In this document: in pieces, positions 1 through 47,050 of the stretch
Layout of the letters: every line of letters starts with the position of its first letter
Numbering within the stretch: the first letter of the stretch is position 1
Source of the DNA: Bacteroidales bacterium
GTDB taxonomy: Bacteria; Bacteroidota; Bacteroidia; Bacteroidales; P3
DNA length: 47,050 bases
Direction of reading: 5' to 3'
Assembly (NCBI GenBank): GCA_017446745.1
Contig: JAFSQF010000068.1
Span: 1 to 47,050 of the forward strand
Translations under genes and position numbers: made by a program
Notes under the pieces: model-generated
Database searches by the model: none
What the model was told of the DNA's origin: nothing
The model's input: the letters and a program-made list of their open reading frames with translations, nothing else

Positions 1-12
1 ATAGTAACGTTT

Positions 13-228
13 CCCCATCAACCCCATCAACCCCATTAACCCCATCAACCCCATCAAACCCATCAAACCCATCAACCCCATCAACCCCATCAAACCCATC
101 AACCCCATTAACCCCATCAACCCCATCAACCCCATCAACCCCATCAACCCCATCAAACCCATCAAACCCATCAAACCCATCAAACCCATCAAACCCATCA
201 AACCCATCAAACCCATTAAACCCATTAG
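13..228. repeat. Nonamer minisatellite, about 24 tandem copies of CCCATCAAM
   Basis: Nine-base units of the forms CCCATCAAC, CCCATCAAA and, rarely, CCCATTAAC or CCCATTAAA run without a break for about 216 bases. A-ending units dominate the right half and C-ending units the left and centre, a pattern expected from local slippage and homogenisation. No start codon opens a frame through the array, although a 9-base unit would be in-frame in any reading. The array ends about 60 bases before the putative rpoN -7 box. A function is not evident. The interval 1-328 holds this array and the rpoN promoter region only. Confidence 0.95.
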
Positions 229-287
229 TTTCGAAAATAACTCACACTTTTTTGCCACAAAAAACACATTTTCTTAGGAAAAAATTG

Positions 288-295
288 TAAATTTG
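288..295 (+). promoter_or_regulatory. Probable -7 box of the rpoN promoter
   Basis: TAAATTTG matches the Bacteroidota -7 consensus TAnnTTTG and lies 33 bases before the rpoN start codon. No convincing TTTG -33 box is seen at the expected spacing of about 19 to 21 bases. Confidence 0.4.
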
Positions 296-328
296 CAAAT
301 TGTTTCACACTAATAAACCCACGAAGTC

Positions 329-1792
329 ATGAACTCGCAGAGACAGAAAATCAAACAGCTACAGAAACTTACACCACAACAACTATTATTGATGCGGCTA
401 CTGCAAATGCCCGTAACAACATTGGAACAGCGCATAAAAGAAGAGGTGGAAAGAAACCCCATGCTGGAGTTGGAGAAAAAAGACCCCGACAGCTACAGCA
501 GCACGGAGGACAGTGGCGAGACAGCAGAGGCTTATGACAGCGAGGAAATGTCGGACTTCAAGGATACTGACAGCGACGATTTCTATGAGGACGACGACTA
601 CAACTACCGTGAGCGGCTGGAGCGCGACCGTAACGTGGAGGAGCACAGGATAGACCCCTCCGAGGGCACCTCGTTTGCCGAATCGTTGCTGCGCCAGATA
701 CGGCTGCGGAACCTCAGCGCTGAGCAGCAGACCATCTGCGAAGAAATAATAGGAAGCATCGACGGCAGCGGCTACCTGGGCCGCGACCTTCAGCTGATTG
801 CCAACGACTTGGCTTTCCGCTCGGGCATCGACGTCAGCGACAAGACCATGGAAGAAATGCTCGCTGAAATACAGAGCTGCGAACCCGCCGGCGTTGGAGC
901 ACGCTCCCTCCAGGAATGCCTCTCGCTGCAACTGCACAGAAAAAACAACGACGACACATACACAAAACTCGCCAAAGAGATAGTAGACAACCATTTCAAC
1001 CAACTGAGCAACAAGCACTACTCTTCGCTCATGACTTCGCTGAAAATTAATGAAGCCACACTGAACGGCGCTTTGAAGGAGATACGCCGGCTGAACCCTA
1101 AGCCCGGATGGGGACGCGAGGAAGAAAACAGAGGCGCCGCTTATATAGTGCCCGACTTCGTGGTGCGTCGCGAGGGAGGCATCCTTTCCATGACTCTGAA
1201 CAGCAGGAACCTGCCTCAACTACATATCAGCGACGCCTACAGCGAGATGCAAAAAGAACTCAGCGAACTGAATAACCTTAGCGGCGAGCAGAAGAAAACC
1301 CTACAATTCATCAACGACAAGGGCAACGAAGCCCAATGGCTTTTAGACACCCTGGCACAAAGAGAACGCACCATGACGGCAACAATGTCTGCCATCTTGA
1401 AATGGCAGACACGCTACTTCCTAAGCGGCGATAGCGTCGACCTCAAGCCCATGAGGCTTAGAGATATAGCCTTAGAAACCGGCTACGACGAATCTACCAT
1501 ATCGCGTGTGGTGAACCAAAAATACGTTCAGTGCGACTTTGGAACAATACTGCTGAAAGACCTCTTCGCCAAAGCCGTGAAAAACGACCAGGGCGACGTG
1601 ATGGCTACAAACGCCGTAAAAGAAGCCCTGCAAAATATCGTTGATAACGAGGACAAACGCAACCCTCTGACCGACGACAGCCTGGCTCAGCAGATGGAAG
1701 AAAAAGGTTATAAGCTCTCGCGTCGCACCGTGGCCAAATACCGCGAACTGTTGGGAATCCCCGTGGCTCGCCTTAGAAAAGAACTGAAGTGA
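329..1792 (+). CDS. rpoN: RNA polymerase sigma-54 factor RpoN
   Basis: This is the alternative sigma factor that directs RNA polymerase to -24/-12 promoters and needs AAA+ activators. The 487-residue length is normal for the family. Residues 1-50 form the glutamine- and leucine-rich region I (QKLTPQQLLLMRLLQMP). A strongly acidic region II follows at about 50-105, then the core-binding domain. A helix-turn-helix lies near 371-400 (ALETGYDESTISRVV). The RpoN box is at about 464-473 as SRRTVAKYRE, close to the classical ARRTVAKYRE. The ATG start is preceded by a -7-like box. The gene stands first in a run of + strand genes. No sigma-54 activator is encoded in the window. Confidence 0.97.
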   Translation: MNSQRQKIKQLQKLTPQQLLLMRLLQMPVTTLEQRIKEEVERNPMLELEKKDPDSYSSTEDSGETAEAYDSEEMSDFKDTDSDDFYEDDDYNYRERLERDRNVEEHRIDPSEGTSFAESLLRQIRLRNLSAEQQTICEEIIGSIDGSGYLGRDLQLIANDLAFRSGIDVSDKTMEEMLAEIQSCEPAGVGARSLQECLSLQLHRKNNDDTYTKLAKEIVDNHFNQLSNKHYSSLMTSLKINEATLNGALKEIRRLNPKPGWGREEENRGAAYIVPDFVVRREGGILSMTLNSRNLPQLHISDAYSEMQKELSELNNLSGEQKKTLQFINDKGNEAQWLLDTLAQRERTMTATMSAILKWQTRYFLSGDSVDLKPMRLRDIALETGYDESTISRVVNQKYVQCDFGTILLKDLFAKAVKNDQGDVMATNAVKEALQNIVDNEDKRNPLTDDSLAQQMEEKGYKLSRRTVAKYRELLGIPVARLRKELK

Positions 1793-1872
1793 ATCCACCA
1801 TCTCTGATAATTGGACCAGGTGGACTTTTGTGTAGGCATGTTGAATTGCCTTAAAGAACGATTACTCGAGAA

Positions 1873-2763
1873 TTGACAATCAGGAAAGACATATATAGTT
1901 ATCTATTATTATTGTTGATGGCGGCAACGGCAAGCCTGCTGAAAGGGCAGGTCTTAACCCCCGGGATGAAACATTACGACGGCGATGGCAGCGAGGTGAT
2001 GCTGTGGCAGCTCTTCTACCACGACGGTCTGGCAGGCTCTAACGTGAGGGTGCGGAATATGCCATTGGACTCGCTGCCCGACGAAATAAACATCAGGCTG
2101 GTGAAAGACAGCAACGACTTCCACTTCCCGATGCGCAACATCATCACATCGCCCTACGGTTGGCGTGACCGCTGGAACCGCCCCCACCGTGGTGTCGATA
2201 TCCTGCTGAGAACCGGAGACCCCGTAAGGGCTTGCTTCACCGGCGTGGTGCGCATCGCTCGCCCTATGGGAGGATATGGCAACTGCGTGGTGCTTAGGCA
2301 CGAAAACGGACTGGAGACCTTATATGCACACATGTCGAAAATACTGGTGAAGCCACGACAAGTTGTCAAAGCCGGCGACGTGGTGGGACTTGGCGGCAGC
2401 ACAGGCCATTCCACCGGACCTCATCTCCATTTCGAAGTACGCTTCGTCTATGAACCTTTCGACCCGGAATGGCTGCTCGACTTCAAAACCTTCTCGCTGA
2501 GGACTCGCCGCCTACACCTCGACAAGACCTACTTCGGCATCAGCCGCCCTAAAGGCAAGAAACCTCCCATCTTCAAAGCCGACAAAAGCATCATCAAGGA
2601 ACGTCCCGTCAGGCAACAACCCAAAGAGGTTTACCATACCGCCAAACGCGGCGAAACGCTGGACCTCATAGCTATGCAACATAGCACAACGGTGGCGAGG
2701 CTCAAAGAACTTAATCCCAAACTGAAAAAAATAAAGGAAGGTACTCGGGTGAGGGTGAGGTAA
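1873..2763 (+). CDS. Secreted M23 family metallopeptidase with C-terminal LysM domain
   Basis: This is a probable peptidoglycan endopeptidase of the LytM/M23 family, exported to the periplasm. The only start giving a full signal peptide is TTG at 1873, because an in-frame stop lies just upstream. The next ATG at 1918 would cut into the hydrophobic core (YSYLLLLLMAATAS). The zinc-binding M23 signature is present: HRGVDILL at about residue 106 supplies the first His and Asp, and GHSTGPHLHFEVR at about 177 supplies the HxH. Residues 251-296 form a LysM peptidoglycan-binding module (HTAKRGETLDLIAMQHSTT). It follows rpoN by 80 bases and may be cotranscribed with it. The TTG start is an inference. 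Confidence 0.92.
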   Translation: MTIRKDIYSYLLLLLMAATASLLKGQVLTPGMKHYDGDGSEVMLWQLFYHDGLAGSNVRVRNMPLDSLPDEINIRLVKDSNDFHFPMRNIITSPYGWRDRWNRPHRGVDILLRTGDPVRACFTGVVRIARPMGGYGNCVVLRHENGLETLYAHMSKILVKPRQVVKAGDVVGLGGSTGHSTGPHLHFEVRFVYEPFDPEWLLDFKTFSLRTRRLHLDKTYFGISRPKGKKPPIFKADKSIIKERPVRQQPKEVYHTAKRGETLDLIAMQHSTTVARLKELNPKLKKIKEGTRVRVR

Positions 2764-2858
2764 CAGCTGCCACATTGCCAAAACAGCACACAACCACCCG
2801 GCCCTGGCAGCAAACATCATCAACTCTAATATATAAACATTCAAATCAACATACACAA

Positions 2859-3347
2859 ATGAAAAAGACCAATTTATCGGAATATGATAGCGCGGCAGTG
2901 CCAACAGGCGAAAGGTATCGTATGGCCTTAGCGGTGGCCGAATGGAACAGCGATGTGACCGAAGCCATGGCGCAAGGTGCGGTAGAGACTTTGCTGCAAT
3001 ACAACGTAAAAGAAGAGAATATCAAGGTGGTGCACGTCCCCGGCAGCTATGAGCTGACGGCAGCTGCCGACATGCTACTGAGGCGCAACCCCGAACTCGA
3101 TGCGGTAATATGCATCGGCTGCGTCATCCAGGGCGAAACACGGCATTTCGACTTCATCTGCCAAGCAGTGTCGCAGGGTCTGACCAACGTTTCGCTGAAG
3201 CACGAGAAACCAGTAATATTCAGCCTACTGACAACAAACACCATGGAACAGGCCTTGGCACGTTCCGGCGGTGCGCACGGCAACAAGGGGGTGGAAGGTG
3301 CCATCACTGCTCTGAAGATGGCCAATCTTTGGGAAAACGAACTGTAA
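2859..3347 (+). CDS. ribH: 6,7-dimethyl-8-ribityllumazine synthase (riboflavin synthase beta chain)
   Basis: The enzyme condenses 5-amino-6-ribitylaminouracil with 3,4-dihydroxy-2-butanone 4-phosphate in the penultimate step of riboflavin synthesis. At 162 residues it has the usual length. Family motifs are clear: VPGSYELTAAAD for phosphate and substrate binding, GCVIQGETRHFDFI with the catalytic His, and SLLTTNTMEQALARSGG near the C-terminus, then GNKGVEGA. I start it at MKKTNLSE because the 28 upstream codons in frame are unlike any RibH and follow the previous gene's stop. The other riboflavin genes are not nearby. It ends 11 bases before fmt, so the two are probably cotranscribed. Confidence 0.97.
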   Translation: MKKTNLSEYDSAAVPTGERYRMALAVAEWNSDVTEAMAQGAVETLLQYNVKEENIKVVHVPGSYELTAAADMLLRRNPELDAVICIGCVIQGETRHFDFICQAVSQGLTNVSLKHEKPVIFSLLTTNTMEQALARSGGAHGNKGVEGAITALKMANLWENEL

Positions 3348-3358
3348 ATACGTTGGCC

Positions 3359-4315
3359 ATGGATGCAAAAAAAAGAAGAGTGGTGTTCATGGGGACACCC
3401 GAATTTGCGGTGTCGGCCTTGGAATCTGTTTTAAATGCCGGTTATGAAGTGGTGGGGGTTGTTACGGTGCCCGACAGGCAGAGCGGCAGAGGCCTTAAAG
3501 TCTGCCATTCTGCCGTGAAAGAGTATGCCCTGGCTCACAACCTCCATCTGATGCAACCCGAGAAGCTTCGCGACGAGATATTCTTAGAAGAACTGAAAAG
3601 CCTTGATGCCGATGTCTTCGTAGTTGTGGCTTTCCGAATGCTGCCTGAAGTGGTGTGGAGCATGCCGAGAATGGGCACCTTCAACCTGCACGCCTCGCTG
3701 CTGCCACAATACCGTGGCGCAGCTCCCATCAACTGGGCTATCATCAACGGTGAAAAAAAGAGCGGTGTTACGACATTCCTGCTTAACGACAAGATCGACG
3801 AAGGTAAGATCTTAATGCAGCGACAGATAGCAATCAACGACGACGATACGGCAGGAACACTGCACGACAAGCTTGCCGAAGCGGGTGCAGAGCTGACGGT
3901 ACGCACTCTCGACGCTCTTTTCGATGGCAGCATCGAAGCACGCAGCCAAGAACAGCCCGAAAGAATGATGCCAGCACCCAAAATATTCAAGACCGACTGC
4001 GCAATAGACTGGCACAAAGGAAAGAACGAGATACGCAATTTCGTGCGTGGCCTCTGCCCCTACCCTTCTGCAACAACCACAATGCTCAACGAACGCGGCG
4101 ATGAAATATCACTGAAAATTTTTGAGGTATCGACCGAAGAGGGCGACGGTGGAAATGTCGGCGAGATAATAACGGACCAAAAGAGCCATATAAAAATATC
4201 AGTAAATGATGGATTTGTTTCTATTATAAGCCTCCAAATGAGCGGAAAAAAACGATTATCTGTCAATGAATTTTTGAGAGGATATAATGTAAAAAACTGG
4301 AAATTAAAGATTTAA
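3359..4315 (+). CDS. fmt: Methionyl-tRNA formyltransferase
   Basis: Fmt formylates the amino group of Met-tRNA(fMet) from 10-formyltetrahydrofolate for translation initiation. The protein is 318 residues, the normal size. It opens with VVFMGTPEFAVSALES, and the formyltransferase signature HASLLPQYRGAAPINW lies at about residue 110, followed by TTFLLNDKIDEGKILMQ. The C-terminal OB-like tRNA-binding domain starts near residue 205. The reading frame extends upstream into ribH, but the ATG at 3359 puts the conserved MGTPEF at the expected place. Confidence 0.97.
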   Translation: MDAKKRRVVFMGTPEFAVSALESVLNAGYEVVGVVTVPDRQSGRGLKVCHSAVKEYALAHNLHLMQPEKLRDEIFLEELKSLDADVFVVVAFRMLPEVVWSMPRMGTFNLHASLLPQYRGAAPINWAIINGEKKSGVTTFLLNDKIDEGKILMQRQIAINDDDTAGTLHDKLAEAGAELTVRTLDALFDGSIEARSQEQPERMMPAPKIFKTDCAIDWHKGKNEIRNFVRGLCPYPSATTTMLNERGDEISLKIFEVSTEEGDGGNVGEIITDQKSHIKISVNDGFVSIISLQMSGKKRLSVNEFLRGYNVKNWKLKI

Positions 4316-4358
4316 TTACAAAAGGGTAATATTAACAAAAATTTTTATTAAAAAAACA

Positions 4359-4389
4359 CTTGCAAATTAAAAAAAAATTTCTAATTTTG
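4359..4389 (+). promoter_or_regulatory. Bacteroidota-type promoter of the HU gene
   Basis: A TTG element at 4360-4362 and a TAATTTTG -7 box at 4382-4389 are separated by 19 bases, matching the TTTG-N19-TAnnTTTG arrangement of Bacteroides housekeeping promoters. The HU start codon lies 43 bases downstream of the -7 box. Confidence 0.6.
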
Positions 4390-4431
4390 CAACGTCAAAA
4401 CATAAAAGTTTAACCCTCAAACAAATCAACG

Positions 4432-4689
4432 ATGAACAAGACAGAATTAATCTCCGCTCTTGCAGAAAAAGCCGAGATAACAAAGGTAGATGCTGGTAAA
4501 GCTTTCAATGCACTGATGGAAGTGACCAAGGAGCAGCTGAAGAAAGGCGAGAAAATATCGCTCATCGGCTTCGGCTCGTTCTACGTTCAGAAAAGGGAGG
4601 CCAGGAAAGGCAAGAACCCTCGTACCGGCAAAGCCATCAAGATTCCAGCAAAAGAGGTCCTGAAGTTCAAAGCCAGCAAGAAATTCTAA
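4432..4689 (+). CDS. hup: HU family DNA-binding protein
   Basis: This is a small nucleoid protein that bends and compacts DNA as a dimer. It has 85 residues and a full HU fold. The N-terminal helices begin MNKTELISALAEKAEITK. The conserved turn GEKISLIGFGSF follows. The beta-arm region carries the signature GKNPRTGKAIKIPA with the proline that intercalates into DNA. It has its own promoter and a terminator at 4721-4757, so it is probably a single-gene transcript. It could be an HU or an IHF-like paralogue; nothing in the sequence separates these. Confidence 0.96.
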   Translation: MNKTELISALAEKAEITKVDAGKAFNALMEVTKEQLKKGEKISLIGFGSFYVQKREARKGKNPRTGKAIKIPAKEVLKFKASKKF

Positions 4690-4720
4690 GGTTACGATAG
4701 CAAAGGATATCTTTAGTTTT

Positions 4721-4757
4721 AGGAGGAACGCCGACCAGCTGTTTCTCCTTTTATTTT
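4721..4757 (+). terminator. Intrinsic terminator after the HU gene
   Basis: Arms AGGAGGAAC (4721-4729) and GTTTCTCCT (4741-4749) pair with one mismatch around an 11-base loop, followed by a T-rich stretch TTTTATTTT. Confidence 0.65.
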
Positions 4758-4775
4758 GCTGATTTCAAGAGCCAA

Positions 4776-6236
4776 TCAGCTCGGCAGCGTGATGTCCGGG
4801 CCTCCCGGCATGGGAGAGTGAAAAAAATCGGGGTTGAAATTGAGCAGGTAGACCCGCGAGGTGGCACGTGTCAGTGCGGTGTACAGCCATCGCAGAAAGT
4901 CGCGATTAATCATCTCTTCTGAAAGATACCCTTGGTCGACATACACCACCGGCCATTGGCCTCCCTGTGTTTTATGGCACGTGAGCGAATAGGCGAACTT
5001 CACCTGCAAAGCATTGAAATATGGATTCTTCCGAACCTCCTGAAGCCGCTCGGCTTTGGTGGGCAGGTCTGCATAGTCGGCCATGACCTCCGAAAAGAGA
5101 CGCTGGCTCTCGTCTCGCGTCAGCGATGCCGTGTCTGAGTGAAGCACCTCAAGAAGGAGTTTGCACTCCAACGGCCTCTCGTCGGGATAGTCCACAAGAC
5201 GCAACGTGACATCTACGAAATGGAAACCATAAAGCTCCTGAAAGTTACGCGCCGACAGCACCTCCACGATATCACCATTGGCGATGAAGCTCATAGTGGA
5301 GTCGTCGTCAAGCCAATGATAGTTGTTTTTCACAACCATAAGGTAGTCGCCGGTACCCACCTCGTCATCGCGCAAGAGTATGCGGTTTCGTATGGCCTGA
5401 TTGAAAAGGTTGGCACGCTTGTTGGAACGGGAGATAAATACAACACCCTCCGTCCCCACAGCGTCGTATTCTTTGAAGAGCGACTCCTCAAGGTCGCTGC
5501 CATCAAGGCGCACTATATCGTTGAATTGCGCAACATCGAACAAGGGTGTAGGAACCGGGTCTTGCTCGCTGATATTTGAGAGGAGTGCCCTCAGGAAAGT
5601 GGCATTATGGAGTATGCCCGAGAGCTTTTCCTGTCGTACCACTTCCGAGAGCAAGGCATGGTGCACTTTGAGGCCGAGAACGGAAGTGAGATGGGCCTCC
5701 GAAAGGGCTGCGCTATAGCTGGACCCTACCGGAGGAAGCTGCGCGTCGTCGCCGATAAGCATGAGCCGACAGTGGTTGCCATCGTAAACATAGTCGACAA
5801 GGTCGTCGAGAAGTGCACGGCGAGAATCGCCTTCTTCCGGCATGGCATTGATCATTGAAGCCTCGTCTACTATAAAGAGAGTATATGAATATTTGTTTTT
5901 GGCACGCACGGTGTGCACCATCCCGTTAGCGTCAACCAGCGTGGTATAAATTTTTTTGTGGATGGTGAAAGCCTGACGATGGGAATAGCCGGAAAGGACC
6001 TTGGCTGCGCGACCGGTAGGGGCAAGCAGCACTGTATTGACCTTAAGGTGTGGCGCCGCTTGAATGAGGGCCGACACCAGCGAGGTCTTTCCCGTACCGG
6101 CATAGCCTCGAAGAAGGTATGCTGAACGGGGGTCGGCATCGAAAAGAAAACGCGCCATACTTTCGCAAGCCTCATACTGCCCCTGTGTGGGCTGGTGAGG
6201 GAAAAAGGAAAGTATGAGTTTTACTATTGAAGGCAC
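4776..6236 (-). CDS. SF1 ATP-dependent helicase, RecD/UvrD-like
   Basis: This is a superfamily 1 DNA helicase of the AAA_30 plus UvrD_C_2 architecture, related to the motor part of RecD2. Motif I (Walker A) GYAGTGKT lies at residues 44-51. Motif II FIVDEASMI is near 120-128. Motif III GDDAQLPPVG is near 165. The C-terminal domain has YSLTCHKTQGGQWPVVYVD (motif V region, about 415) and YTALTRAT (motif VI, about 450). At 486 residues it lacks the long N-terminal extension of full RecD2. No RecB or RecC partner is nearby, so a stand-alone repair or recombination role is an inference. It runs convergent with the HU gene. Confidence 0.9.
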   Translation of the reverse strand: MPSIVKLILSFFPHQPTQGQYEACESMARFLFDADPRSAYLLRGYAGTGKTSLVSALIQAAPHLKVNTVLLAPTGRAAKVLSGYSHRQAFTIHKKIYTTLVDANGMVHTVRAKNKYSYTLFIVDEASMINAMPEEGDSRRALLDDLVDYVYDGNHCRLMLIGDDAQLPPVGSSYSAALSEAHLTSVLGLKVHHALLSEVVRQEKLSGILHNATFLRALLSNISEQDPVPTPLFDVAQFNDIVRLDGSDLEESLFKEYDAVGTEGVVFISRSNKRANLFNQAIRNRILLRDDEVGTGDYLMVVKNNYHWLDDDSTMSFIANGDIVEVLSARNFQELYGFHFVDVTLRLVDYPDERPLECKLLLEVLHSDTASLTRDESQRLFSEVMADYADLPTKAERLQEVRKNPYFNALQVKFAYSLTCHKTQGGQWPVVYVDQGYLSEEMINRDFLRWLYTALTRATSRVYLLNFNPDFFHSPMPGGPDITLPS

Positions 6237-6277
6237 GCGGTTGAACTTTTATGGTTTTGGGAAGCCAGCTTCCAAAA

Positions 6278-6310
6278 GAAAAAAAGAGATTTGTCGGCAG
6301 GCAAATCTCT
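6278..6310 (-). terminator. Intrinsic terminator after secG
   Basis: Read on the - strand, perfect 9-base arms AGAGATTTG and CAAATCTCT enclose an 8-base loop, followed by TTTTTTTCTTTT. It separates secG from the downstream helicase gene. Confidence 0.85.
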
Positions 6311-6340
6311 GTGGTTTCTCAATCTGTCGGTCAGAGCGCG

Positions 6341-6676
6341 TCATTCTGGCATGGGAGTGCTGACGGGCTGCTGGCCTCCCATAGCCTCTGATGCTGACGG
6401 AAGCTCCACTTGGTCGGCATTGACAGCATTCTTCTGAACCGATGAACTGCTGCCGGAATGAATGGCAATCGTTGCTATTAGGCTGAGGACAACGAGAGCG
6501 ATAGCAAGTCCCCAGGTGAGTTTCTCAAGAAAGTCGGTAGTTTTGCGAACACCCATTATCTGATTGGGAGCAGCAAAATTAGCGGCGAGACCACCACCCT
6601 TAGAGTTCTGAACTAAAACGACCACTGCCAAAAACACGCTGACGATAAGAATAAGGATTACAATAAAGGTGTACAT
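6341..6676 (-). CDS. secG: Preprotein translocase subunit SecG
   Basis: SecG is the accessory subunit of the SecYEG inner-membrane channel and aids insertion of exported proteins. The 111-residue product has the family's two transmembrane helices, residues 1-22 (FIVILILIVSVFLAVVVLVQ) and about 53-75. Between them is the conserved cytoplasmic loop NSKGGGLAANF. The polar C-terminal tail is typical of Bacteroidota SecG. It lies downstream of the TPR gene at 6792-7463 in the same direction, and such a pairing is common in Bacteroidales. Confidence 0.95.
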   Translation of the reverse strand: MYTFIVILILIVSVFLAVVVLVQNSKGGGLAANFAAPNQIMGVRKTTDFLEKLTWGLAIALVVLSLIATIAIHSGSSSSVQKNAVNADQVELPSASEAMGGQQPVSTPMPE

Positions 6677-6791
6677 ATTATTTAATGTTTACGGTTAACA
6701 GTTTTGTATTGTCTTGTAATTACTACTTGTTTCGTGTTTACGATTATCAGCTTGAGAGAACCCTGATTAACGACAATCGCAAACCTCTGAT

Positions 6792-7463
6792 TTATTTATT
6801 TTTAACTGACTCTTTTTTGATTTTAAGCTCAGAAATTCGAATTGCAAAGATACTACTTTTTTCTGGATAACGAACAATTAATTTTTCGTACACCTCAATG
6901 GCCTTGTCAAGCTTGCCCTGTTTTTCAAGCACAACAGCAAGAGTCTCAGTCTCTAACCCCTCTTCTGGAGCAATGCTATTTTTACCAAGCACATCCACGG
7001 GAACATTGCTTTTCTCGCCAAGCTCCTCAGGTTTGTAGTTGCCCGTTTCAAGGAATTTAGAGAGTATAACGCTCTTAGGAGCTGTTTTGAAAGCCACCTC
7101 CTGGTAGTCATTAATCTCTTTCATGATATCAAAGGGCTCCGGCTCGGAGGATTCAAACTCCTGGTTCTTGGCCTGTTCCACCTGCTGCTTGGCTTTGAGG
7201 TCGGCCGGCGTTTGGATTTCAGTCAATGTAACGTGCTGAAGATAGTTGTTGAACTTTGGGAAATCAAACAGATAGAGCGAGGCTTTAGGAAGAAATCGTT
7301 GCTCCCACTGCGAGGTGCCAGTAGCCTTGTCGGAGAGGATGTCCATAACCTGAAGAAGGGCGCAGAATGGGTATCGGTTTTTTTCGGATTGTATGGTGGA
7401 CTTGTCGGCCATTGAATAGCTGCACATAGTGTCCAATTTGAGATTAAATGCTGATTTTTCCAT
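6792..7463 (-). CDS. TPR-containing protein of unknown function upstream of secG
   Basis: The 223-residue protein has no signal peptide or membrane segment. I start it at MEKSAFNLKLD, 36 bases downstream of a good promoter. The longer in-frame start at 7541 would lie upstream of that promoter's -7 box. The first half resembles nothing I can name (SQWEQRFLPKASLYLFDFPK). The C-terminus has a single tetratricopeptide-like repeat, KLDKAIEVYEKLIVRYPEKS, followed by a charged tail. Such proteins are usually protein-interaction scaffolds. Its neighbour is secG, so a link with export is possible but not shown. Confidence 0.8.
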   Translation of the reverse strand: MEKSAFNLKLDTMCSYSMADKSTIQSEKNRYPFCALLQVMDILSDKATGTSQWEQRFLPKASLYLFDFPKFNNYLQHVTLTEIQTPADLKAKQQVEQAKNQEFESSEPEPFDIMKEINDYQEVAFKTAPKSVILSKFLETGNYKPEELGEKSNVPVDVLGKNSIAPEEGLETETLAVVLEKQGKLDKAIEVYEKLIVRYPEKSSIFAIRISELKIKKESVKNK

Positions 7464-7498
7464 CGTTAGGCATTTATTGGTGAAAATAATTGGAGGTA

Positions 7499-7531
7499 CA
7501 AAAATACGATTTTTTTCGCAGTACAAACAAA
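7499..7531 (-). promoter_or_regulatory. Promoter of the TPR-secG operon
   Basis: On the - strand TATTTTTG (7499-7506) fits the -7 consensus TAnnTTTG. TTTG elements stand 17 and 21 bases further upstream (7524-7527 and 7528-7531). The start codon is 36 bases downstream. Confidence 0.55.
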
Positions 7532-7570
7532 ATAACAACAATTCGCAAGCTCTTTTTTAAGCAAGCGCTA

Positions 7571-7660
7571 AAAAAAAGGTGTAATGATACTCTATCCCAT
7601 CTGAGCCCCGTAGGGGACGAAGAAAGTCCCAGTGGAGCTTTCGATAGCGAAGCGGAGAAC
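7571..7660 (+). repeat. Hairpin repeat copy R1 (GCCCCGTAGGGG family)
   Basis: It begins with a degenerate lead (GGTGTAATGATACTCTATC) shared with other copies. The signature GAGCCCCGTAGGGG lies at 7603-7616. A stem with arms AAAGTCCC and GGAGCTTT around AGT has one mismatch and one T-G wobble. The common tail TTTCGATAGCGAAGCG follows. The signature pairs on itself as GCCCC-GTA-GGGG with the outermost pair lost. It sits between two - strand genes and encodes nothing. The gap 7464-7834 contains this copy, the TPR promoter and the MITE-like element. Confidence 0.8.
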
Positions 7661-7667
7661 TAAATTC

Positions 7668-7826
7668 ATATTAAGTAAGCGGTCAAATTTAATTGACATT
7701 TATGATAATTCACCTGCATTTACCGGCATTCACGTTCTATAAATATTATTTATGTTAATTGCTGGTCATTTATGGCAATTGCTGTTCAAAGAATATGAGC
7801 GCTAATTTTGACCGTTTACTTAATAT
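7668..7826. mobile_element. MITE-like element with 24-base terminal inverted repeats
   Basis: The ends form an inverted repeat: left 7668-7691 contains ATTAAGTAAGCGGTCAAA and right 7803-7826 contains TTTGACCGTTTACTTAAT. Twenty-two of 24 positions match. The 159-base AT-rich interior has no open frame and contains short reiterated words (catttatg, caattgctg). Size, terminal repeats and lack of coding suit a non-autonomous miniature element. No flanking target duplication is obvious and no cognate transposase is in the window. It abuts the 3' end of the - strand gene at 7835. Confidence 0.6.
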
Positions 7827-7834
7827 TACATTAT

Positions 7835-8395
7835 TCACATCTCATACAAAAATGTTTCTGAGATTACCATCATATCATCCCTAATGCAATTATCACTAAT
7901 TAAAACAGGAACAATATCTTTTATTATACTTAATGCCAAGGGGAATCCTGTAACATTATGCTTTGTTACAGCTATGACCTTTGCAATGGCTATTGTAAAA
8001 AATACATTACTTTTAGTGTAGAATTCTGTACTTTTAGTTGCTTCTAAATTATAATGAATCCATTTAGTAAAACTACTGCTAAATGCTTCTTTTTGAAAGG
8101 ACAAAGAGCTGTCAGGAAACGATGCTTTTATCATTTGGAATAAGGAAAAATATAAGTCACTAATGGGATATGCTTCGGTATTTATAGAACTGATGAAGGT
8201 GTCGTGATTAGATATATTCACATGACATTTTTCATGCACTGGTAATAAAAAAGTATACAATTCAGGTTCATTGTTATTATTCTGAAAATAGTTAATCGAG
8301 ATACAAAATACTGTATCAACATTTATTTCCAATGCATTTTGTGCGTTCAATCTTAAAAAGGAAATCATACCAATAAAGAAGATCAATCTTTTCAT
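7835..8395 (-). CDS. Hypothetical exported protein
   Basis: I do not recognise this 186-residue protein. I start it at MKRLIFFIGMISFLRLNAQ, which gives a short basic N-terminus, a hydrophobic core and a probable cleavage site near the NAQ. In-frame ATGs 9 and 45 bases upstream would add MRI or a charged extension. The rest is a soluble domain without repeats or catalytic motifs I can identify. It contains stretches such as IHYNLEATKSTEFYTKSNV and two cysteines. It is third in a - strand cluster with a membrane protein and a sigma region 2-like protein. Its base composition is AT-rich compared with the window's housekeeping genes, which suggests an accessory origin. Confidence 0.55.
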   Translation of the reverse strand: MKRLIFFIGMISFLRLNAQNALEINVDTVFCISINYFQNNNNEPELYTFLLPVHEKCHVNISNHDTFISSINTEAYPISDLYFSLFQMIKASFPDSSLSFQKEAFSSSFTKWIHYNLEATKSTEFYTKSNVFFTIAIAKVIAVTKHNVTGFPLALSIIKDIVPVLISDNCIRDDMMVISETFLYEM

Positions 8396-8478
8396 AATTC
8401 TCATAATAATAATGAATTTTTGTTTTTCTATCTTTTCCATTTATTGATAATCTGTGCGAATCATACATAGTATATACG

Positions 8479-8796
8479 CTAATCGGCGAACCATCCAACA
8501 GCAGGGTCAAATGTAAAGTAGAAAAACCACATGGAAAATACAATAAAGACGTGAAATAACATGGATTTAGGCAAACCTATCTTTTTGATAAAAGTACATA
8601 TGATAATAATCACCAAAATCATAAGGCTCGATATCATAGCAACACTAATACATTGAGATATTCTATCTCTAGTGACTTCATCCATGAATACCCCTGCTGA
8701 CTTATCCTTGAACAAAATATAATACACTATAAAATAACTAATTGCTACAGGCAGATATAACAATACGTATAGAATTCTTTTGAACATCCGTTTCAT
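8479..8796 (-). CDS. Small membrane protein with about three transmembrane helices
   Basis: This 105-residue protein is not assigned to a family. Hydrophobic segments lie at about residues 8-28 (ILYVLLYLPVAISYFIVYYI), 50-70 (ISVAMISSLMILVIIIICTF) and 78-95 (MLFHVFIVFSMWFFYF). The basic start MKRMFKR suggests the N-terminus faces the cytoplasm. It begins 10 bases after the stop of the sigma region 2-like gene, so the two are probably cotranscribed. A membrane partner next to a sigma-like protein suggests an anti-sigma role, but no known anti-sigma motif is seen. That idea is speculation from position only. Confidence 0.55.
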   Translation of the reverse strand: MKRMFKRILYVLLYLPVAISYFIVYYILFKDKSAGVFMDEVTRDRISQCISVAMISSLMILVIIIICTFIKKIGLPKSMLFHVFIVFSMWFFYFTFDPAVGWFAD

Positions 8797-8806
8797 AGTA
8801 ATATGG

Positions 8807-9127
8807 TTATTTTAAATGTGATTTTTTAAATATTGCATCCCATCTGTAATCCGGTGTTTTGTACAAATATGGGCGGACGTTCTCTTGATTAAATACCAAA
8901 AATCTGTTTTCAACCAAAGAAAAATGCCATGACTCCCGAAGGGGCGATAGGTCGGTGCCTATTTGTTTTTTGTGTTTCCATATCGTGATATAACATTCTT
9001 GTCGCAACACGGCACAATGATAGCTGTCGCCTGACGAACGGCGCATACACAAGCGTTCGATGAGTGCCTTGTGCCGTTCAATCAGACCATAGAAATGTTC
9101 ATATTTCAGCCGGTCGTTTGTTGTCAT
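8807..9127 (-). CDS. Short sigma-70 region 2-like protein lacking region 4
   Basis: The N-terminal 60 or so residues follow the pattern of ECF sigma factor region 2. HFYGLIERHKALIERLCMRR matches the opening helices. QECYITIWKHKKQI matches the core-binding segment that in ECF factors reads like QevylalW. Normal ECF factors continue for another 60-100 residues with a promoter-binding region 4 helix-turn-helix. This protein stops at 106 residues, with no such motif in the remaining sequence or just downstream. It is either a decayed sigma factor or a stand-alone core-binding protein. A -7-like box (9177-9184) and a 10-base palindrome GAAACGTTTC (9131-9140) precede it. Confidence 0.5.
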   Translation of the reverse strand: MTTNDRLKYEHFYGLIERHKALIERLCMRRSSGDSYHCAVLRQECYITIWKHKKQIGTDLSPLRESWHFSLVENRFLVFNQENVRPYLYKTPDYRWDAIFKKSHLK

Positions 9128-9176
9128 TCAGAAACGTTTCTATAATAATATAGTAATTTTTAAGGGCAAAAATTTA

Positions 9177-9184
9177 CAAAGGTA
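9177..9184 (-). promoter_or_regulatory. Possible -7 box of the sigma-like cluster
   Basis: On the - strand TACCTTTG fits TAnnTTTG, 49 bases before the start codon at 9127. No clear -33 box is seen. Confidence 0.35.
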
Positions 9185-9286
9185 TGAAAAAAAGTATATT
9201 TTTAATATTGTCTAACTTTTGTAACAATACAGTTTTTCGGACGTAACCCACATTGCAGCCTGATGGGTGCTAAGTGACAATGAAAA

Positions 9287-9659
9287 AATAAGGTGATACA
9301 ATAAAGCCCTGGAGGGGCTTACTCTCAATAACCCCGCACATAGTGTGGGGTAATTTAAAACCAATAATCTATGCGTTTCGGTTGCGTCGGATTTGCAATC
9401 CGACGCAAAATATTATAAGGATTTTTAATCCGCAAAATAACGGATTAAAAATCCTTATTGTAACGGTAAAAAAATAAGGTGTATCGATAGTGATGTAAAA
9501 AATGCAACTATAATTCGTGTTAATTCATTTCGCCTGCGAAAATATAGTTTTATATTCGGTGTCGCATATCTTGAAAATCATGCAATTCGTGCTAATTCCT
9601 AGACCTCAAAAAACAATCGTTTTTCCTTTTTTGCGCCTACCCGATAGTATCAACTTATT
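9287..9659 (+). mobile_element. TIR-bounded hairpin element E1, with a nested 68-bp-type module
   Basis: The left end AATAAGGTGATACAAT (9287-9302) and right end ATAGTATCAACTTATT (9644-9659) form a near-perfect 16-base inverted repeat. Inside are hairpins AAGCCCT-GGA-GGGGCTT and CCCCGCAC-ATA-GTGTGGGG, shared with element E2 at 21001-21268. A further segment absent from E2 holds GCGTCGGATT-TGC-AATCCGACGC (9384-9406). It also holds a perfect 18-base-arm stem, ATAAGGATTTTTAATCCG at 9415-9432 against 9441-9458. That segment is the unit amplified at 15531-15771. There is no coding capacity. With the next feature it fills most of the 850-base gap 9128-9977. Confidence 0.75.
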
Positions 9660-9679
9660 ATTTACTTATTGCTAAAGGC

Positions 9680-9790
9680 AATTATCAGCAATTAAACAGC
9701 AATTAGCCAGTAATTAATAATGAGAACGTGAATGACCTTAAATGTTCGTGAATGATCGTAAATATCATATAAATTTGTCCGAATACTTAT
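9680..9790. repeat. Diverged relative of the 7668-7826 element
   Basis: Read forward, this stretch resembles the reverse complement of the MITE-like element. Shared words in the same order include AACAGCAATT, GAACGTGAATG, GTAAAT and AAATTTG, then a CCG, then TACTTA. The left terminal repeat is not clearly retained, so this looks like a decayed or partial copy. No gene is seen between here and the rpmH promoter. Confidence 0.45.
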
Positions 9791-9948
9791 AAGTCACAAA
9801 CAATTTGGAGTGACCCCAGGTATTGATATAAAGCAAAATCACAGTGCGTTAAAAAAAAATACAACAATACATAACTGATTATCCGCACATTAGCCTAATT
9901 AATCAATAACTGCATATATTTTTTTTCATGTATATGCGAAAAAATGAG

Positions 9949-9956
9949 TACTTTTG
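9949..9956 (+). promoter_or_regulatory. Probable -7 box of rpmH
   Basis: TACTTTTG fits TAnnTTTG exactly and lies 21 bases before the rpmH start codon. The -33 region is T-rich but lacks a clear TTTG at the right spacing. Confidence 0.5.
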
Positions 9957-9977
9957 CACTTTCAAAAACGAGAAAAA

Positions 9978-10124
9978 ATGAAGAGAACATTTCAACCATC
10001 ACGCAGAAAAAGAGCAAATAAGCACGGTTTCCGTCAGAGAATGTCGACCGCAAATGGCAGAAAAGTATTGGCGGCCCGTCGCAGAAAAGGGAGAAAGAAA
10101 CTTACCGTCTCGGACGAACGCTAA
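9978..10124 (+). CDS. rpmH: 50S ribosomal protein L34
   Basis: This is a 48-residue, highly basic protein of the large ribosomal subunit. The opening [19 protein letters not shown], then [19 protein letters not shown], is the textbook L34 sequence. It is easily missed because of its size. A -7 box lies just upstream and a perfect palindromic terminator 53 bases downstream, so it appears to be transcribed alone. In many bacteria rpmH neighbours rnpA and dnaA; neither is here, which is common in Bacteroidota. Confidence 0.97.
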
Positions 10125-10176
10125 GAAAAGGTGCACGAGATGCACAGCTATGGTGCTTTTGCTTAGAAAAACAACG

Positions 10177-10207
10177 AGAAGTATTGACGTCAATACTTCT
10201 TTTTTTG
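10177..10207 (+). terminator. Intrinsic terminator after rpmH
   Basis: A perfect palindrome with 12-base arms, AGAAGTATTGAC at 10177-10188 and its complement at 10189-10200, is followed by seven T residues. Confidence 0.85.
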
Positions 10208-10300
10208 TTTAAACAAAGAAGATAAAACACGGCAAAAAACGCACTTGTCGATTCTCATAAACGACTTATAATTTTGGAAAATAAAGTTTAAACATATACA

Positions 10301-11719
10301 ATGAGCAGGAAGAAGACAAACGAGATAGTGCGGTCGGTGAGGGTGGACGATGCCGGGGCCGAGGGCAAGGCTATAGTTCATAACGACGGCATGGTGGTGT
10401 TCGTCCCTTTTGTAGTGCCAGGGGATATAATTGACCTGTTGATATACAAAAAGAAAAAACGTTTTGCTGAGGGAAAAGCCTTGGCGTTGATAGCACCCTC
10501 TGAACTGCGTCGGGATGCGGCATGCCCACATTTCGGCGTTTGCGGAGGATGCAAATGGCAGACGATGGACTACAACGCCCAGCTGAAATACAAAGAACAA
10601 CAGGTGCGCGACAACCTCGAACGTTTAGGTCATATCGACACCAAAACAATGCGGCCTATATGCGGTTCCGAACAGACACTAAGATACCGCAACAAACTGG
10701 AATTCACTTTCTCCACAAAACGATGGTTGCAGGATGGCGAGGAGCGTGGCGAGGGAGAACATGGCGCCCTCGGGTTTCATGCCCCCACCGTATTCGACAA
10801 AGTGATACCCATTGAACGATGCGTTTTGCAGCCTGAACCATCTAACGCCATCAGGAATTGGGTGCGACGTTATGCCGAACAACATGGCCTCCCCTACTAC
10901 GACATCAGAAACCACACAGGCTATATGCGAAACCTGGTGCTGCGCTGCAACAGCAGAGGCGAATGGATGGTGATAGTAATCGTGGCCGACGACCGTGAGG
11001 ACTGGCTGTTGCCGATGTTGGAAGAATTGCACATCGCTTTCCCCGAAATCTCTTCCCTACAATATATCATCAACAAGAAGATGAACGACAGCTACAACGA
11101 CCTGGACGTCACAACTTATTATGGAGAAGACCACATCACAGAGATGATGCCTCGGTATTGGGGCGGCAGCGACCTGGAGTTTCGGATCAATGCTAAGTCA
11201 TTCTACCAAACCAACAGCCGTCAGGCTCACCGCCTCTACAGCTACGTGGCTGAACTGGCCAACCTTCAGGGCAACGAGACACTTTACGACCTTTACACCG
11301 GCACGGGTACCATAGCACAGTTCTTGGCCCAGCGATGCAAAAAAGTGGTTGGTATTGAATACGTGGAAGAGGCTATCGCCGACGCACGATGCAACGCAGA
11401 GCAAAACGGATGCTCCAACTGCTCTTTCTTCGCCGGCGACATGGCCAAGGTGCTGACCGACTCATTTGTGGCCGAGAACGGACGTCCGGACGTCGTTGTC
11501 ACCGACCCTCCAAGAGCCGGAATGCACGAGAAAGTAGTGGAACAGTTGCTGAAAATAGAAGCAAAAAAAATCGTTTACGTGAGCTGCAACCCGGCAACAC
11601 AGGCCCGCGACTTGGCGATGATGGCAGAAAAATACCAGGTACGCTGCATACAACCCGTGGACATGTTCCCTCACACCCATCATGTGGAAAACGTGGTCCT
11701 TTTGGAACTTAAAAAATAA
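10301..11719 (+). CDS. rlmD: 23S rRNA (uracil-5-)-methyltransferase RumA/RlmD family
   Basis: This is a SAM-dependent RNA m5U methyltransferase, most likely acting on 23S rRNA. Residues 1-65 form a TRAM RNA-binding domain. An iron-sulfur cluster motif CPHFGVCGGC starts near residue 74, with a fourth Cys near 174 (IERCVLQPE). The SAM-binding motif LYDLYTGTGTIAQFLA is near 330. TDPPRAGMHEKV is near 402. The catalytic nucleophile is in YVSCNPATQARDLA near 428. At 472 residues the length is normal. TrmA-type tRNA specificity cannot be excluded from sequence alone, but the TRAM domain and Fe-S cysteines favour the RumA branch. Confidence 0.93.
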   Translation: MSRKKTNEIVRSVRVDDAGAEGKAIVHNDGMVVFVPFVVPGDIIDLLIYKKKKRFAEGKALALIAPSELRRDAACPHFGVCGGCKWQTMDYNAQLKYKEQQVRDNLERLGHIDTKTMRPICGSEQTLRYRNKLEFTFSTKRWLQDGEERGEGEHGALGFHAPTVFDKVIPIERCVLQPEPSNAIRNWVRRYAEQHGLPYYDIRNHTGYMRNLVLRCNSRGEWMVIVIVADDREDWLLPMLEELHIAFPEISSLQYIINKKMNDSYNDLDVTTYYGEDHITEMMPRYWGGSDLEFRINAKSFYQTNSRQAHRLYSYVAELANLQGNETLYDLYTGTGTIAQFLAQRCKKVVGIEYVEEAIADARCNAEQNGCSNCSFFAGDMAKVLTDSFVAENGRPDVVVTDPPRAGMHEKVVEQLLKIEAKKIVYVSCNPATQARDLAMMAEKYQVRCIQPVDMFPHTHHVENVVLLELKK

Positions 11720-11758
11720 TAATTAAACACAAAAGAGGGTTATAATAAAAAAAATTAT

Positions 11759-11766
11759 TATCTTTG
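11759..11766 (+). promoter_or_regulatory. Probable -7 box of the 11879 T9SS gene
   Basis: TATCTTTG fits TAnnTTTG and is followed by a leader of about 110 bases before the start codon. A -33 element is not obvious in the A-rich upstream sequence. Confidence 0.45.
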
Positions 11767-11878
11767 CACGTTGATAAGTCAGTGAAAAAATGTTGCAAAA
11801 ACAAGATATTTCAATGATTTACAGCATTATCAAGAAAAACACTAACACAGAAATAAACAATAATAATTATATTTCGAT

Positions 11879-13282
11879 ATGAAAAAAAGATTATTCCTTC
11901 TTATGATGGCAGCAATGCTGCCACTAGGATTGATGGCTCAGTACAACGCATCACATCACGTGGACAGCACGTTGCACAAATGTGATTCGTACACCTGGAA
12001 CAAGACCGGCGAGACCTACACCACCTCTGGAGTGCACACCGCCCTGATTGGAGATACTCTTTTCATCTTAGACCTCACAATCCACCCCTCGTTCGACATT
12101 ACCGTCCCCGAGGTGATTCATGGCGGCTGCAGCTACACTTGGGGCAACATGGTTTTAACCACCGATGGCGACACCAGCCAGACTTTCCAAACCGTGCATG
12201 GCTGCGACAGCACCGTGCACATCACCCTGCTGTTCTCCCATCAAGCTGTTAAAGGATACACCGTTACAGCATGTGAGAGCTACACCTGGAAAGGCCTGAC
12301 CTTCGACCACGACTCCACGGTAATCTACAATTCGCACGAAATGGAGAACCACGACGATTTGTACGACGACGAAACTCATGAAACAATATGCGACTCGCTA
12401 CTGACGCTCTACCTTACTATATTGGAACCCACCCAGATAGAACACAACGTATATCTGAGCGGATGCGAGAGGGTGAACTACTATTTCCATCCCAACCAGG
12501 CTTCCATAACTATAAGAAGGGACACCGTGCTGTACTCCGAGTCAACCTTCCGCCCGCAAGACAACTGGGCAAGAACTACATTCCACCCTCGCACAGCAGC
12601 CAAATGCTTCGACAGCGTGATATATGCTCACATCACCGTCAAGAAAAACGTGGTCGAGAATTTGACTCTGCACGGATGCGATTTCTACGTCTACGAAACA
12701 AACGACACCATTATCAGATATGTCTATACTCAGAAAGACTCTTTGTTCTTAGGCAAAGCCGCCAACGGTTGCGACAGCAGCACCAAAATAGATATCACCA
12801 TCAGCCCAAAACCTCTGGTATACATTGATGGCGACCTCCGTGTGTTGCCAAACCACACCGCCACTCTCACTGCTTATAGCGACCAAGAGGTGAACTACAC
12901 CTGGGACTACAACGGCAGCCATGATAGCACCATAACAACCGAACCGCTGACCCAAAACACAAACGTCAGCCTCTCGGCGGCCAGTATAGAAAACGGTTGC
13001 GTTGCCGTGGCTCACGTCACCGTATTGGTAACCACCGAGGGTATCAACGGCACCGAACAAAGCGAGATAAGGATATATCCCAACCCCACCAGCGACTATG
13101 TGAACATCAACGCCGATATGGCAGTAAGTCACGTGACGGTCTACAACTTCAACGGACAAGAAGTGATGAACGTCAATAATAGCAGCAAGGTGAATCTCAG
13201 CAACCTCAGCAACGGCAGCTATATATTGCGTATCGAGCTTGAAAATGGCTCAGTAGCAACAGCCACTGTCGTCAGAAAATAA
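11879..13282 (+). CDS. Secreted T9SS-sorted protein with Cys-SYTW repeats
   Basis: The 467-residue protein begins with a signal peptide (MKKRLFLLMMAAMLPLGLMA). It ends with a T9SS type A sorting domain of about 75 residues (IRIYPNPTSDYVNIN, VYNFNGQEVMNV, NLSNGSYILRIE), so it should cross the outer membrane and be surface-attached or released. The body has degenerate repeats around CDSYTW, GCSYTWG and CESYTWK, each followed by GCDSTVH-like segments. This pattern occurs widely in Bacteroidota surface proteins. The later part, about residues 315-385, looks like a PKD or immunoglobulin-like domain (VNYTWDYNGSHDST). It probably has an adhesive or structural role; no enzyme motif is seen. A strong terminator follows. 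Confidence 0.9.
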   Translation: MKKRLFLLMMAAMLPLGLMAQYNASHHVDSTLHKCDSYTWNKTGETYTTSGVHTALIGDTLFILDLTIHPSFDITVPEVIHGGCSYTWGNMVLTTDGDTSQTFQTVHGCDSTVHITLLFSHQAVKGYTVTACESYTWKGLTFDHDSTVIYNSHEMENHDDLYDDETHETICDSLLTLYLTILEPTQIEHNVYLSGCERVNYYFHPNQASITIRRDTVLYSESTFRPQDNWARTTFHPRTAAKCFDSVIYAHITVKKNVVENLTLHGCDFYVYETNDTIIRYVYTQKDSLFLGKAANGCDSSTKIDITISPKPLVYIDGDLRVLPNHTATLTAYSDQEVNYTWDYNGSHDSTITTEPLTQNTNVSLSAASIENGCVAVAHVTVLVTTEGINGTEQSEIRIYPNPTSDYVNINADMAVSHVTVYNFNGQEVMNVNNSSKVNLSNLSNGSYILRIELENGSVATATVVRK

Positions 13283-13300
13283 ATACTCAATGCATCAGAA

Positions 13301-13334
13301 AAAAAGCGTTCGGCTTGCCGGACGCTTTTTTTTC
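13301..13334 (+). terminator. Intrinsic terminator after the 11879 T9SS gene
   Basis: Arms AAAAAGCGTTCGGC (13301-13314) and GCCGGACGCTTTTT (13317-13330) pair with one T-G wobble around TT, followed by further T residues. Confidence 0.85.
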
Positions 13335-13381
13335 TTTGCTCACGTCATGCTGCAACAAACCTAACAATGACATATACTGAA

Positions 13382-14404
13382 ATGAAAAAAACTTTATTTA
13401 TAGTGGCGGCAGCCTTGGCAATCACGATGGCCGGATGCAGCGGTAAGGAAAAAATGATGCACCTGTCGGGTATAGCGCAAGGCTCGTATTACACAATAAC
13501 ATACTGCGATGAACAAGGCAGGGATTTGCAGCAATCTATAGATTCGCTACTGGACGATTTCGACAAAACGGCATCGTTATGGAAAGAAAATTCTCTGATA
13601 CGACGAGTGAACGACAATCGCGACAGCGTAGTGAACACTCTGTTTGCCGAACTTTTAGAACTGTCGACAGAAATGAACAGGCTAACAGAAGGGGCTTTCG
13701 ACTGCACCGTGGGCCCATTGGTGGAAGCTTGGGGGTTCAGCTTCCGCCAGCGTAAAGAGATGAATGAACATGAAGTGGACAGTTTGCGACAACTCTGCGG
13801 AACTCAACCAAGCATTGTTCAACGTGAAGATGGCAGCTTGGTGGTGAGGAAAAAACGTCAGGAGATGCGAGTAGACTTCAACGCCATAGCACAAGGATAT
13901 GCCAGCGACATGGTGGCACATTTCCTGCAACAACAGGGGATAGCTAACTATATTGTTGACATAGGAGGCGAAGTGGTTGCCCACGGTAAGAAACCCGACG
14001 GCACAAAATGGGTGGTAGGAATAGAAAAACCTGCAAAAAACAGAGACGACGCCCGCAAAATAGAAACCAGCATACAACTTACAGACTGCGCCGTAGTTAC
14101 CAGCGGGAGCTATAGAAAATACTACGAAAAAGATGGTGAACGGTATTCGCACACTATCGACCCCAGGACAGGAAAACCCGTAGAGCACAACCTGCTAAGC
14201 GTAACAGTGATAGACACCTCGGCATGGAGGGCTGACGCCTTGGCTACAGCATTTATGGTTATGGGGGTAGAGAGGGCTATGGAATTTATCAAACAGCATC
14301 CTGAGGACAGCGGAACACAGGCCGTACTGTTCATCAGCGCCGACGGAGATGATTATAAGGTGACAGAAACAGAGGGTATGAAACAGCTGAAAACAAACAA
14401 CTAA
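13382..14404 (+). CDS. apbE: FAD:protein FMN transferase ApbE, lipoprotein
   Basis: ApbE attaches FMN covalently to threonine of periplasmic flavoproteins such as NqrB/C or RnfG/D subunits. The protein starts at MKKTLFIVAAALAITMAGCS with lipobox TMAGC, so it is membrane-anchored after cleavage before Cys20. Family motifs are SGIAQGSYYTITY near residue 30, VDFNAIAQGYASDMVA near 165, NYIVDIGGEVVAHGKKPDG near 190, VTSGSYRKYY near 240 and SHTIDPRTGKPV near 258. The metal-binding segment WRADALATAFMVMG follows near 282. The length of 340 residues is normal. A frame start 15 bases upstream is possible, but the later ATG gives a standard lipoprotein signal. No flavoprotein client is in the window. 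Confidence 0.95.
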   Translation: MKKTLFIVAAALAITMAGCSGKEKMMHLSGIAQGSYYTITYCDEQGRDLQQSIDSLLDDFDKTASLWKENSLIRRVNDNRDSVVNTLFAELLELSTEMNRLTEGAFDCTVGPLVEAWGFSFRQRKEMNEHEVDSLRQLCGTQPSIVQREDGSLVVRKKRQEMRVDFNAIAQGYASDMVAHFLQQQGIANYIVDIGGEVVAHGKKPDGTKWVVGIEKPAKNRDDARKIETSIQLTDCAVVTSGSYRKYYEKDGERYSHTIDPRTGKPVEHNLLSVTVIDTSAWRADALATAFMVMGVERAMEFIKQHPEDSGTQAVLFISADGDDYKVTETEGMKQLKTNN

Positions 14405-14460
14405 ACAGCAAAGCGTAGAAATAGATCAATAAGTAACTGTTCATAATTAACATTCATTTT

Positions 14461-14607
14461 GAGCCCCGTAGGGGCGGCATATAATAGCCGTGGGCGAAAG
14501 CCCACGGTATAAACCAGGCAGTTACATTGAGCCCCGTAGGGGCGACATATTATAAATAATAATCCAAATAGCATCACAATATGTAAACTATTTTTGCACG
14601 ATTACTT
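14461..14607 (+). repeat. Hairpin repeat copy R2, nearly identical to part of R4
   Basis: Two GAGCCCCGTAGGGGC signatures lie at 14461-14475 and 14529-14543. Between them CCGTGGGC-GAAA-GCCCACGG (14488-14507) forms an 8-base stem with a GNRA tetraloop. The following segment to GCACGATTACTTA is nearly the same as 39171-39252. It includes a TATTTTTG -7-like box at 14589-14596. The repeat fills the gap between apbE and yicC. Confidence 0.85.
14589..14596 (+). promoter_or_regulatory. Repeat-borne -7-like box upstream of yicC
   Basis: TATTTTTG fits TAnnTTTG, 49 bases before the yicC start, and lies inside the R2 repeat. The same box occurs in copy R4 upstream of another gene. No good -33 TTTG is present. 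Confidence 0.4.
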
Positions 14608-14645
14608 ATCATTGATAATAAACCATTAGAATAATAAAAAAGAGT

Positions 14646-15512
14646 ATGAAATCGATGACAGGATTTGCCAAAGGGCAATATAAAGGCAAAACAAGGTGTT
14701 TGCTGGTAGAGATAAAAAGTTTGAATGGCAAACAGCTGGATGCCACCGTGAAGGTGCCACAGAAATACAAAGAGAAAGAATTGGCTATCCGTTCCATGCT
14801 TACAGGCCTGGAACGTGGGAAGATAGACTTCGCACTGACAGAAGAGACCGATAATGCCAGCTCTACCAGCTTAAACAAGAAAGTTGTGGCCGTGCGCTAC
14901 GAAGAGGCCATGAATTTGGCAAAGGAGTTAGGAAACCCGATAGCTGGCGAAAAAATGCTGGAAATAATACTAAGGCAAACCGACGTATGGGGCACCGAAG
15001 ATAGTGGCGAGACCGACGACACCGAGTGGAAAGCAATCGAAGAAGTGATTGCCGAGACCATAGGCGAACTTGACCTGTCGAGGAAACACGAAGGGGAGAT
15101 AATGAAAGAGGATATCGTCAAACATATAGACGAGATTGAGAGGCTCTCGAAAGAAATACCACAATATGAGGGCGAACGCATTGATACAGCAAAGGAACGC
15201 ATACGCTCGTGGCTAAAGGACAGCGGAGTGGAAGTGGACGAGAATCGTTTCGAACAGGAGCTAATATACTATCTGGAGAAGTTGGACATCACCGAAGAGA
15301 AGGTGCGTCTGGCAAAACACATAGGCTACTTCAGAGAGGTTATGAATGGCGAGGAGAGTTGCGGAAAGAAATTAGGATTCATAGCTCAGGAGATGGGAAG
15401 AGAGATAAACACGACAGGCTCAAAAGCCAACCATGTAGAAATACAGCGTCTGGTGGTGGGCATGAAAGACGAGCTGGAGAAGATAAAGGAGCAACTGGGA
15501 AATATCTTGTAA
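14646..15512 (+). CDS. yicC: YicC/YloC family endoribonuclease
   Basis: Members of this family are endoribonucleases implicated in RNA turnover. The N-terminus MKSMTGFAKGQ is the diagnostic YicC opening. The C-terminal half carries the DUF1732 signature, seen here as GFIAQEMGREINTTGSKAN followed by VEIQRLVVGMKDELEKIKEQ, ending close to the canonical C-terminus. Length is 288 residues, as expected. In many bacteria gmk follows yicC; here a repeat array follows instead. Confidence 0.94.
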   Translation: MKSMTGFAKGQYKGKTRCLLVEIKSLNGKQLDATVKVPQKYKEKELAIRSMLTGLERGKIDFALTEETDNASSTSLNKKVVAVRYEEAMNLAKELGNPIAGEKMLEIILRQTDVWGTEDSGETDDTEWKAIEEVIAETIGELDLSRKHEGEIMKEDIVKHIDEIERLSKEIPQYEGERIDTAKERIRSWLKDSGVEVDENRFEQELIYYLEKLDITEEKVRLAKHIGYFREVMNGEESCGKKLGFIAQEMGREINTTGSKANHVEIQRLVVGMKDELEKIKEQLGNIL

Positions 15513-15530
15513 ACCTGAGTTCGTCAGTTT

Positions 15531-15771
15531 CGGTTGCGTCGGATTTCGGTTGCGTCGGATTTGCAATCCGACGCAAAATATTATAAGGATTTTTAATCCG
15601 CAAAATAACGGATTCGGTTGCGTCGGATTTGCAATCCGACGCAAAATATTATAAGGATTTTTTAATCCGCAAAATAACGGATTCGGTTGCGTCGGATTTG
15701 CAATCCGACGCAAAATATTATAAGGATTTTTAATCCGCAAAATAACGGATTAAAAATCCTTATTGTAACGG
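15531..15771 (+). repeat. Tandem array of a 68-bp palindromic unit, three copies plus a partial
   Basis: A 16-base partial start at 15531-15546 is followed by units at 15547-15614, 15615-15683 (one extra T) and 15684-15751. Each unit contains GCGTCGGATT-TGC-AATCCGACGC and one arm of the ATAAGGATTTTTAATCCG stem; only the last unit is followed by the complementary arm. The sequence on to about 15842 matches the interior of element E1 (9456-9536). Short peptides that could be read from it, with reiterated NPYNILRRIANPTQ, are not credible genes. The gap 15513-15947 holds this array, its E1-like tail and the terminator below. Confidence 0.9.
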
Positions 15772-15870
15772 TAAAAAAATAATGTGTGTATCGATAGTGA
15801 TGTAAAAAATGCAACTATAATTCGTGTAAATTCATTTTTGTTGGTGAGATTTGTGGCTGAATCAAACACC

Positions 15871-15921
15871 ATACAAAAAAGCCCACGTTGGCAGTTGCCT
15901 CGGCAACTTGCAACGTGGGCT
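15871..15921 (-). terminator. Intrinsic terminator after the 1603-residue T9SS gene
   Basis: On the - strand AGCCCACGTTG and CAACGTGGGCT pair perfectly across 11 bases, with an inner stem AGTTGCC/GGCAACT, and are followed by TTTTTTG. Confidence 0.85.
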
Positions 15922-15947
15922 AAGGAAGTTATCGGGAAGAACGGCGT

Positions 15948-18900
15948 CTAAAGAACGACAACGCGTTGCACCGTACCGTCGGAGGCTTTGACTATGTAAA
16001 TGCCAGCGGCTGGAACCGTGTAGCGTTCTTCGTGCCGGGCCTGGTCGGTGGCAAAGAGCCGGCGTCCGATGGCATCGAAGATGAACAGCGACTGGGCATC
16101 GGCACCGACCACAACGATATCGGAATGCTGTGTGGTAACGATGATGCTCGACCCACCTGCCTGGTCTATACCCTCCTGACCGTCGGCAAAAATGGCGGTG
16201 AAGGTTGTGTCGGAGGTGACAGTGACTAAGCGTGGATTGCTCTGGTCACCATCATCCCAACCTTCGAAGTTGTAGCCTGAATAACTTATTGCTGTGAGCT
16301 CTGCCACGTCGCCATAGCTGTAGGAGCCGCTGCCCTCCACGTATCCCATGGCTGGGTCATTGACATTGACCGTCACCATATAATTAGCCTCAGGGTTATT
16401 GAAGAAGACTTCCACCAATGTAGTGCTGTCGGCAACGAAACTAAGTATATAAGCAGTCATCATCTCTCCTGCTTCTTCAAAATCGACAGTGTCGAGCATA
16501 TCCACCATATCCACCTGGCCAACATAGACATGCGACAAAACACTTCCCATATTGGGCATGAAACCTAACATTACCTCCTGACCCTGAGTATAGAAGAGGC
16601 TTTGGCCGCAGACATTCTCTATGCTATTAGGTGTCAGAACGATACCCTCGCCATCTCCTAAGCACTGGATGTCTACTATAACTGGCTCCTGCAGGTCGGT
16701 GACTGTGAATGCCTTTATCATCCATGACACATAAAAATAATCATCGTCCCCCGAGCTGAGAACTGGGGCTACAAAGACTCCGTTTCCATTAAGGTCAATA
16801 AGGCAGCTATTGGTGTCGCCCGTGAACTGGGTGACGCTGATAGGATAGGCTATATCGGTGGTGTGGAGCAGAATCCAGAGGCTTTGGCTCTGGTCGATAT
16901 CAAGATCCATACCCGGGTCAAAGTCGTACCAGACATTGGTGTCGGTAATTGTGTAGCTTTGTTGGAAAAGCATGGAATCGGGGGTGTCGACACCTCCCTG
17001 ATAGACCATCAGCTCGTAAGAACCTGCCACCGCAATGTAAGCGCTGACATAAGCAAGGCGGTCGCGGTCAACGAGCATTGCGGGCTCGAAACGTATGCCC
17101 CATGTCACTTCATCGTCTATACCAACATTACCCAAGGGATAATCTTCAATGCCATAGCTTAGCTCGTCACCCTGCGACTCGGCAACAGTGACCGTGATAG
17201 TGTCGGAGACAACATCGCCATTAAGCATGGCCGTAACGGTGACCATATAACTGCCTTCGCTGTTCCAAGAGGTGGTAACAGTCTGACCCGTAGCTGTGGA
17301 CGGTGCGGCTCCTTCGAAGGTCCAAGTATAAGTGGCTCCGGCAGCACCGATGGCGGTAAATGTGGCAGGTTCATAGGGTGCCACTACTGAAGGACCATTA
17401 ATACTAACCTGGAGGTCGAAACCTGAGGTGATTGAGATATCGTCGATTAGCAGCCAGTACATATCGCTGACATTGTGGTGACGGAAAGCGATATAGACAT
17501 CCTGATTGTCGAAGTTTTCAATGGAAGCGGTGCATTGACGCCACGAATCGGTGGTGATGCCGCTCCAAAGCTCAGTGGTGAAGTCGGTGGTGGCACCGGT
17601 AGCGGAAGAGATCATGACTGAGTAATACTCGTTGGCGTAGTTGGCATCAAGTCCTTTGTCCCACCAGGTGATGGTGGCACCGCCTGTGGGTATATGCACC
17701 TTGGGCAGGACAACCCAGTTGTCGGGTGTCAGAGCACCTACATTATTTATATAAGAGGCCGAGGCCAAGGCATCGCTGCCGGAATGGACGTAACTGCTGA
17801 TGGCATCTCCGGATATCATATTGGATAAGAGAACCCATCCATAGCCGTCAGCGTCAGCGTCGTGTGTAGACATACACTCCAGCGGGTCGCTTGCCTCTGC
17901 CCCGAAGGAGAAGGGCAGCTGATTGACGGGGCAGTCGGCGACGTTCACAGTCATGGAAGCAGAGACGGTCTGCGTGCCCAAAGTTGCCGTGACGGTGACG
18001 AGATAAGTGCCGCCGGCGTTCCATGTGGTACTGGCGCTCTGACCCATCGCGGTGGCGGGTGTCCCGTTCTGGAAAGTCCAGCTGTAAGTGGCCTGGTCGT
18101 AGCCTATGGCGGTGAAGGTAGCCACATCGCCATTAATCACACTCGTGGGGCCGCTGATGCTGACAGTGAGCTGCGGGGTGGTGGGTGTGGCACTTGTCAC
18201 GGCCTTTATCATCCATGTGGGATTGAGGTCGGAGGCGAGGCTCTGGATAGTGTACCAGGTGTTGTCCATAAAGACCATACTGGAATTGGTGTCGCCCGAA
18301 TAAGATGAGTAGGAAGCCGGGTAGTTGATTCCGGTGCAGTGCAGCACTACCCAAAGGTCGTTGCTGGTGTTGAGCGCCACGGTGCTGGACAACGGAAACG
18401 TGTACCAGTCTGAAGATGCGGTGACGTTGTAGGTCTGCTGGTAGATAGGAGTTGAAGGATAGGCACCGGACTGCGGGTTGTAAATCAGCAGCTCGTAATA
18501 GCCCGGATTGGAAATATAGGCCATGGCGGAACTCAGATAGTTGCGGCCCGTCATATACTGCGACGGAATCTTGATGCCCCACGTTATTTCGCCATTGGCG
18601 CCAATACCAATACCACTCTCATACACGTCGTCACCGCAATAGCTGATGGTATCGCCCCAGTTCCATGTCACCGTAGTGTCGCCGGGCGTAGCACCTCCGG
18701 CAGTGATACTGATGTCGTCGATTAGCACCCAGTAGTAGTCGGTGCAGTTATAATGACGGAAAGCGATATTGATGTTCTGATGGGCATACGCTGCCGGTAT
18801 GGTTACCGTTCGTTGTGTCCAGTTGCCATCGGACGAGGGTGTGCCATACCAAAGCAGTGTGGTGAAATCTGATGTGGAGGTACCGTTTATTGAAAGCAGA

Positions 18901-20759
18901 ACCTCATAATAATCTTCGTAGTAGTTATTATCAAAAGCCTTGTCATACCATGTCATCGTGGCGCCACCCGATGGTATAGCCACAGCCGGCAAAATCATCC
19001 AGTTGTCTGGATTGATGGCCCCAACATTATTGATGTAGGAGGCCGACATAATGCATTCACTGCCGTTGTATGCCACCGCAGAGGAAGTTACCGCGCTGGA
19101 AAACAGCCACCCATAGCCATCGGTATCGGCATCGACAAACGACAGGCACTGAATGTCTTCATCGGCCTCGAAACCCATAGTGTAGGGCAGTTGATTGACA
19201 GGGCAGTCGGCGACGTTCACAGTCAAGGAAGCAGAAACGGTCTGTGTGCCCAAAGTTGCCGTGACGGTGACGAGATAAGTGCCGCCGGCGTTCCATGTGG
19301 TGCTGGCGCTCTGACCCGTCGCGGTTGCGGGTGTCCCGTTCTGGAAAGTCCAGCTGTAAGTGGCCTGGTCGTAACCTATGGCGGTGAAATTAACAACATC
19401 GCCTACCATCACACTCGTAGGGCCGCTGATGCTGACAGTGAGTTGCGGGGTGGTGGGGGTGGCACTTGTCACGGCCTTTATCATCCAGGTGGGATCGAGG
19501 TCGGAGGAGAGGCTCTGGATGGGAGTCCAGGAGCCATTGTAAAGAATCAGACTGGAATTGTTGTCACCGACATAGGTGCAGTAGGAAGCCGGATAACTCA
19601 CACCATTACAATGCAGCACAATCCAGAGGTCGTTGGTTGTGTCTATCTGCACCATAGAGAAGAGCGGGAAACTGTACCAGTCGTTGGAGATGCCGACGTT
19701 GTAGGTCTGCTGATAGATGGGTGTTGATGGGAGGCTGTCGGGAGCGGGGTTGTAGACCAGCAGCTCATAGTCGCCGGGATTGGAGATATAGGCCATGGCG
19801 GAGCTGAGGTAATTGCGTCCGGCCATATATTGCGCCGGGATGCGGACACCCCACGTAATTTCACCGGTAGAGCCCAAGCCTATCGCGCTGCTGTAATCAC
19901 CGTTGCCGCAATAGCTCATGGTGTCGCCCCAGTTCCACAACTCGCGCACATTGACGATAAGGGTGCCGGAAGTGGTGCGGCTGATGCCGTCGCTGCCCAG
20001 GTTGGTGACAGCGCAAGTGACGGTCTTGATGCCGGCGGATGACCATTGCACAACTATATCCTCGTTGACGTTTGCAACTACAGTACCGCCGTCGACATCC
20101 CACGCATAGCTTGTGACGGGGTCGATACTGACAACATTGGCCGTCAACGGAACGCTCGTATTCAACATAACGTTGGCCTGGCCTGAGAGCTCTACAATCG
20201 GGGCATGGTTGGCTTGTGGAACACTGAGGAGCACATTGCTGACCGAGGTGACGGCAGCGGAAGCATCGTAGGGACCGAAGCCCCAGTCGGTGCCATAAAG
20301 TTCGCACCAATAGCCCGAGGGCGAAATGAAAATGATAGTGGGATAGGCAGCTACGCCTCCTATAATGTCAGCGCAGTTGGCATCGTTGATGATTGGGAAT
20401 GGCACAGTACCGCCGCTGGTCCAGTCGCCCTGGGTGTTGTTCCCAGTGCCATAGATGTCAGCATTGGTTGTGGTAGGATCGACAAAGGCAAGCAAAACGC
20501 AGACCTGGCTGCCCAACGTGTTGTGGATGGCTTCCATGACACCATTGGTGTGCACTGCCCAGCCCCATGTATTCCACGCGGCTTCGTACTGAATCACCAC
20601 GGCCTTGCCGGCGGCAAGGGTGTCGGCCAAACTGACGGTGTTGCCATTGATGTCGCTGGTCGTGAAAGGCGTGCCCATCATCTGCCAGTGTGGTGTCTGT
20701 TGGGCATGAAGAGCAAAGCCCACAAGCAGCGCGACAAAAAGGGTAAAGATTTTTTTCAT
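15948..20759 (-). CDS. Large T9SS surface protein with thioredoxin-like, PKD and cleaved-adhesin domains
   Basis: The 1603-residue protein opens with a signal peptide (MKKIFTLFVALLVGFALHAQ). Residues 25-185 resemble the thioredoxin-fold domain of Bacteroidales surface proteins, but the usual CxxC site is replaced (AAWNTWGWAVHTNG). A PKD-like domain follows at about 195-270. Two near-identical composite units (about 273-697 and 699-1120) each contain a carbohydrate- or ligand-type beta domain (NWGDTMSYCG), a PKD domain (ATYSWTFQNGTPATA) and a gingipain-type cleaved-adhesin domain (NPDNWMILPAVAIPSGGAT). A third, diverged unit starts near 1200. Near 1500 there is an InlB-like repeat (YNFEGWDDGDQSNPR). 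The C-terminal 70 or so residues form a T9SS sorting domain. An adhesion or extracellular binding role is inferred. Confidence 0.88.
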   Translation of the reverse strand: MKKIFTLFVALLVGFALHAQQTPHWQMMGTPFTTSDINGNTVSLADTLAAGKAVVIQYEAAWNTWGWAVHTNGVMEAIHNTLGSQVCVLLAFVDPTTTNADIYGTGNNTQGDWTSGGTVPFPIINDANCADIIGGVAAYPTIIFISPSGYWCELYGTDWGFGPYDASAAVTSVSNVLLSVPQANHAPIVELSGQANVMLNTSVPLTANVVSIDPVTSYAWDVDGGTVVANVNEDIVVQWSSAGIKTVTCAVTNLGSDGISRTTSGTLIVNVRELWNWGDTMSYCGNGDYSSAIGLGSTGEITWGVRIPAQYMAGRNYLSSAMAYISNPGDYELLVYNPAPDSLPSTPIYQQTYNVGISNDWYSFPLFSMVQIDTTNDLWIVLHCNGVSYPASYCTYVGDNNSSLILYNGSWTPIQSLSSDLDPTWMIKAVTSATPTTPQLTVSISGPTSVMVGDVVNFTAIGYDQATYSWTFQNGTPATATGQSASTTWNAGGTYLVTVTATLGTQTVSASLTVNVADCPVNQLPYTMGFEADEDIQCLSFVDADTDGYGWLFSSAVTSSAVAYNGSECIMSASYINNVGAINPDNWMILPAVAIPSGGATMTWYDKAFDNNYYEDYYEVLLSINGTSTSDFTTLLWYGTPSSDGNWTQRTVTIPAAYAHQNINIAFRHYNCTDYYWVLIDDISITAGGATPGDTTVTWNWGDTISYCGDDVYESGIGIGANGEITWGIKIPSQYMTGRNYLSSAMAYISNPGYYELLIYNPQSGAYPSTPIYQQTYNVTASSDWYTFPLSSTVALNTSNDLWVVLHCTGINYPASYSSYSGDTNSSMVFMDNTWYTIQSLASDLNPTWMIKAVTSATPTTPQLTVSISGPTSVINGDVATFTAIGYDQATYSWTFQNGTPATAMGQSASTTWNAGGTYLVTVTATLGTQTVSASMTVNVADCPVNQLPFSFGAEASDPLECMSTHDADADGYGWVLLSNMISGDAISSYVHSGSDALASASYINNVGALTPDNWVVLPKVHIPTGGATITWWDKGLDANYANEYYSVMISSATGATTDFTTELWSGITTDSWRQCTASIENFDNQDVYIAFRHHNVSDMYWLLIDDISITSGFDLQVSINGPSVVAPYEPATFTAIGAAGATYTWTFEGAAPSTATGQTVTTSWNSEGSYMVTVTAMLNGDVVSDTITVTVAESQGDELSYGIEDYPLGNVGIDDEVTWGIRFEPAMLVDRDRLAYVSAYIAVAGSYELMVYQGGVDTPDSMLFQQSYTITDTNVWYDFDPGMDLDIDQSQSLWILLHTTDIAYPISVTQFTGDTNSCLIDLNGNGVFVAPVLSSGDDDYFYVSWMIKAFTVTDLQEPVIVDIQCLGDGEGIVLTPNSIENVCGQSLFYTQGQEVMLGFMPNMGSVLSHVYVGQVDMVDMLDTVDFEEAGEMMTAYILSFVADSTTLVEVFFNNPEANYMVTVNVNDPAMGYVEGSGSYSYGDVAELTAISYSGYNFEGWDDGDQSNPRLVTVTSDTTFTAIFADGQEGIDQAGGSSIIVTTQHSDIVVVGADAQSLFIFDAIGRRLFATDQARHEERYTVPAAGIYIVKASDGTVQRVVVL

Positions 20760-20900
20760 AATGAGGATGTATTAGTTAGTGCCGTGGTTCCGTAGGGCAC
20801 TTTAACGAACCTAGGGGAGGCGGAACCCAAAGCATAAAGTGGTAAACACCAACAAAATGCAACGTATCTCCCCTATATTTCATATTGTTGTTTAAGAGTG

Positions 20901-20908
20901 CAAATATA
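20901..20908 (-). promoter_or_regulatory. Probable -7 box of the 1603-residue T9SS gene
   Basis: On the - strand TATATTTG fits TAnnTTTG. It predicts a leader of roughly 135 bases. A -33 TTTG at standard spacing is not seen. Confidence 0.45.
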
Positions 20909-21000
20909 TGAATTATCCGCAATATATCATATCATTGGACAAAAAAAAACAGCCGTCAGAATTAGACAACTGTTTTTAAACAACTTAACAATCATCAAAA

Positions 21001-21268
21001 AATAAGTTGATACAATAAAGCCCCGGAGGGGCTTACTCTCAATAACCCCGCACATAGTGTGGGGCTGCTGACAACCAATATTCTATGCGTTTCGTAGAAA
21101 CGCGCTCTCATTCGTGTAAATTCATTTCGCCTGCGAAAAAAAATAGTTCTATATTCAGTGTTTTATATCTTGAAAATCATGTAATTCGTGCTAATTCGTG
21201 CTAATTCGTAGACCTATAAACACTATCGTTTTATTTTTTTTGCGCCTACCTGATTGTATCAACTTATT
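21001..21268 (+). mobile_element. TIR-bounded hairpin element E2
   Basis: The ends AATAAGTTGATACAAT (21001-21016) and ATTGTATCAACTTATT (21253-21268) are a perfect 16-base inverted repeat. Inside are AAGCCCC-GGA-GGGGCTT (21018-21034), CCCCGCAC-ATA-GTGTGGGG (21046-21064) and GCGTTTC-GTA-GAAACGC. The rest matches element E1 except that E2 lacks the nested 68-bp-type module. It is non-coding. With the - strand leader and the short AT-rich 5' region of the next gene, it accounts for the gap 20760-21412. Confidence 0.8.
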
Positions 21269-21412
21269 ATTTAAATAAAAATTTCAGGGCTGCCACGCAA
21301 CAAAAGAGGCGTTTTTTGCGACTATAATAACAAAGAACACAAAAAGCACCTTTCTGACACGTAAAAAAAACAGCGCACCATTTAATTATTGCATAAATAA
21401 ACTCATCTTCTT

Positions 21413-23401
21413 ATGAAAAAAATATATATTATACTAATCCTTGCTATGTTCGTAATGCCCGGAATAGCTTTTGCTTCAACAACTAGTCCGTCCGATGTCG
21501 ATGACACCATCCCTGCCGAACCCCGTTGCGACAAGTACTATTACACCAAATGGTTCGACGACTGTCCAAACTGGCGACCAAAAGGCGTATATGACAGCTG
21601 CCTTTGTTTCAAGTATAAGTTTGGCAGGATTTTTTCAGGCGAGCTCGCCAAATGGGAATATGCGCACAACGGACGTATGAAGGTGAAAGGACTGGCGGCG
21701 ATGGTGAATACTTATACTCCGCCGACGGTTGACGGTGCCCCGGGGAATCTGAAAAACCCCGAATATATGTATATATACCAGATGACGGAGACCGGCCGGA
21801 ATATTCAGGGATTTGATGTCGAAGTCCGGCTTCAACTGCTCGACTCGGTGAGGTGGGACACGGCCACCGCGCGCGTTATGGAGTTCCGCCAGGGATGGAA
21901 CGACGAGTTTGTCCAGTACTGCTATATATACGAGGCTTATTTCGAACAGCCAGTGTGGGTAGACTCCGATTTCTATATCGTCGGTTCTATGAATACCCCT
22001 AATAGCAATGGGATGGTATCCTCATTTTATGTCGACATTCGGGACGAAGGGGACTATATGATGGCAGACAAAAATGGATGCGACACAAGCAACTATCATG
22101 ATATTTTATATTGTCCTCCACACTCTCTATCTATTCTCCAATGCCCACAATGCTTGGGAGAGGGCCGGCCTTATGCCTTTTGGGATATGCAAATCGGTCC
22201 TATGTTCAACTATTGGATTAGCGACTGGCCTGTAAGTCCCTTCGGATATTACCTTGTCATTGTGGACAAATGGGACCTCAATGCCGAGCCCAACGAGGTG
22301 GGCTGGGGCGATGTGCTTGGCAGCGGTCGTTTCCCCGACGAGAGCGACGACACCATCACGGCCATTCCCGCACCGGGCTTTGCCTTCGTTTCATGGAGTG
22401 ACGGCGTGACCGAAAACCCGAGGGTCGTCCACCTGATGAGTGACACAACGTTCACCGCCATCTTCCAATGCACCCAACAGTTCAACTTGCAGGTCACAGC
22501 AAATGACGCAACGATGGGCACCGTCACAGGCGGTGGCACCTACTACGCCTCGGATGTCACCATTACCGCCACGCCCAACCCTGGTCACAGATTTAACTAC
22601 TGGAACAGCGGCGACGGCTCAACAATTATTACAACCAATCCCCTTGCGGTTCACCTCATCAGCGACACCGCCTTTGTCGCCGTCTTTGAGGATGTCAGTG
22701 AACAAACGTTCACGCTTCAGGTCTCGTCTGCCAATGCCGCGATGGGCTCCGTTACCGGTGACGGCAGCTACCCCGGCGGCACCAACCAGACCATCACCGC
22801 AGTACCATCCGAGAACAGATACGGATTCACGCACTGGAGCACCCTCGCTGGCGACAGCCTTACCGACAACCCCCTCACGATATACCTCACCTGCGACACC
22901 GCCTTTGTGGCCCACTTCGTCGAGCTGCCACAGTATTACTTGGTGGCGGCAAGCAACAACGAAGCTTGGGGTACCGTTGAGGGGCAGGGCATGTACTATG
23001 AGGGCCAGCAGGCCACGCTGACAGCCATTCCTGCTGAATCCTACGTGTTCGACAGCTGGACAGACGGCAATGAGGAATCACCCCGCATTGTCACCGTCAC
23101 ACAGGACACGGTGTTCGAAGCCATTTTCGCTGTCGATCCGTCAACAATAGGCATCGACAATGTCGGCCCTCTGGAGTTCTCCGTCTCGCCCAACCCCACA
23201 ACGGGAAGGCTGACCCTGCAGTTGAACCAGCAGGAGCCGTATGAGGTATCGGTTTACGACGTAAACGGCAAAGTCTTGTGGAGCAGCAAGTTCGAGAGTC
23301 AGGTGTCCGAAATTGACCTCAGCACGTTTGCGGCTGGACAATACCTTCTCGTGGTTCGCACCAAAGACAAATACGGAGTAAAGACGATTGTGAAAAAATA
23401 A
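21413..23401 (+). CDS. T9SS-sorted protein with InlB-like beta repeats
   Basis: The 662-residue exported protein has a signal peptide (MKKIYIILILAMFVMPGIAF). The N-terminal 270 residues form a Cys-containing domain I cannot assign. About residues 270-580 hold four repeats of the Flg_new/InlB B-repeat type, with hallmarks AAMGSVTGDGSYPGGT, GHRFNYWNSGDG, ESYVFDSWTDGNEESPR and TDTTFTAIF-like ends. A T9SS type A sorting domain closes the protein (FSVSPNPTTGRLTLQ, VYDVNGKVLWSS, FAAGQYLLVVRTKD). This repeat also occurs once in the 1603-residue protein, so the two may share a surface. The likely role is structural or adhesive. It runs convergent with hsdR. Confidence 0.88.
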   Translation: MKKIYIILILAMFVMPGIAFASTTSPSDVDDTIPAEPRCDKYYYTKWFDDCPNWRPKGVYDSCLCFKYKFGRIFSGELAKWEYAHNGRMKVKGLAAMVNTYTPPTVDGAPGNLKNPEYMYIYQMTETGRNIQGFDVEVRLQLLDSVRWDTATARVMEFRQGWNDEFVQYCYIYEAYFEQPVWVDSDFYIVGSMNTPNSNGMVSSFYVDIRDEGDYMMADKNGCDTSNYHDILYCPPHSLSILQCPQCLGEGRPYAFWDMQIGPMFNYWISDWPVSPFGYYLVIVDKWDLNAEPNEVGWGDVLGSGRFPDESDDTITAIPAPGFAFVSWSDGVTENPRVVHLMSDTTFTAIFQCTQQFNLQVTANDATMGTVTGGGTYYASDVTITATPNPGHRFNYWNSGDGSTIITTNPLAVHLISDTAFVAVFEDVSEQTFTLQVSSANAAMGSVTGDGSYPGGTNQTITAVPSENRYGFTHWSTLAGDSLTDNPLTIYLTCDTAFVAHFVELPQYYLVAASNNEAWGTVEGQGMYYEGQQATLTAIPAESYVFDSWTDGNEESPRIVTVTQDTVFEAIFAVDPSTIGIDNVGPLEFSVSPNPTTGRLTLQLNQQEPYEVSVYDVNGKVLWSSKFESQVSEIDLSTFAAGQYLLVVRTKDKYGVKTIVKK

Positions 23402-23538
23402 TAGTTGGAATACAAGAAGAAACTCGCATCGTCTACTGAACCTACTGATTTTTTCTAAACACTCACAGCCACGCCAGCATCTTCGCACATATCCGCGGCA
23501 TCCGCACCAAGAACCCCGGGACAATCATTTGGCGTACC

Positions 23539-26500
23539 TTATGCCACATTTCCATATTGTTGGCTGATAAAGTCATACACCGCATCGCGATAGTAGTTTA
23601 TGCTTTCGTCGGAATAGCACTCGGGTAGCTCTTTCCATAGGATATCGCGAATAGTGATGATGATGGAAGACTTTGTTTCCTGCTTGTCGAACGGATGATC
23701 CATAGTGGCCAGCTGAGCTTTGAGGGTCTCCAAAAGCTCTTTAGCGACTGCCTTCAATTTTTTGATGTCGTCCTTCGACAGGTCATCTTTCATCAGCACA
23801 TCGTACATCGAGAGTTGTTCGTCGTTCTCAAATCCTTCGCGGAGGTAGCGTTTCTCCTCCTTTGTCAGTTCGTGAGAGAGCCTCATCAGATCGTCGAAAG
23901 TCTTCTCTATCGTTGCGCGGTTCTGCTCTTGGTTGTAGTCGTCGATGATCTGCTGATACCTCTCGTAAAAGTTAATACGCGATGGGTTCTGTGCCAACAT
24001 CTGGGCGATGCGCTCCTGCAGCAGCTCCTGGATGTCCTTCAGCACAAGGTTCTTCTCCCTGCTCTTGGCGAACTCACGACGGAGCAACTCGAAGTCGATG
24101 CCGCTGATGTCAAATTGTCGCGACTCGGCCACCATCATTGTCCCCGAATCCACTTCTATATGCTCATTCACAATCTCGTTGATAGCCACGCTAAGGTCTG
24201 TGATGTCTGCATGCTTACGTTTCTGCTGTAGCTCCTTGAAGATGGCTTCGATGGCATCCTTTTGCTGCTTCATCGTCGGGAATTGCAAATCCCCTCCAAC
24301 AATGTCTTCGCGGTCAAGGTATTTCCACAACTTCAGCAACGTGTAGGCAAACGTGCAATACGTCTTCCTGATTTCCATTGTTTCACACATCGCATTGGAG
24401 GCCTGTTTCAATAACGACAGTTTCATAAAACTCTCAGCTTTAATCAAGTCATCCAACTCAAAGTCGTGCTCTTTCAGGAACGCCTTAGCTGCCGCTATCG
24501 TCTCCAGCACGTGCTTGACGAGCTCCTTCTTGTCGATGGTTGGGTCGTTACCCCCTGCGCCACCTTCCGGATTGGCGGTATAGTCGGCCAACGCTTGGCG
24601 CAGGGCTTTCACTATGCCGATGTAGTCGACTATCAGGCCGTTGGTTTTCCCTTCCGCCACACGGTTGGCGCGGGCTATGGTTTGCATCAGCGTGTGTGCC
24701 TTCATAGGCTTGTCTATGTAGAGGCACGAGAGCGTCTTCACGTCAAAACCAGTCAGCCACATGGCGCAGACGAAGACCACGCGCAGCCGCGAGTCGTCAG
24801 CTTTGAAAACCTTGTCCAGTTCTTCCTTCTCCATCCGTTCGCGGTGCGGTTTGATGTCGAGGCCCCACTTCTGGAAAGTCTGTATCTCGTTCTGCTCTTG
24901 CGAAACGACTACGGCCATGTCCGTCTCGCGCATCCATTCCCGTTTACGCTGCATCTCCTGTGCCTCTTGTTGTGAAGTGCTTTTGGCTATGGCTTCTTCC
25001 AACACCTTGATTTCGCGTTGCCAATACTCCTGTACATAATTGAACATACGGACGCACGTCACCTTGTTGTAGCATACGAACATCGCCTTGCCAGATGTCC
25101 ACAGGTCGCTATAATGATGCACAAAGTCCTTGGCAATCAACCGCAGCCGTTTGGCGGCCGTCAGAAGATGCACTTCCTTGGCAAACTCGCGTTCCAGTTT
25201 GGCCAGCTGCGAGGCATCCAGTTCGCCCGCCTGTTCCAGGGCGGCAGCTATCTCGTCGTTGATTTCAGGATTCTTCAGGTCTTGCAACTTCTCGCCGCGG
25301 TTCTCATAGTAGAGAGGTACGGTAGCCTTGTCCTCTACGGCCCGTTTGAAGTCGTAGATACTCACATAGCCGCCGAAAGTACGTGCCGTGATGTTGTCGT
25401 TCGATAGCAGCGGCGTACCCGTGAAACCGATGCGGTGAGCCGTTGGCAGCAGGTGCATCAGATTGTCGGCAAAGATGCCGTTCTGCGTGCGGTGCGCCTC
25501 GTCGCTCATCACAATGATGTCGTGGTCGGGATAGATGGGTTCTGCCTTCGGGTCGTTGAACTTCTGAATGAGCGAGAATATGAACGACGGATTGCCTCGT
25601 AGCTTCGTCTTCAAGTCCTCGCCGCTGCTGGCGATAAACTTCTTGGCTTTCACATTGCCCAACAAACCGCAGTTCTCGAACGTGTCGCTGATCTGCTTGT
25701 TCAGTTCGTCGCGGTCAGTCAACACGAGGAATGTAGGCGAGCCCTCGAACTTTCGGCGAATCTTCTGCGAAAGAAACAGCATGGAGTAGCTCTTGCCTGA
25801 GCCTTGTGTGTGCCAGAACACGCCCAGCTTGCCGTTCAGATACTGGCGGTTGCGGTACATCCCCACGGCTTGGTTCACACCCAGATATTGGTGGTTGCGA
25901 GCTAATATCTTTGCAGTCCGTCCGCCGCTATGGTCGTAGAGGATGAAGTTTTCCAACAAATCCAGGAAGTTCTCCTTCCGGCAGATGCCTCTAAGCATCG
26001 TCGGCAGTTCTATGTTGCCAGCCTCTTGCTCTGTCAGCCGTTTCCATTCGTGGAAGAACTCCCACTTCGAGTCGATGGTTCCCACACGTGCCTCCAGTCC
26101 GTTGCTGAACATGATGAAGGCATTGTGGTAGAACAGTTGCGGAATGGTGTCGAGATAGTCGCGATAGTTCTTGTTGAAGGCATCCACCACTTCCACGTCG
26201 TGGTTCTTCAGTTCCATAAACAGCAAAGGCAGCCCATTCACGAAGCCCACAATGTCCGCACGGCGATGATACAAGGCACCATACACCCACATCTCGCGGA
26301 CACACAGGAAGTCATTCTTCTCAGGCGAAGCGAAGTCTATCACTTTGGCACGCACCTCTTCCGTTTCGCCGTTCGGCTTCACGCGGGTCACGGGCACACC
26401 ATCCTTGATGTACTGATACTTCTGCTCGTTAATCTGCATCAGCGTCTGCGAACTGATATGTTCCGTCATGCGCTCCGTGGCCTCCTGCAACTGTTTGTCC

Positions 26501-26703
26501 GTCAGCCAAGGGTTCAGCGTCTTCAACGCCTTGCGGAAACGACCCGCCAGCAGCACTTCATGATAAGATGTGCGCCCCAGCGTGCCGTTCGTGCCGAGCA
26601 CCTCCTTATCGAAGGCATACACACTCGTCCACCCCAGTTCCTTTTCCAAGAGCTCGGCAGCACTCAGCTGTATCAGTTGGTCTTCGCTATAGTCTTTTGC
26701 CAT
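23539..26703 (-). CDS. hsdR: Type I restriction endonuclease subunit R
   Basis: HsdR is the motor and nuclease of a type I system: it translocates DNA and cuts at a distance from unmethylated sites. The N-terminal PD-(D/E)xK nuclease shows ADIVGFVNGLPLLFMELKN near residue 150. The SF2 helicase motor has Walker A TQGSGKSYS near 298, the DEAH box VMSDEAHRTQNG near 399, HRIGFTGTPLL shortly after, and QTIARANRVAEGKTNG near 680. At 1054 residues it has full length, with no visible frameshift. It is the last gene of the hsd operon and starts 11 bases after the stop of the 153-residue gene. Confidence 0.96.
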   Translation of the reverse strand: MAKDYSEDQLIQLSAAELLEKELGWTSVYAFDKEVLGTNGTLGRTSYHEVLLAGRFRKALKTLNPWLTDKQLQEATERMTEHISSQTLMQINEQKYQYIKDGVPVTRVKPNGETEEVRAKVIDFASPEKNDFLCVREMWVYGALYHRRADIVGFVNGLPLLFMELKNHDVEVVDAFNKNYRDYLDTIPQLFYHNAFIMFSNGLEARVGTIDSKWEFFHEWKRLTEQEAGNIELPTMLRGICRKENFLDLLENFILYDHSGGRTAKILARNHQYLGVNQAVGMYRNRQYLNGKLGVFWHTQGSGKSYSMLFLSQKIRRKFEGSPTFLVLTDRDELNKQISDTFENCGLLGNVKAKKFIASSGEDLKTKLRGNPSFIFSLIQKFNDPKAEPIYPDHDIIVMSDEAHRTQNGIFADNLMHLLPTAHRIGFTGTPLLSNDNITARTFGGYVSIYDFKRAVEDKATVPLYYENRGEKLQDLKNPEINDEIAAALEQAGELDASQLAKLEREFAKEVHLLTAAKRLRLIAKDFVHHYSDLWTSGKAMFVCYNKVTCVRMFNYVQEYWQREIKVLEEAIAKSTSQQEAQEMQRKREWMRETDMAVVVSQEQNEIQTFQKWGLDIKPHRERMEKEELDKVFKADDSRLRVVFVCAMWLTGFDVKTLSCLYIDKPMKAHTLMQTIARANRVAEGKTNGLIVDYIGIVKALRQALADYTANPEGGAGGNDPTIDKKELVKHVLETIAAAKAFLKEHDFELDDLIKAESFMKLSLLKQASNAMCETMEIRKTYCTFAYTLLKLWKYLDREDIVGGDLQFPTMKQQKDAIEAIFKELQQKRKHADITDLSVAINEIVNEHIEVDSGTMMVAESRQFDISGIDFELLRREFAKSREKNLVLKDIQELLQERIAQMLAQNPSRINFYERYQQIIDDYNQEQNRATIEKTFDDLMRLSHELTKEEKRYLREGFENDEQLSMYDVLMKDDLSKDDIKKLKAVAKELLETLKAQLATMDHPFDKQETKSSIIITIRDILWKELPECYSDESINYYRDAVYDFISQQYGNVA

Positions 26704-26714
26704 AATAGATAAGA

Positions 26715-27176
26715 TTATTTACAACAAATTGATACTATTCCTATTGCCACAATGACTGAAACAACCGCTATGATAATGGCAATTCTTGATAGCCTCCTGC
26801 TTTCCTGTGCTTCCAAAAGATTGGCAGCAAGCACATTGTATGTCTGGTTTTTATATTCCTCAATGCCCTTTTCTGTGATATAAATAAGATGTTGGTCTAT
26901 TCGAGGGTCATACTCTCCCCTTATCAGCCCTATGAATTCCATATCTGCGAGCCATTTGTCAACCAATTTATCCGGTTCTTTAAAACCTTTGAGCAATTCT
27001 GTCTTATGGATACTCTTGGTTATATATCCCTCATTTATCCTTTTTGCATCTTGGCAGAGCAAAAATTCTTTCAAACGATTAAGAGTCCACGCAAAGAAAA
27101 GATACTTCGAAGCGTTCTCTTTCAGAAGTTCCTTTCTGCTCGTTTTGATATTATAGAATCTATAAGGTCTTGCCAT
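26715..27176 (-). CDS. Small protein with C-terminal membrane anchor, between hsdS and hsdR
   Basis: This 153-residue protein is not one I recognise. Residues 1-110 look soluble and helical, with a pattern compatible with a winged-helix-like fold (DKLVDKWLADMEFIGLIRGE, then DQHLIYITEKGIEEY). The last 25 residues form one transmembrane segment, IAIIIAVVSVIVAIGIVSIC, so it is a tail-anchored protein. It lies 5 bases after hsdS and 11 before hsdR, hence it is very probably cotranscribed and connected with the restriction system. A role as membrane tether or regulator is speculation. Confidence 0.7.
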   Translation of the reverse strand: MARPYRFYNIKTSRKELLKENASKYLFFAWTLNRLKEFLLCQDAKRINEGYITKSIHKTELLKGFKEPDKLVDKWLADMEFIGLIRGEYDPRIDQHLIYITEKGIEEYKNQTYNVLAANLLEAQESRRLSRIAIIIAVVSVIVAIGIVSICCK

Positions 27177-27181
27177 AATCC

Positions 27182-28402
27182 TTAAACTTTAATGTCTCCA
27201 CTCATTAGCCTTGGAAGCAAACGGTCACGGGCTTCGGTGAGGAGACGGATTTGATTTCTAATACTCGATACTTTCTTAATAGTAGGTGTAACTAAATTAG
27301 TAAACTTTTGTATAACCCCAAAAGGAGGTAAGTTAAAGCTGTATGCTTTCAGATCTGCCATTCTTATTCCTTTTTGAGCTGCACCATGAGCATTTGATTG
27401 ACAATAATTTTGCATATCAGGACTTAATAGCATTAAATATAGAAATTCTTTTGTCACTATGTCATTCACTCTCAAGGTGAATACGGACTCGCTTACATTC
27501 CAATTGTTTGTTGGTATATCTACGAGAGCGACTCTACCGATAGTTCCAATGCCAGAAAATAGAATATCACCTATTTTTAGATCTGAACGTTTGTTGATTT
27601 TCTCTAATGCTTCATTATCTACTCTATCGCACCCATCATCAAGGAACAATGTATTGTCAGCCATGTTTTTAATAGTAACATAATAATTACTTCCTTTGCC
27701 CAATACAAAATTCTTTCGTGGATTAAGTCCTGTAGTGACTTTACAGGTCACATCATCTATCGTTTTCTTCTCCCACCCCTCTGGCACACCATCGACAATC
27801 TTTGTGTTTTCGTGGCCGGGGAAGTGGAGGTCAACGAACCATTCCTTATAAAGTCGCTGCGCTGCTTCCTCCAATAACTTGATCTGCTTCTGATAGTTTT
27901 CTATCAAAGAGTCGTATCGGGAGAGGATGGTAGCAATGCGGTGCTGGGTGGGAAGAGGAGGTAAGTTCACTTTCATATTTCTCAAAGAAGTCAGACTTAT
28001 TGTTCTTTGGGCAGCACCTATAGCAACAGTATCAGCCTGCATATAAAAGTCTCGCGACAACATAACATAATAAAGGAAACGTGAGTCAACAACCTCGTTA
28101 TTAGGACGAAGTATAGCAATATGCCTTTGGAAAACAAATTGCTTGTTTTCTTTAATCAATACAGGTTTTCCGAATGAGCCTACAACGGAATAGATAATGT
28201 CATTTGGCTGCGGCTTACGAATCTTATCCAGATTGTCGTAGTATGCTTTAGGCACAAATAGGGTATCTTTGAAATCAATATGATTTGTAGAGCTAATATT
28301 TGAAATGGTAATAAAGGGAATACCTTTGTCTGTTTTAGGGGGTGGTAAATGGTCGCCATCCGATATGCTCAAGCAACAATCTTTCAATTTCCACTCACTC
28401 AT
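27182..28402 (-). CDS. hsdS: Type I restriction specificity subunit S
   Basis: HsdS recognises the bipartite target for both methylation and restriction. The 406-residue protein has two target-recognition domains, about residues 1-140 and 200-345. Each ends in a conserved helix: LPPLPTQHRIATILSRYDSL near 145 and LPPFGVIQKFTNLVTPTIKK near 350, followed by LLTEARDRLLPRLMSGDI. The central spacer LLEEAAQRLYKEWFVDLHFP is typical. It overlaps the upstream small gene by four bases (ATGA). No inverted second hsdS or recombinase is in the window, so phase variation by inversion is not supported here. Confidence 0.95.
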   Translation of the reverse strand: MSEWKLKDCCLSISDGDHLPPPKTDKGIPFITISNISSTNHIDFKDTLFVPKAYYDNLDKIRKPQPNDIIYSVVGSFGKPVLIKENKQFVFQRHIAILRPNNEVVDSRFLYYVMLSRDFYMQADTVAIGAAQRTISLTSLRNMKVNLPPLPTQHRIATILSRYDSLIENYQKQIKLLEEAAQRLYKEWFVDLHFPGHENTKIVDGVPEGWEKKTIDDVTCKVTTGLNPRKNFVLGKGSNYYVTIKNMADNTLFLDDGCDRVDNEALEKINKRSDLKIGDILFSGIGTIGRVALVDIPTNNWNVSESVFTLRVNDIVTKEFLYLMLLSPDMQNYCQSNAHGAAQKGIRMADLKAYSFNLPPFGVIQKFTNLVTPTIKKVSSIRNQIRLLTEARDRLLPRLMSGDIKV

Positions 28403-28713
28403 ACCTCATCCTCCTTTTCGTCTTGTTTTATAGCATTTCCCAACATTTTTGCATACTCAGGATACACGGAAGGATATAACTTCTTTATATAAAGAAGGTA
28501 GTTCCTATAATCCTCAATGGCATTCTTGCAACCAAACTCAACATACTCCAGAATATGGTCGGCATAGTTGTAATCCAGCTTGTTCAGGTCTGTTTCATTA
28601 CGAAACATCGCACGATAAAGCCCGGCAGAATAGTAGTCATTCGCCGAATCTTGCATTTCCATTAATTGACCTAGGCTTTCCACCAATGAGTCGAAATTCT
28701 TATTCTCTTCCAT
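28399..28713 (-). CDS. Small unknown protein in the hsd operon
   Basis: I do not recognise this acidic protein of about 104 residues (from MEENKNFDSL). It has no signal peptide or membrane helix and is predicted mostly helical, rich in Tyr and Asn (DSANDYYSAGLYRAMFR, YLLYIKKLYPSVYPEYAKM). The start at 28713 leaves one base after the DUF1016 stop; a start at 28734 would add seven residues and overlap. The stop overlaps the hsdS start as ATGA, which implies translational coupling. Placement between a nuclease and hsdS suggests a role in the restriction module, unproven. Confidence 0.65.
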   Translation of the reverse strand: MEENKNFDSLVESLGQLMEMQDSANDYYSAGLYRAMFRNETDLNKLDYNYADHILEYVEFGCKNAIEDYRNYLLYIKKLYPSVYPEYAKMLGNAIKQDEKEDEV

Positions 28714-28714
28714 A

Positions 28715-29944
28715 CTAAACCTCTTTCTTCTCACTTAAGAGTTTCCTTAAATCTTCCATGTCTGGCAGTGCTTTGCGTATGTTCTCAGGCATCTCATCAG
28801 CTGTCTTATAGGTGGCAACGCCCATGGGCTTCGAATAATCGCGAATCATAAATTCCACATACTCCCGGTTGGCTGATTTGCACAAAATGATGCCAATACT
28901 TTGGTTCTCATGTGGTTTCCGAATCTTCTCGTCCAAAATAGTCAGATAACCCATCAGTTGCCCCAGATAGCTGGTCTTGAAATTCCCCATTTTCAGTTCA
29001 ACCACCACCATTGCATTCAGTTCGCGGTTAAAAAACAGCAGGTCTGGGAATTGCTCCACACCGTACACCTCTAACAGTTGCTGATTGCCGATGAACGCAA
29101 AGTCACGACCTATGGTCATGATAAAGTTCTTCACTTTGTTTACAATTTCCTGCTCAACGACTCGCTCATCCACGTCGATGTTATCTCGAATACCTATCTC
29201 CTCCACGTTGATGAAATCCAGCATGTAAGAGTCTTTGAACATCATCACAGCCTTGCGCATCACTTCGGCATTGGAGATGGTCTTGGAGAAATTGCTGGGC
29301 ATCTGATTTCTATGGCCGTAGGCATCTTCGGATATCAGTTTCTCCAGTTTTTCGACAGGCATATGTTCTTCCGCAGTTCGGTGAATATAGTAGTAACGTG
29401 CAGACAGATCCGACAGTTTGTAGATTTCAACGTGGTGAGTGAAAGGCACTTTGAAAAAGTCTTCTACAGGGAAATCCCTTGTTACAGGTACCATCAACGT
29501 GTGATAAATATCGATGGTCACCAAATCGCCAGTCGCAACTGACGATTTGTTTTTCTCATAATCGTCCGTTGTGACGGACGAATTGTCCGCTGCTGAGTCG
29601 GCAATTGCAATTGCCGATTCTAATTCGTCCGTTGCGACGGACGAATTGGCATCAAGCATGATCCAATTCTCATAAAAGAGCCTCATCTTTTTTAGGTTTG
29701 TTGCCGAATAGCCTCTCAACCCTGGCAGCTCACGGCGCAGCTGGCTGCTTATGGCCTCCAAGGCTCCTGTACCCCAAACGCCTTTGCGCGAATGCTGCGA
29801 TACATATTTGCCAATGGCGTAATAAACTGCCAGCTGGATGCGGTTCGTCCCCTTGCAGGTCTCATATTGTCCCTGCAAGATGGCAGCCTTGATGTCAGCT
29901 ACAGCCTGACGCAGTTTTTCGTTGTTCTTCTCTAACTCTTTCAT
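28715..29944 (-). CDS. DUF1016/YhcG-type PD-(D/E)xK nuclease domain protein in the hsd operon
   Basis: DUF1016 proteins join an N-terminal helical DNA-binding-like domain to a C-terminal PD-(D/E)xK nuclease and often sit inside type I restriction loci. Here the N-terminal domain spans about residues 1-97 (YYAIGKYVSQHSRKGVWGTG, ELPGLRGYSATNLKKMRLFY). The nuclease core FPDLLFFNRELNAMVVVELK is near 305-325. Between the two, residues about 98-141 form an unusual insertion with three SSVATD-like motifs, encoded by palindromic DNA at 29522-29647. Starting at MKELEKNN makes an ATGA overlap with the hsdM stop; an ATG 15 bases upstream is the alternative. About 409 residues, apparently intact. Confidence 0.9.
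   Translation of the reverse strand: MKELEKNNEKLRQAVADIKAAILQGQYETCKGTNRIQLAVYYAIGKYVSQHSRKGVWGTGALEAISSQLRRELPGLRGYSATNLKKMRLFYENWIMLDANSSVATDELESAIAIADSAADNSSVTTDDYEKNKSSVATGDLVTIDIYHTLMVPVTRDFPVEDFFKVPFTHHVEIYKLSDLSARYYYIHRTAEEHMPVEKLEKLISEDAYGHRNQMPSNFSKTISNAEVMRKAVMMFKDSYMLDFINVEEIGIRDNIDVDERVVEQEIVNKVKNFIMTIGRDFAFIGNQQLLEVYGVEQFPDLLFFNRELNAMVVVELKMGNFKTSYLGQLMGYLTILDEKIRKPHENQSIGIILCKSANREYVEFMIRDYSKPMGVATYKTADEMPENIRKALPDMEDLRKLLSEKKEV
29522..29647. repeat. Cluster of palindromes inserted in frame in the DUF1016 gene
   Basis: Four hairpins occupy 126 bases. CAAATCG/CGATTTG with inner CAGT/ACTG lie at 29522-29549. TCGTCCGT-TGTG-ACGGACGA is at 29562-29581. The perfect 20-base palindrome TCGGCAATTGCAATTGCCGA is at 29598-29617. 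AATTCGTCCGT/ACGGACGAATT around TGCG lie at 29622-29647. The second and fourth are copies of one unit. The reading frame of the nuclease gene passes through all of them without a stop. Confidence 0.85.
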
Positions 29945-31746
29945 TTCAGTCCCTCCCATGCTTTTTGAATCTCGTCCATCAGGACGTTAGCCTCCTTGTT
30001 CAGCTGTGCCAGCTCAGCATGAATCTCGGCCATGCGCTCATGGAAATCCACGCCGTCATCTTCCTGTTCAGCCACGCCGACATAGGCACCAGGAGTCAGA
30101 GAATAGTTCTTTTCCTCTATCTCCTGAATAGTGGCAATCTTGCAGAGGCCAAGCACATCCTGGTATTCACCATCGCCGAACTTCTCTGTGAGCCATTCGT
30201 GCTGGCGAGCCGTTTCTAGCGCGTCTTCCAGTTTGGCGATGATAGCATTCTGCTCGGCCTCGATGCGCTTCTTGTCCTTGCGCTGGGCGTTGGCGATGGC
30301 TTCTTTGGTAGCAGCCTTTTGCTTATCAAGCGCCTCTTGTGCCGATGTCACGGTCGTGTCGCCCAACACAGCTCGGTAGTCAGTCAGCAACTGTTGATAT
30401 TTCTCCTTTTCACCGCGATACAGATGTACGATGGCTTGCAGGTTGCGCAACTGCCATTCCGTCCATTCGTTGAGGGTGCGGTCAACCACCGTATAGTAGT
30501 TGCGAGCATCGATGAACAGCACCTTGTCGCGAATGTCGGCATGCTTGTTGCGGTCGAAGAACCACAGCGAGCAGGGCAGGGAGAGCGTGTAGAAAAAATT
30601 GTTGCCTACGCTGACCATTACATCCACATCACCCGTCCGCACCAGTTTCTCACGGATGTCACGGTCTTTGTTGGCGCTATCTGTCGCCGAACTGGCCATC
30701 ACAAAGCCTGCACGTCCGTGGTCGTTCAAGTAGGCATAGAAATAACTAATCCAAAGATAGTTGGCGTTGCCTATCTCCTTGGTCTTGGCGTTCACACCTG
30801 GCAAGCCAAAAGGAAGACGACCAGCGGCAGAAGCCGACTCGGCTTTCACCTTATCCACATTGAAGGGTGGATTGGCCATCACATAGTCGCACTTGCCAGC
30901 CAGATTGTGAGCATCATGATAGAAAGAGTTAGCTTCGTCGCCGGAGATGATTCGCCCGTTCAAACCGTGTACCGCCATATTCATCAGACAGAGCTGGGCG
31001 TTATACTCCACCTTCTCCTGTCCGTAGAAAGTCATCTGGGTGTTAGCGTTTAATCCAGCCTGGTTTACAAAATCGCCCGTCTGCACGAACATACCACCGC
31101 TGCCACAAGCGGGATCGAGCATCACGCCTTGCGTAGGCTCTAACACATTCACCAGCATTTTCACTAATGACTTAGGCGTGAAGAACACACCGTCGTCAGA
31201 GGCCACCGCCTTGGCAAACTTTGATAGGAAGTATTCATAGATACGTCCGATGATGTCGCCACCCACCTCGTCGATGGTCTTGTTGTTGAAGATACGGAGC
31301 AATTCACGCAGGAGGTCGTCGGCGAACATGGTATAGGTCTTGGGCAAGACGCCCGTCAGTTGCTCGCTCTGGTCTTCCACCAGCTGCATGGCGTTGTTGA
31401 CGGCCTCGCCCAATGAGTTTATCTCTTGTCCGTCTTTGGTCTTCAAGCCAGTAGCCACGATGTTGTCGGGCAGATTCACCAGATAGTCGAACTGCGCTTC
31501 GCGGGGCAGATACAACGCACTCTTGGCAGCGAAATCACTGGGCTCAACTGGCATCACACGCCCTCCTCGGCTGGGGCGGTTCTCCAAGATTTCTGCCTCC
31601 ACCATCTTATAGCGGCTGTAGGCATAGCGCAGAAACAGCAATGCCAGCACAGGCATACAATACTGGCTACTGGTCAGTTTACTGCCTTGTCTCAAAAGGT
31701 CTGCCGACTCCCAAAGTTCGGCTTCAAGTTTGCGTATATTGATCAT
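29941..31746 (-). CDS. hsdM: Type I restriction-modification DNA methyltransferase subunit M
   Basis: HsdM methylates adenine in the target recognised by HsdS and forms the M2S core of the complex. The N-terminal helical HsdM_N domain runs to about residue 150. FFTPKSLVKMLV is near 187. SAM-binding motif I DPACGSGGMFV is near 208, and catalytic motif IV NPPF is near 291, as in N6-adenine methyltransferases. The C-terminal region has a long charged helical stretch (about 480-520). At 601 residues it is somewhat longer than average but intact. It is the first gene of the operon. Confidence 0.96.
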   Translation of the reverse strand: MINIRKLEAELWESADLLRQGSKLTSSQYCMPVLALLFLRYAYSRYKMVEAEILENRPSRGGRVMPVEPSDFAAKSALYLPREAQFDYLVNLPDNIVATGLKTKDGQEINSLGEAVNNAMQLVEDQSEQLTGVLPKTYTMFADDLLRELLRIFNNKTIDEVGGDIIGRIYEYFLSKFAKAVASDDGVFFTPKSLVKMLVNVLEPTQGVMLDPACGSGGMFVQTGDFVNQAGLNANTQMTFYGQEKVEYNAQLCLMNMAVHGLNGRIISGDEANSFYHDAHNLAGKCDYVMANPPFNVDKVKAESASAAGRLPFGLPGVNAKTKEIGNANYLWISYFYAYLNDHGRAGFVMASSATDSANKDRDIREKLVRTGDVDVMVSVGNNFFYTLSLPCSLWFFDRNKHADIRDKVLFIDARNYYTVVDRTLNEWTEWQLRNLQAIVHLYRGEKEKYQQLLTDYRAVLGDTTVTSAQEALDKQKAATKEAIANAQRKDKKRIEAEQNAIIAKLEDALETARQHEWLTEKFGDGEYQDVLGLCKIATIQEIEEKNYSLTPGAYVGVAEQEDDGVDFHERMAEIHAELAQLNKEANVLMDEIQKAWEGLK

Positions 31747-31831
31747 TGTGTTATTTTTGTTTTAAAAAAGCGAATGAACTTTCTATCTACGGTTCTCTGC
31801 TTTACTTAACATTCAAGCGCGTAAAGAAGTG

Positions 31832-31839
31832 CAAATGTA
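31832..31839 (-). promoter_or_regulatory. Probable -7 box of the hsd operon
   Basis: On the - strand TACATTTG fits TAnnTTTG and would give a leader of about 80 bases before the hsdM start. A -33 TTTG is not seen at the usual distance. Confidence 0.4.
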
Positions 31840-32030
31840 CGAATTTTTGTTGATATGGAGGGAAGAAATAATGCCAGTCGCCACAATAGACTGATTACCA
31901 AACAACACAACGATAGCAATATGCATCCTTTGCAATATATCCATGGAGTATCGGGTGCGAAGATTATAGGTTTTAGTCCTTTGGCATGCGTACCTCGTCC
32001 CATGCTGGTTAGATTATGCCCATGTCGGGC

Positions 32031-32073
32031 GAAAAAAAAAGAGAGATGACACATTTGCCATCTCTCTTTTTTT
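32031..32073 (-). terminator. Terminator after the 32090 T9SS gene, possibly bidirectional
   Basis: Arms AGAGAGATG (32040-32048) and CATCTCTCT (32059-32067) pair perfectly around a 10-base loop. They are flanked by A-runs on one side and T-runs on the other, so it could work on both strands. The only gene ending into it is on the - strand. Confidence 0.85.
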
Positions 32074-32089
32074 GTGCTAATTAAAGCTA

Positions 32090-34723
32090 TTAGCGAACAA
32101 TCAGCTTCTCAATCTTGGTGAAGTTGTTGTTGGTGATGCGTACAAAGTAGGCACCCTTGGCGAGGTTGGAAACATTGACGTTGGTACCATTCTCAGCATT
32201 GAACTGGCTGCTGGTGACAACGCGACCGCTCATGTCGAGGAGCGACATATTGACCATGCCGGTGACACCCTTGAGGGTGATATGGACATTGGAGGAAGCG
32301 GGGTTGGGTTGGAGTTTCATGCTAACCTTGCTGGCAACGGGATCGATACCGACCTCAGCCTCTTTGAATTTGCAACGGAGGGTCTTGGCTTCCTGGACGT
32401 TGTTGAGGTGCAGTGTACCATAGATGAGACCCGAGGTGGTTTTGGTGGTGTCGAAAGTATAGTCGTCGGTGCTGCCAAGGGAGATAGGCTGGCCGTTGAT
32501 CCAGACAGTCTCGATCTGATAGCTCTCGTCGACAGGCATGATATAGATTGTCGAGGAGGCACCGCCAACGGGGATGCTATCCGTGGTGCCGCAGAGAACC
32601 TGCTCGCCACCGTTCTGGAAAGTACCATAGACGCCTTCGTCATCGCACTCAAAGGTGATAGGCACCTTGGGAACATAGAAGCCAGGACCAACAAGGAGAC
32701 GAATCATAGGAGCCTCATCATGGTTGCTGTAGAAGCTGATACCGTCATTTTGCTCCATGAGCAAAGTAAATCTGTTGGGGAGACCAAGTGCGTGGCCGTA
32801 GGACTCCATACCTTCGGTATTGGCGAAATAGCGGAGGGTATCGTTCTTGTAGTAGTAGTTGGCGTTGGTGGCAACAGCGAAGCTGGCATCCTCGTTGAGG
32901 TTATAGCCAACACGGTAAGAGGAGAGAGGCTCGAGGTCGGGCTGGTTGGGGAAGTCAATGCGGATAGTCTTCATAGCGGGGTGGTCATTCTCATAGTAAC
33001 GGCTGTGGATTTCGTTGGCATCGATATAGTCGTTTTCGGGGTCAACAGCATAGGTGCTGGCACCAGTGTTGAGATAGTAGAAAACGGGAGTGCCGGTGGA
33101 GTCGCGTCTGTCGAAGAAGAGGACAGCGTCAAGCTTTGCGAGAGGATCCTGGTATCTGGCATCGGTAGAGGCTACGAGCTCCATGCCGAGGATTTTCCAG
33201 CCTTCGGGGACAGTATCGCCAGTGACGTAGGAGATATAGACACCATAGCCAGCACGGTTGAAGCCGCACTCGTCGGGGTCATCGGTCCAGTAACCTTCGG
33301 AGTTCACACCAAGGATGAACGAAGAGGCTTCACGGACAGCACCATTATCGCGGGCCCAAACGCCGCAGTCCACAGAGTCGTTGAAAGCACCCCAATTGAC
33401 CTCATAGCGGAGGGTGTCGAAAGTGGTGACATCGTCAGAACCGATGTGGTTGGGACGGAGCGAGGAGCGGATATCGCTGAAGAAGTGGCCAACACCGAGT
33501 TCGCTGGTGGGAAGGATACCATACTCGCCAGTACGGCAATCGTAGCCAGTCTGCCAGTAGCCAATACCATTGGCGGTGTTCCAGCCATTTTCAGTCGATG
33601 GACGGGTGAGTGCACCAGCATCATACCATCCGAGGGGGTCGACAACAAGGTGAGTCTTCTCGGCAGGGACGATGCTGTCGCGATGCATCTCGGCAATCTT
33701 AGTAGCCGGATCACCATAATTTTCATAGTAGTAAACACCACCGGTGACGTTGTTGTGGCTTAGCTGACCATTGTTGAGGAATGTGTTGTTCCATACAACG
33801 GGGAGTTGGAGATCCTTAGGCATCATCTGATAGAAGCCCTCGAAATATTCGTTGGCCTCGATAGCGACGCTGTTATCTGGGCAGGGAAGCACCATGAAGT
33901 CGTCAAGTGCCCAGACATAGCCGTAGGCACCACCGCTGTTGCTGCTGCAGGCCCAACGGATACGAGTGTAGACAGTCGCTTCATCGGCAACGGCTCTGGG
34001 GAGAAGGATGTCCACCCAGCCCTGAATAGCATCATTGGTGTTGACATCAACGCCACGCACATTGAACTCAACGGCATACCAGGTGGAGTTGTCGACAGAA
34101 TAGTCTAACCAGCAGTGATCTTGGTTGAATTTACGATAGTACTGATAGAGACGAGCGTGAACCAGACCCTCACCTGTGGTAGAGAAAGCGGGGAAAGCAA
34201 TATAGGCGTCGAAGTTGCCGATAGTGCCGTGACCACCCCAGGCGATAATCTGATCCTGCATGGTCATAATCATGATACCGGCCTCGCCGGAAAGGGCGTT
34301 GCGAGAGGGGTCCTCATAGCGGTTGGGACGGAAAAGCCAAGAATACCAATCGTCGAACGACGCAGGGTAGTTGGTCTCGTTGAGGATAGTGTCGGTGTAG
34401 GACTCAATGCGGTTCCAGCGCGAGTGGTAGGCAGTCTGGCCATGGACGGGGATTTGTTCGCCATTGACCATCTGAGGAGTAAGGACCGTTCCTGTGGAGT
34501 AGCCCTGGTTGGCGACGGCGAAATCGGCATAGAAGAGAGGTTCGTCGTCCTTGGTGAAGATCGAGCCGTTGTAGTCGGCCTTGCTCTGAACATCTTGCGG
34601 AGCGAGCTTGGAAACGCCAACGGCGGGGGTGCCAGGCGTGAGGTGCTTGACACCATTGTTTGTCTGAGCGAACCCGAGGGTCGCAATCAGAGCAAAACTA
34701 AGAACCATTAATGTTTTTTTCAT
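32090..34723 (-). CDS. T9SS-sorted secreted protein of unknown function
   Basis: The 877-residue protein has a signal peptide (MKKTLMVLSFALIATLGFAQ) and a C-terminal T9SS type A sorting domain (MKLQPNPASSNVHITL, LLDMSGRVVTSSQF, NLAKGAYFVRITN). The region at about 60-285 resembles a beta-sandwich of the MAM or cleaved-adhesin kind (YGYVWALDDFMVLPCP near its end). The middle, about 290-690, is a large domain I cannot name, with many Tyr, Asn and Asp residues. No catalytic motif is evident. A good promoter and a strong terminator make this a single-gene transcript. Surface binding or stalk functions are plausible; an enzymatic role cannot be excluded. Confidence 0.87.
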   Translation of the reverse strand: MKKTLMVLSFALIATLGFAQTNNGVKHLTPGTPAVGVSKLAPQDVQSKADYNGSIFTKDDEPLFYADFAVANQGYSTGTVLTPQMVNGEQIPVHGQTAYHSRWNRIESYTDTILNETNYPASFDDWYSWLFRPNRYEDPSRNALSGEAGIMIMTMQDQIIAWGGHGTIGNFDAYIAFPAFSTTGEGLVHARLYQYYRKFNQDHCWLDYSVDNSTWYAVEFNVRGVDVNTNDAIQGWVDILLPRAVADEATVYTRIRWACSSNSGGAYGYVWALDDFMVLPCPDNSVAIEANEYFEGFYQMMPKDLQLPVVWNNTFLNNGQLSHNNVTGGVYYYENYGDPATKIAEMHRDSIVPAEKTHLVVDPLGWYDAGALTRPSTENGWNTANGIGYWQTGYDCRTGEYGILPTSELGVGHFFSDIRSSLRPNHIGSDDVTTFDTLRYEVNWGAFNDSVDCGVWARDNGAVREASSFILGVNSEGYWTDDPDECGFNRAGYGVYISYVTGDTVPEGWKILGMELVASTDARYQDPLAKLDAVLFFDRRDSTGTPVFYYLNTGASTYAVDPENDYIDANEIHSRYYENDHPAMKTIRIDFPNQPDLEPLSSYRVGYNLNEDASFAVATNANYYYKNDTLRYFANTEGMESYGHALGLPNRFTLLMEQNDGISFYSNHDEAPMIRLLVGPGFYVPKVPITFECDDEGVYGTFQNGGEQVLCGTTDSIPVGGASSTIYIMPVDESYQIETVWINGQPISLGSTDDYTFDTTKTTSGLIYGTLHLNNVQEAKTLRCKFKEAEVGIDPVASKVSMKLQPNPASSNVHITLKGVTGMVNMSLLDMSGRVVTSSQFNAENGTNVNVSNLAKGAYFVRITNNNFTKIEKLIVR

Positions 34724-34837
34724 TGTAATTGAATTTTGATTAATAAAATTTTCACTCCAAAAAACATCACTAACGTTGTCTTATACAGCACATTTAAGTA
34801 AAAAATGCTATATATGTCAGCGGTATTTATTTGGCTG

Positions 34838-34868
34838 CAAATTTAGAACAAAAAAAACAACTGACAAA
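34838..34868 (-). promoter_or_regulatory. Strong Bacteroidota promoter of the 32090 T9SS gene
   Basis: On the - strand a TTTG -33 element (34865-34868) and a TAAATTTG -7 box (34838-34845) are separated by exactly 19 bases, the best consensus match in the window. The predicted leader is about 110 bases. Confidence 0.65.
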
Positions 34869-34994
34869 ATAAAAATGCTTTTTTTTGTTTTTTTTAGGAA
34901 AAGGGTATACTAAAATGAGAGGAAAAAAGTTAAAGGAGGGTAGAAATGGAGGGGGAGGAGGCTGCAAAAATCAAATTAGGGAACTTCTAATAAT

Positions 34995-35125
34995 AGCCCC
35001 GTAGGGGTGAAGAAAGAGCCAGTGGCTCTTTCGATAGCGAAGCGTAGAACAAAAAAATAATAGCCGTAGGTGTAAACCCACGGTAGAAAGCGATAAGTAA
35101 TATTGAGCCCCGTAGGGACGACATA
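34995..35125 (+). repeat. Hairpin repeat copy R3, composite form
   Basis: The copy starts with AGCCCCGTAGGGGTGAAG. It then has a perfect stem AAAGAGCC-AGT-GGCTCTTT (35013-35031) and the tail TTCGATAGCGAAGCG. Next is CCGTAGGT-GTAA-ACCCACGG (35064-35083), the counterpart of the GNRA hairpin of other copies with one A-C mismatch. A second signature GAGCCCCGTAGGGAC ends the copy. It sits in the divergent interval between the T9SS gene and the TPR lipoprotein gene. That 502-base interval otherwise holds only the T9SS promoter. Confidence 0.85.
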
Positions 35126-35225
35126 CATGATTAATAAACTTAAAGAAATCATCTGAAATAAATAATAAAGAATGCTACAATATATTAAAGCCATAAAAGA
35201 GATGTGCGAGTTGAACCATAGGCTG

Positions 35226-36878
35226 ATGAGCCTGCTTAAAAGAGGTATGTTGGCATGGGTGGTGCTGTGTATAGCCTCGTGCGGAGGAAAGAAAGAGCTG
35301 GCGTCGTCGGCAGGAAGCAGAAAAATCGAGAGGAAACCCATGGTGGAAACCACCGACGAGCGGCTGAAAAGCGAGGCCATGCTGATCGATGCCAAGATGA
35401 AGCAGGAATTGGGAAAAGAATCGGAAGCCTACCGACAATATAGCGCTATAATCGGCACATATCCCGACAACGATGCGGCATACTATGAGCTAAGCAGGCT
35501 ATATGCACAGAACGGCATGATCGATAGTGCAATAGCATTTGCCAACAAAGCCGTGGAACTGAGTGGAGACAACGTTTGGTATATGCTGAATGTGGCTTCG
35601 CTCTACCGGTTCACAAAACAGTCCGAGGCAGCGATAAAGACATGGGAGAGGATTGTGTCCGCGCATCCGGAAACGTTGGAATACTACTACGAGCTGAGCG
35701 ACGCCTACCTGAACAACGGAGACGTGAAGGGCGCCATAGCGGTACTGAACAGAGTGGAGAAGAAAGTGGGCGTGACGGCAACCGTATCGACGCAGAAAGC
35801 CAAGCTGTGGAGCCACATCGGCAAAGAGGATAAGGCCATGCAAGAACTGGAGGCCTTGGCAAGAACGCTGCCCAACGACAGCAAATACAATGCCATGCTG
35901 GCAGAGCATTACATGAACTCAGGGAACTACGCCAAAGCCAAGGAATGCTACGACCGGGTGCTGAAAGCCAATCCCGACGATGAATACATTCACATCTCGC
36001 TGGCAGAATACTACAAAACCACCAAACAACCCGAGAAAGCATACGAAGAGCTGAAGATAGCTCTGGCTCAGAAGAACCTGTCGACAACCAACAAGATGCA
36101 GATATTGACCAACTTCTACAGCAAGGAGGAGTTCTATGGCAAATACTCGAAGTACGGATACGAGCTGTTGGAGGTGGCCATGCGGGGATGTGACGACAGC
36201 ACGAGCTTCGCAGCCTTCTACGGCGACGTGCTGATGAGGCAGAAAAAATACGACGAAGCCGTGAGGTGGTTTGAGAAGTCCATAAGTGCCGACAGCAGCG
36301 ACTATGGCGTCTGGGAGGCCTTGCTGATAACAGATATTAGCATGACTGCCGACACTACCGTGCTGCGAAACCACGCCACACGCGCCATCCGGCTCTTCCC
36401 TCTCAACAATCTGCCCTACTATGCGTTGTCTGTTGTGGAGCACGTGGAGGGAAACTATGACGAGGCCATACGTTTGATGAAACGCTGCGAGAGCTTAGGA
36501 TTCCCTAACGGTTATCTGGAGGCAGAGACCTACAACCTGCTAGCCGAATGCTACAACAGAACCGACGACACCCTCTGCTACGCTTACTATGAACGATACC
36601 TGAAGATACGTCCCGACGACCCTGATGCACTGAACAGCTATGCCTACCGCCTGGCCATAGACAAAAGAAATCTGGAGAAAGCTGAACTGATGTCGCGCAA
36701 ATCGCTGAAGATTGAACCCGACAATCCTTACTATTTGGACACCTACGCTTGGGTGCTGCACCAGATGGGTCGCGACGCTGAGGCTCTGAAATACATCGAA
36801 CGGGCAATGCAGCGCGACGGCGAATCGGATGAAGTGAGAGAACACTTTGAAGCCATAAAACAAGGAGCAACAAAATGA
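35226..36878 (+). CDS. TPR-repeat lipoprotein
   Basis: The 550-residue protein (from MSLLKRGMLAWVVLCIASCG) has a basic start, a hydrophobic core and a lipobox IASC, so it is a lipoprotein. The longer in-frame start at 35172 would add 18 residues and blur this signal. From about residue 60 to the end it is built of tetratricopeptide repeats, for example YRQYSAIIGTYPDNDAAYYE, YAKAKECYDRVLKANPDDEY, YERYLKIRPDDPDALNSYAY and LDTYAWVLHQMGRDAEALKY. TPR lipoproteins of this type occur in Bacteroidota beside the DUF4292 gene, which follows here with an ATGA overlap. An envelope assembly or scaffolding role is inferred. Confidence 0.9.
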   Translation: MSLLKRGMLAWVVLCIASCGGKKELASSAGSRKIERKPMVETTDERLKSEAMLIDAKMKQELGKESEAYRQYSAIIGTYPDNDAAYYELSRLYAQNGMIDSAIAFANKAVELSGDNVWYMLNVASLYRFTKQSEAAIKTWERIVSAHPETLEYYYELSDAYLNNGDVKGAIAVLNRVEKKVGVTATVSTQKAKLWSHIGKEDKAMQELEALARTLPNDSKYNAMLAEHYMNSGNYAKAKECYDRVLKANPDDEYIHISLAEYYKTTKQPEKAYEELKIALAQKNLSTTNKMQILTNFYSKEEFYGKYSKYGYELLEVAMRGCDDSTSFAAFYGDVLMRQKKYDEAVRWFEKSISADSSDYGVWEALLITDISMTADTTVLRNHATRAIRLFPLNNLPYYALSVVEHVEGNYDEAIRLMKRCESLGFPNGYLEAETYNLLAECYNRTDDTLCYAYYERYLKIRPDDPDALNSYAYRLAIDKRNLEKAELMSRKSLKIEPDNPYYLDTYAWVLHQMGRDAEALKYIERAMQRDGESDEVREHFEAIKQGATK

Positions 36879-37678
36879 GACAACGGACTGTAGGCCTCAT
36901 GGCGGCAGTGGCCATAGGGCTATGCTTGGCATCCCTAAGCAGCTGCAAGACCCACCGGGAACTCGCCAAGACCGACGGCGAGCAACGGACGGTTCTGGAC
37001 ACAACAAGCAGCAAGCACGACGGGCATGGCAGGGCACGCCACAAGGAGCAACTGACAGACTCGGTGGCAAGGATTAATTGCCGGACCTTTTCGGCCAATT
37101 TCAGCTGTGTGGTGGACGGCATGACAGCGAGCGGACAAATAAGACTGATGTGCGACAGCGTGATATGGGTAAGCCTGAGCAAAGTGATTGAGATAGGACG
37201 CGCCAAATTCACACCATCACACGTGAGTGCATACATAAAACTGATAAACAAAAGCTTCAACGGCGACTACGCACTGATTGCCAAACGCTACGGGGTGGAT
37301 GTGGATTTCGCAACCATGCAGGCCTTGCTGCTGGGCAACGCTCTACCCGGCTGCGTGGAAAGCAGCAAGGCAGTGCAAAAGGGCGACACTGTGGTGCTGT
37401 ACAGGAAGCAGCAGATAGGGGAAGGCAGAGATATTACTATGAAGAAGGACGCCAAGACCCTGACACTAAACGAGACAACGGTGACAACAGCGGTGCTGAA
37501 AGAACAATTGCGTTGCTCCTACGAGGAACGCAAAGAGGTGGACGGGCGGATGGTGCCGACCAAGATGAGGGTGCAGCTGAGAAGCAAAAGGCTGAACAAG
37601 ACCGTGGTGGTGAAACTGGACAAGGTGAGGTTTGACCAAGAGCAGAGCTATCCGTTCATAATGCCCGGCAAGAAATAG
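36875..37678 (+). CDS. DUF4292 domain lipoprotein
   Basis: The protein is 267 residues with a lipoprotein signal (LASLSSC, cleavage before Cys24). The DUF4292 family is Bacteroidota-specific and has a LolA/LppX-like half-barrel, which suggests a lipid- or lipoprotein-handling role; this is family knowledge plus inference. Seen here are the conserved stretches FSCVVDGMTASGQIRLMCDS, VIWVSLSKVIEIGRAKFTPS, FNGDYALIAKRYGVDVDFAT and MQALLLGNALPG. The start overlaps the TPR gene stop by four bases, implying coupled translation. Confidence 0.9.
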   Translation: MRQRTVGLMAAVAIGLCLASLSSCKTHRELAKTDGEQRTVLDTTSSKHDGHGRARHKEQLTDSVARINCRTFSANFSCVVDGMTASGQIRLMCDSVIWVSLSKVIEIGRAKFTPSHVSAYIKLINKSFNGDYALIAKRYGVDVDFATMQALLLGNALPGCVESSKAVQKGDTVVLYRKQQIGEGRDITMKKDAKTLTLNETTVTTAVLKEQLRCSYEERKEVDGRMVPTKMRVQLRSKRLNKTVVVKLDKVRFDQEQSYPFIMPGKK

Positions 37679-37804
37679 ACAAGCAGCGTTGCGCAGAACA
37701 GTACGGTCAAGTAGCCACGACAATCTGTTGCTCACAAATCAACAAATTAAACATCAGACATAAATGTTGTTTGATTTTGAACAAAACTAAAAAAAAACAG
37801 ACCA

Positions 37805-38560
37805 ATGAAAAAAAAAGCTGTATTGACATTGATGGTCGTCATGGCAATGTTGGCAACGGGGGTGGCGAAAGGTCAGGCAGGTGCGGTGGACAGCTCTGAG
37901 GTGGTGATAAGCCGATATATGCAGATACTAAACTACGAGGCTTTGCGCGCCGACAGCACATTTTATATGGAAACCATTATCTACAAACGGTCGAAGCCCG
38001 ACGACACGGCAATATTGAAGCGCTGGTTCCGTGCACCCAACCTCTTCAGAGCCGAGCTATGGCATGGCGACACGCTGCTACAAGGCTGCTACACAAACGG
38101 AAAAGACAAATACCGGATGTACGACCATGGCTTCGCCGACATCTGGTCCAATGCTGATATCGGACAATACTATTTCTTCGCCAGCGGGTTCGACTTCCGT
38201 GGTGCGCTGTATCAACGCAAGTCCGACGGGTCGGAATTCCGCTACGATGGGGTATGGGAATATAAGGGTCACGAAGTCTACAAAATCTACGCCGAGGCTC
38301 CCGAGAGATACAACAGGTATTACCTCTTCGAAAAAGAGAGCGGCCTCCTGTTTCTGATAGAGGAAACCAACCATCATTCGGCATTCTCGAACAACAAAGC
38401 CTTCGACCATCCCGACCTGCACGGCTTCCACGAATACCAGCCCTTCAGAGGCATGATCATACCGAGCATAGAAAGCTACCAAATGGAGGGCGACATGCTA
38501 TTCTACTATTCCAGTTTCGATTACCAGCCCAACAACAACGACATTTTTGAAAAAGACTGA
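37805..38560 (+). CDS. Hypothetical exported protein, possible LolA-like fold
   Basis: This 251-residue protein begins with a cleavable signal peptide (MKKKAVLTLMVVMAMLATGV, then AKGQ). The mature part reads like the half-barrel of outer-membrane lipoprotein-sorting (LolA-type) proteins: RADSTFYMETIIYKRSK, KRWFRAPNLFRAELWHGDTL, YNRYYLFEKESGLLFLIEET and SIESYQMEGDMLFYYSSFDY near the C-terminus. I infer a relation to that fold, but no diagnostic motif proves it. Its position after the DUF4292 lipoprotein gene suggests a shared envelope function; a 126-base gap separates them. Confidence 0.75.
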   Translation: MKKKAVLTLMVVMAMLATGVAKGQAGAVDSSEVVISRYMQILNYEALRADSTFYMETIIYKRSKPDDTAILKRWFRAPNLFRAELWHGDTLLQGCYTNGKDKYRMYDHGFADIWSNADIGQYYFFASGFDFRGALYQRKSDGSEFRYDGVWEYKGHEVYKIYAEAPERYNRYYLFEKESGLLFLIEETNHHSAFSNNKAFDHPDLHGFHEYQPFRGMIIPSIESYQMEGDMLFYYSSFDYQPNNNDIFEKD

Positions 38561-38624
38561 ACAGTGAGCCATGAGGGCTCCACACTGTTGCAACAGAAAA
38601 CAAACGTAGCAAAGGAGGAACACA

Positions 38625-39071
38625 ATGTCGATATTTGACAATGAAGACGAATACTATATGCGCGAGGCATTGCGTGAGGCACAAGCGGCACGCGACGAGG
38701 GCGAGATACCTATTGGCGCCGTGATTGAGTGCGGCGGAAGAATTGTGGCTCGGGCACACAACAACACCGAGCGATTGCACGACGTTACGGCACACGCCGA
38801 GATGGTGGCATTCACTGCAGCAGCGAATACCCTGGGAAGCAAATATCTGCCCAACTGCACTTTATATGTCACGGTGGAGCCATGTGCCATGTGCGCCGGC
38901 GCTGCCGGCTGGACGCAAGTGGGCCGTATTGTGTATGGCGCTCCCGACGAGAAACGCGGCTTCAGCAAACTCGGACGTGCGATGCTGCACCCTAAGACGC
39001 AGCTCTCACCCGGTGTACTGGAGGAGGAATGCAAGGAACTTATGACAGACTTCTTCAAAGGAAAACGATAA
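38625..39071 (+). CDS. tadA: tRNA adenosine(34) deaminase TadA-like nucleoside deaminase
   Basis: TadA converts A34 to inosine in tRNA-Arg(ACG). The 148-residue protein has the cytidine deaminase fold. Zinc ligands are His57, Cys87 and Cys90 (motifs TAHAEM and EPCAMC), with Glu59 as proton shuttle. The opening YYMREALREAQAARDEGEIP, GRIVYGAPDEKRG and the C-terminal region are typical of TadA. A guanine deaminase or another nucleoside deaminase is possible but less likely given the length and motifs. Confidence 0.92.
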   Translation: MSIFDNEDEYYMREALREAQAARDEGEIPIGAVIECGGRIVARAHNNTERLHDVTAHAEMVAFTAAANTLGSKYLPNCTLYVTVEPCAMCAGAAGWTQVGRIVYGAPDEKRGFSKLGRAMLHPKTQLSPGVLEEECKELMTDFFKGKR

Positions 39072-39075
39072 CGAC

Positions 39076-39297
39076 AAAAAAGAGTAACGATATTCTGTCA
39101 GAGTGAGCCCCGTAGGGGCGGCATATATTAGCCGTGGGCGAAAGCCCACGGTGTAAACCAAATAGTTACATTGAGCCCCGTAGGGGCGACATATTACAAA
39201 AAACAATTCTAAATGACATCCCTAAAATGTAAACTATTTTTGCTCGATTACTTAGCAAGTTTATTTTATTTTGAATGTCTGATTGTATCAACTTATT
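39076..39297 (+). repeat. Hairpin repeat copy R4
   Basis: Two GAGCCCCGTAGGGGC signatures (39105-39119 and 39173-39187) flank CCGTGGGC-GAAA-GCCCACGG (39132-39151). The copy continues with the same segment as R2, including a TATTTTTG box at 39235-39242. It ends with ATTGTATCAACTTATT (39282-39297), the right terminal repeat of elements E1 and E2. The left end GAGTAACGATATTCTGTC is a degenerate form of that in R5 and R6. It fills the gap between tadA and the nucleotidyltransferase gene. Confidence 0.85.
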
Positions 39298-39345
39298 TAT
39301 TAATTATTGCATAATCAACAAAAAAAAATAAACATAATTATTATT

Positions 39346-40236
39346 ATGAAACCTACATTATTAGTATTGGCGGCCGGAATGGGAAGCCGCTATGGAGGAC
39401 TGAAACAGATGGACGGAGTAGGCCCCAACGGAGAAATCATCATGGACTACTCAATAGAGGATGCCATCCGAGCCGGATTCGGGAAGGTAGTCTTCGTGAT
39501 ACGGAAAAGCTTCGCCGACGAGTTCAAGAAAAAGATAAATGCCGAGCACTTCGGAGGCAGAATTGCCGTTGAGTATGTATACCAGGAGCTTGACTGCCTG
39601 CCAGAAGGCTTTTCCGTGCCCGAGGGCCGCGAGAAGCCGTGGGGCACCAACCACGCCATCCTGATGGCTAAGGACGCCATCAAGGAGCCTTTTGCAGTAA
39701 TCAACGCCGACGACTTCTACGGCAGAGACGCTTTCATGGTGATGAGCGAATACCTCCAAGGACTGGACGGCAAGAAAGGCAGCTACTGCATGGTGGGCTA
39801 CCGCCTGGAGAACACCCTGTCGGAGAACGGCACGGTGAGCCGCGGCGTCTGCGAGGTGGACAGCGAGGGCTTCCTGAAAGGCATGACGGAACGCACTAGC
39901 ATTGGCCGCACCTCCAACGGCATTGAATACAAGGACGATGACGGCACATTGCATCCTCTTCCCGGCGACGCCACGGTGTCGATGAACCTGTTCGGATTCA
40001 CTCCAGACTACTTCGAGGAAAGCGAGAAACTCTTCGTAACCTTCCTGAAAGAACGCGGGAATGAGATGAAGTCGGAATACTATATCCCCTACGCGGTGAA
40101 CACTTTCCTGAACAATGGCTACGCCAAGATGCGTGTGCTGAAAACTTCAGCGCAATGGTTTGGGGTGACCTACAAGGAAGACCGCCCGATGGTGGTGGAA
40201 CGCCTGCGGAAACTTCATGAGCAAGGTGAGTATTGA
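39346..40236 (+). CDS. NTP_transferase family nucleotidyltransferase
   Basis: This is a GT-A fold sugar-phosphate nucleotidyltransferase of 296 residues. The nucleotide-binding signature is LVLAAGMGSRYGGLKQMDGV at the N-terminus. The metal-binding DD pair is in FAVINADDFYGRDAFM near residue 125. Downstream, GVCEVDSEGFLKGMTERTS and VSMNLFGFTPDYFE follow family patterns. The start is MKPTLLVL; the 13 in-frame codons upstream are low-complexity and lie against the repeat. Substrate cannot be told from sequence. No sugar-biosynthesis or capsule genes are adjacent. Confidence 0.9.
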   Translation: MKPTLLVLAAGMGSRYGGLKQMDGVGPNGEIIMDYSIEDAIRAGFGKVVFVIRKSFADEFKKKINAEHFGGRIAVEYVYQELDCLPEGFSVPEGREKPWGTNHAILMAKDAIKEPFAVINADDFYGRDAFMVMSEYLQGLDGKKGSYCMVGYRLENTLSENGTVSRGVCEVDSEGFLKGMTERTSIGRTSNGIEYKDDDGTLHPLPGDATVSMNLFGFTPDYFEESEKLFVTFLKERGNEMKSEYYIPYAVNTFLNNGYAKMRVLKTSAQWFGVTYKEDRPMVVERLRKLHEQGEY

Positions 40237-40300
40237 GCATCACCGACAATGAGGGCGATGCCGGCGGGAAACCGCAAGAACGGTGCGAAGACCAAAGAAA

Positions 40301-41542
40301 ATGATTGAAGAGCGTACTATCAATGGGATACTGACATTTGCCAATGAGCATGAGGGCGACGATGTGGTGAGGCTGCTGCTTCAGAAAGAACGGTATCCCG
40401 ATATGGACTTGCGATTTGCAGTACAGCAGATTGAGGGGCGGCGAGTTGCGGCAGAGAAATGGCCGGGGCTTGCCGCCCATCGGTCATACCTTTTCCCTCC
40501 GAAACTGAACAGGGAGCAGAGCTCGAGCGAAGCTACGGCAAAGCTGAAAGGAAGAATAGCGGAAAGGGTGATGGCCTTGCAACTGTGTTGCAACACCTCT
40601 AACGGGAGTGTGGTGCGGCACCTGGCAGACCTGACGGGAGGCATGGGGGTGGACACTCTGGCTCTTGCCACAAGCATGGATGGAGCAGTGGAGGTGGACT
40701 ATGTGGAAATGGATGCGGAGCTATGCTCTCTGATGGAGTATAACTGCGGAATTCTGGGGGTTAAGAACATTAGGGTGCATCAGGCGGAGAGTATGCACTG
40801 GCTGGAAGATAGGACGGAAGTCTACGACCTGATCTACATCGACCCGGCAAGAAGAGACCGGAAAGGGAGGAAGGTGACGGCCTTTGAGGACTGCACTCCC
40901 AACTTTTTAGAGCACCTGGGGTTGCTCTGTAAACATTGCCGGTGGCTTATGGTGAAGGCCTCACCGATGACCGACATCCATGCCGGGTTGGAAGAGCTTG
41001 GCGGGGTTGTAGAGGTGCACGTGGTGGCCGTGAAGGGAGAATGCAAAGAGCTGCTTTTTGTGTGCGGAGCATCAGAGGGCGAGGCAAGGATTGTATGCCA
41101 CAATTTGTGGAATGGCTACGATGAGGCTTTCGCCTTTTCCTTTAGCGAAGAGGCAACAGCATCGGTAAGCTTTGCAAAAGCAATGGACTATATCTATGAA
41201 CCGAATGCCGCAGTAATGAAAGCCGGCGCCTTTAGGCTTGTGGGCGAGAAATGGGGCGTGGCTAAGCTAAGCCAAAACACACATCTTTACACCGGCGAAC
41301 GGCTCTTGGAAGGTTTCCCAGGACGGCAGTTCAGGGTTCTGCAAGCGCTGAAGATGTGCAGGAAGGCAATGCACGAAGTCCTGCCGGAGGGCAAGGCTCA
41401 CGTCATGACGCGCAATTACCCTATCAGTGCCGAGGAGCTGCAGAAGAAGCTGGGACTGAAAGAGGGAGGAGAGCTTTTCGTGGTGGCCACGCGCGAAGGA
41501 AGTTGGCTGTGCGAGAAAGCACTGAACGCCCGGCGCGAATAA
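40301..41542 (+). CDS. THUMP-like/PG_1098-type class I SAM methyltransferase
   Basis: The protein has about 413 residues (from MIEERTINGILTF). A GTG 18 bases upstream is an alternative start. It matches the Bacteroidota family with a PG_1098-like N-terminal domain, a Rossmann methyltransferase and a C-terminal THUMP-like domain. Visible motifs are VRHLADLTGGMGVDTLALAT (SAM motif I, near 105), VEMDAELCSLMEYN, LIYIDPARRDRKGRKVTAFE (near 178) and CRWLMVKASPMTDI. The C-terminus is LHVMTRNYPISAEELQKK-like. An RNA or tRNA substrate is likely from the domain, but the target base is unknown. It is convergent with the SDR gene. Confidence 0.87.
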   Translation: MIEERTINGILTFANEHEGDDVVRLLLQKERYPDMDLRFAVQQIEGRRVAAEKWPGLAAHRSYLFPPKLNREQSSSEATAKLKGRIAERVMALQLCCNTSNGSVVRHLADLTGGMGVDTLALATSMDGAVEVDYVEMDAELCSLMEYNCGILGVKNIRVHQAESMHWLEDRTEVYDLIYIDPARRDRKGRKVTAFEDCTPNFLEHLGLLCKHCRWLMVKASPMTDIHAGLEELGGVVEVHVVAVKGECKELLFVCGASEGEARIVCHNLWNGYDEAFAFSFSEEATASVSFAKAMDYIYEPNAAVMKAGAFRLVGEKWGVAKLSQNTHLYTGERLLEGFPGRQFRVLQALKMCRKAMHEVLPEGKAHVMTRNYPISAEELQKKLGLKEGGELFVVATREGSWLCEKALNARRE

Positions 41543-41567
41543 AGAAAGAGCCCGGATGACCGGACTC
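41541..41567 (-). terminator. Likely terminator of the SDR gene
   Basis: On the - strand GAGTCCGG and CCGGGCTC pair with one T-G wobble around TCAT and are followed by TTTCTTTATT. It lies about 58 bases past the SDR stop codon and touches the stop of the convergent methyltransferase gene. Confidence 0.45.
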
Positions 41568-41624
41568 GATGGATGGCGCGCACATGAGAAGCGTGCTGAC
41601 AACAGCAGAATGGATGGCGGAAAT

Positions 41625-42425
41625 CTACATTGGAGAAATCTTGCGCGCAAGTCGGGCTGCAAGCGAAGGACAGAACTGCTTGATATAGGCCATGATGAGC
41701 TCATAGCGTCCCACGAGGACTTCACGTTTTTTGCGATATACAGCACGGACGATTTTTTCTGCCGCCTGCTGAGGGGTGACGCCGCCAGCCTGCCCGGCAT
41801 CCATCTTGCCATGCTGCTTCCCGTCTTTCTCTAGCGCATACTTTGAGATATTGGTCTGTACTCGGCCCGGACAGACTATGGTGACCCTGATGCCCTGCCC
41901 GTAGGTCTCGGCCTGCACGGTTTCAAAGAAACCATAGAGTGCATGTTTGGCAGAGCTGTAGGCACAACGGAGGGGGAAGCCAAAGCGGCCCGCTATGCTT
42001 GTGGTGACAACGAGCTGGCCACTCCCCCGCCCTATCATGCGCGGCAGGATAGCCTTGGTGAGGATTACAGGGGCGAAATAGTCGATATCCATAACTTTAT
42101 GGATTACTCGCATATCGGTATCTACGGTGGTGCCACGCTGCGAAATGCCGGCATTGTTGTAGAGGATGTCGATGTGTCCGAAGGTGTTCCAGGCGTTGTC
42201 GGCAAGAGCGGTGAGCTGGTCGAGGTTGGAGAGGTCGAACGGGAGTGGACAGGCCTCGGGGGCACCAAGGGATTTGCATTTGCTCACGACGGCCTGTAGA
42301 AGGTCGGCTTCGAGTGCGGTGAGGATAAGGCGCGCACCCTCCTGGGCAAAGCGATAGGCTGTAGCTTCGCCGATGCCCGACGAGGCTCCGGTAATCCAAA
42401 CGACTTTATTCAGGAATTTTTGCAT
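41625..42425 (-). CDS. SDR family NAD(P)-dependent oxidoreductase
   Basis: This classical short-chain dehydrogenase/reductase is 266 residues long. The cofactor motif ITGASSGIGEA is at residues 11-21, the NNAG structural motif at 90-93. The catalytic triad is Ser143 (TTSIAG), Tyr156 and Lys160 (YSSAK). After the active site it has the pattern VCPGRVQTNISKYA. The family is too broad to fix a substrate. The C-terminus is basic (LAARLARKISPM) and may contact the membrane. It stands alone, with a hairpin repeat upstream. Confidence 0.92.
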   Translation of the reverse strand: MQKFLNKVVWITGASSGIGEATAYRFAQEGARLILTALEADLLQAVVSKCKSLGAPEACPLPFDLSNLDQLTALADNAWNTFGHIDILYNNAGISQRGTTVDTDMRVIHKVMDIDYFAPVILTKAILPRMIGRGSGQLVVTTSIAGRFGFPLRCAYSSAKHALYGFFETVQAETYGQGIRVTIVCPGRVQTNISKYALEKDGKQHGKMDAGQAGGVTPQQAAEKIVRAVYRKKREVLVGRYELIMAYIKQFCPSLAARLARKISPM

Positions 42426-42456
42426 TTATAGCAATTGATTATAGTAACAGTAAAAA

Positions 42457-42640
42457 AATAAGGTGTAACGATATTCTGTCAAAGTGAGCCCCGTAGGGGC
42501 GGCATATATTAGCCGTGGGCGCGAGCCCACGGGAATCGATATACTCTATTAATCTGAGCCCCGTAGGGGCGGCATATTAAGTAACAGTAAAAAAATAGCA
42601 AGCTTATTTTATTTTGAATGTCTGATTGTATCAACTTATT
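42457..42640 (+). mobile_element. TIR-bounded hairpin repeat copy R5
   Basis: The left end AATAAGGTGTAACGAT (42457-42472) and right end ATTGTATCAACTTATT (42625-42640) match as an inverted repeat at 12 of 16 positions. Inside are GAGCCCCGTAGGGGC (42486-42500 and 42556-42570) and CCGTGGGC-GCGA-GCCCACGG (42513-42532). Just beyond the right end is ATTTAATTATTGCATA, also nearly found after R4. It is non-coding and lies between the SDR and threonine synthase-like genes. Confidence 0.8.
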
Positions 42641-42681
42641 ATTTAATTATTGCATAGTTGGGATAAACACTTCAACAAGTT

Positions 42682-43899
42682 CTAAATGACAAGGGAACGG
42701 AACCATGAGGAACGTGAGGAACCCTCGCCAGTGTTGAGAAGCACGGTGTCGGCGGAATGGATGAGGCCTTTCTCGACGGCTTGGAAGAAGCCGGCATAGC
42801 ACACCATCGAGGCAGGTCCCATCAGGGTGTTCTGGGAGGCAAGCATCTCTTTGCCATAGGCCGGCAGGTCGGCCTCGGAGACGCGGAGGAACGTGCCGCC
42901 ACTGCGACGCACAAGAGGGGCCACGAGCGGGTAGTTGCCAGGATTGGCAGCGGTAAGGATACCTATGCGCGTCTTGATGTCGTGCTTGGCTTCGTATTGC
43001 AGGTGCCATCCCTCGGGGAACCCAGCAGCGGTGGCTTTTTCCCATGCTGTCACCATGGGGTCGCATTCGTCCTGCTGCACCAGGAGCATACGAGGAAGCG
43101 AATACTCAGAATGTTGGGAGGCGGAAAGCACGTTGAGGTCGCGGATGCCTTTCTCAAGGGCAAGAGGGGAAGTGCCACCGGCAACGGCCTGCATATAGAC
43201 CGAGGGAAGACGCCCTATCTGACGGAGACATTCGAACGCCAAGAGCCTTTTGGATTCGATACGCAGGGGGTCGGTGTTGCCTCCACTGATGAGGACATGG
43301 TTGTTTTTATGAAACTCCGCGGCCTCGCGTTTGGCGTCGCCATAGCCGCCCTTCGAAATGACGACGGGCTGCCCAACGCGTCGGATAGCCTCCACGGTTT
43401 CGGGATCAATGCAGTTGGGAGCGAACTCGGTGAAGCGGATGCCGGCCTTGGCAAGGTAGGTGGCAAAGGCCACCCCGGCGTTGCCCGTGGAGGCAAGGCA
43501 ATAGTCCTTTATGCCGTTTTCCTTAAGGACCGAGGCTGCAAGGGCTGCGGAAATATCCTTGAAAGAACCACTGCCAGCATTGCAGTCGTTGCGATATACG
43601 AAGACCTGGCAATCGATGCCGTGCTTTCGCGCATACTCTTCAAGGTTATGCCACCGCTCGATAGCGATAAGCCCTTCGCCAAAAGAAACGATATTCTGGC
43701 GATCGAGGAGCGGGAGGATGTCGAAATAGTAGTCCTGATACGAGTTGGTATGAACCGGGCTGAAGGTGAACGGAACGGCATCGGGGTATTCGACCTCAGC
43801 GTAGGCAGAGCCGCAGGAACACTGTTGGTCGTGTGCGAACCAGGTGGCGAAATCAGGGATGACGCTCCCACATTTTTTGCAACGTAGTTGGTATTTCAC
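42682..43899 (-). CDS. thrC: Threonine synthase-like PLP-dependent enzyme
   Basis: This is a fold-type II PLP enzyme, most like threonine synthase, which converts O-phosphohomoserine to threonine. A zinc-ribbon-like N-terminus has C7, C10, C27 and C29 (LRCKKCGSV, QQCSCGS). The PLP lysine is K114 in NAGSGSFKDISAAL. CLASTGNAGVAFATYLAKAG supplies the phosphate-binding region, and LLNTGEGS-like sequence lies at the end. Length is 405 residues from a GTG start at 43899 that begins at the zinc ribbon. An ATG at 43977 would add 26 poorly conserved residues. Other threonine genes are absent, so a related activity is possible. Confidence 0.82.
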   Translation of the reverse strand: MKYQLRCKKCGSVIPDFATWFAHDQQCSCGSAYAEVEYPDAVPFTFSPVHTNSYQDYYFDILPLLDRQNIVSFGEGLIAIERWHNLEEYARKHGIDCQVFVYRNDCNAGSGSFKDISAALAASVLKENGIKDYCLASTGNAGVAFATYLAKAGIRFTEFAPNCIDPETVEAIRRVGQPVVISKGGYGDAKREAAEFHKNNHVLISGGNTDPLRIESKRLLAFECLRQIGRLPSVYMQAVAGGTSPLALEKGIRDLNVLSASQHSEYSLPRMLLVQQDECDPMVTAWEKATAAGFPEGWHLQYEAKHDIKTRIGILTAANPGNYPLVAPLVRRSGGTFLRVSEADLPAYGKEMLASQNTLMGPASMVCYAGFFQAVEKGLIHSADTVLLNTGEGSSRSSWFRSLVI

Positions 43900-44026
43900 T
43901 GGTGATGGATTTTGATTTAGGGAAAAACTTGAAATCCAGCCCCCACCTTCCGGTATGTTGCAACACCGTTGCAACACCGTTGCAACACACCGGAAAGATA
44001 GGACCGGGGAAAAGGGGGGGGGGAGG

Positions 44027-45289
44027 TTATTTCTTTATGATGTGCATGTCGGGCATGGGTTTGTTGTAGACGCCGGCATCAAGTTTTTTCTTGACCTCAC
44101 GGAAGACCTCGATGGTGCGGTCGGCCTGTTCCATGGTGTGGGCCGCCGTGGGGATGATGCGGAGCATAATCTGACCTTTGGGCACCACGGGGTAGACAAC
44201 GATGGAGCAGAATATGCCATAGTTCTCGCGAAGGTCGACGACGACGTTGGTGCCTTGGTTGACATCGCCGGGGAAGAAGACCGGCGTGATGGGCGATTCC
44301 GTAACTCCGGTGTTGAGGCCCTCGGCCTGGAAAGATTTCTGCAGGTGGTTGGAGATAGCCCAGAGCTTTTCGCGGAATTCGGGGTGCTGGTTGATGATTT
44401 CAAGACGACGCTTGACGCCGTAGACTATAGGCATAGGAAGGCTCTTGGCGTAGATTTGCGAACGCATGTTGAAACGGAGGTAGGTGATGATGTCCTCGTC
44501 GTTGCAGCCTATGAAACCGCCGATGATGGCCATGGTTTTCGCAAAGGCGCAGAAATAGAGGTCAATATCGTCCTCGCAGTGGAAATGGGTGTGCGTGCCG
44601 CGCCCCTCGGGACCCATAACGCCCATACCGTGGGCATCGTCGATAAGGATGCGGAAGTTGAACTCCTTCTTAAGGGCCACAATCTTGTCGAGAGCACCCA
44701 GGTCGCCCTCCATACCGTAGACGCCCTCGGTGGCAACCAATATTCCGCCACCCTGTTTCTCGGCAAGGGCAGTGGCCTGCGTGAGCTGCTTGCGCAGCGA
44801 ATCGATGTCGTTGTGCTGGTATTTGAAACGTTTTGCACCGGTGACGCGGAAGCCATCGATAAGACATGCATGGGCCTCGGAATCATAAACGATGACGTCG
44901 CGCAAAGAAACTATGGTGTCGAGGATAGAGATCTGTCCTTGATAACCGAAATTGAGGAGGTAACCGTATTTCTTGTGAGTGTATTGGCAGAGCATGGACT
45001 CTACCTCTTCGTGGAGCGACGTGTGGCCCGACATCATGCGAGCTCCCATGGGGTATGCGAGACCCCAACGGCGCGCTCCCTCAAGGTCGGCTTCGCGGAC
45101 CTCGGGGAGGTTGGCGAGGCCAAGGTAGTTGTTAAGACTCCAGTTGAGGACTTTTTTGCCATTGAATGTCATCTCCGGGCCGAGCTCGCCCTCGAGCTTA
45201 GGAAAATAGAAATAACCATCGGCGAGTTTGCGGTATTGCCCAAGGGGACCTCCGGTGGACTCTTTGATACGTTCGAAAATATCTTTCAT
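44027..45289 (-). CDS. Alpha-oxoamine synthase, probably serine palmitoyltransferase-type
   Basis: This fold-type I PLP enzyme joins an amino acid with an acyl-CoA. Hallmarks are NNYLGLAN near residue 53, YDSEAHAC with His140 stacking on PLP, ATEGVYGMEGD near 187, LIDDAHGMG with Asp218 and His220, and the Schiff-base Lys251 in FCAFAKTMAIIGG. At 420 residues it is longer than BioF and has an N-terminal extension typical of the Bacteroidota group that includes serine palmitoyltransferase for sphingolipids. 2-amino-3-ketobutyrate CoA ligase (Kbl) or BioF are alternatives. No bio genes or threonine dehydrogenase are adjacent, although a threonine synthase-like gene lies just downstream. Confidence 0.85.
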   Translation of the reverse strand: MKDIFERIKESTGGPLGQYRKLADGYFYFPKLEGELGPEMTFNGKKVLNWSLNNYLGLANLPEVREADLEGARRWGLAYPMGARMMSGHTSLHEEVESMLCQYTHKKYGYLLNFGYQGQISILDTIVSLRDVIVYDSEAHACLIDGFRVTGAKRFKYQHNDIDSLRKQLTQATALAEKQGGGILVATEGVYGMEGDLGALDKIVALKKEFNFRILIDDAHGMGVMGPEGRGTHTHFHCEDDIDLYFCAFAKTMAIIGGFIGCNDEDIITYLRFNMRSQIYAKSLPMPIVYGVKRRLEIINQHPEFREKLWAISNHLQKSFQAEGLNTGVTESPITPVFFPGDVNQGTNVVVDLRENYGIFCSIVVYPVVPKGQIMLRIIPTAAHTMEQADRTIEVFREVKKKLDAGVYNKPMPDMHIIKK

Positions 45290-45403
45290 GACTTATGTAT
45301 AATTAATTAATGATTAAACAGCTATTTAATTGTAAAGCATCCAAGACTGCCCATCTATGTTTCAAGACAACTACAATAACTAAGGGTTTTGTAATTTATT
45401 GTA

Positions 45404-46873
45404 TCACTCAAGGGTGGCGATTTTCATGATGATGGCTTCCAGTTTGGTGCGCATTTGTGAGCCGGAGCAGTCGTAGTCGTTGCAAATGACCGAAAAACAG
45501 AGGCGTTCACCACGCGGAGTGACGACATAGCCGGCAAAAGCACGGACGCCAGTCATGGAGCCCGTTTTAAGACGGACGGAGATATTGGACGGGAGGCCGG
45601 CGAGGATATTTTTTGCCGTGCCGTTCTCGCCTGCAAGAGCAAGACTTTTCTCGAACTGGGGGAAGAACGAGCATCTGGACACCTCGGCAAGAAAGCGGCA
45701 GACGAAGTCGGTGGTGACGCGGTTGCGTGAGCCAAGCCCGCACCCGTCGTCGAGGATAATGCCCGAGGCCTCGAGACGCAGCTTCTGGAAGAAATCGGAG
45801 ACGGCACGCGAACCATTGGCGCGCGTGCCCATACCATAAGCTTTAAAGCCCAGGTAGCGGTGGATGGCCTCAGCATAGAGGTTGTTGGAAGTCATGTTGG
45901 TATATTGAGCCACAAGGGAGTAGTCGGGGGAAGTGTATTCGATGATATTGACGAGGTTGTTGGGGCGCCGCCCATTGTCGATAGGCGAGCCGGTTACGTT
46001 GAGCTGGTGCTGGCGGAGAAACGCGGTGAAGAGCTCCGCGCAGGCCATGGCGGGTTTAGGAAGCGAGGCACGGACGTTGAAATTGCGACCGTCGATAGGC
46101 ATGGTGCCAGAGCAGGTGCGAATGGTGGAGGCCGGGTCGCCATACACCACCACCTGGTCGCCCGAACGGGCAGGGCCTGTCATGACTTCGTTGAAGATAT
46201 GCGTGGTGATGCCTTTGGGCTCGGTGTGCGATATGGTGGCTGGATAACCAACCTTGGAGCCGGGCGAGAAATAGATGAAAAACATATTCTCGTGAAAGTT
46301 GAGAGCGGAGACACCGCAGCCGTAGTAGTTGCCGATGTCGCCCCATTGCCAGGTGTCGTTGACCGGATGGTTGTCGAAGATGGAGGCATCGATGCAGACG
46401 CGCCCGTCGATGGCCTTGATGCCGGCGGCAGTGATGGCTTTTAGCCAGGCGGTGAACAGGGTGTCGGGCTGCGTTTGGCGGTAGCGGTAGGAGCCCAGCA
46501 GTGGGTCGCCGCCGCCGATGATGTAGATGTCGCCATGAAGCGTGCCGTTCTTATCGACAGTGCCGGAGTAGGCCAGATTGGTGCGGAAGCGGAAATTGGA
46601 GCCGAGGCGGTCGAAGCCTGCCGCCGTGGTGAAGAGTTTGGTGAGCGATGCCGGTATCAGGGCGCGCTGCGAATTGTAGGCATAGAGCTGCTGCTTCTTG
46701 TCGAGGCTGTAGACCGATACGGAGAGCGATGCGTGGCGCATCACATCTTCGCGGACCAGCTCGTTGACGGCCTTGGCCAGGGCATCGGTGCGCGTCGGCT
46801 TGCCCGTCTGGGCATGGGCATACAACGCAACGAGAATAAACAGAATGAGGATAGATATATAGCGATGTTTCAT
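45404..46873 (-). CDS. dacB: D-alanyl-D-alanine carboxypeptidase/endopeptidase, PBP4 (S13) family
   Basis: This periplasmic penicillin-binding protein trims or cuts peptidoglycan cross-links. A signal peptide (ISILILFILVALYAHAQ) precedes the mature enzyme. The three penicilloyl-serine transferase motifs are present: SLTK at 76-79 with Ser76 as nucleophile, SNN in MTSNNLYAEAIHRYLG near 330, and KTG in VRLKTGSMTGVRAFAGYV near 440. The long insertion between the first two motifs is diagnostic of family S13. Length is 489 residues, as expected. It is preceded by hairpin repeat R6 and has no obvious terminator. Confidence 0.95.
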   Translation of the reverse strand: MKHRYISILILFILVALYAHAQTGKPTRTDALAKAVNELVREDVMRHASLSVSVYSLDKKQQLYAYNSQRALIPASLTKLFTTAAGFDRLGSNFRFRTNLAYSGTVDKNGTLHGDIYIIGGGDPLLGSYRYRQTQPDTLFTAWLKAITAAGIKAIDGRVCIDASIFDNHPVNDTWQWGDIGNYYGCGVSALNFHENMFFIYFSPGSKVGYPATISHTEPKGITTHIFNEVMTGPARSGDQVVVYGDPASTIRTCSGTMPIDGRNFNVRASLPKPAMACAELFTAFLRQHQLNVTGSPIDNGRRPNNLVNIIEYTSPDYSLVAQYTNMTSNNLYAEAIHRYLGFKAYGMGTRANGSRAVSDFFQKLRLEASGIILDDGCGLGSRNRVTTDFVCRFLAEVSRCSFFPQFEKSLALAGENGTAKNILAGLPSNISVRLKTGSMTGVRAFAGYVVTPRGERLCFSVICNDYDCSGSQMRTKLEAIIMKIATLE

Positions 46874-46903
46874 TACGTAAAGATTATTTAGTTACAGTAA
46901 AAA

Positions 46904-47050
46904 AATAAGGTGTAACGATATTCTGTCAGAGTGAGCCCCGTAGGGGCGGCATATATTAGCCGTGGGCGCGAGCCCACGGGAATCGAAATACTCTATTAAT
47001 CTGAGCCCCGTAGGGGTGAAGAAATATCCAGTGGATATTTCGATAGCAAA
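46904..47050 (+). mobile_element. Hairpin repeat copy R6, cut by the window end
   Basis: It opens with AATAAGGTGTAACGAT (46904-46919), the same left end as R5. Next come GAGCCCCGTAGGGGC at 46933 and CCGTGGGC-GCGA-GCCCACGG (46960-46979). A second signature starts at 47003. The stem AAATATCC-AGT-GGATATTT (47022-47040) and the tail TTTCGATAGC follow. The right terminal repeat is beyond the window. Confidence 0.8.

Follow-up and report, generated by a model that had tools for sequence, protein, structure and literature searches.

The Acido-Lenti-1 motif as a probable part of a mobile DNA element paired with a subclass 1.2-type Y1 transposase

Background

Acido-Lenti-1 was proposed as an RNA motif by Weinberg et al. 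in 2010 (PMC2864571) and is entered in Rfam (RF01687) with the type sRNA gene and function unknown; no link with a transposase is stated in the parts of that paper drawn on here. Dispersed palindromes associated with Y1 (HUH) transposases have been described in several other forms. In REP/RAYT systems (TnpAREP, REPtrons), short palindromes with a foot, GT[AG]G, 5' of the hairpin stand inverted around a low-copy gene for a class 2 transposase, and doublets and arrays also occur. In TIRtrons (TIRYTs), as described in the consulted part of PMC3733652, Y1 transposases lie between inverted repeats that form dispersed families in some genomes, Acidobacteria included; according to the sections of PMC6006769 used here, the 26 described TIRYTs belong to subclasses 2.1, 2.2 and 2.5, and none to subclass 1.2. 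Those sections characterise TnpAY1 subclass 1.2 by the motif Y---Q--HH, a length of about 150 aa, a low copy number in each genome and common occurrence in Bacteroidetes, generally without typical terminal structures and with no REP listed; they also describe TnpAY1 class 3 of Solibacter usitatus (motif Y----Q), with about 600 'atypical structures' and the foot CnGA. Members of the IS200/IS605 family such as IS608 and ISDra2 carry subterminal hairpins and are characterised by cleavage of single strands and a circular intermediate.

Here we analyse a recurrent hairpin in a window of 47,050 nucleotides from a Bacteroidales bacterium (the whole stretch of contig JAFSQF010000068.1 studied).

Results and discussion

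Anatomy of the element

The original prediction reported one hairpin stem at five places in the window, with three types of GNRA loop. All five 20-mers (h1 of units 1 to 5, Table 1) were found exactly as described, loops included, and the GTAA copy does have both the T-A closing pair and the single A-C mismatch ascribed to it. Perfect hairpins of 8 bp with a 4-nt loop number eight in the window, four of them being h1. Folding was applied to three copies (units 1, 3 and 5), the other two being sequence-identical to two of these: none of 200 shuffles folded as well as those of units 1 and 3 on either strand, and 3 to 15 of 200 (DNA parameters) or 1 to 4 of 200 (RNA parameters) equalled that of unit 5, whose A-C mismatch is a G-T wobble on the opposite strand, where all 8 pairs form. 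Wobble pairs were also considered as an indicator of strand preference, and the idea was dropped, one-sided changes clearly favouring neither strand.

A search for an existing Rfam family, which had been recommended, was rewarded. The hairpin h1 is half of the Acido-Lenti-1 motif, RF01687 comprising h1, linker and h2, and four of the five window copies match it on the minus strand over its full length (1-46 of 46) at 55.6-56.4 bits, against a gathering cut-off of 37 bits. The copy at 35064 gave no match up to E 5; this variant carries an additional hairpin, which other copies have as well. The motif found here is that of Acido-Lenti-1, extended to a longer unit that forms inverted ends of transposase genes. 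The unit runs in the order h2 (GCCCC-GTA-GGGGC), a linker of 12 nt with TAG at its end, h1, spacer, second h2. In unit 4 the second h2 scores only E 0.57 with R1, yet it is plain in the sequence. A second, related family is represented by two further elements, the one at 21019 resembling the repeats around another subclass 1.2-type transposase of the same genome (L003).

Table 1. Units and related elements in the window, with the evidence for each and the adjoining Pfam-supported genes
Feature	Position	Strand	Parts	Basis	Neighbouring genes (Pfam)
Unit 1	14462..14554	-	h2 about 14463-14475; TAG foot 14485-14487; h1 (GAAA) 14488-14507; spacer; second h2 within 14531-14554	RF01687 55.6 bits at 14462-14507; R1 at 14531-14554	between apbE 13367-14404 and yicC 14646-15512
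Unit 2	39106..39198	-	h1 (GAAA) 39132-39151; second h2 within 39175-39198	RF01687 56.2 bits; R1	between deaminase gene 38625-39071 and NTP_transferase gene 39307-40236
Unit 3	42487..42579	-	h1 (GCGA) 42513-42532; second h2 within 42558-42579	RF01687 56.4 bits; R1	about 60 bp upstream of SDR gene 41625-42425 (-)
Unit 4	46934..47016	-	h1 (GCGA) 46960-46979; second h2 about 47006-47016	RF01687 56.4 bits; R1	about 60 bp upstream of peptidase S13 gene 45404-46873 (-)
Unit 5, diverged long variant	34996..35128	-	h2 34996-35008; extra hairpin 35012-35032; TAG foot; h1 (GTAA) 35064-35083; second h2 within 35107-35128	R1 E 1.2e-4 at 35056-35083; fold	
Partial unit	7598..7651	-	h2 and extra hairpin, without h1	repeat family D10; R1 E 0.57 at 7606-7616, weak alone	
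Second related family	21019..21064	-	h2, linker, ACCCCGCAC/GTGTGGGG hairpin	R1 E 1.8e-4	
Second related family, copy 2	9305..9350	-		R1 E 0.095; repeat family D8, 90% identical to 20994-21094	

Loop, foot and stem

RF01687 has 104 matches in the genome. Loop, foot and stem were tabulated for 62 copies (67 finder rows less five that looked like chance hairpins and were removed on inspection). All 62 have a GNNA loop in h1 and 59 a GNRA loop, the three exceptions being GTCA, and the foot on the GNRA-loop strand, the strand read in the original prediction, is invariably TTAG (38) or ATAG (24). Covariation in h1 within the genome is confined to the loop-closing pair (C-G in 46, T-A in 12, T-G in 3 and G-G in 1); other stem changes are few, each in one to three copies, and mostly uncompensated. 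A wider sample of 46 copies from many genomes has a GNRA loop in 29, GNNA in 36 and TNNA in 10, and a foot of which the last three bases are TAG in 37, CAG in 7 and something else in 2; 3-nt loops occur at some transposase loci. GNRA is therefore no rule for the family, and strict GNRA as the conserved feature had to be abandoned, being broken in 3/62 copies of this genome and 17/46 from many genomes. The claim that copies keep the tetraloop class holds for the most part within the genome and less well between genomes. Random decay, against which that claim had been framed, is in our view the wrong null, since the loop is probably kept because copies share descent and derive from templates usable by a structure-reading enzyme.

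The proposed covariation check, made on copies from many genomes, revealed real and strong covariation in both stems, h1 and h2. Such covariation fits folded DNA as well as RNA and cannot separate them, and an RNA-only reading drawn from it was set aside. On the whole of the evidence, it is improbable that Acido-Lenti-1 is truly a small RNA, or a structure carried on mRNAs, with a GNRA loop that binds a receptor of protein or RNA and with copies spread by an unrelated repeat process. The motif was rated likely RNA ('y') in Table 1 of Weinberg et al. (PMC2864571, the part drawn on here), and the strong covariation and the GNRA loops of most copies in this genome agree with that rating, but the covariation would equally be expected of folded DNA, GNRA is absent from 17/46 copies from many genomes, and Rfam's strand is opposite to the one with the GNRA loops. 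Moreover, the adjoining genes lie on both strands while all five window copies are on the minus strand, and the mirror-image flanking of one transposase type set out below would be needless for an RNA gene.

Inverted copies around transposase genes

One subclass 1.2-type gene of this genome lies outside the window, on contig C113 (C113:83319-83759). Upstream of it, RF01687 matches the strand opposite to the gene; downstream, copies follow one another on the gene's own strand. Related genes were sought with A1, a profile of eleven transposase genes from loci where flanking repeats had already been seen. The 11-row alignment has invariant H54, H56, Y114, Q118, H121 and H122, and against structures of IS608 TnpA the profile gives E 5e-11, with the HUH, Tyr and Gln residues kept. 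The HUH and Y---Q--HH motifs and the length of about 150 aa make the transposase subclass 1.2 type by motif and size. A YIxxQ-type motif is present in 52 of 58 tabulated proteins, the other six being fragments or IS200-like. Scores against the NCBIfam models for RAYTs (REP_Tyr_transpos, 21.9 bits) and IS200 transposases (44.6 bits) fall below the respective cut-offs of 80 and 55 bits.

A1 found 162 genes (duplicates L265 and L117 excluded). An R1 match lies no more than 250 bp away from 96 of these, a fraction that gives no rate for the whole subclass because A1 was built from loci with flanking repeats. Matches are on both sides in 64, with both h1 facing inward in 56 of the 64; 66 genes have no match within that distance. 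The nearest match is oriented according to this rule in 149 cases and against it in 11 (143:11 outside the training rows). In the 56 inward pairs, the left and right h1 stems of the same gene agree at 12.5 of a maximum of 16, against 7.7 for different genes, and are identical in 26. These figures include a few loci in which the simple stem finder evidently took a wrong hairpin (e.g. L102, L103 and L280); flank scores cover 56 of the 58 tabulated genes (two having short flanks), and in 2/80 loci (L110 and L140) only a few codons were read and the downstream flank was misplaced.

Near the gene, R1 matches number 2.55 per kb, against 0.16 farther off, a sixteen-fold enrichment that is due in part to the elements' avoidance of genes; outside ORFs of at least 120 aa the densities are 3.12 and 0.76, or about four-fold. 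The hairpins could conceivably be chance or homologous-recombination repeats gathering in arrays or intergenic stretches independently of any transposase, as the several copies in tandem arrays or close to contig ends and the intergenic share of the enrichment might suggest. This can hardly be right: the enrichment left between ORFs comes with mirror orientation and matched ends, and no R1 match was present in any of 32 loci whose Y1-type matches were weak or of another kind.

The arrangement extends beyond Bacteroidetes. RF01687 faces inward on both sides of the gene in 6 of 17 non-Bacteroidetes loci, from Acidobacteria (L133, L158), Planctomycetes (L118, L175), Akkermansia (L127) and a deltaproteobacterial MAG (L179). 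Of the same 17 loci, six lack RF01687, two have it only at distances above 200 bp, one has it outward (L135) and one mixed (L170). Among Acidobacteriota loci, it stands beside the gene in 8/20 and on both sides in 4 (L265 being the gene of L158).

Motif and transposase also tend to occur in the same genomes. With an A1 threshold of E 1e-12, and with scoring limited to the best 38 or 20 candidates from a first look at each genome, for which reason absences are soft, Acidobacteriota had both in 25 genomes, the motif only in 10, the transposase only in 5 and neither in 109 (p 1e-15), and Bacteroidota had both in 43, the motif only in 18, the transposase only in 92 and neither in 143 (p 1e-5). Among the candidates scored, then, no A1-type transposase was found in 10/35 RF01687-positive Acidobacteriota and 18/61 Bacteroidota; when another Y1 type was considered as a possible explanation for the ten motif-only Acidobacteriota, three of them had no PF01797 match at all, and seven had only distant, partial or IS200-like ones.

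Insertion site and gene-less pairs

The apbE-yicC gap, the one insertion site covered by the between-species comparison, measures 241 bp with unit 1 in place and -4 to 73 bp in the 15 congeners examined, all 15 of which lack the unit. Gene-less inverted pairs occur at nearly constant spacing among the matches listed for two genomes, 152-153 bp apart in G041 (5 pairs) and 151-158 bp apart in G118 (11 pairs), and look like non-autonomous doublets.

The suggestion that a spreading mechanism reads the structure fits these inverted Y1 flanks, gene-less pairs and empty site well. With the anatomy, the inverted flanks in several phyla, the matched end stems, the gene-less pairs and one empty site directly observed, the best reading is that of a REP/TIR-like element that is spread, as single-strand DNA, by its own transposase. 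As copies form mirror-image ends around a transposase gene in several phyla, the element is most likely mobile DNA rather than an RNA gene. We put at roughly 0.85 the probability that h1 forms one half of a short mobile DNA element whose full system is a subclass 1.2-type TnpAY1 gene between inverted copies with h1 inward. If the transposase works like IS608 TnpA and its E. coli REP counterpart, the folded single-stranded hairpins would be bound by a TnpA dimer, with the TAG foot beside h1 as its guide; the dimer would cut and rejoin single-stranded DNA and thereby copy or move solo and paired elements. The C113 gene, with its matching flanks, would alone serve about a hundred dispersed copies. 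The binding of h1 by TnpA, the strand used, the position of the cut and any present-day movement of copies are what we infer in this scheme.

Some mobile copies may later have been taken into host use, for instance as terminator, mRNA stabiliser or binding site, and stem and loop thereby preserved. This would be compatible with spread by a transposase and is possible, if on balance unlikely: the window copies beside Pfam-supported genes are intergenic, with a gene start some 60 bp downstream of two of them, and a role of REPs as RNA elements has been argued (PMC3733652, in the part cited), but the orientation of the window copies is unrelated to that of neighbouring genes, and most h1 changes off the closing pair are uncompensated, as in copies decaying after insertion.

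Comparison with described systems

The element shares with REP/RAYT systems the short dispersed palindromes, the 5' foot, the inversion around a low-copy Y1 gene and the occurrence of doublets and arrays, although flanking copies are not found at every gene (66/162 have no near match). It differs in its foot ((A/T)TAG in this genome), in having two different hairpins per unit and in a transposase with the class 1 motif that scores below the RAYT cut-off. It resembles TIRtrons, as far as these are described in the source cited above, in the inverted repeats flanking a Y1 gene and in the dispersed copies. IS200/IS605 elements share the transposase family by sequence and the subterminal hairpins; here there are many solo ends per transposase instead of whole IS copies, and the IS200 cut-off is not reached. 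The resemblance to TnpAY1 class 3, going by its partial description, lies in acidobacterial occurrence and many dispersed hairpins beside a Y1 gene. In motif, size, low copy number and presence in Bacteroidetes the transposase agrees with subclass 1.2, but many members here have flanking hairpin units, unlike the subclass as described in the sections used, and relatives come also from Acidobacteria, Planctomycetes and others.

Conclusion

We think it likely, with somewhat less assurance than for the element's mobile nature, that what Rfam calls an 'sRNA' is the single-stranded DNA element recognised by a widespread REP-like transposition system not yet described, and the missing substrate of subclass 1.2 in several phyla, hairpin and transposase changing together. 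If so, the nature of Acido-Lenti-1 would be explained, a transposase subclass described as generally without a substrate would have one, and annotation would be corrected, for example that in PMC13298647, where the motif near Tannerella forsythia proteases is read, in the part cited, as possibly regulatory RNA. The case is also a warning that covariation alone cannot tell RNA genes from folded mobile DNA. The transposase type flanked by these copies is little studied and present in several bacterial phyla, and its many natural pairs of hairpin and enzyme variants make the reading of hairpin, loop and foot by HUH enzymes testable.

The dispersed hairpin within a longer Acido-Lenti-1 unit

All five 20-nt copies of the dispersed hairpin (h1) lie, with their loops, where the original prediction placed them (5/5), and its three distinct sequences fold as drawn. 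The A-C mismatch of the copy at 35064 becomes a G-T wobble when the opposite strand is read. Perfect hairpins with an 8-bp stem and a 4-nt loop number eight in the window, h1 accounting for four. An Rfam search for an existing family matched four of the five copies to Acido-Lenti-1 (RF01687), the sole family in the window in a gathering scan, with full-length, minus-strand matches of 55.6-56.4 bits (cut-off 37). The first stem of this motif is h1; a 12-nt linker joins it to h2, the second one (GCCCC-GTA-GGGGC on the forward strand).

The source genome holds 104 RF01687 matches (E 1e-3). A hairpin finder requiring pairing and a CTA linker but leaving the loop unconstrained, run over the window and 29 loci of this genome, returned 67 rows, of which five were dropped as chance and 62 kept. 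Comparison of 58 of these with 75 bases per side (the other four having incomplete flanks) reveals a longer unit in the order h2, TAG-ending linker, h1, spacer, second h2. Two left contexts are common among the copies, and some copies carry an additional hairpin. The copy at 35064 has the extra-hairpin form, which is why the Rfam model search found no RF01687 match there.

Features of the window
Feature	Position	Remark
Unit 1 (h2-linker-h1-spacer-h2)	14462-14554	between apbE and yicC
apbE	13367-14404	
yicC	14646-15512	
L003-type flank repeat	9305-9350, 21019-21064	
Palindromic repeat family, TTGCGTCGGATT hairpin + 18-bp AT-rich hairpin	9377-9482, 15545-15787	four copies, three in array
Tandem array, 9-nt period	4-270	left end of window
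Long direct repeats, 300 nt + 191 nt, spacing 1272	17893-19937	inside large ORF 15948-20759, minus strand

Loop and stem variation

The claim that h1 keeps a GNRA tetraloop holds for most copies in the source genome, where 59 of 62 loops are GNRA and all 62 GNNA (GCGA 26, GAAA 14, GCAA 7, GTGA 7, GTAA 3, GTCA 3, GAGA 2), and less strictly across many genomes, where 29 of 46 loops are GNRA, 36 GNNA and the remainder TNNA (some genomes contributing two rows). d(cGNNAg) is a stable class of DNA tetraloop. Covariation is clear between genomes (0.664 versus 0.144 in shuffles), but in the 62 source-genome copies of h1 is confined to the closing pair. Between genomes both stems vary freely yet stay paired, with 98.6% of cells paired and both-sided change at 13/13 pairs of the two stems, figures that lean towards pairing because the 44 distinct sequences compared are model matches.

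A transposase beside the motif

Four Y1_Tnp (PF01797) matches occur in the source genome. Outside the window, the transposase gene at C113:83319-83759 is closely preceded by RF01687 on the opposite strand and followed, on its own strand, by a series of RF01687 copies. The encoded protein shows HUH and Y---Q--HH motifs, the signature of TnpAY1 subclass 1.2 in PMC6006769; the same paper describes that subclass as generally without terminal structures, in contrast to the RF01687 flanks seen here.

Inverted flank similarity exceeded the control 95% point in 42 of 56 related genes with both flanks (41 genomes), although the top score of the 437 control pairs, 76, exceeds many of the 42; several of the 56 also have strong direct repeats in their flanks. 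A profile (A1) of eleven of these genes, all subclass-1.2-type Y1 transposases, found at least 573 relatives among at least 589 stretches of named genomes. The best 80, kept for follow-up, come from Bacteroidota, Acidobacteria, Planctomycetes, Victivallales, Verrucomicrobia, Deltaproteobacteria and others, and 54 of them surpass, in flank inversion, the 95% point set by 636 control pairs. RF01687 (E 1e-3) was present in 51 of their 80 genomes (30/40 and 21/40), above the family cut-off in 18/40 and 14/40 of the same sets, and in 0 of 14 control genomes. The source genome has three transposases of this kind, whose flanks all differ; one flank repeat (L003-type) has two copies in the window, and 361,871 bases scanned contain 46 occurrences of a string of another (L001-type), CCGTTCAATAG, overlapping loci being counted twice.

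A motif model (R1) built from 45 RF01687 matches was run over 161 loci. Full-length matches (E 0.01) lie within 250 bp on some side of 96 of 162 subclass-1.2-type genes and on both sides of 64, with h1 facing the gene (inward) on both in 56 of the 64. The nearest match has the expected rather than the opposite orientation by 149 to 11 (143 to 11 without training rows), and no R1 match was found in 32 loci with other or weak Y1-type matches. The two h1 stems that flank one gene on its left and right are more alike than those of different genes (12.5 versus 7.7, maximum 16; p 3e-15), being identical in 26 of the 56 inward pairs. R1 density is 2.55 per kb near the gene versus 0.16 farther off, a contrast that is in large part an intergenic effect, since away from ORFs of 120 aa or longer the densities are 3.12 versus 0.76 per kb.

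With the Rfam model only, 17 loci from outside Bacteroidetes gave RF01687 inward on both sides in six, on one side only in one (L172), in mixed orientation in one (L170), outward in one (L135) and only farther from the gene in two (L114, L139); it was absent in six (L113, L116, L120, L154, L168, L176). At L116 (Victivallales) R1 matches inward on both sides (weaker side E 0.006). Besides L135, outward units also occur at transposase genes G547:C1:26444 and G432:C4:175120. Among 20 Acidobacteriota loci RF01687 lies beside the gene in eight, on both sides in four, always in the expected orientation. Genomes with both, motif only, transposase only and neither number 25/10/5/109 in Acidobacteriota (p 1e-15) and 43/18/92/143 in Bacteroidota (p 1e-5), where co-occurrence is weaker; motif absences in these counts are soft, as motif scoring was limited to the best 38 or 20 first-look candidates of each genome.

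Probable mobility of the unit

The source genome and all 15 congeners examined have apbE and yicC side by side (ApbE confirmed by tblastn, 46-53% identity). The ApbE stop and the yicC start are separated by -4 to 73 bp in the congeners versus 241 bp in the source genome, whose gap contains unit 1; the hairpin finder found no Acido-Lenti-1 in this gap in any of the 15.

Inverted doublets without a gene also occur at near-constant spacing, at least five at 152-153 bp in one genome (G041) and at least eleven at 151-158 bp in another (G118); they leave no room for a gene and resemble REPINs or MITEs. In the source genome, several copies lie no more than about 60-660 bases from the ends of contigs C115, C108, C24 and C91, so that the assembly may break there and copy number may be underestimated.

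How the element probably works

Y1 genes with inverted repeats are already a known kind (PMC3733652, PMC6006769). A term search of the available text of PMC8266576 gave no mention of subclass 1.2, and the accessible portions of the literature naming Acido-Lenti-1 (RF01687) state no link to a transposase. The pairing of this motif with subclass 1.2 thus appears undescribed in the literature searched, most subscription papers and all supplements lying outside it.

By sequence search, the best solved-structure matches of the transposase are the TnpA proteins of IS608 and ISDra2 (the latter being 2xm3 and its kin). In these systems a TnpA dimer recognises hairpins in single-stranded DNA, and a short guide next to the hairpin determines where its tyrosine cuts. 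By analogy, the element probably works in a similar way, with putative cleavage sites, strand and present activity, and the TAG at the foot of h1, on the forward strand, would be the likely guide.
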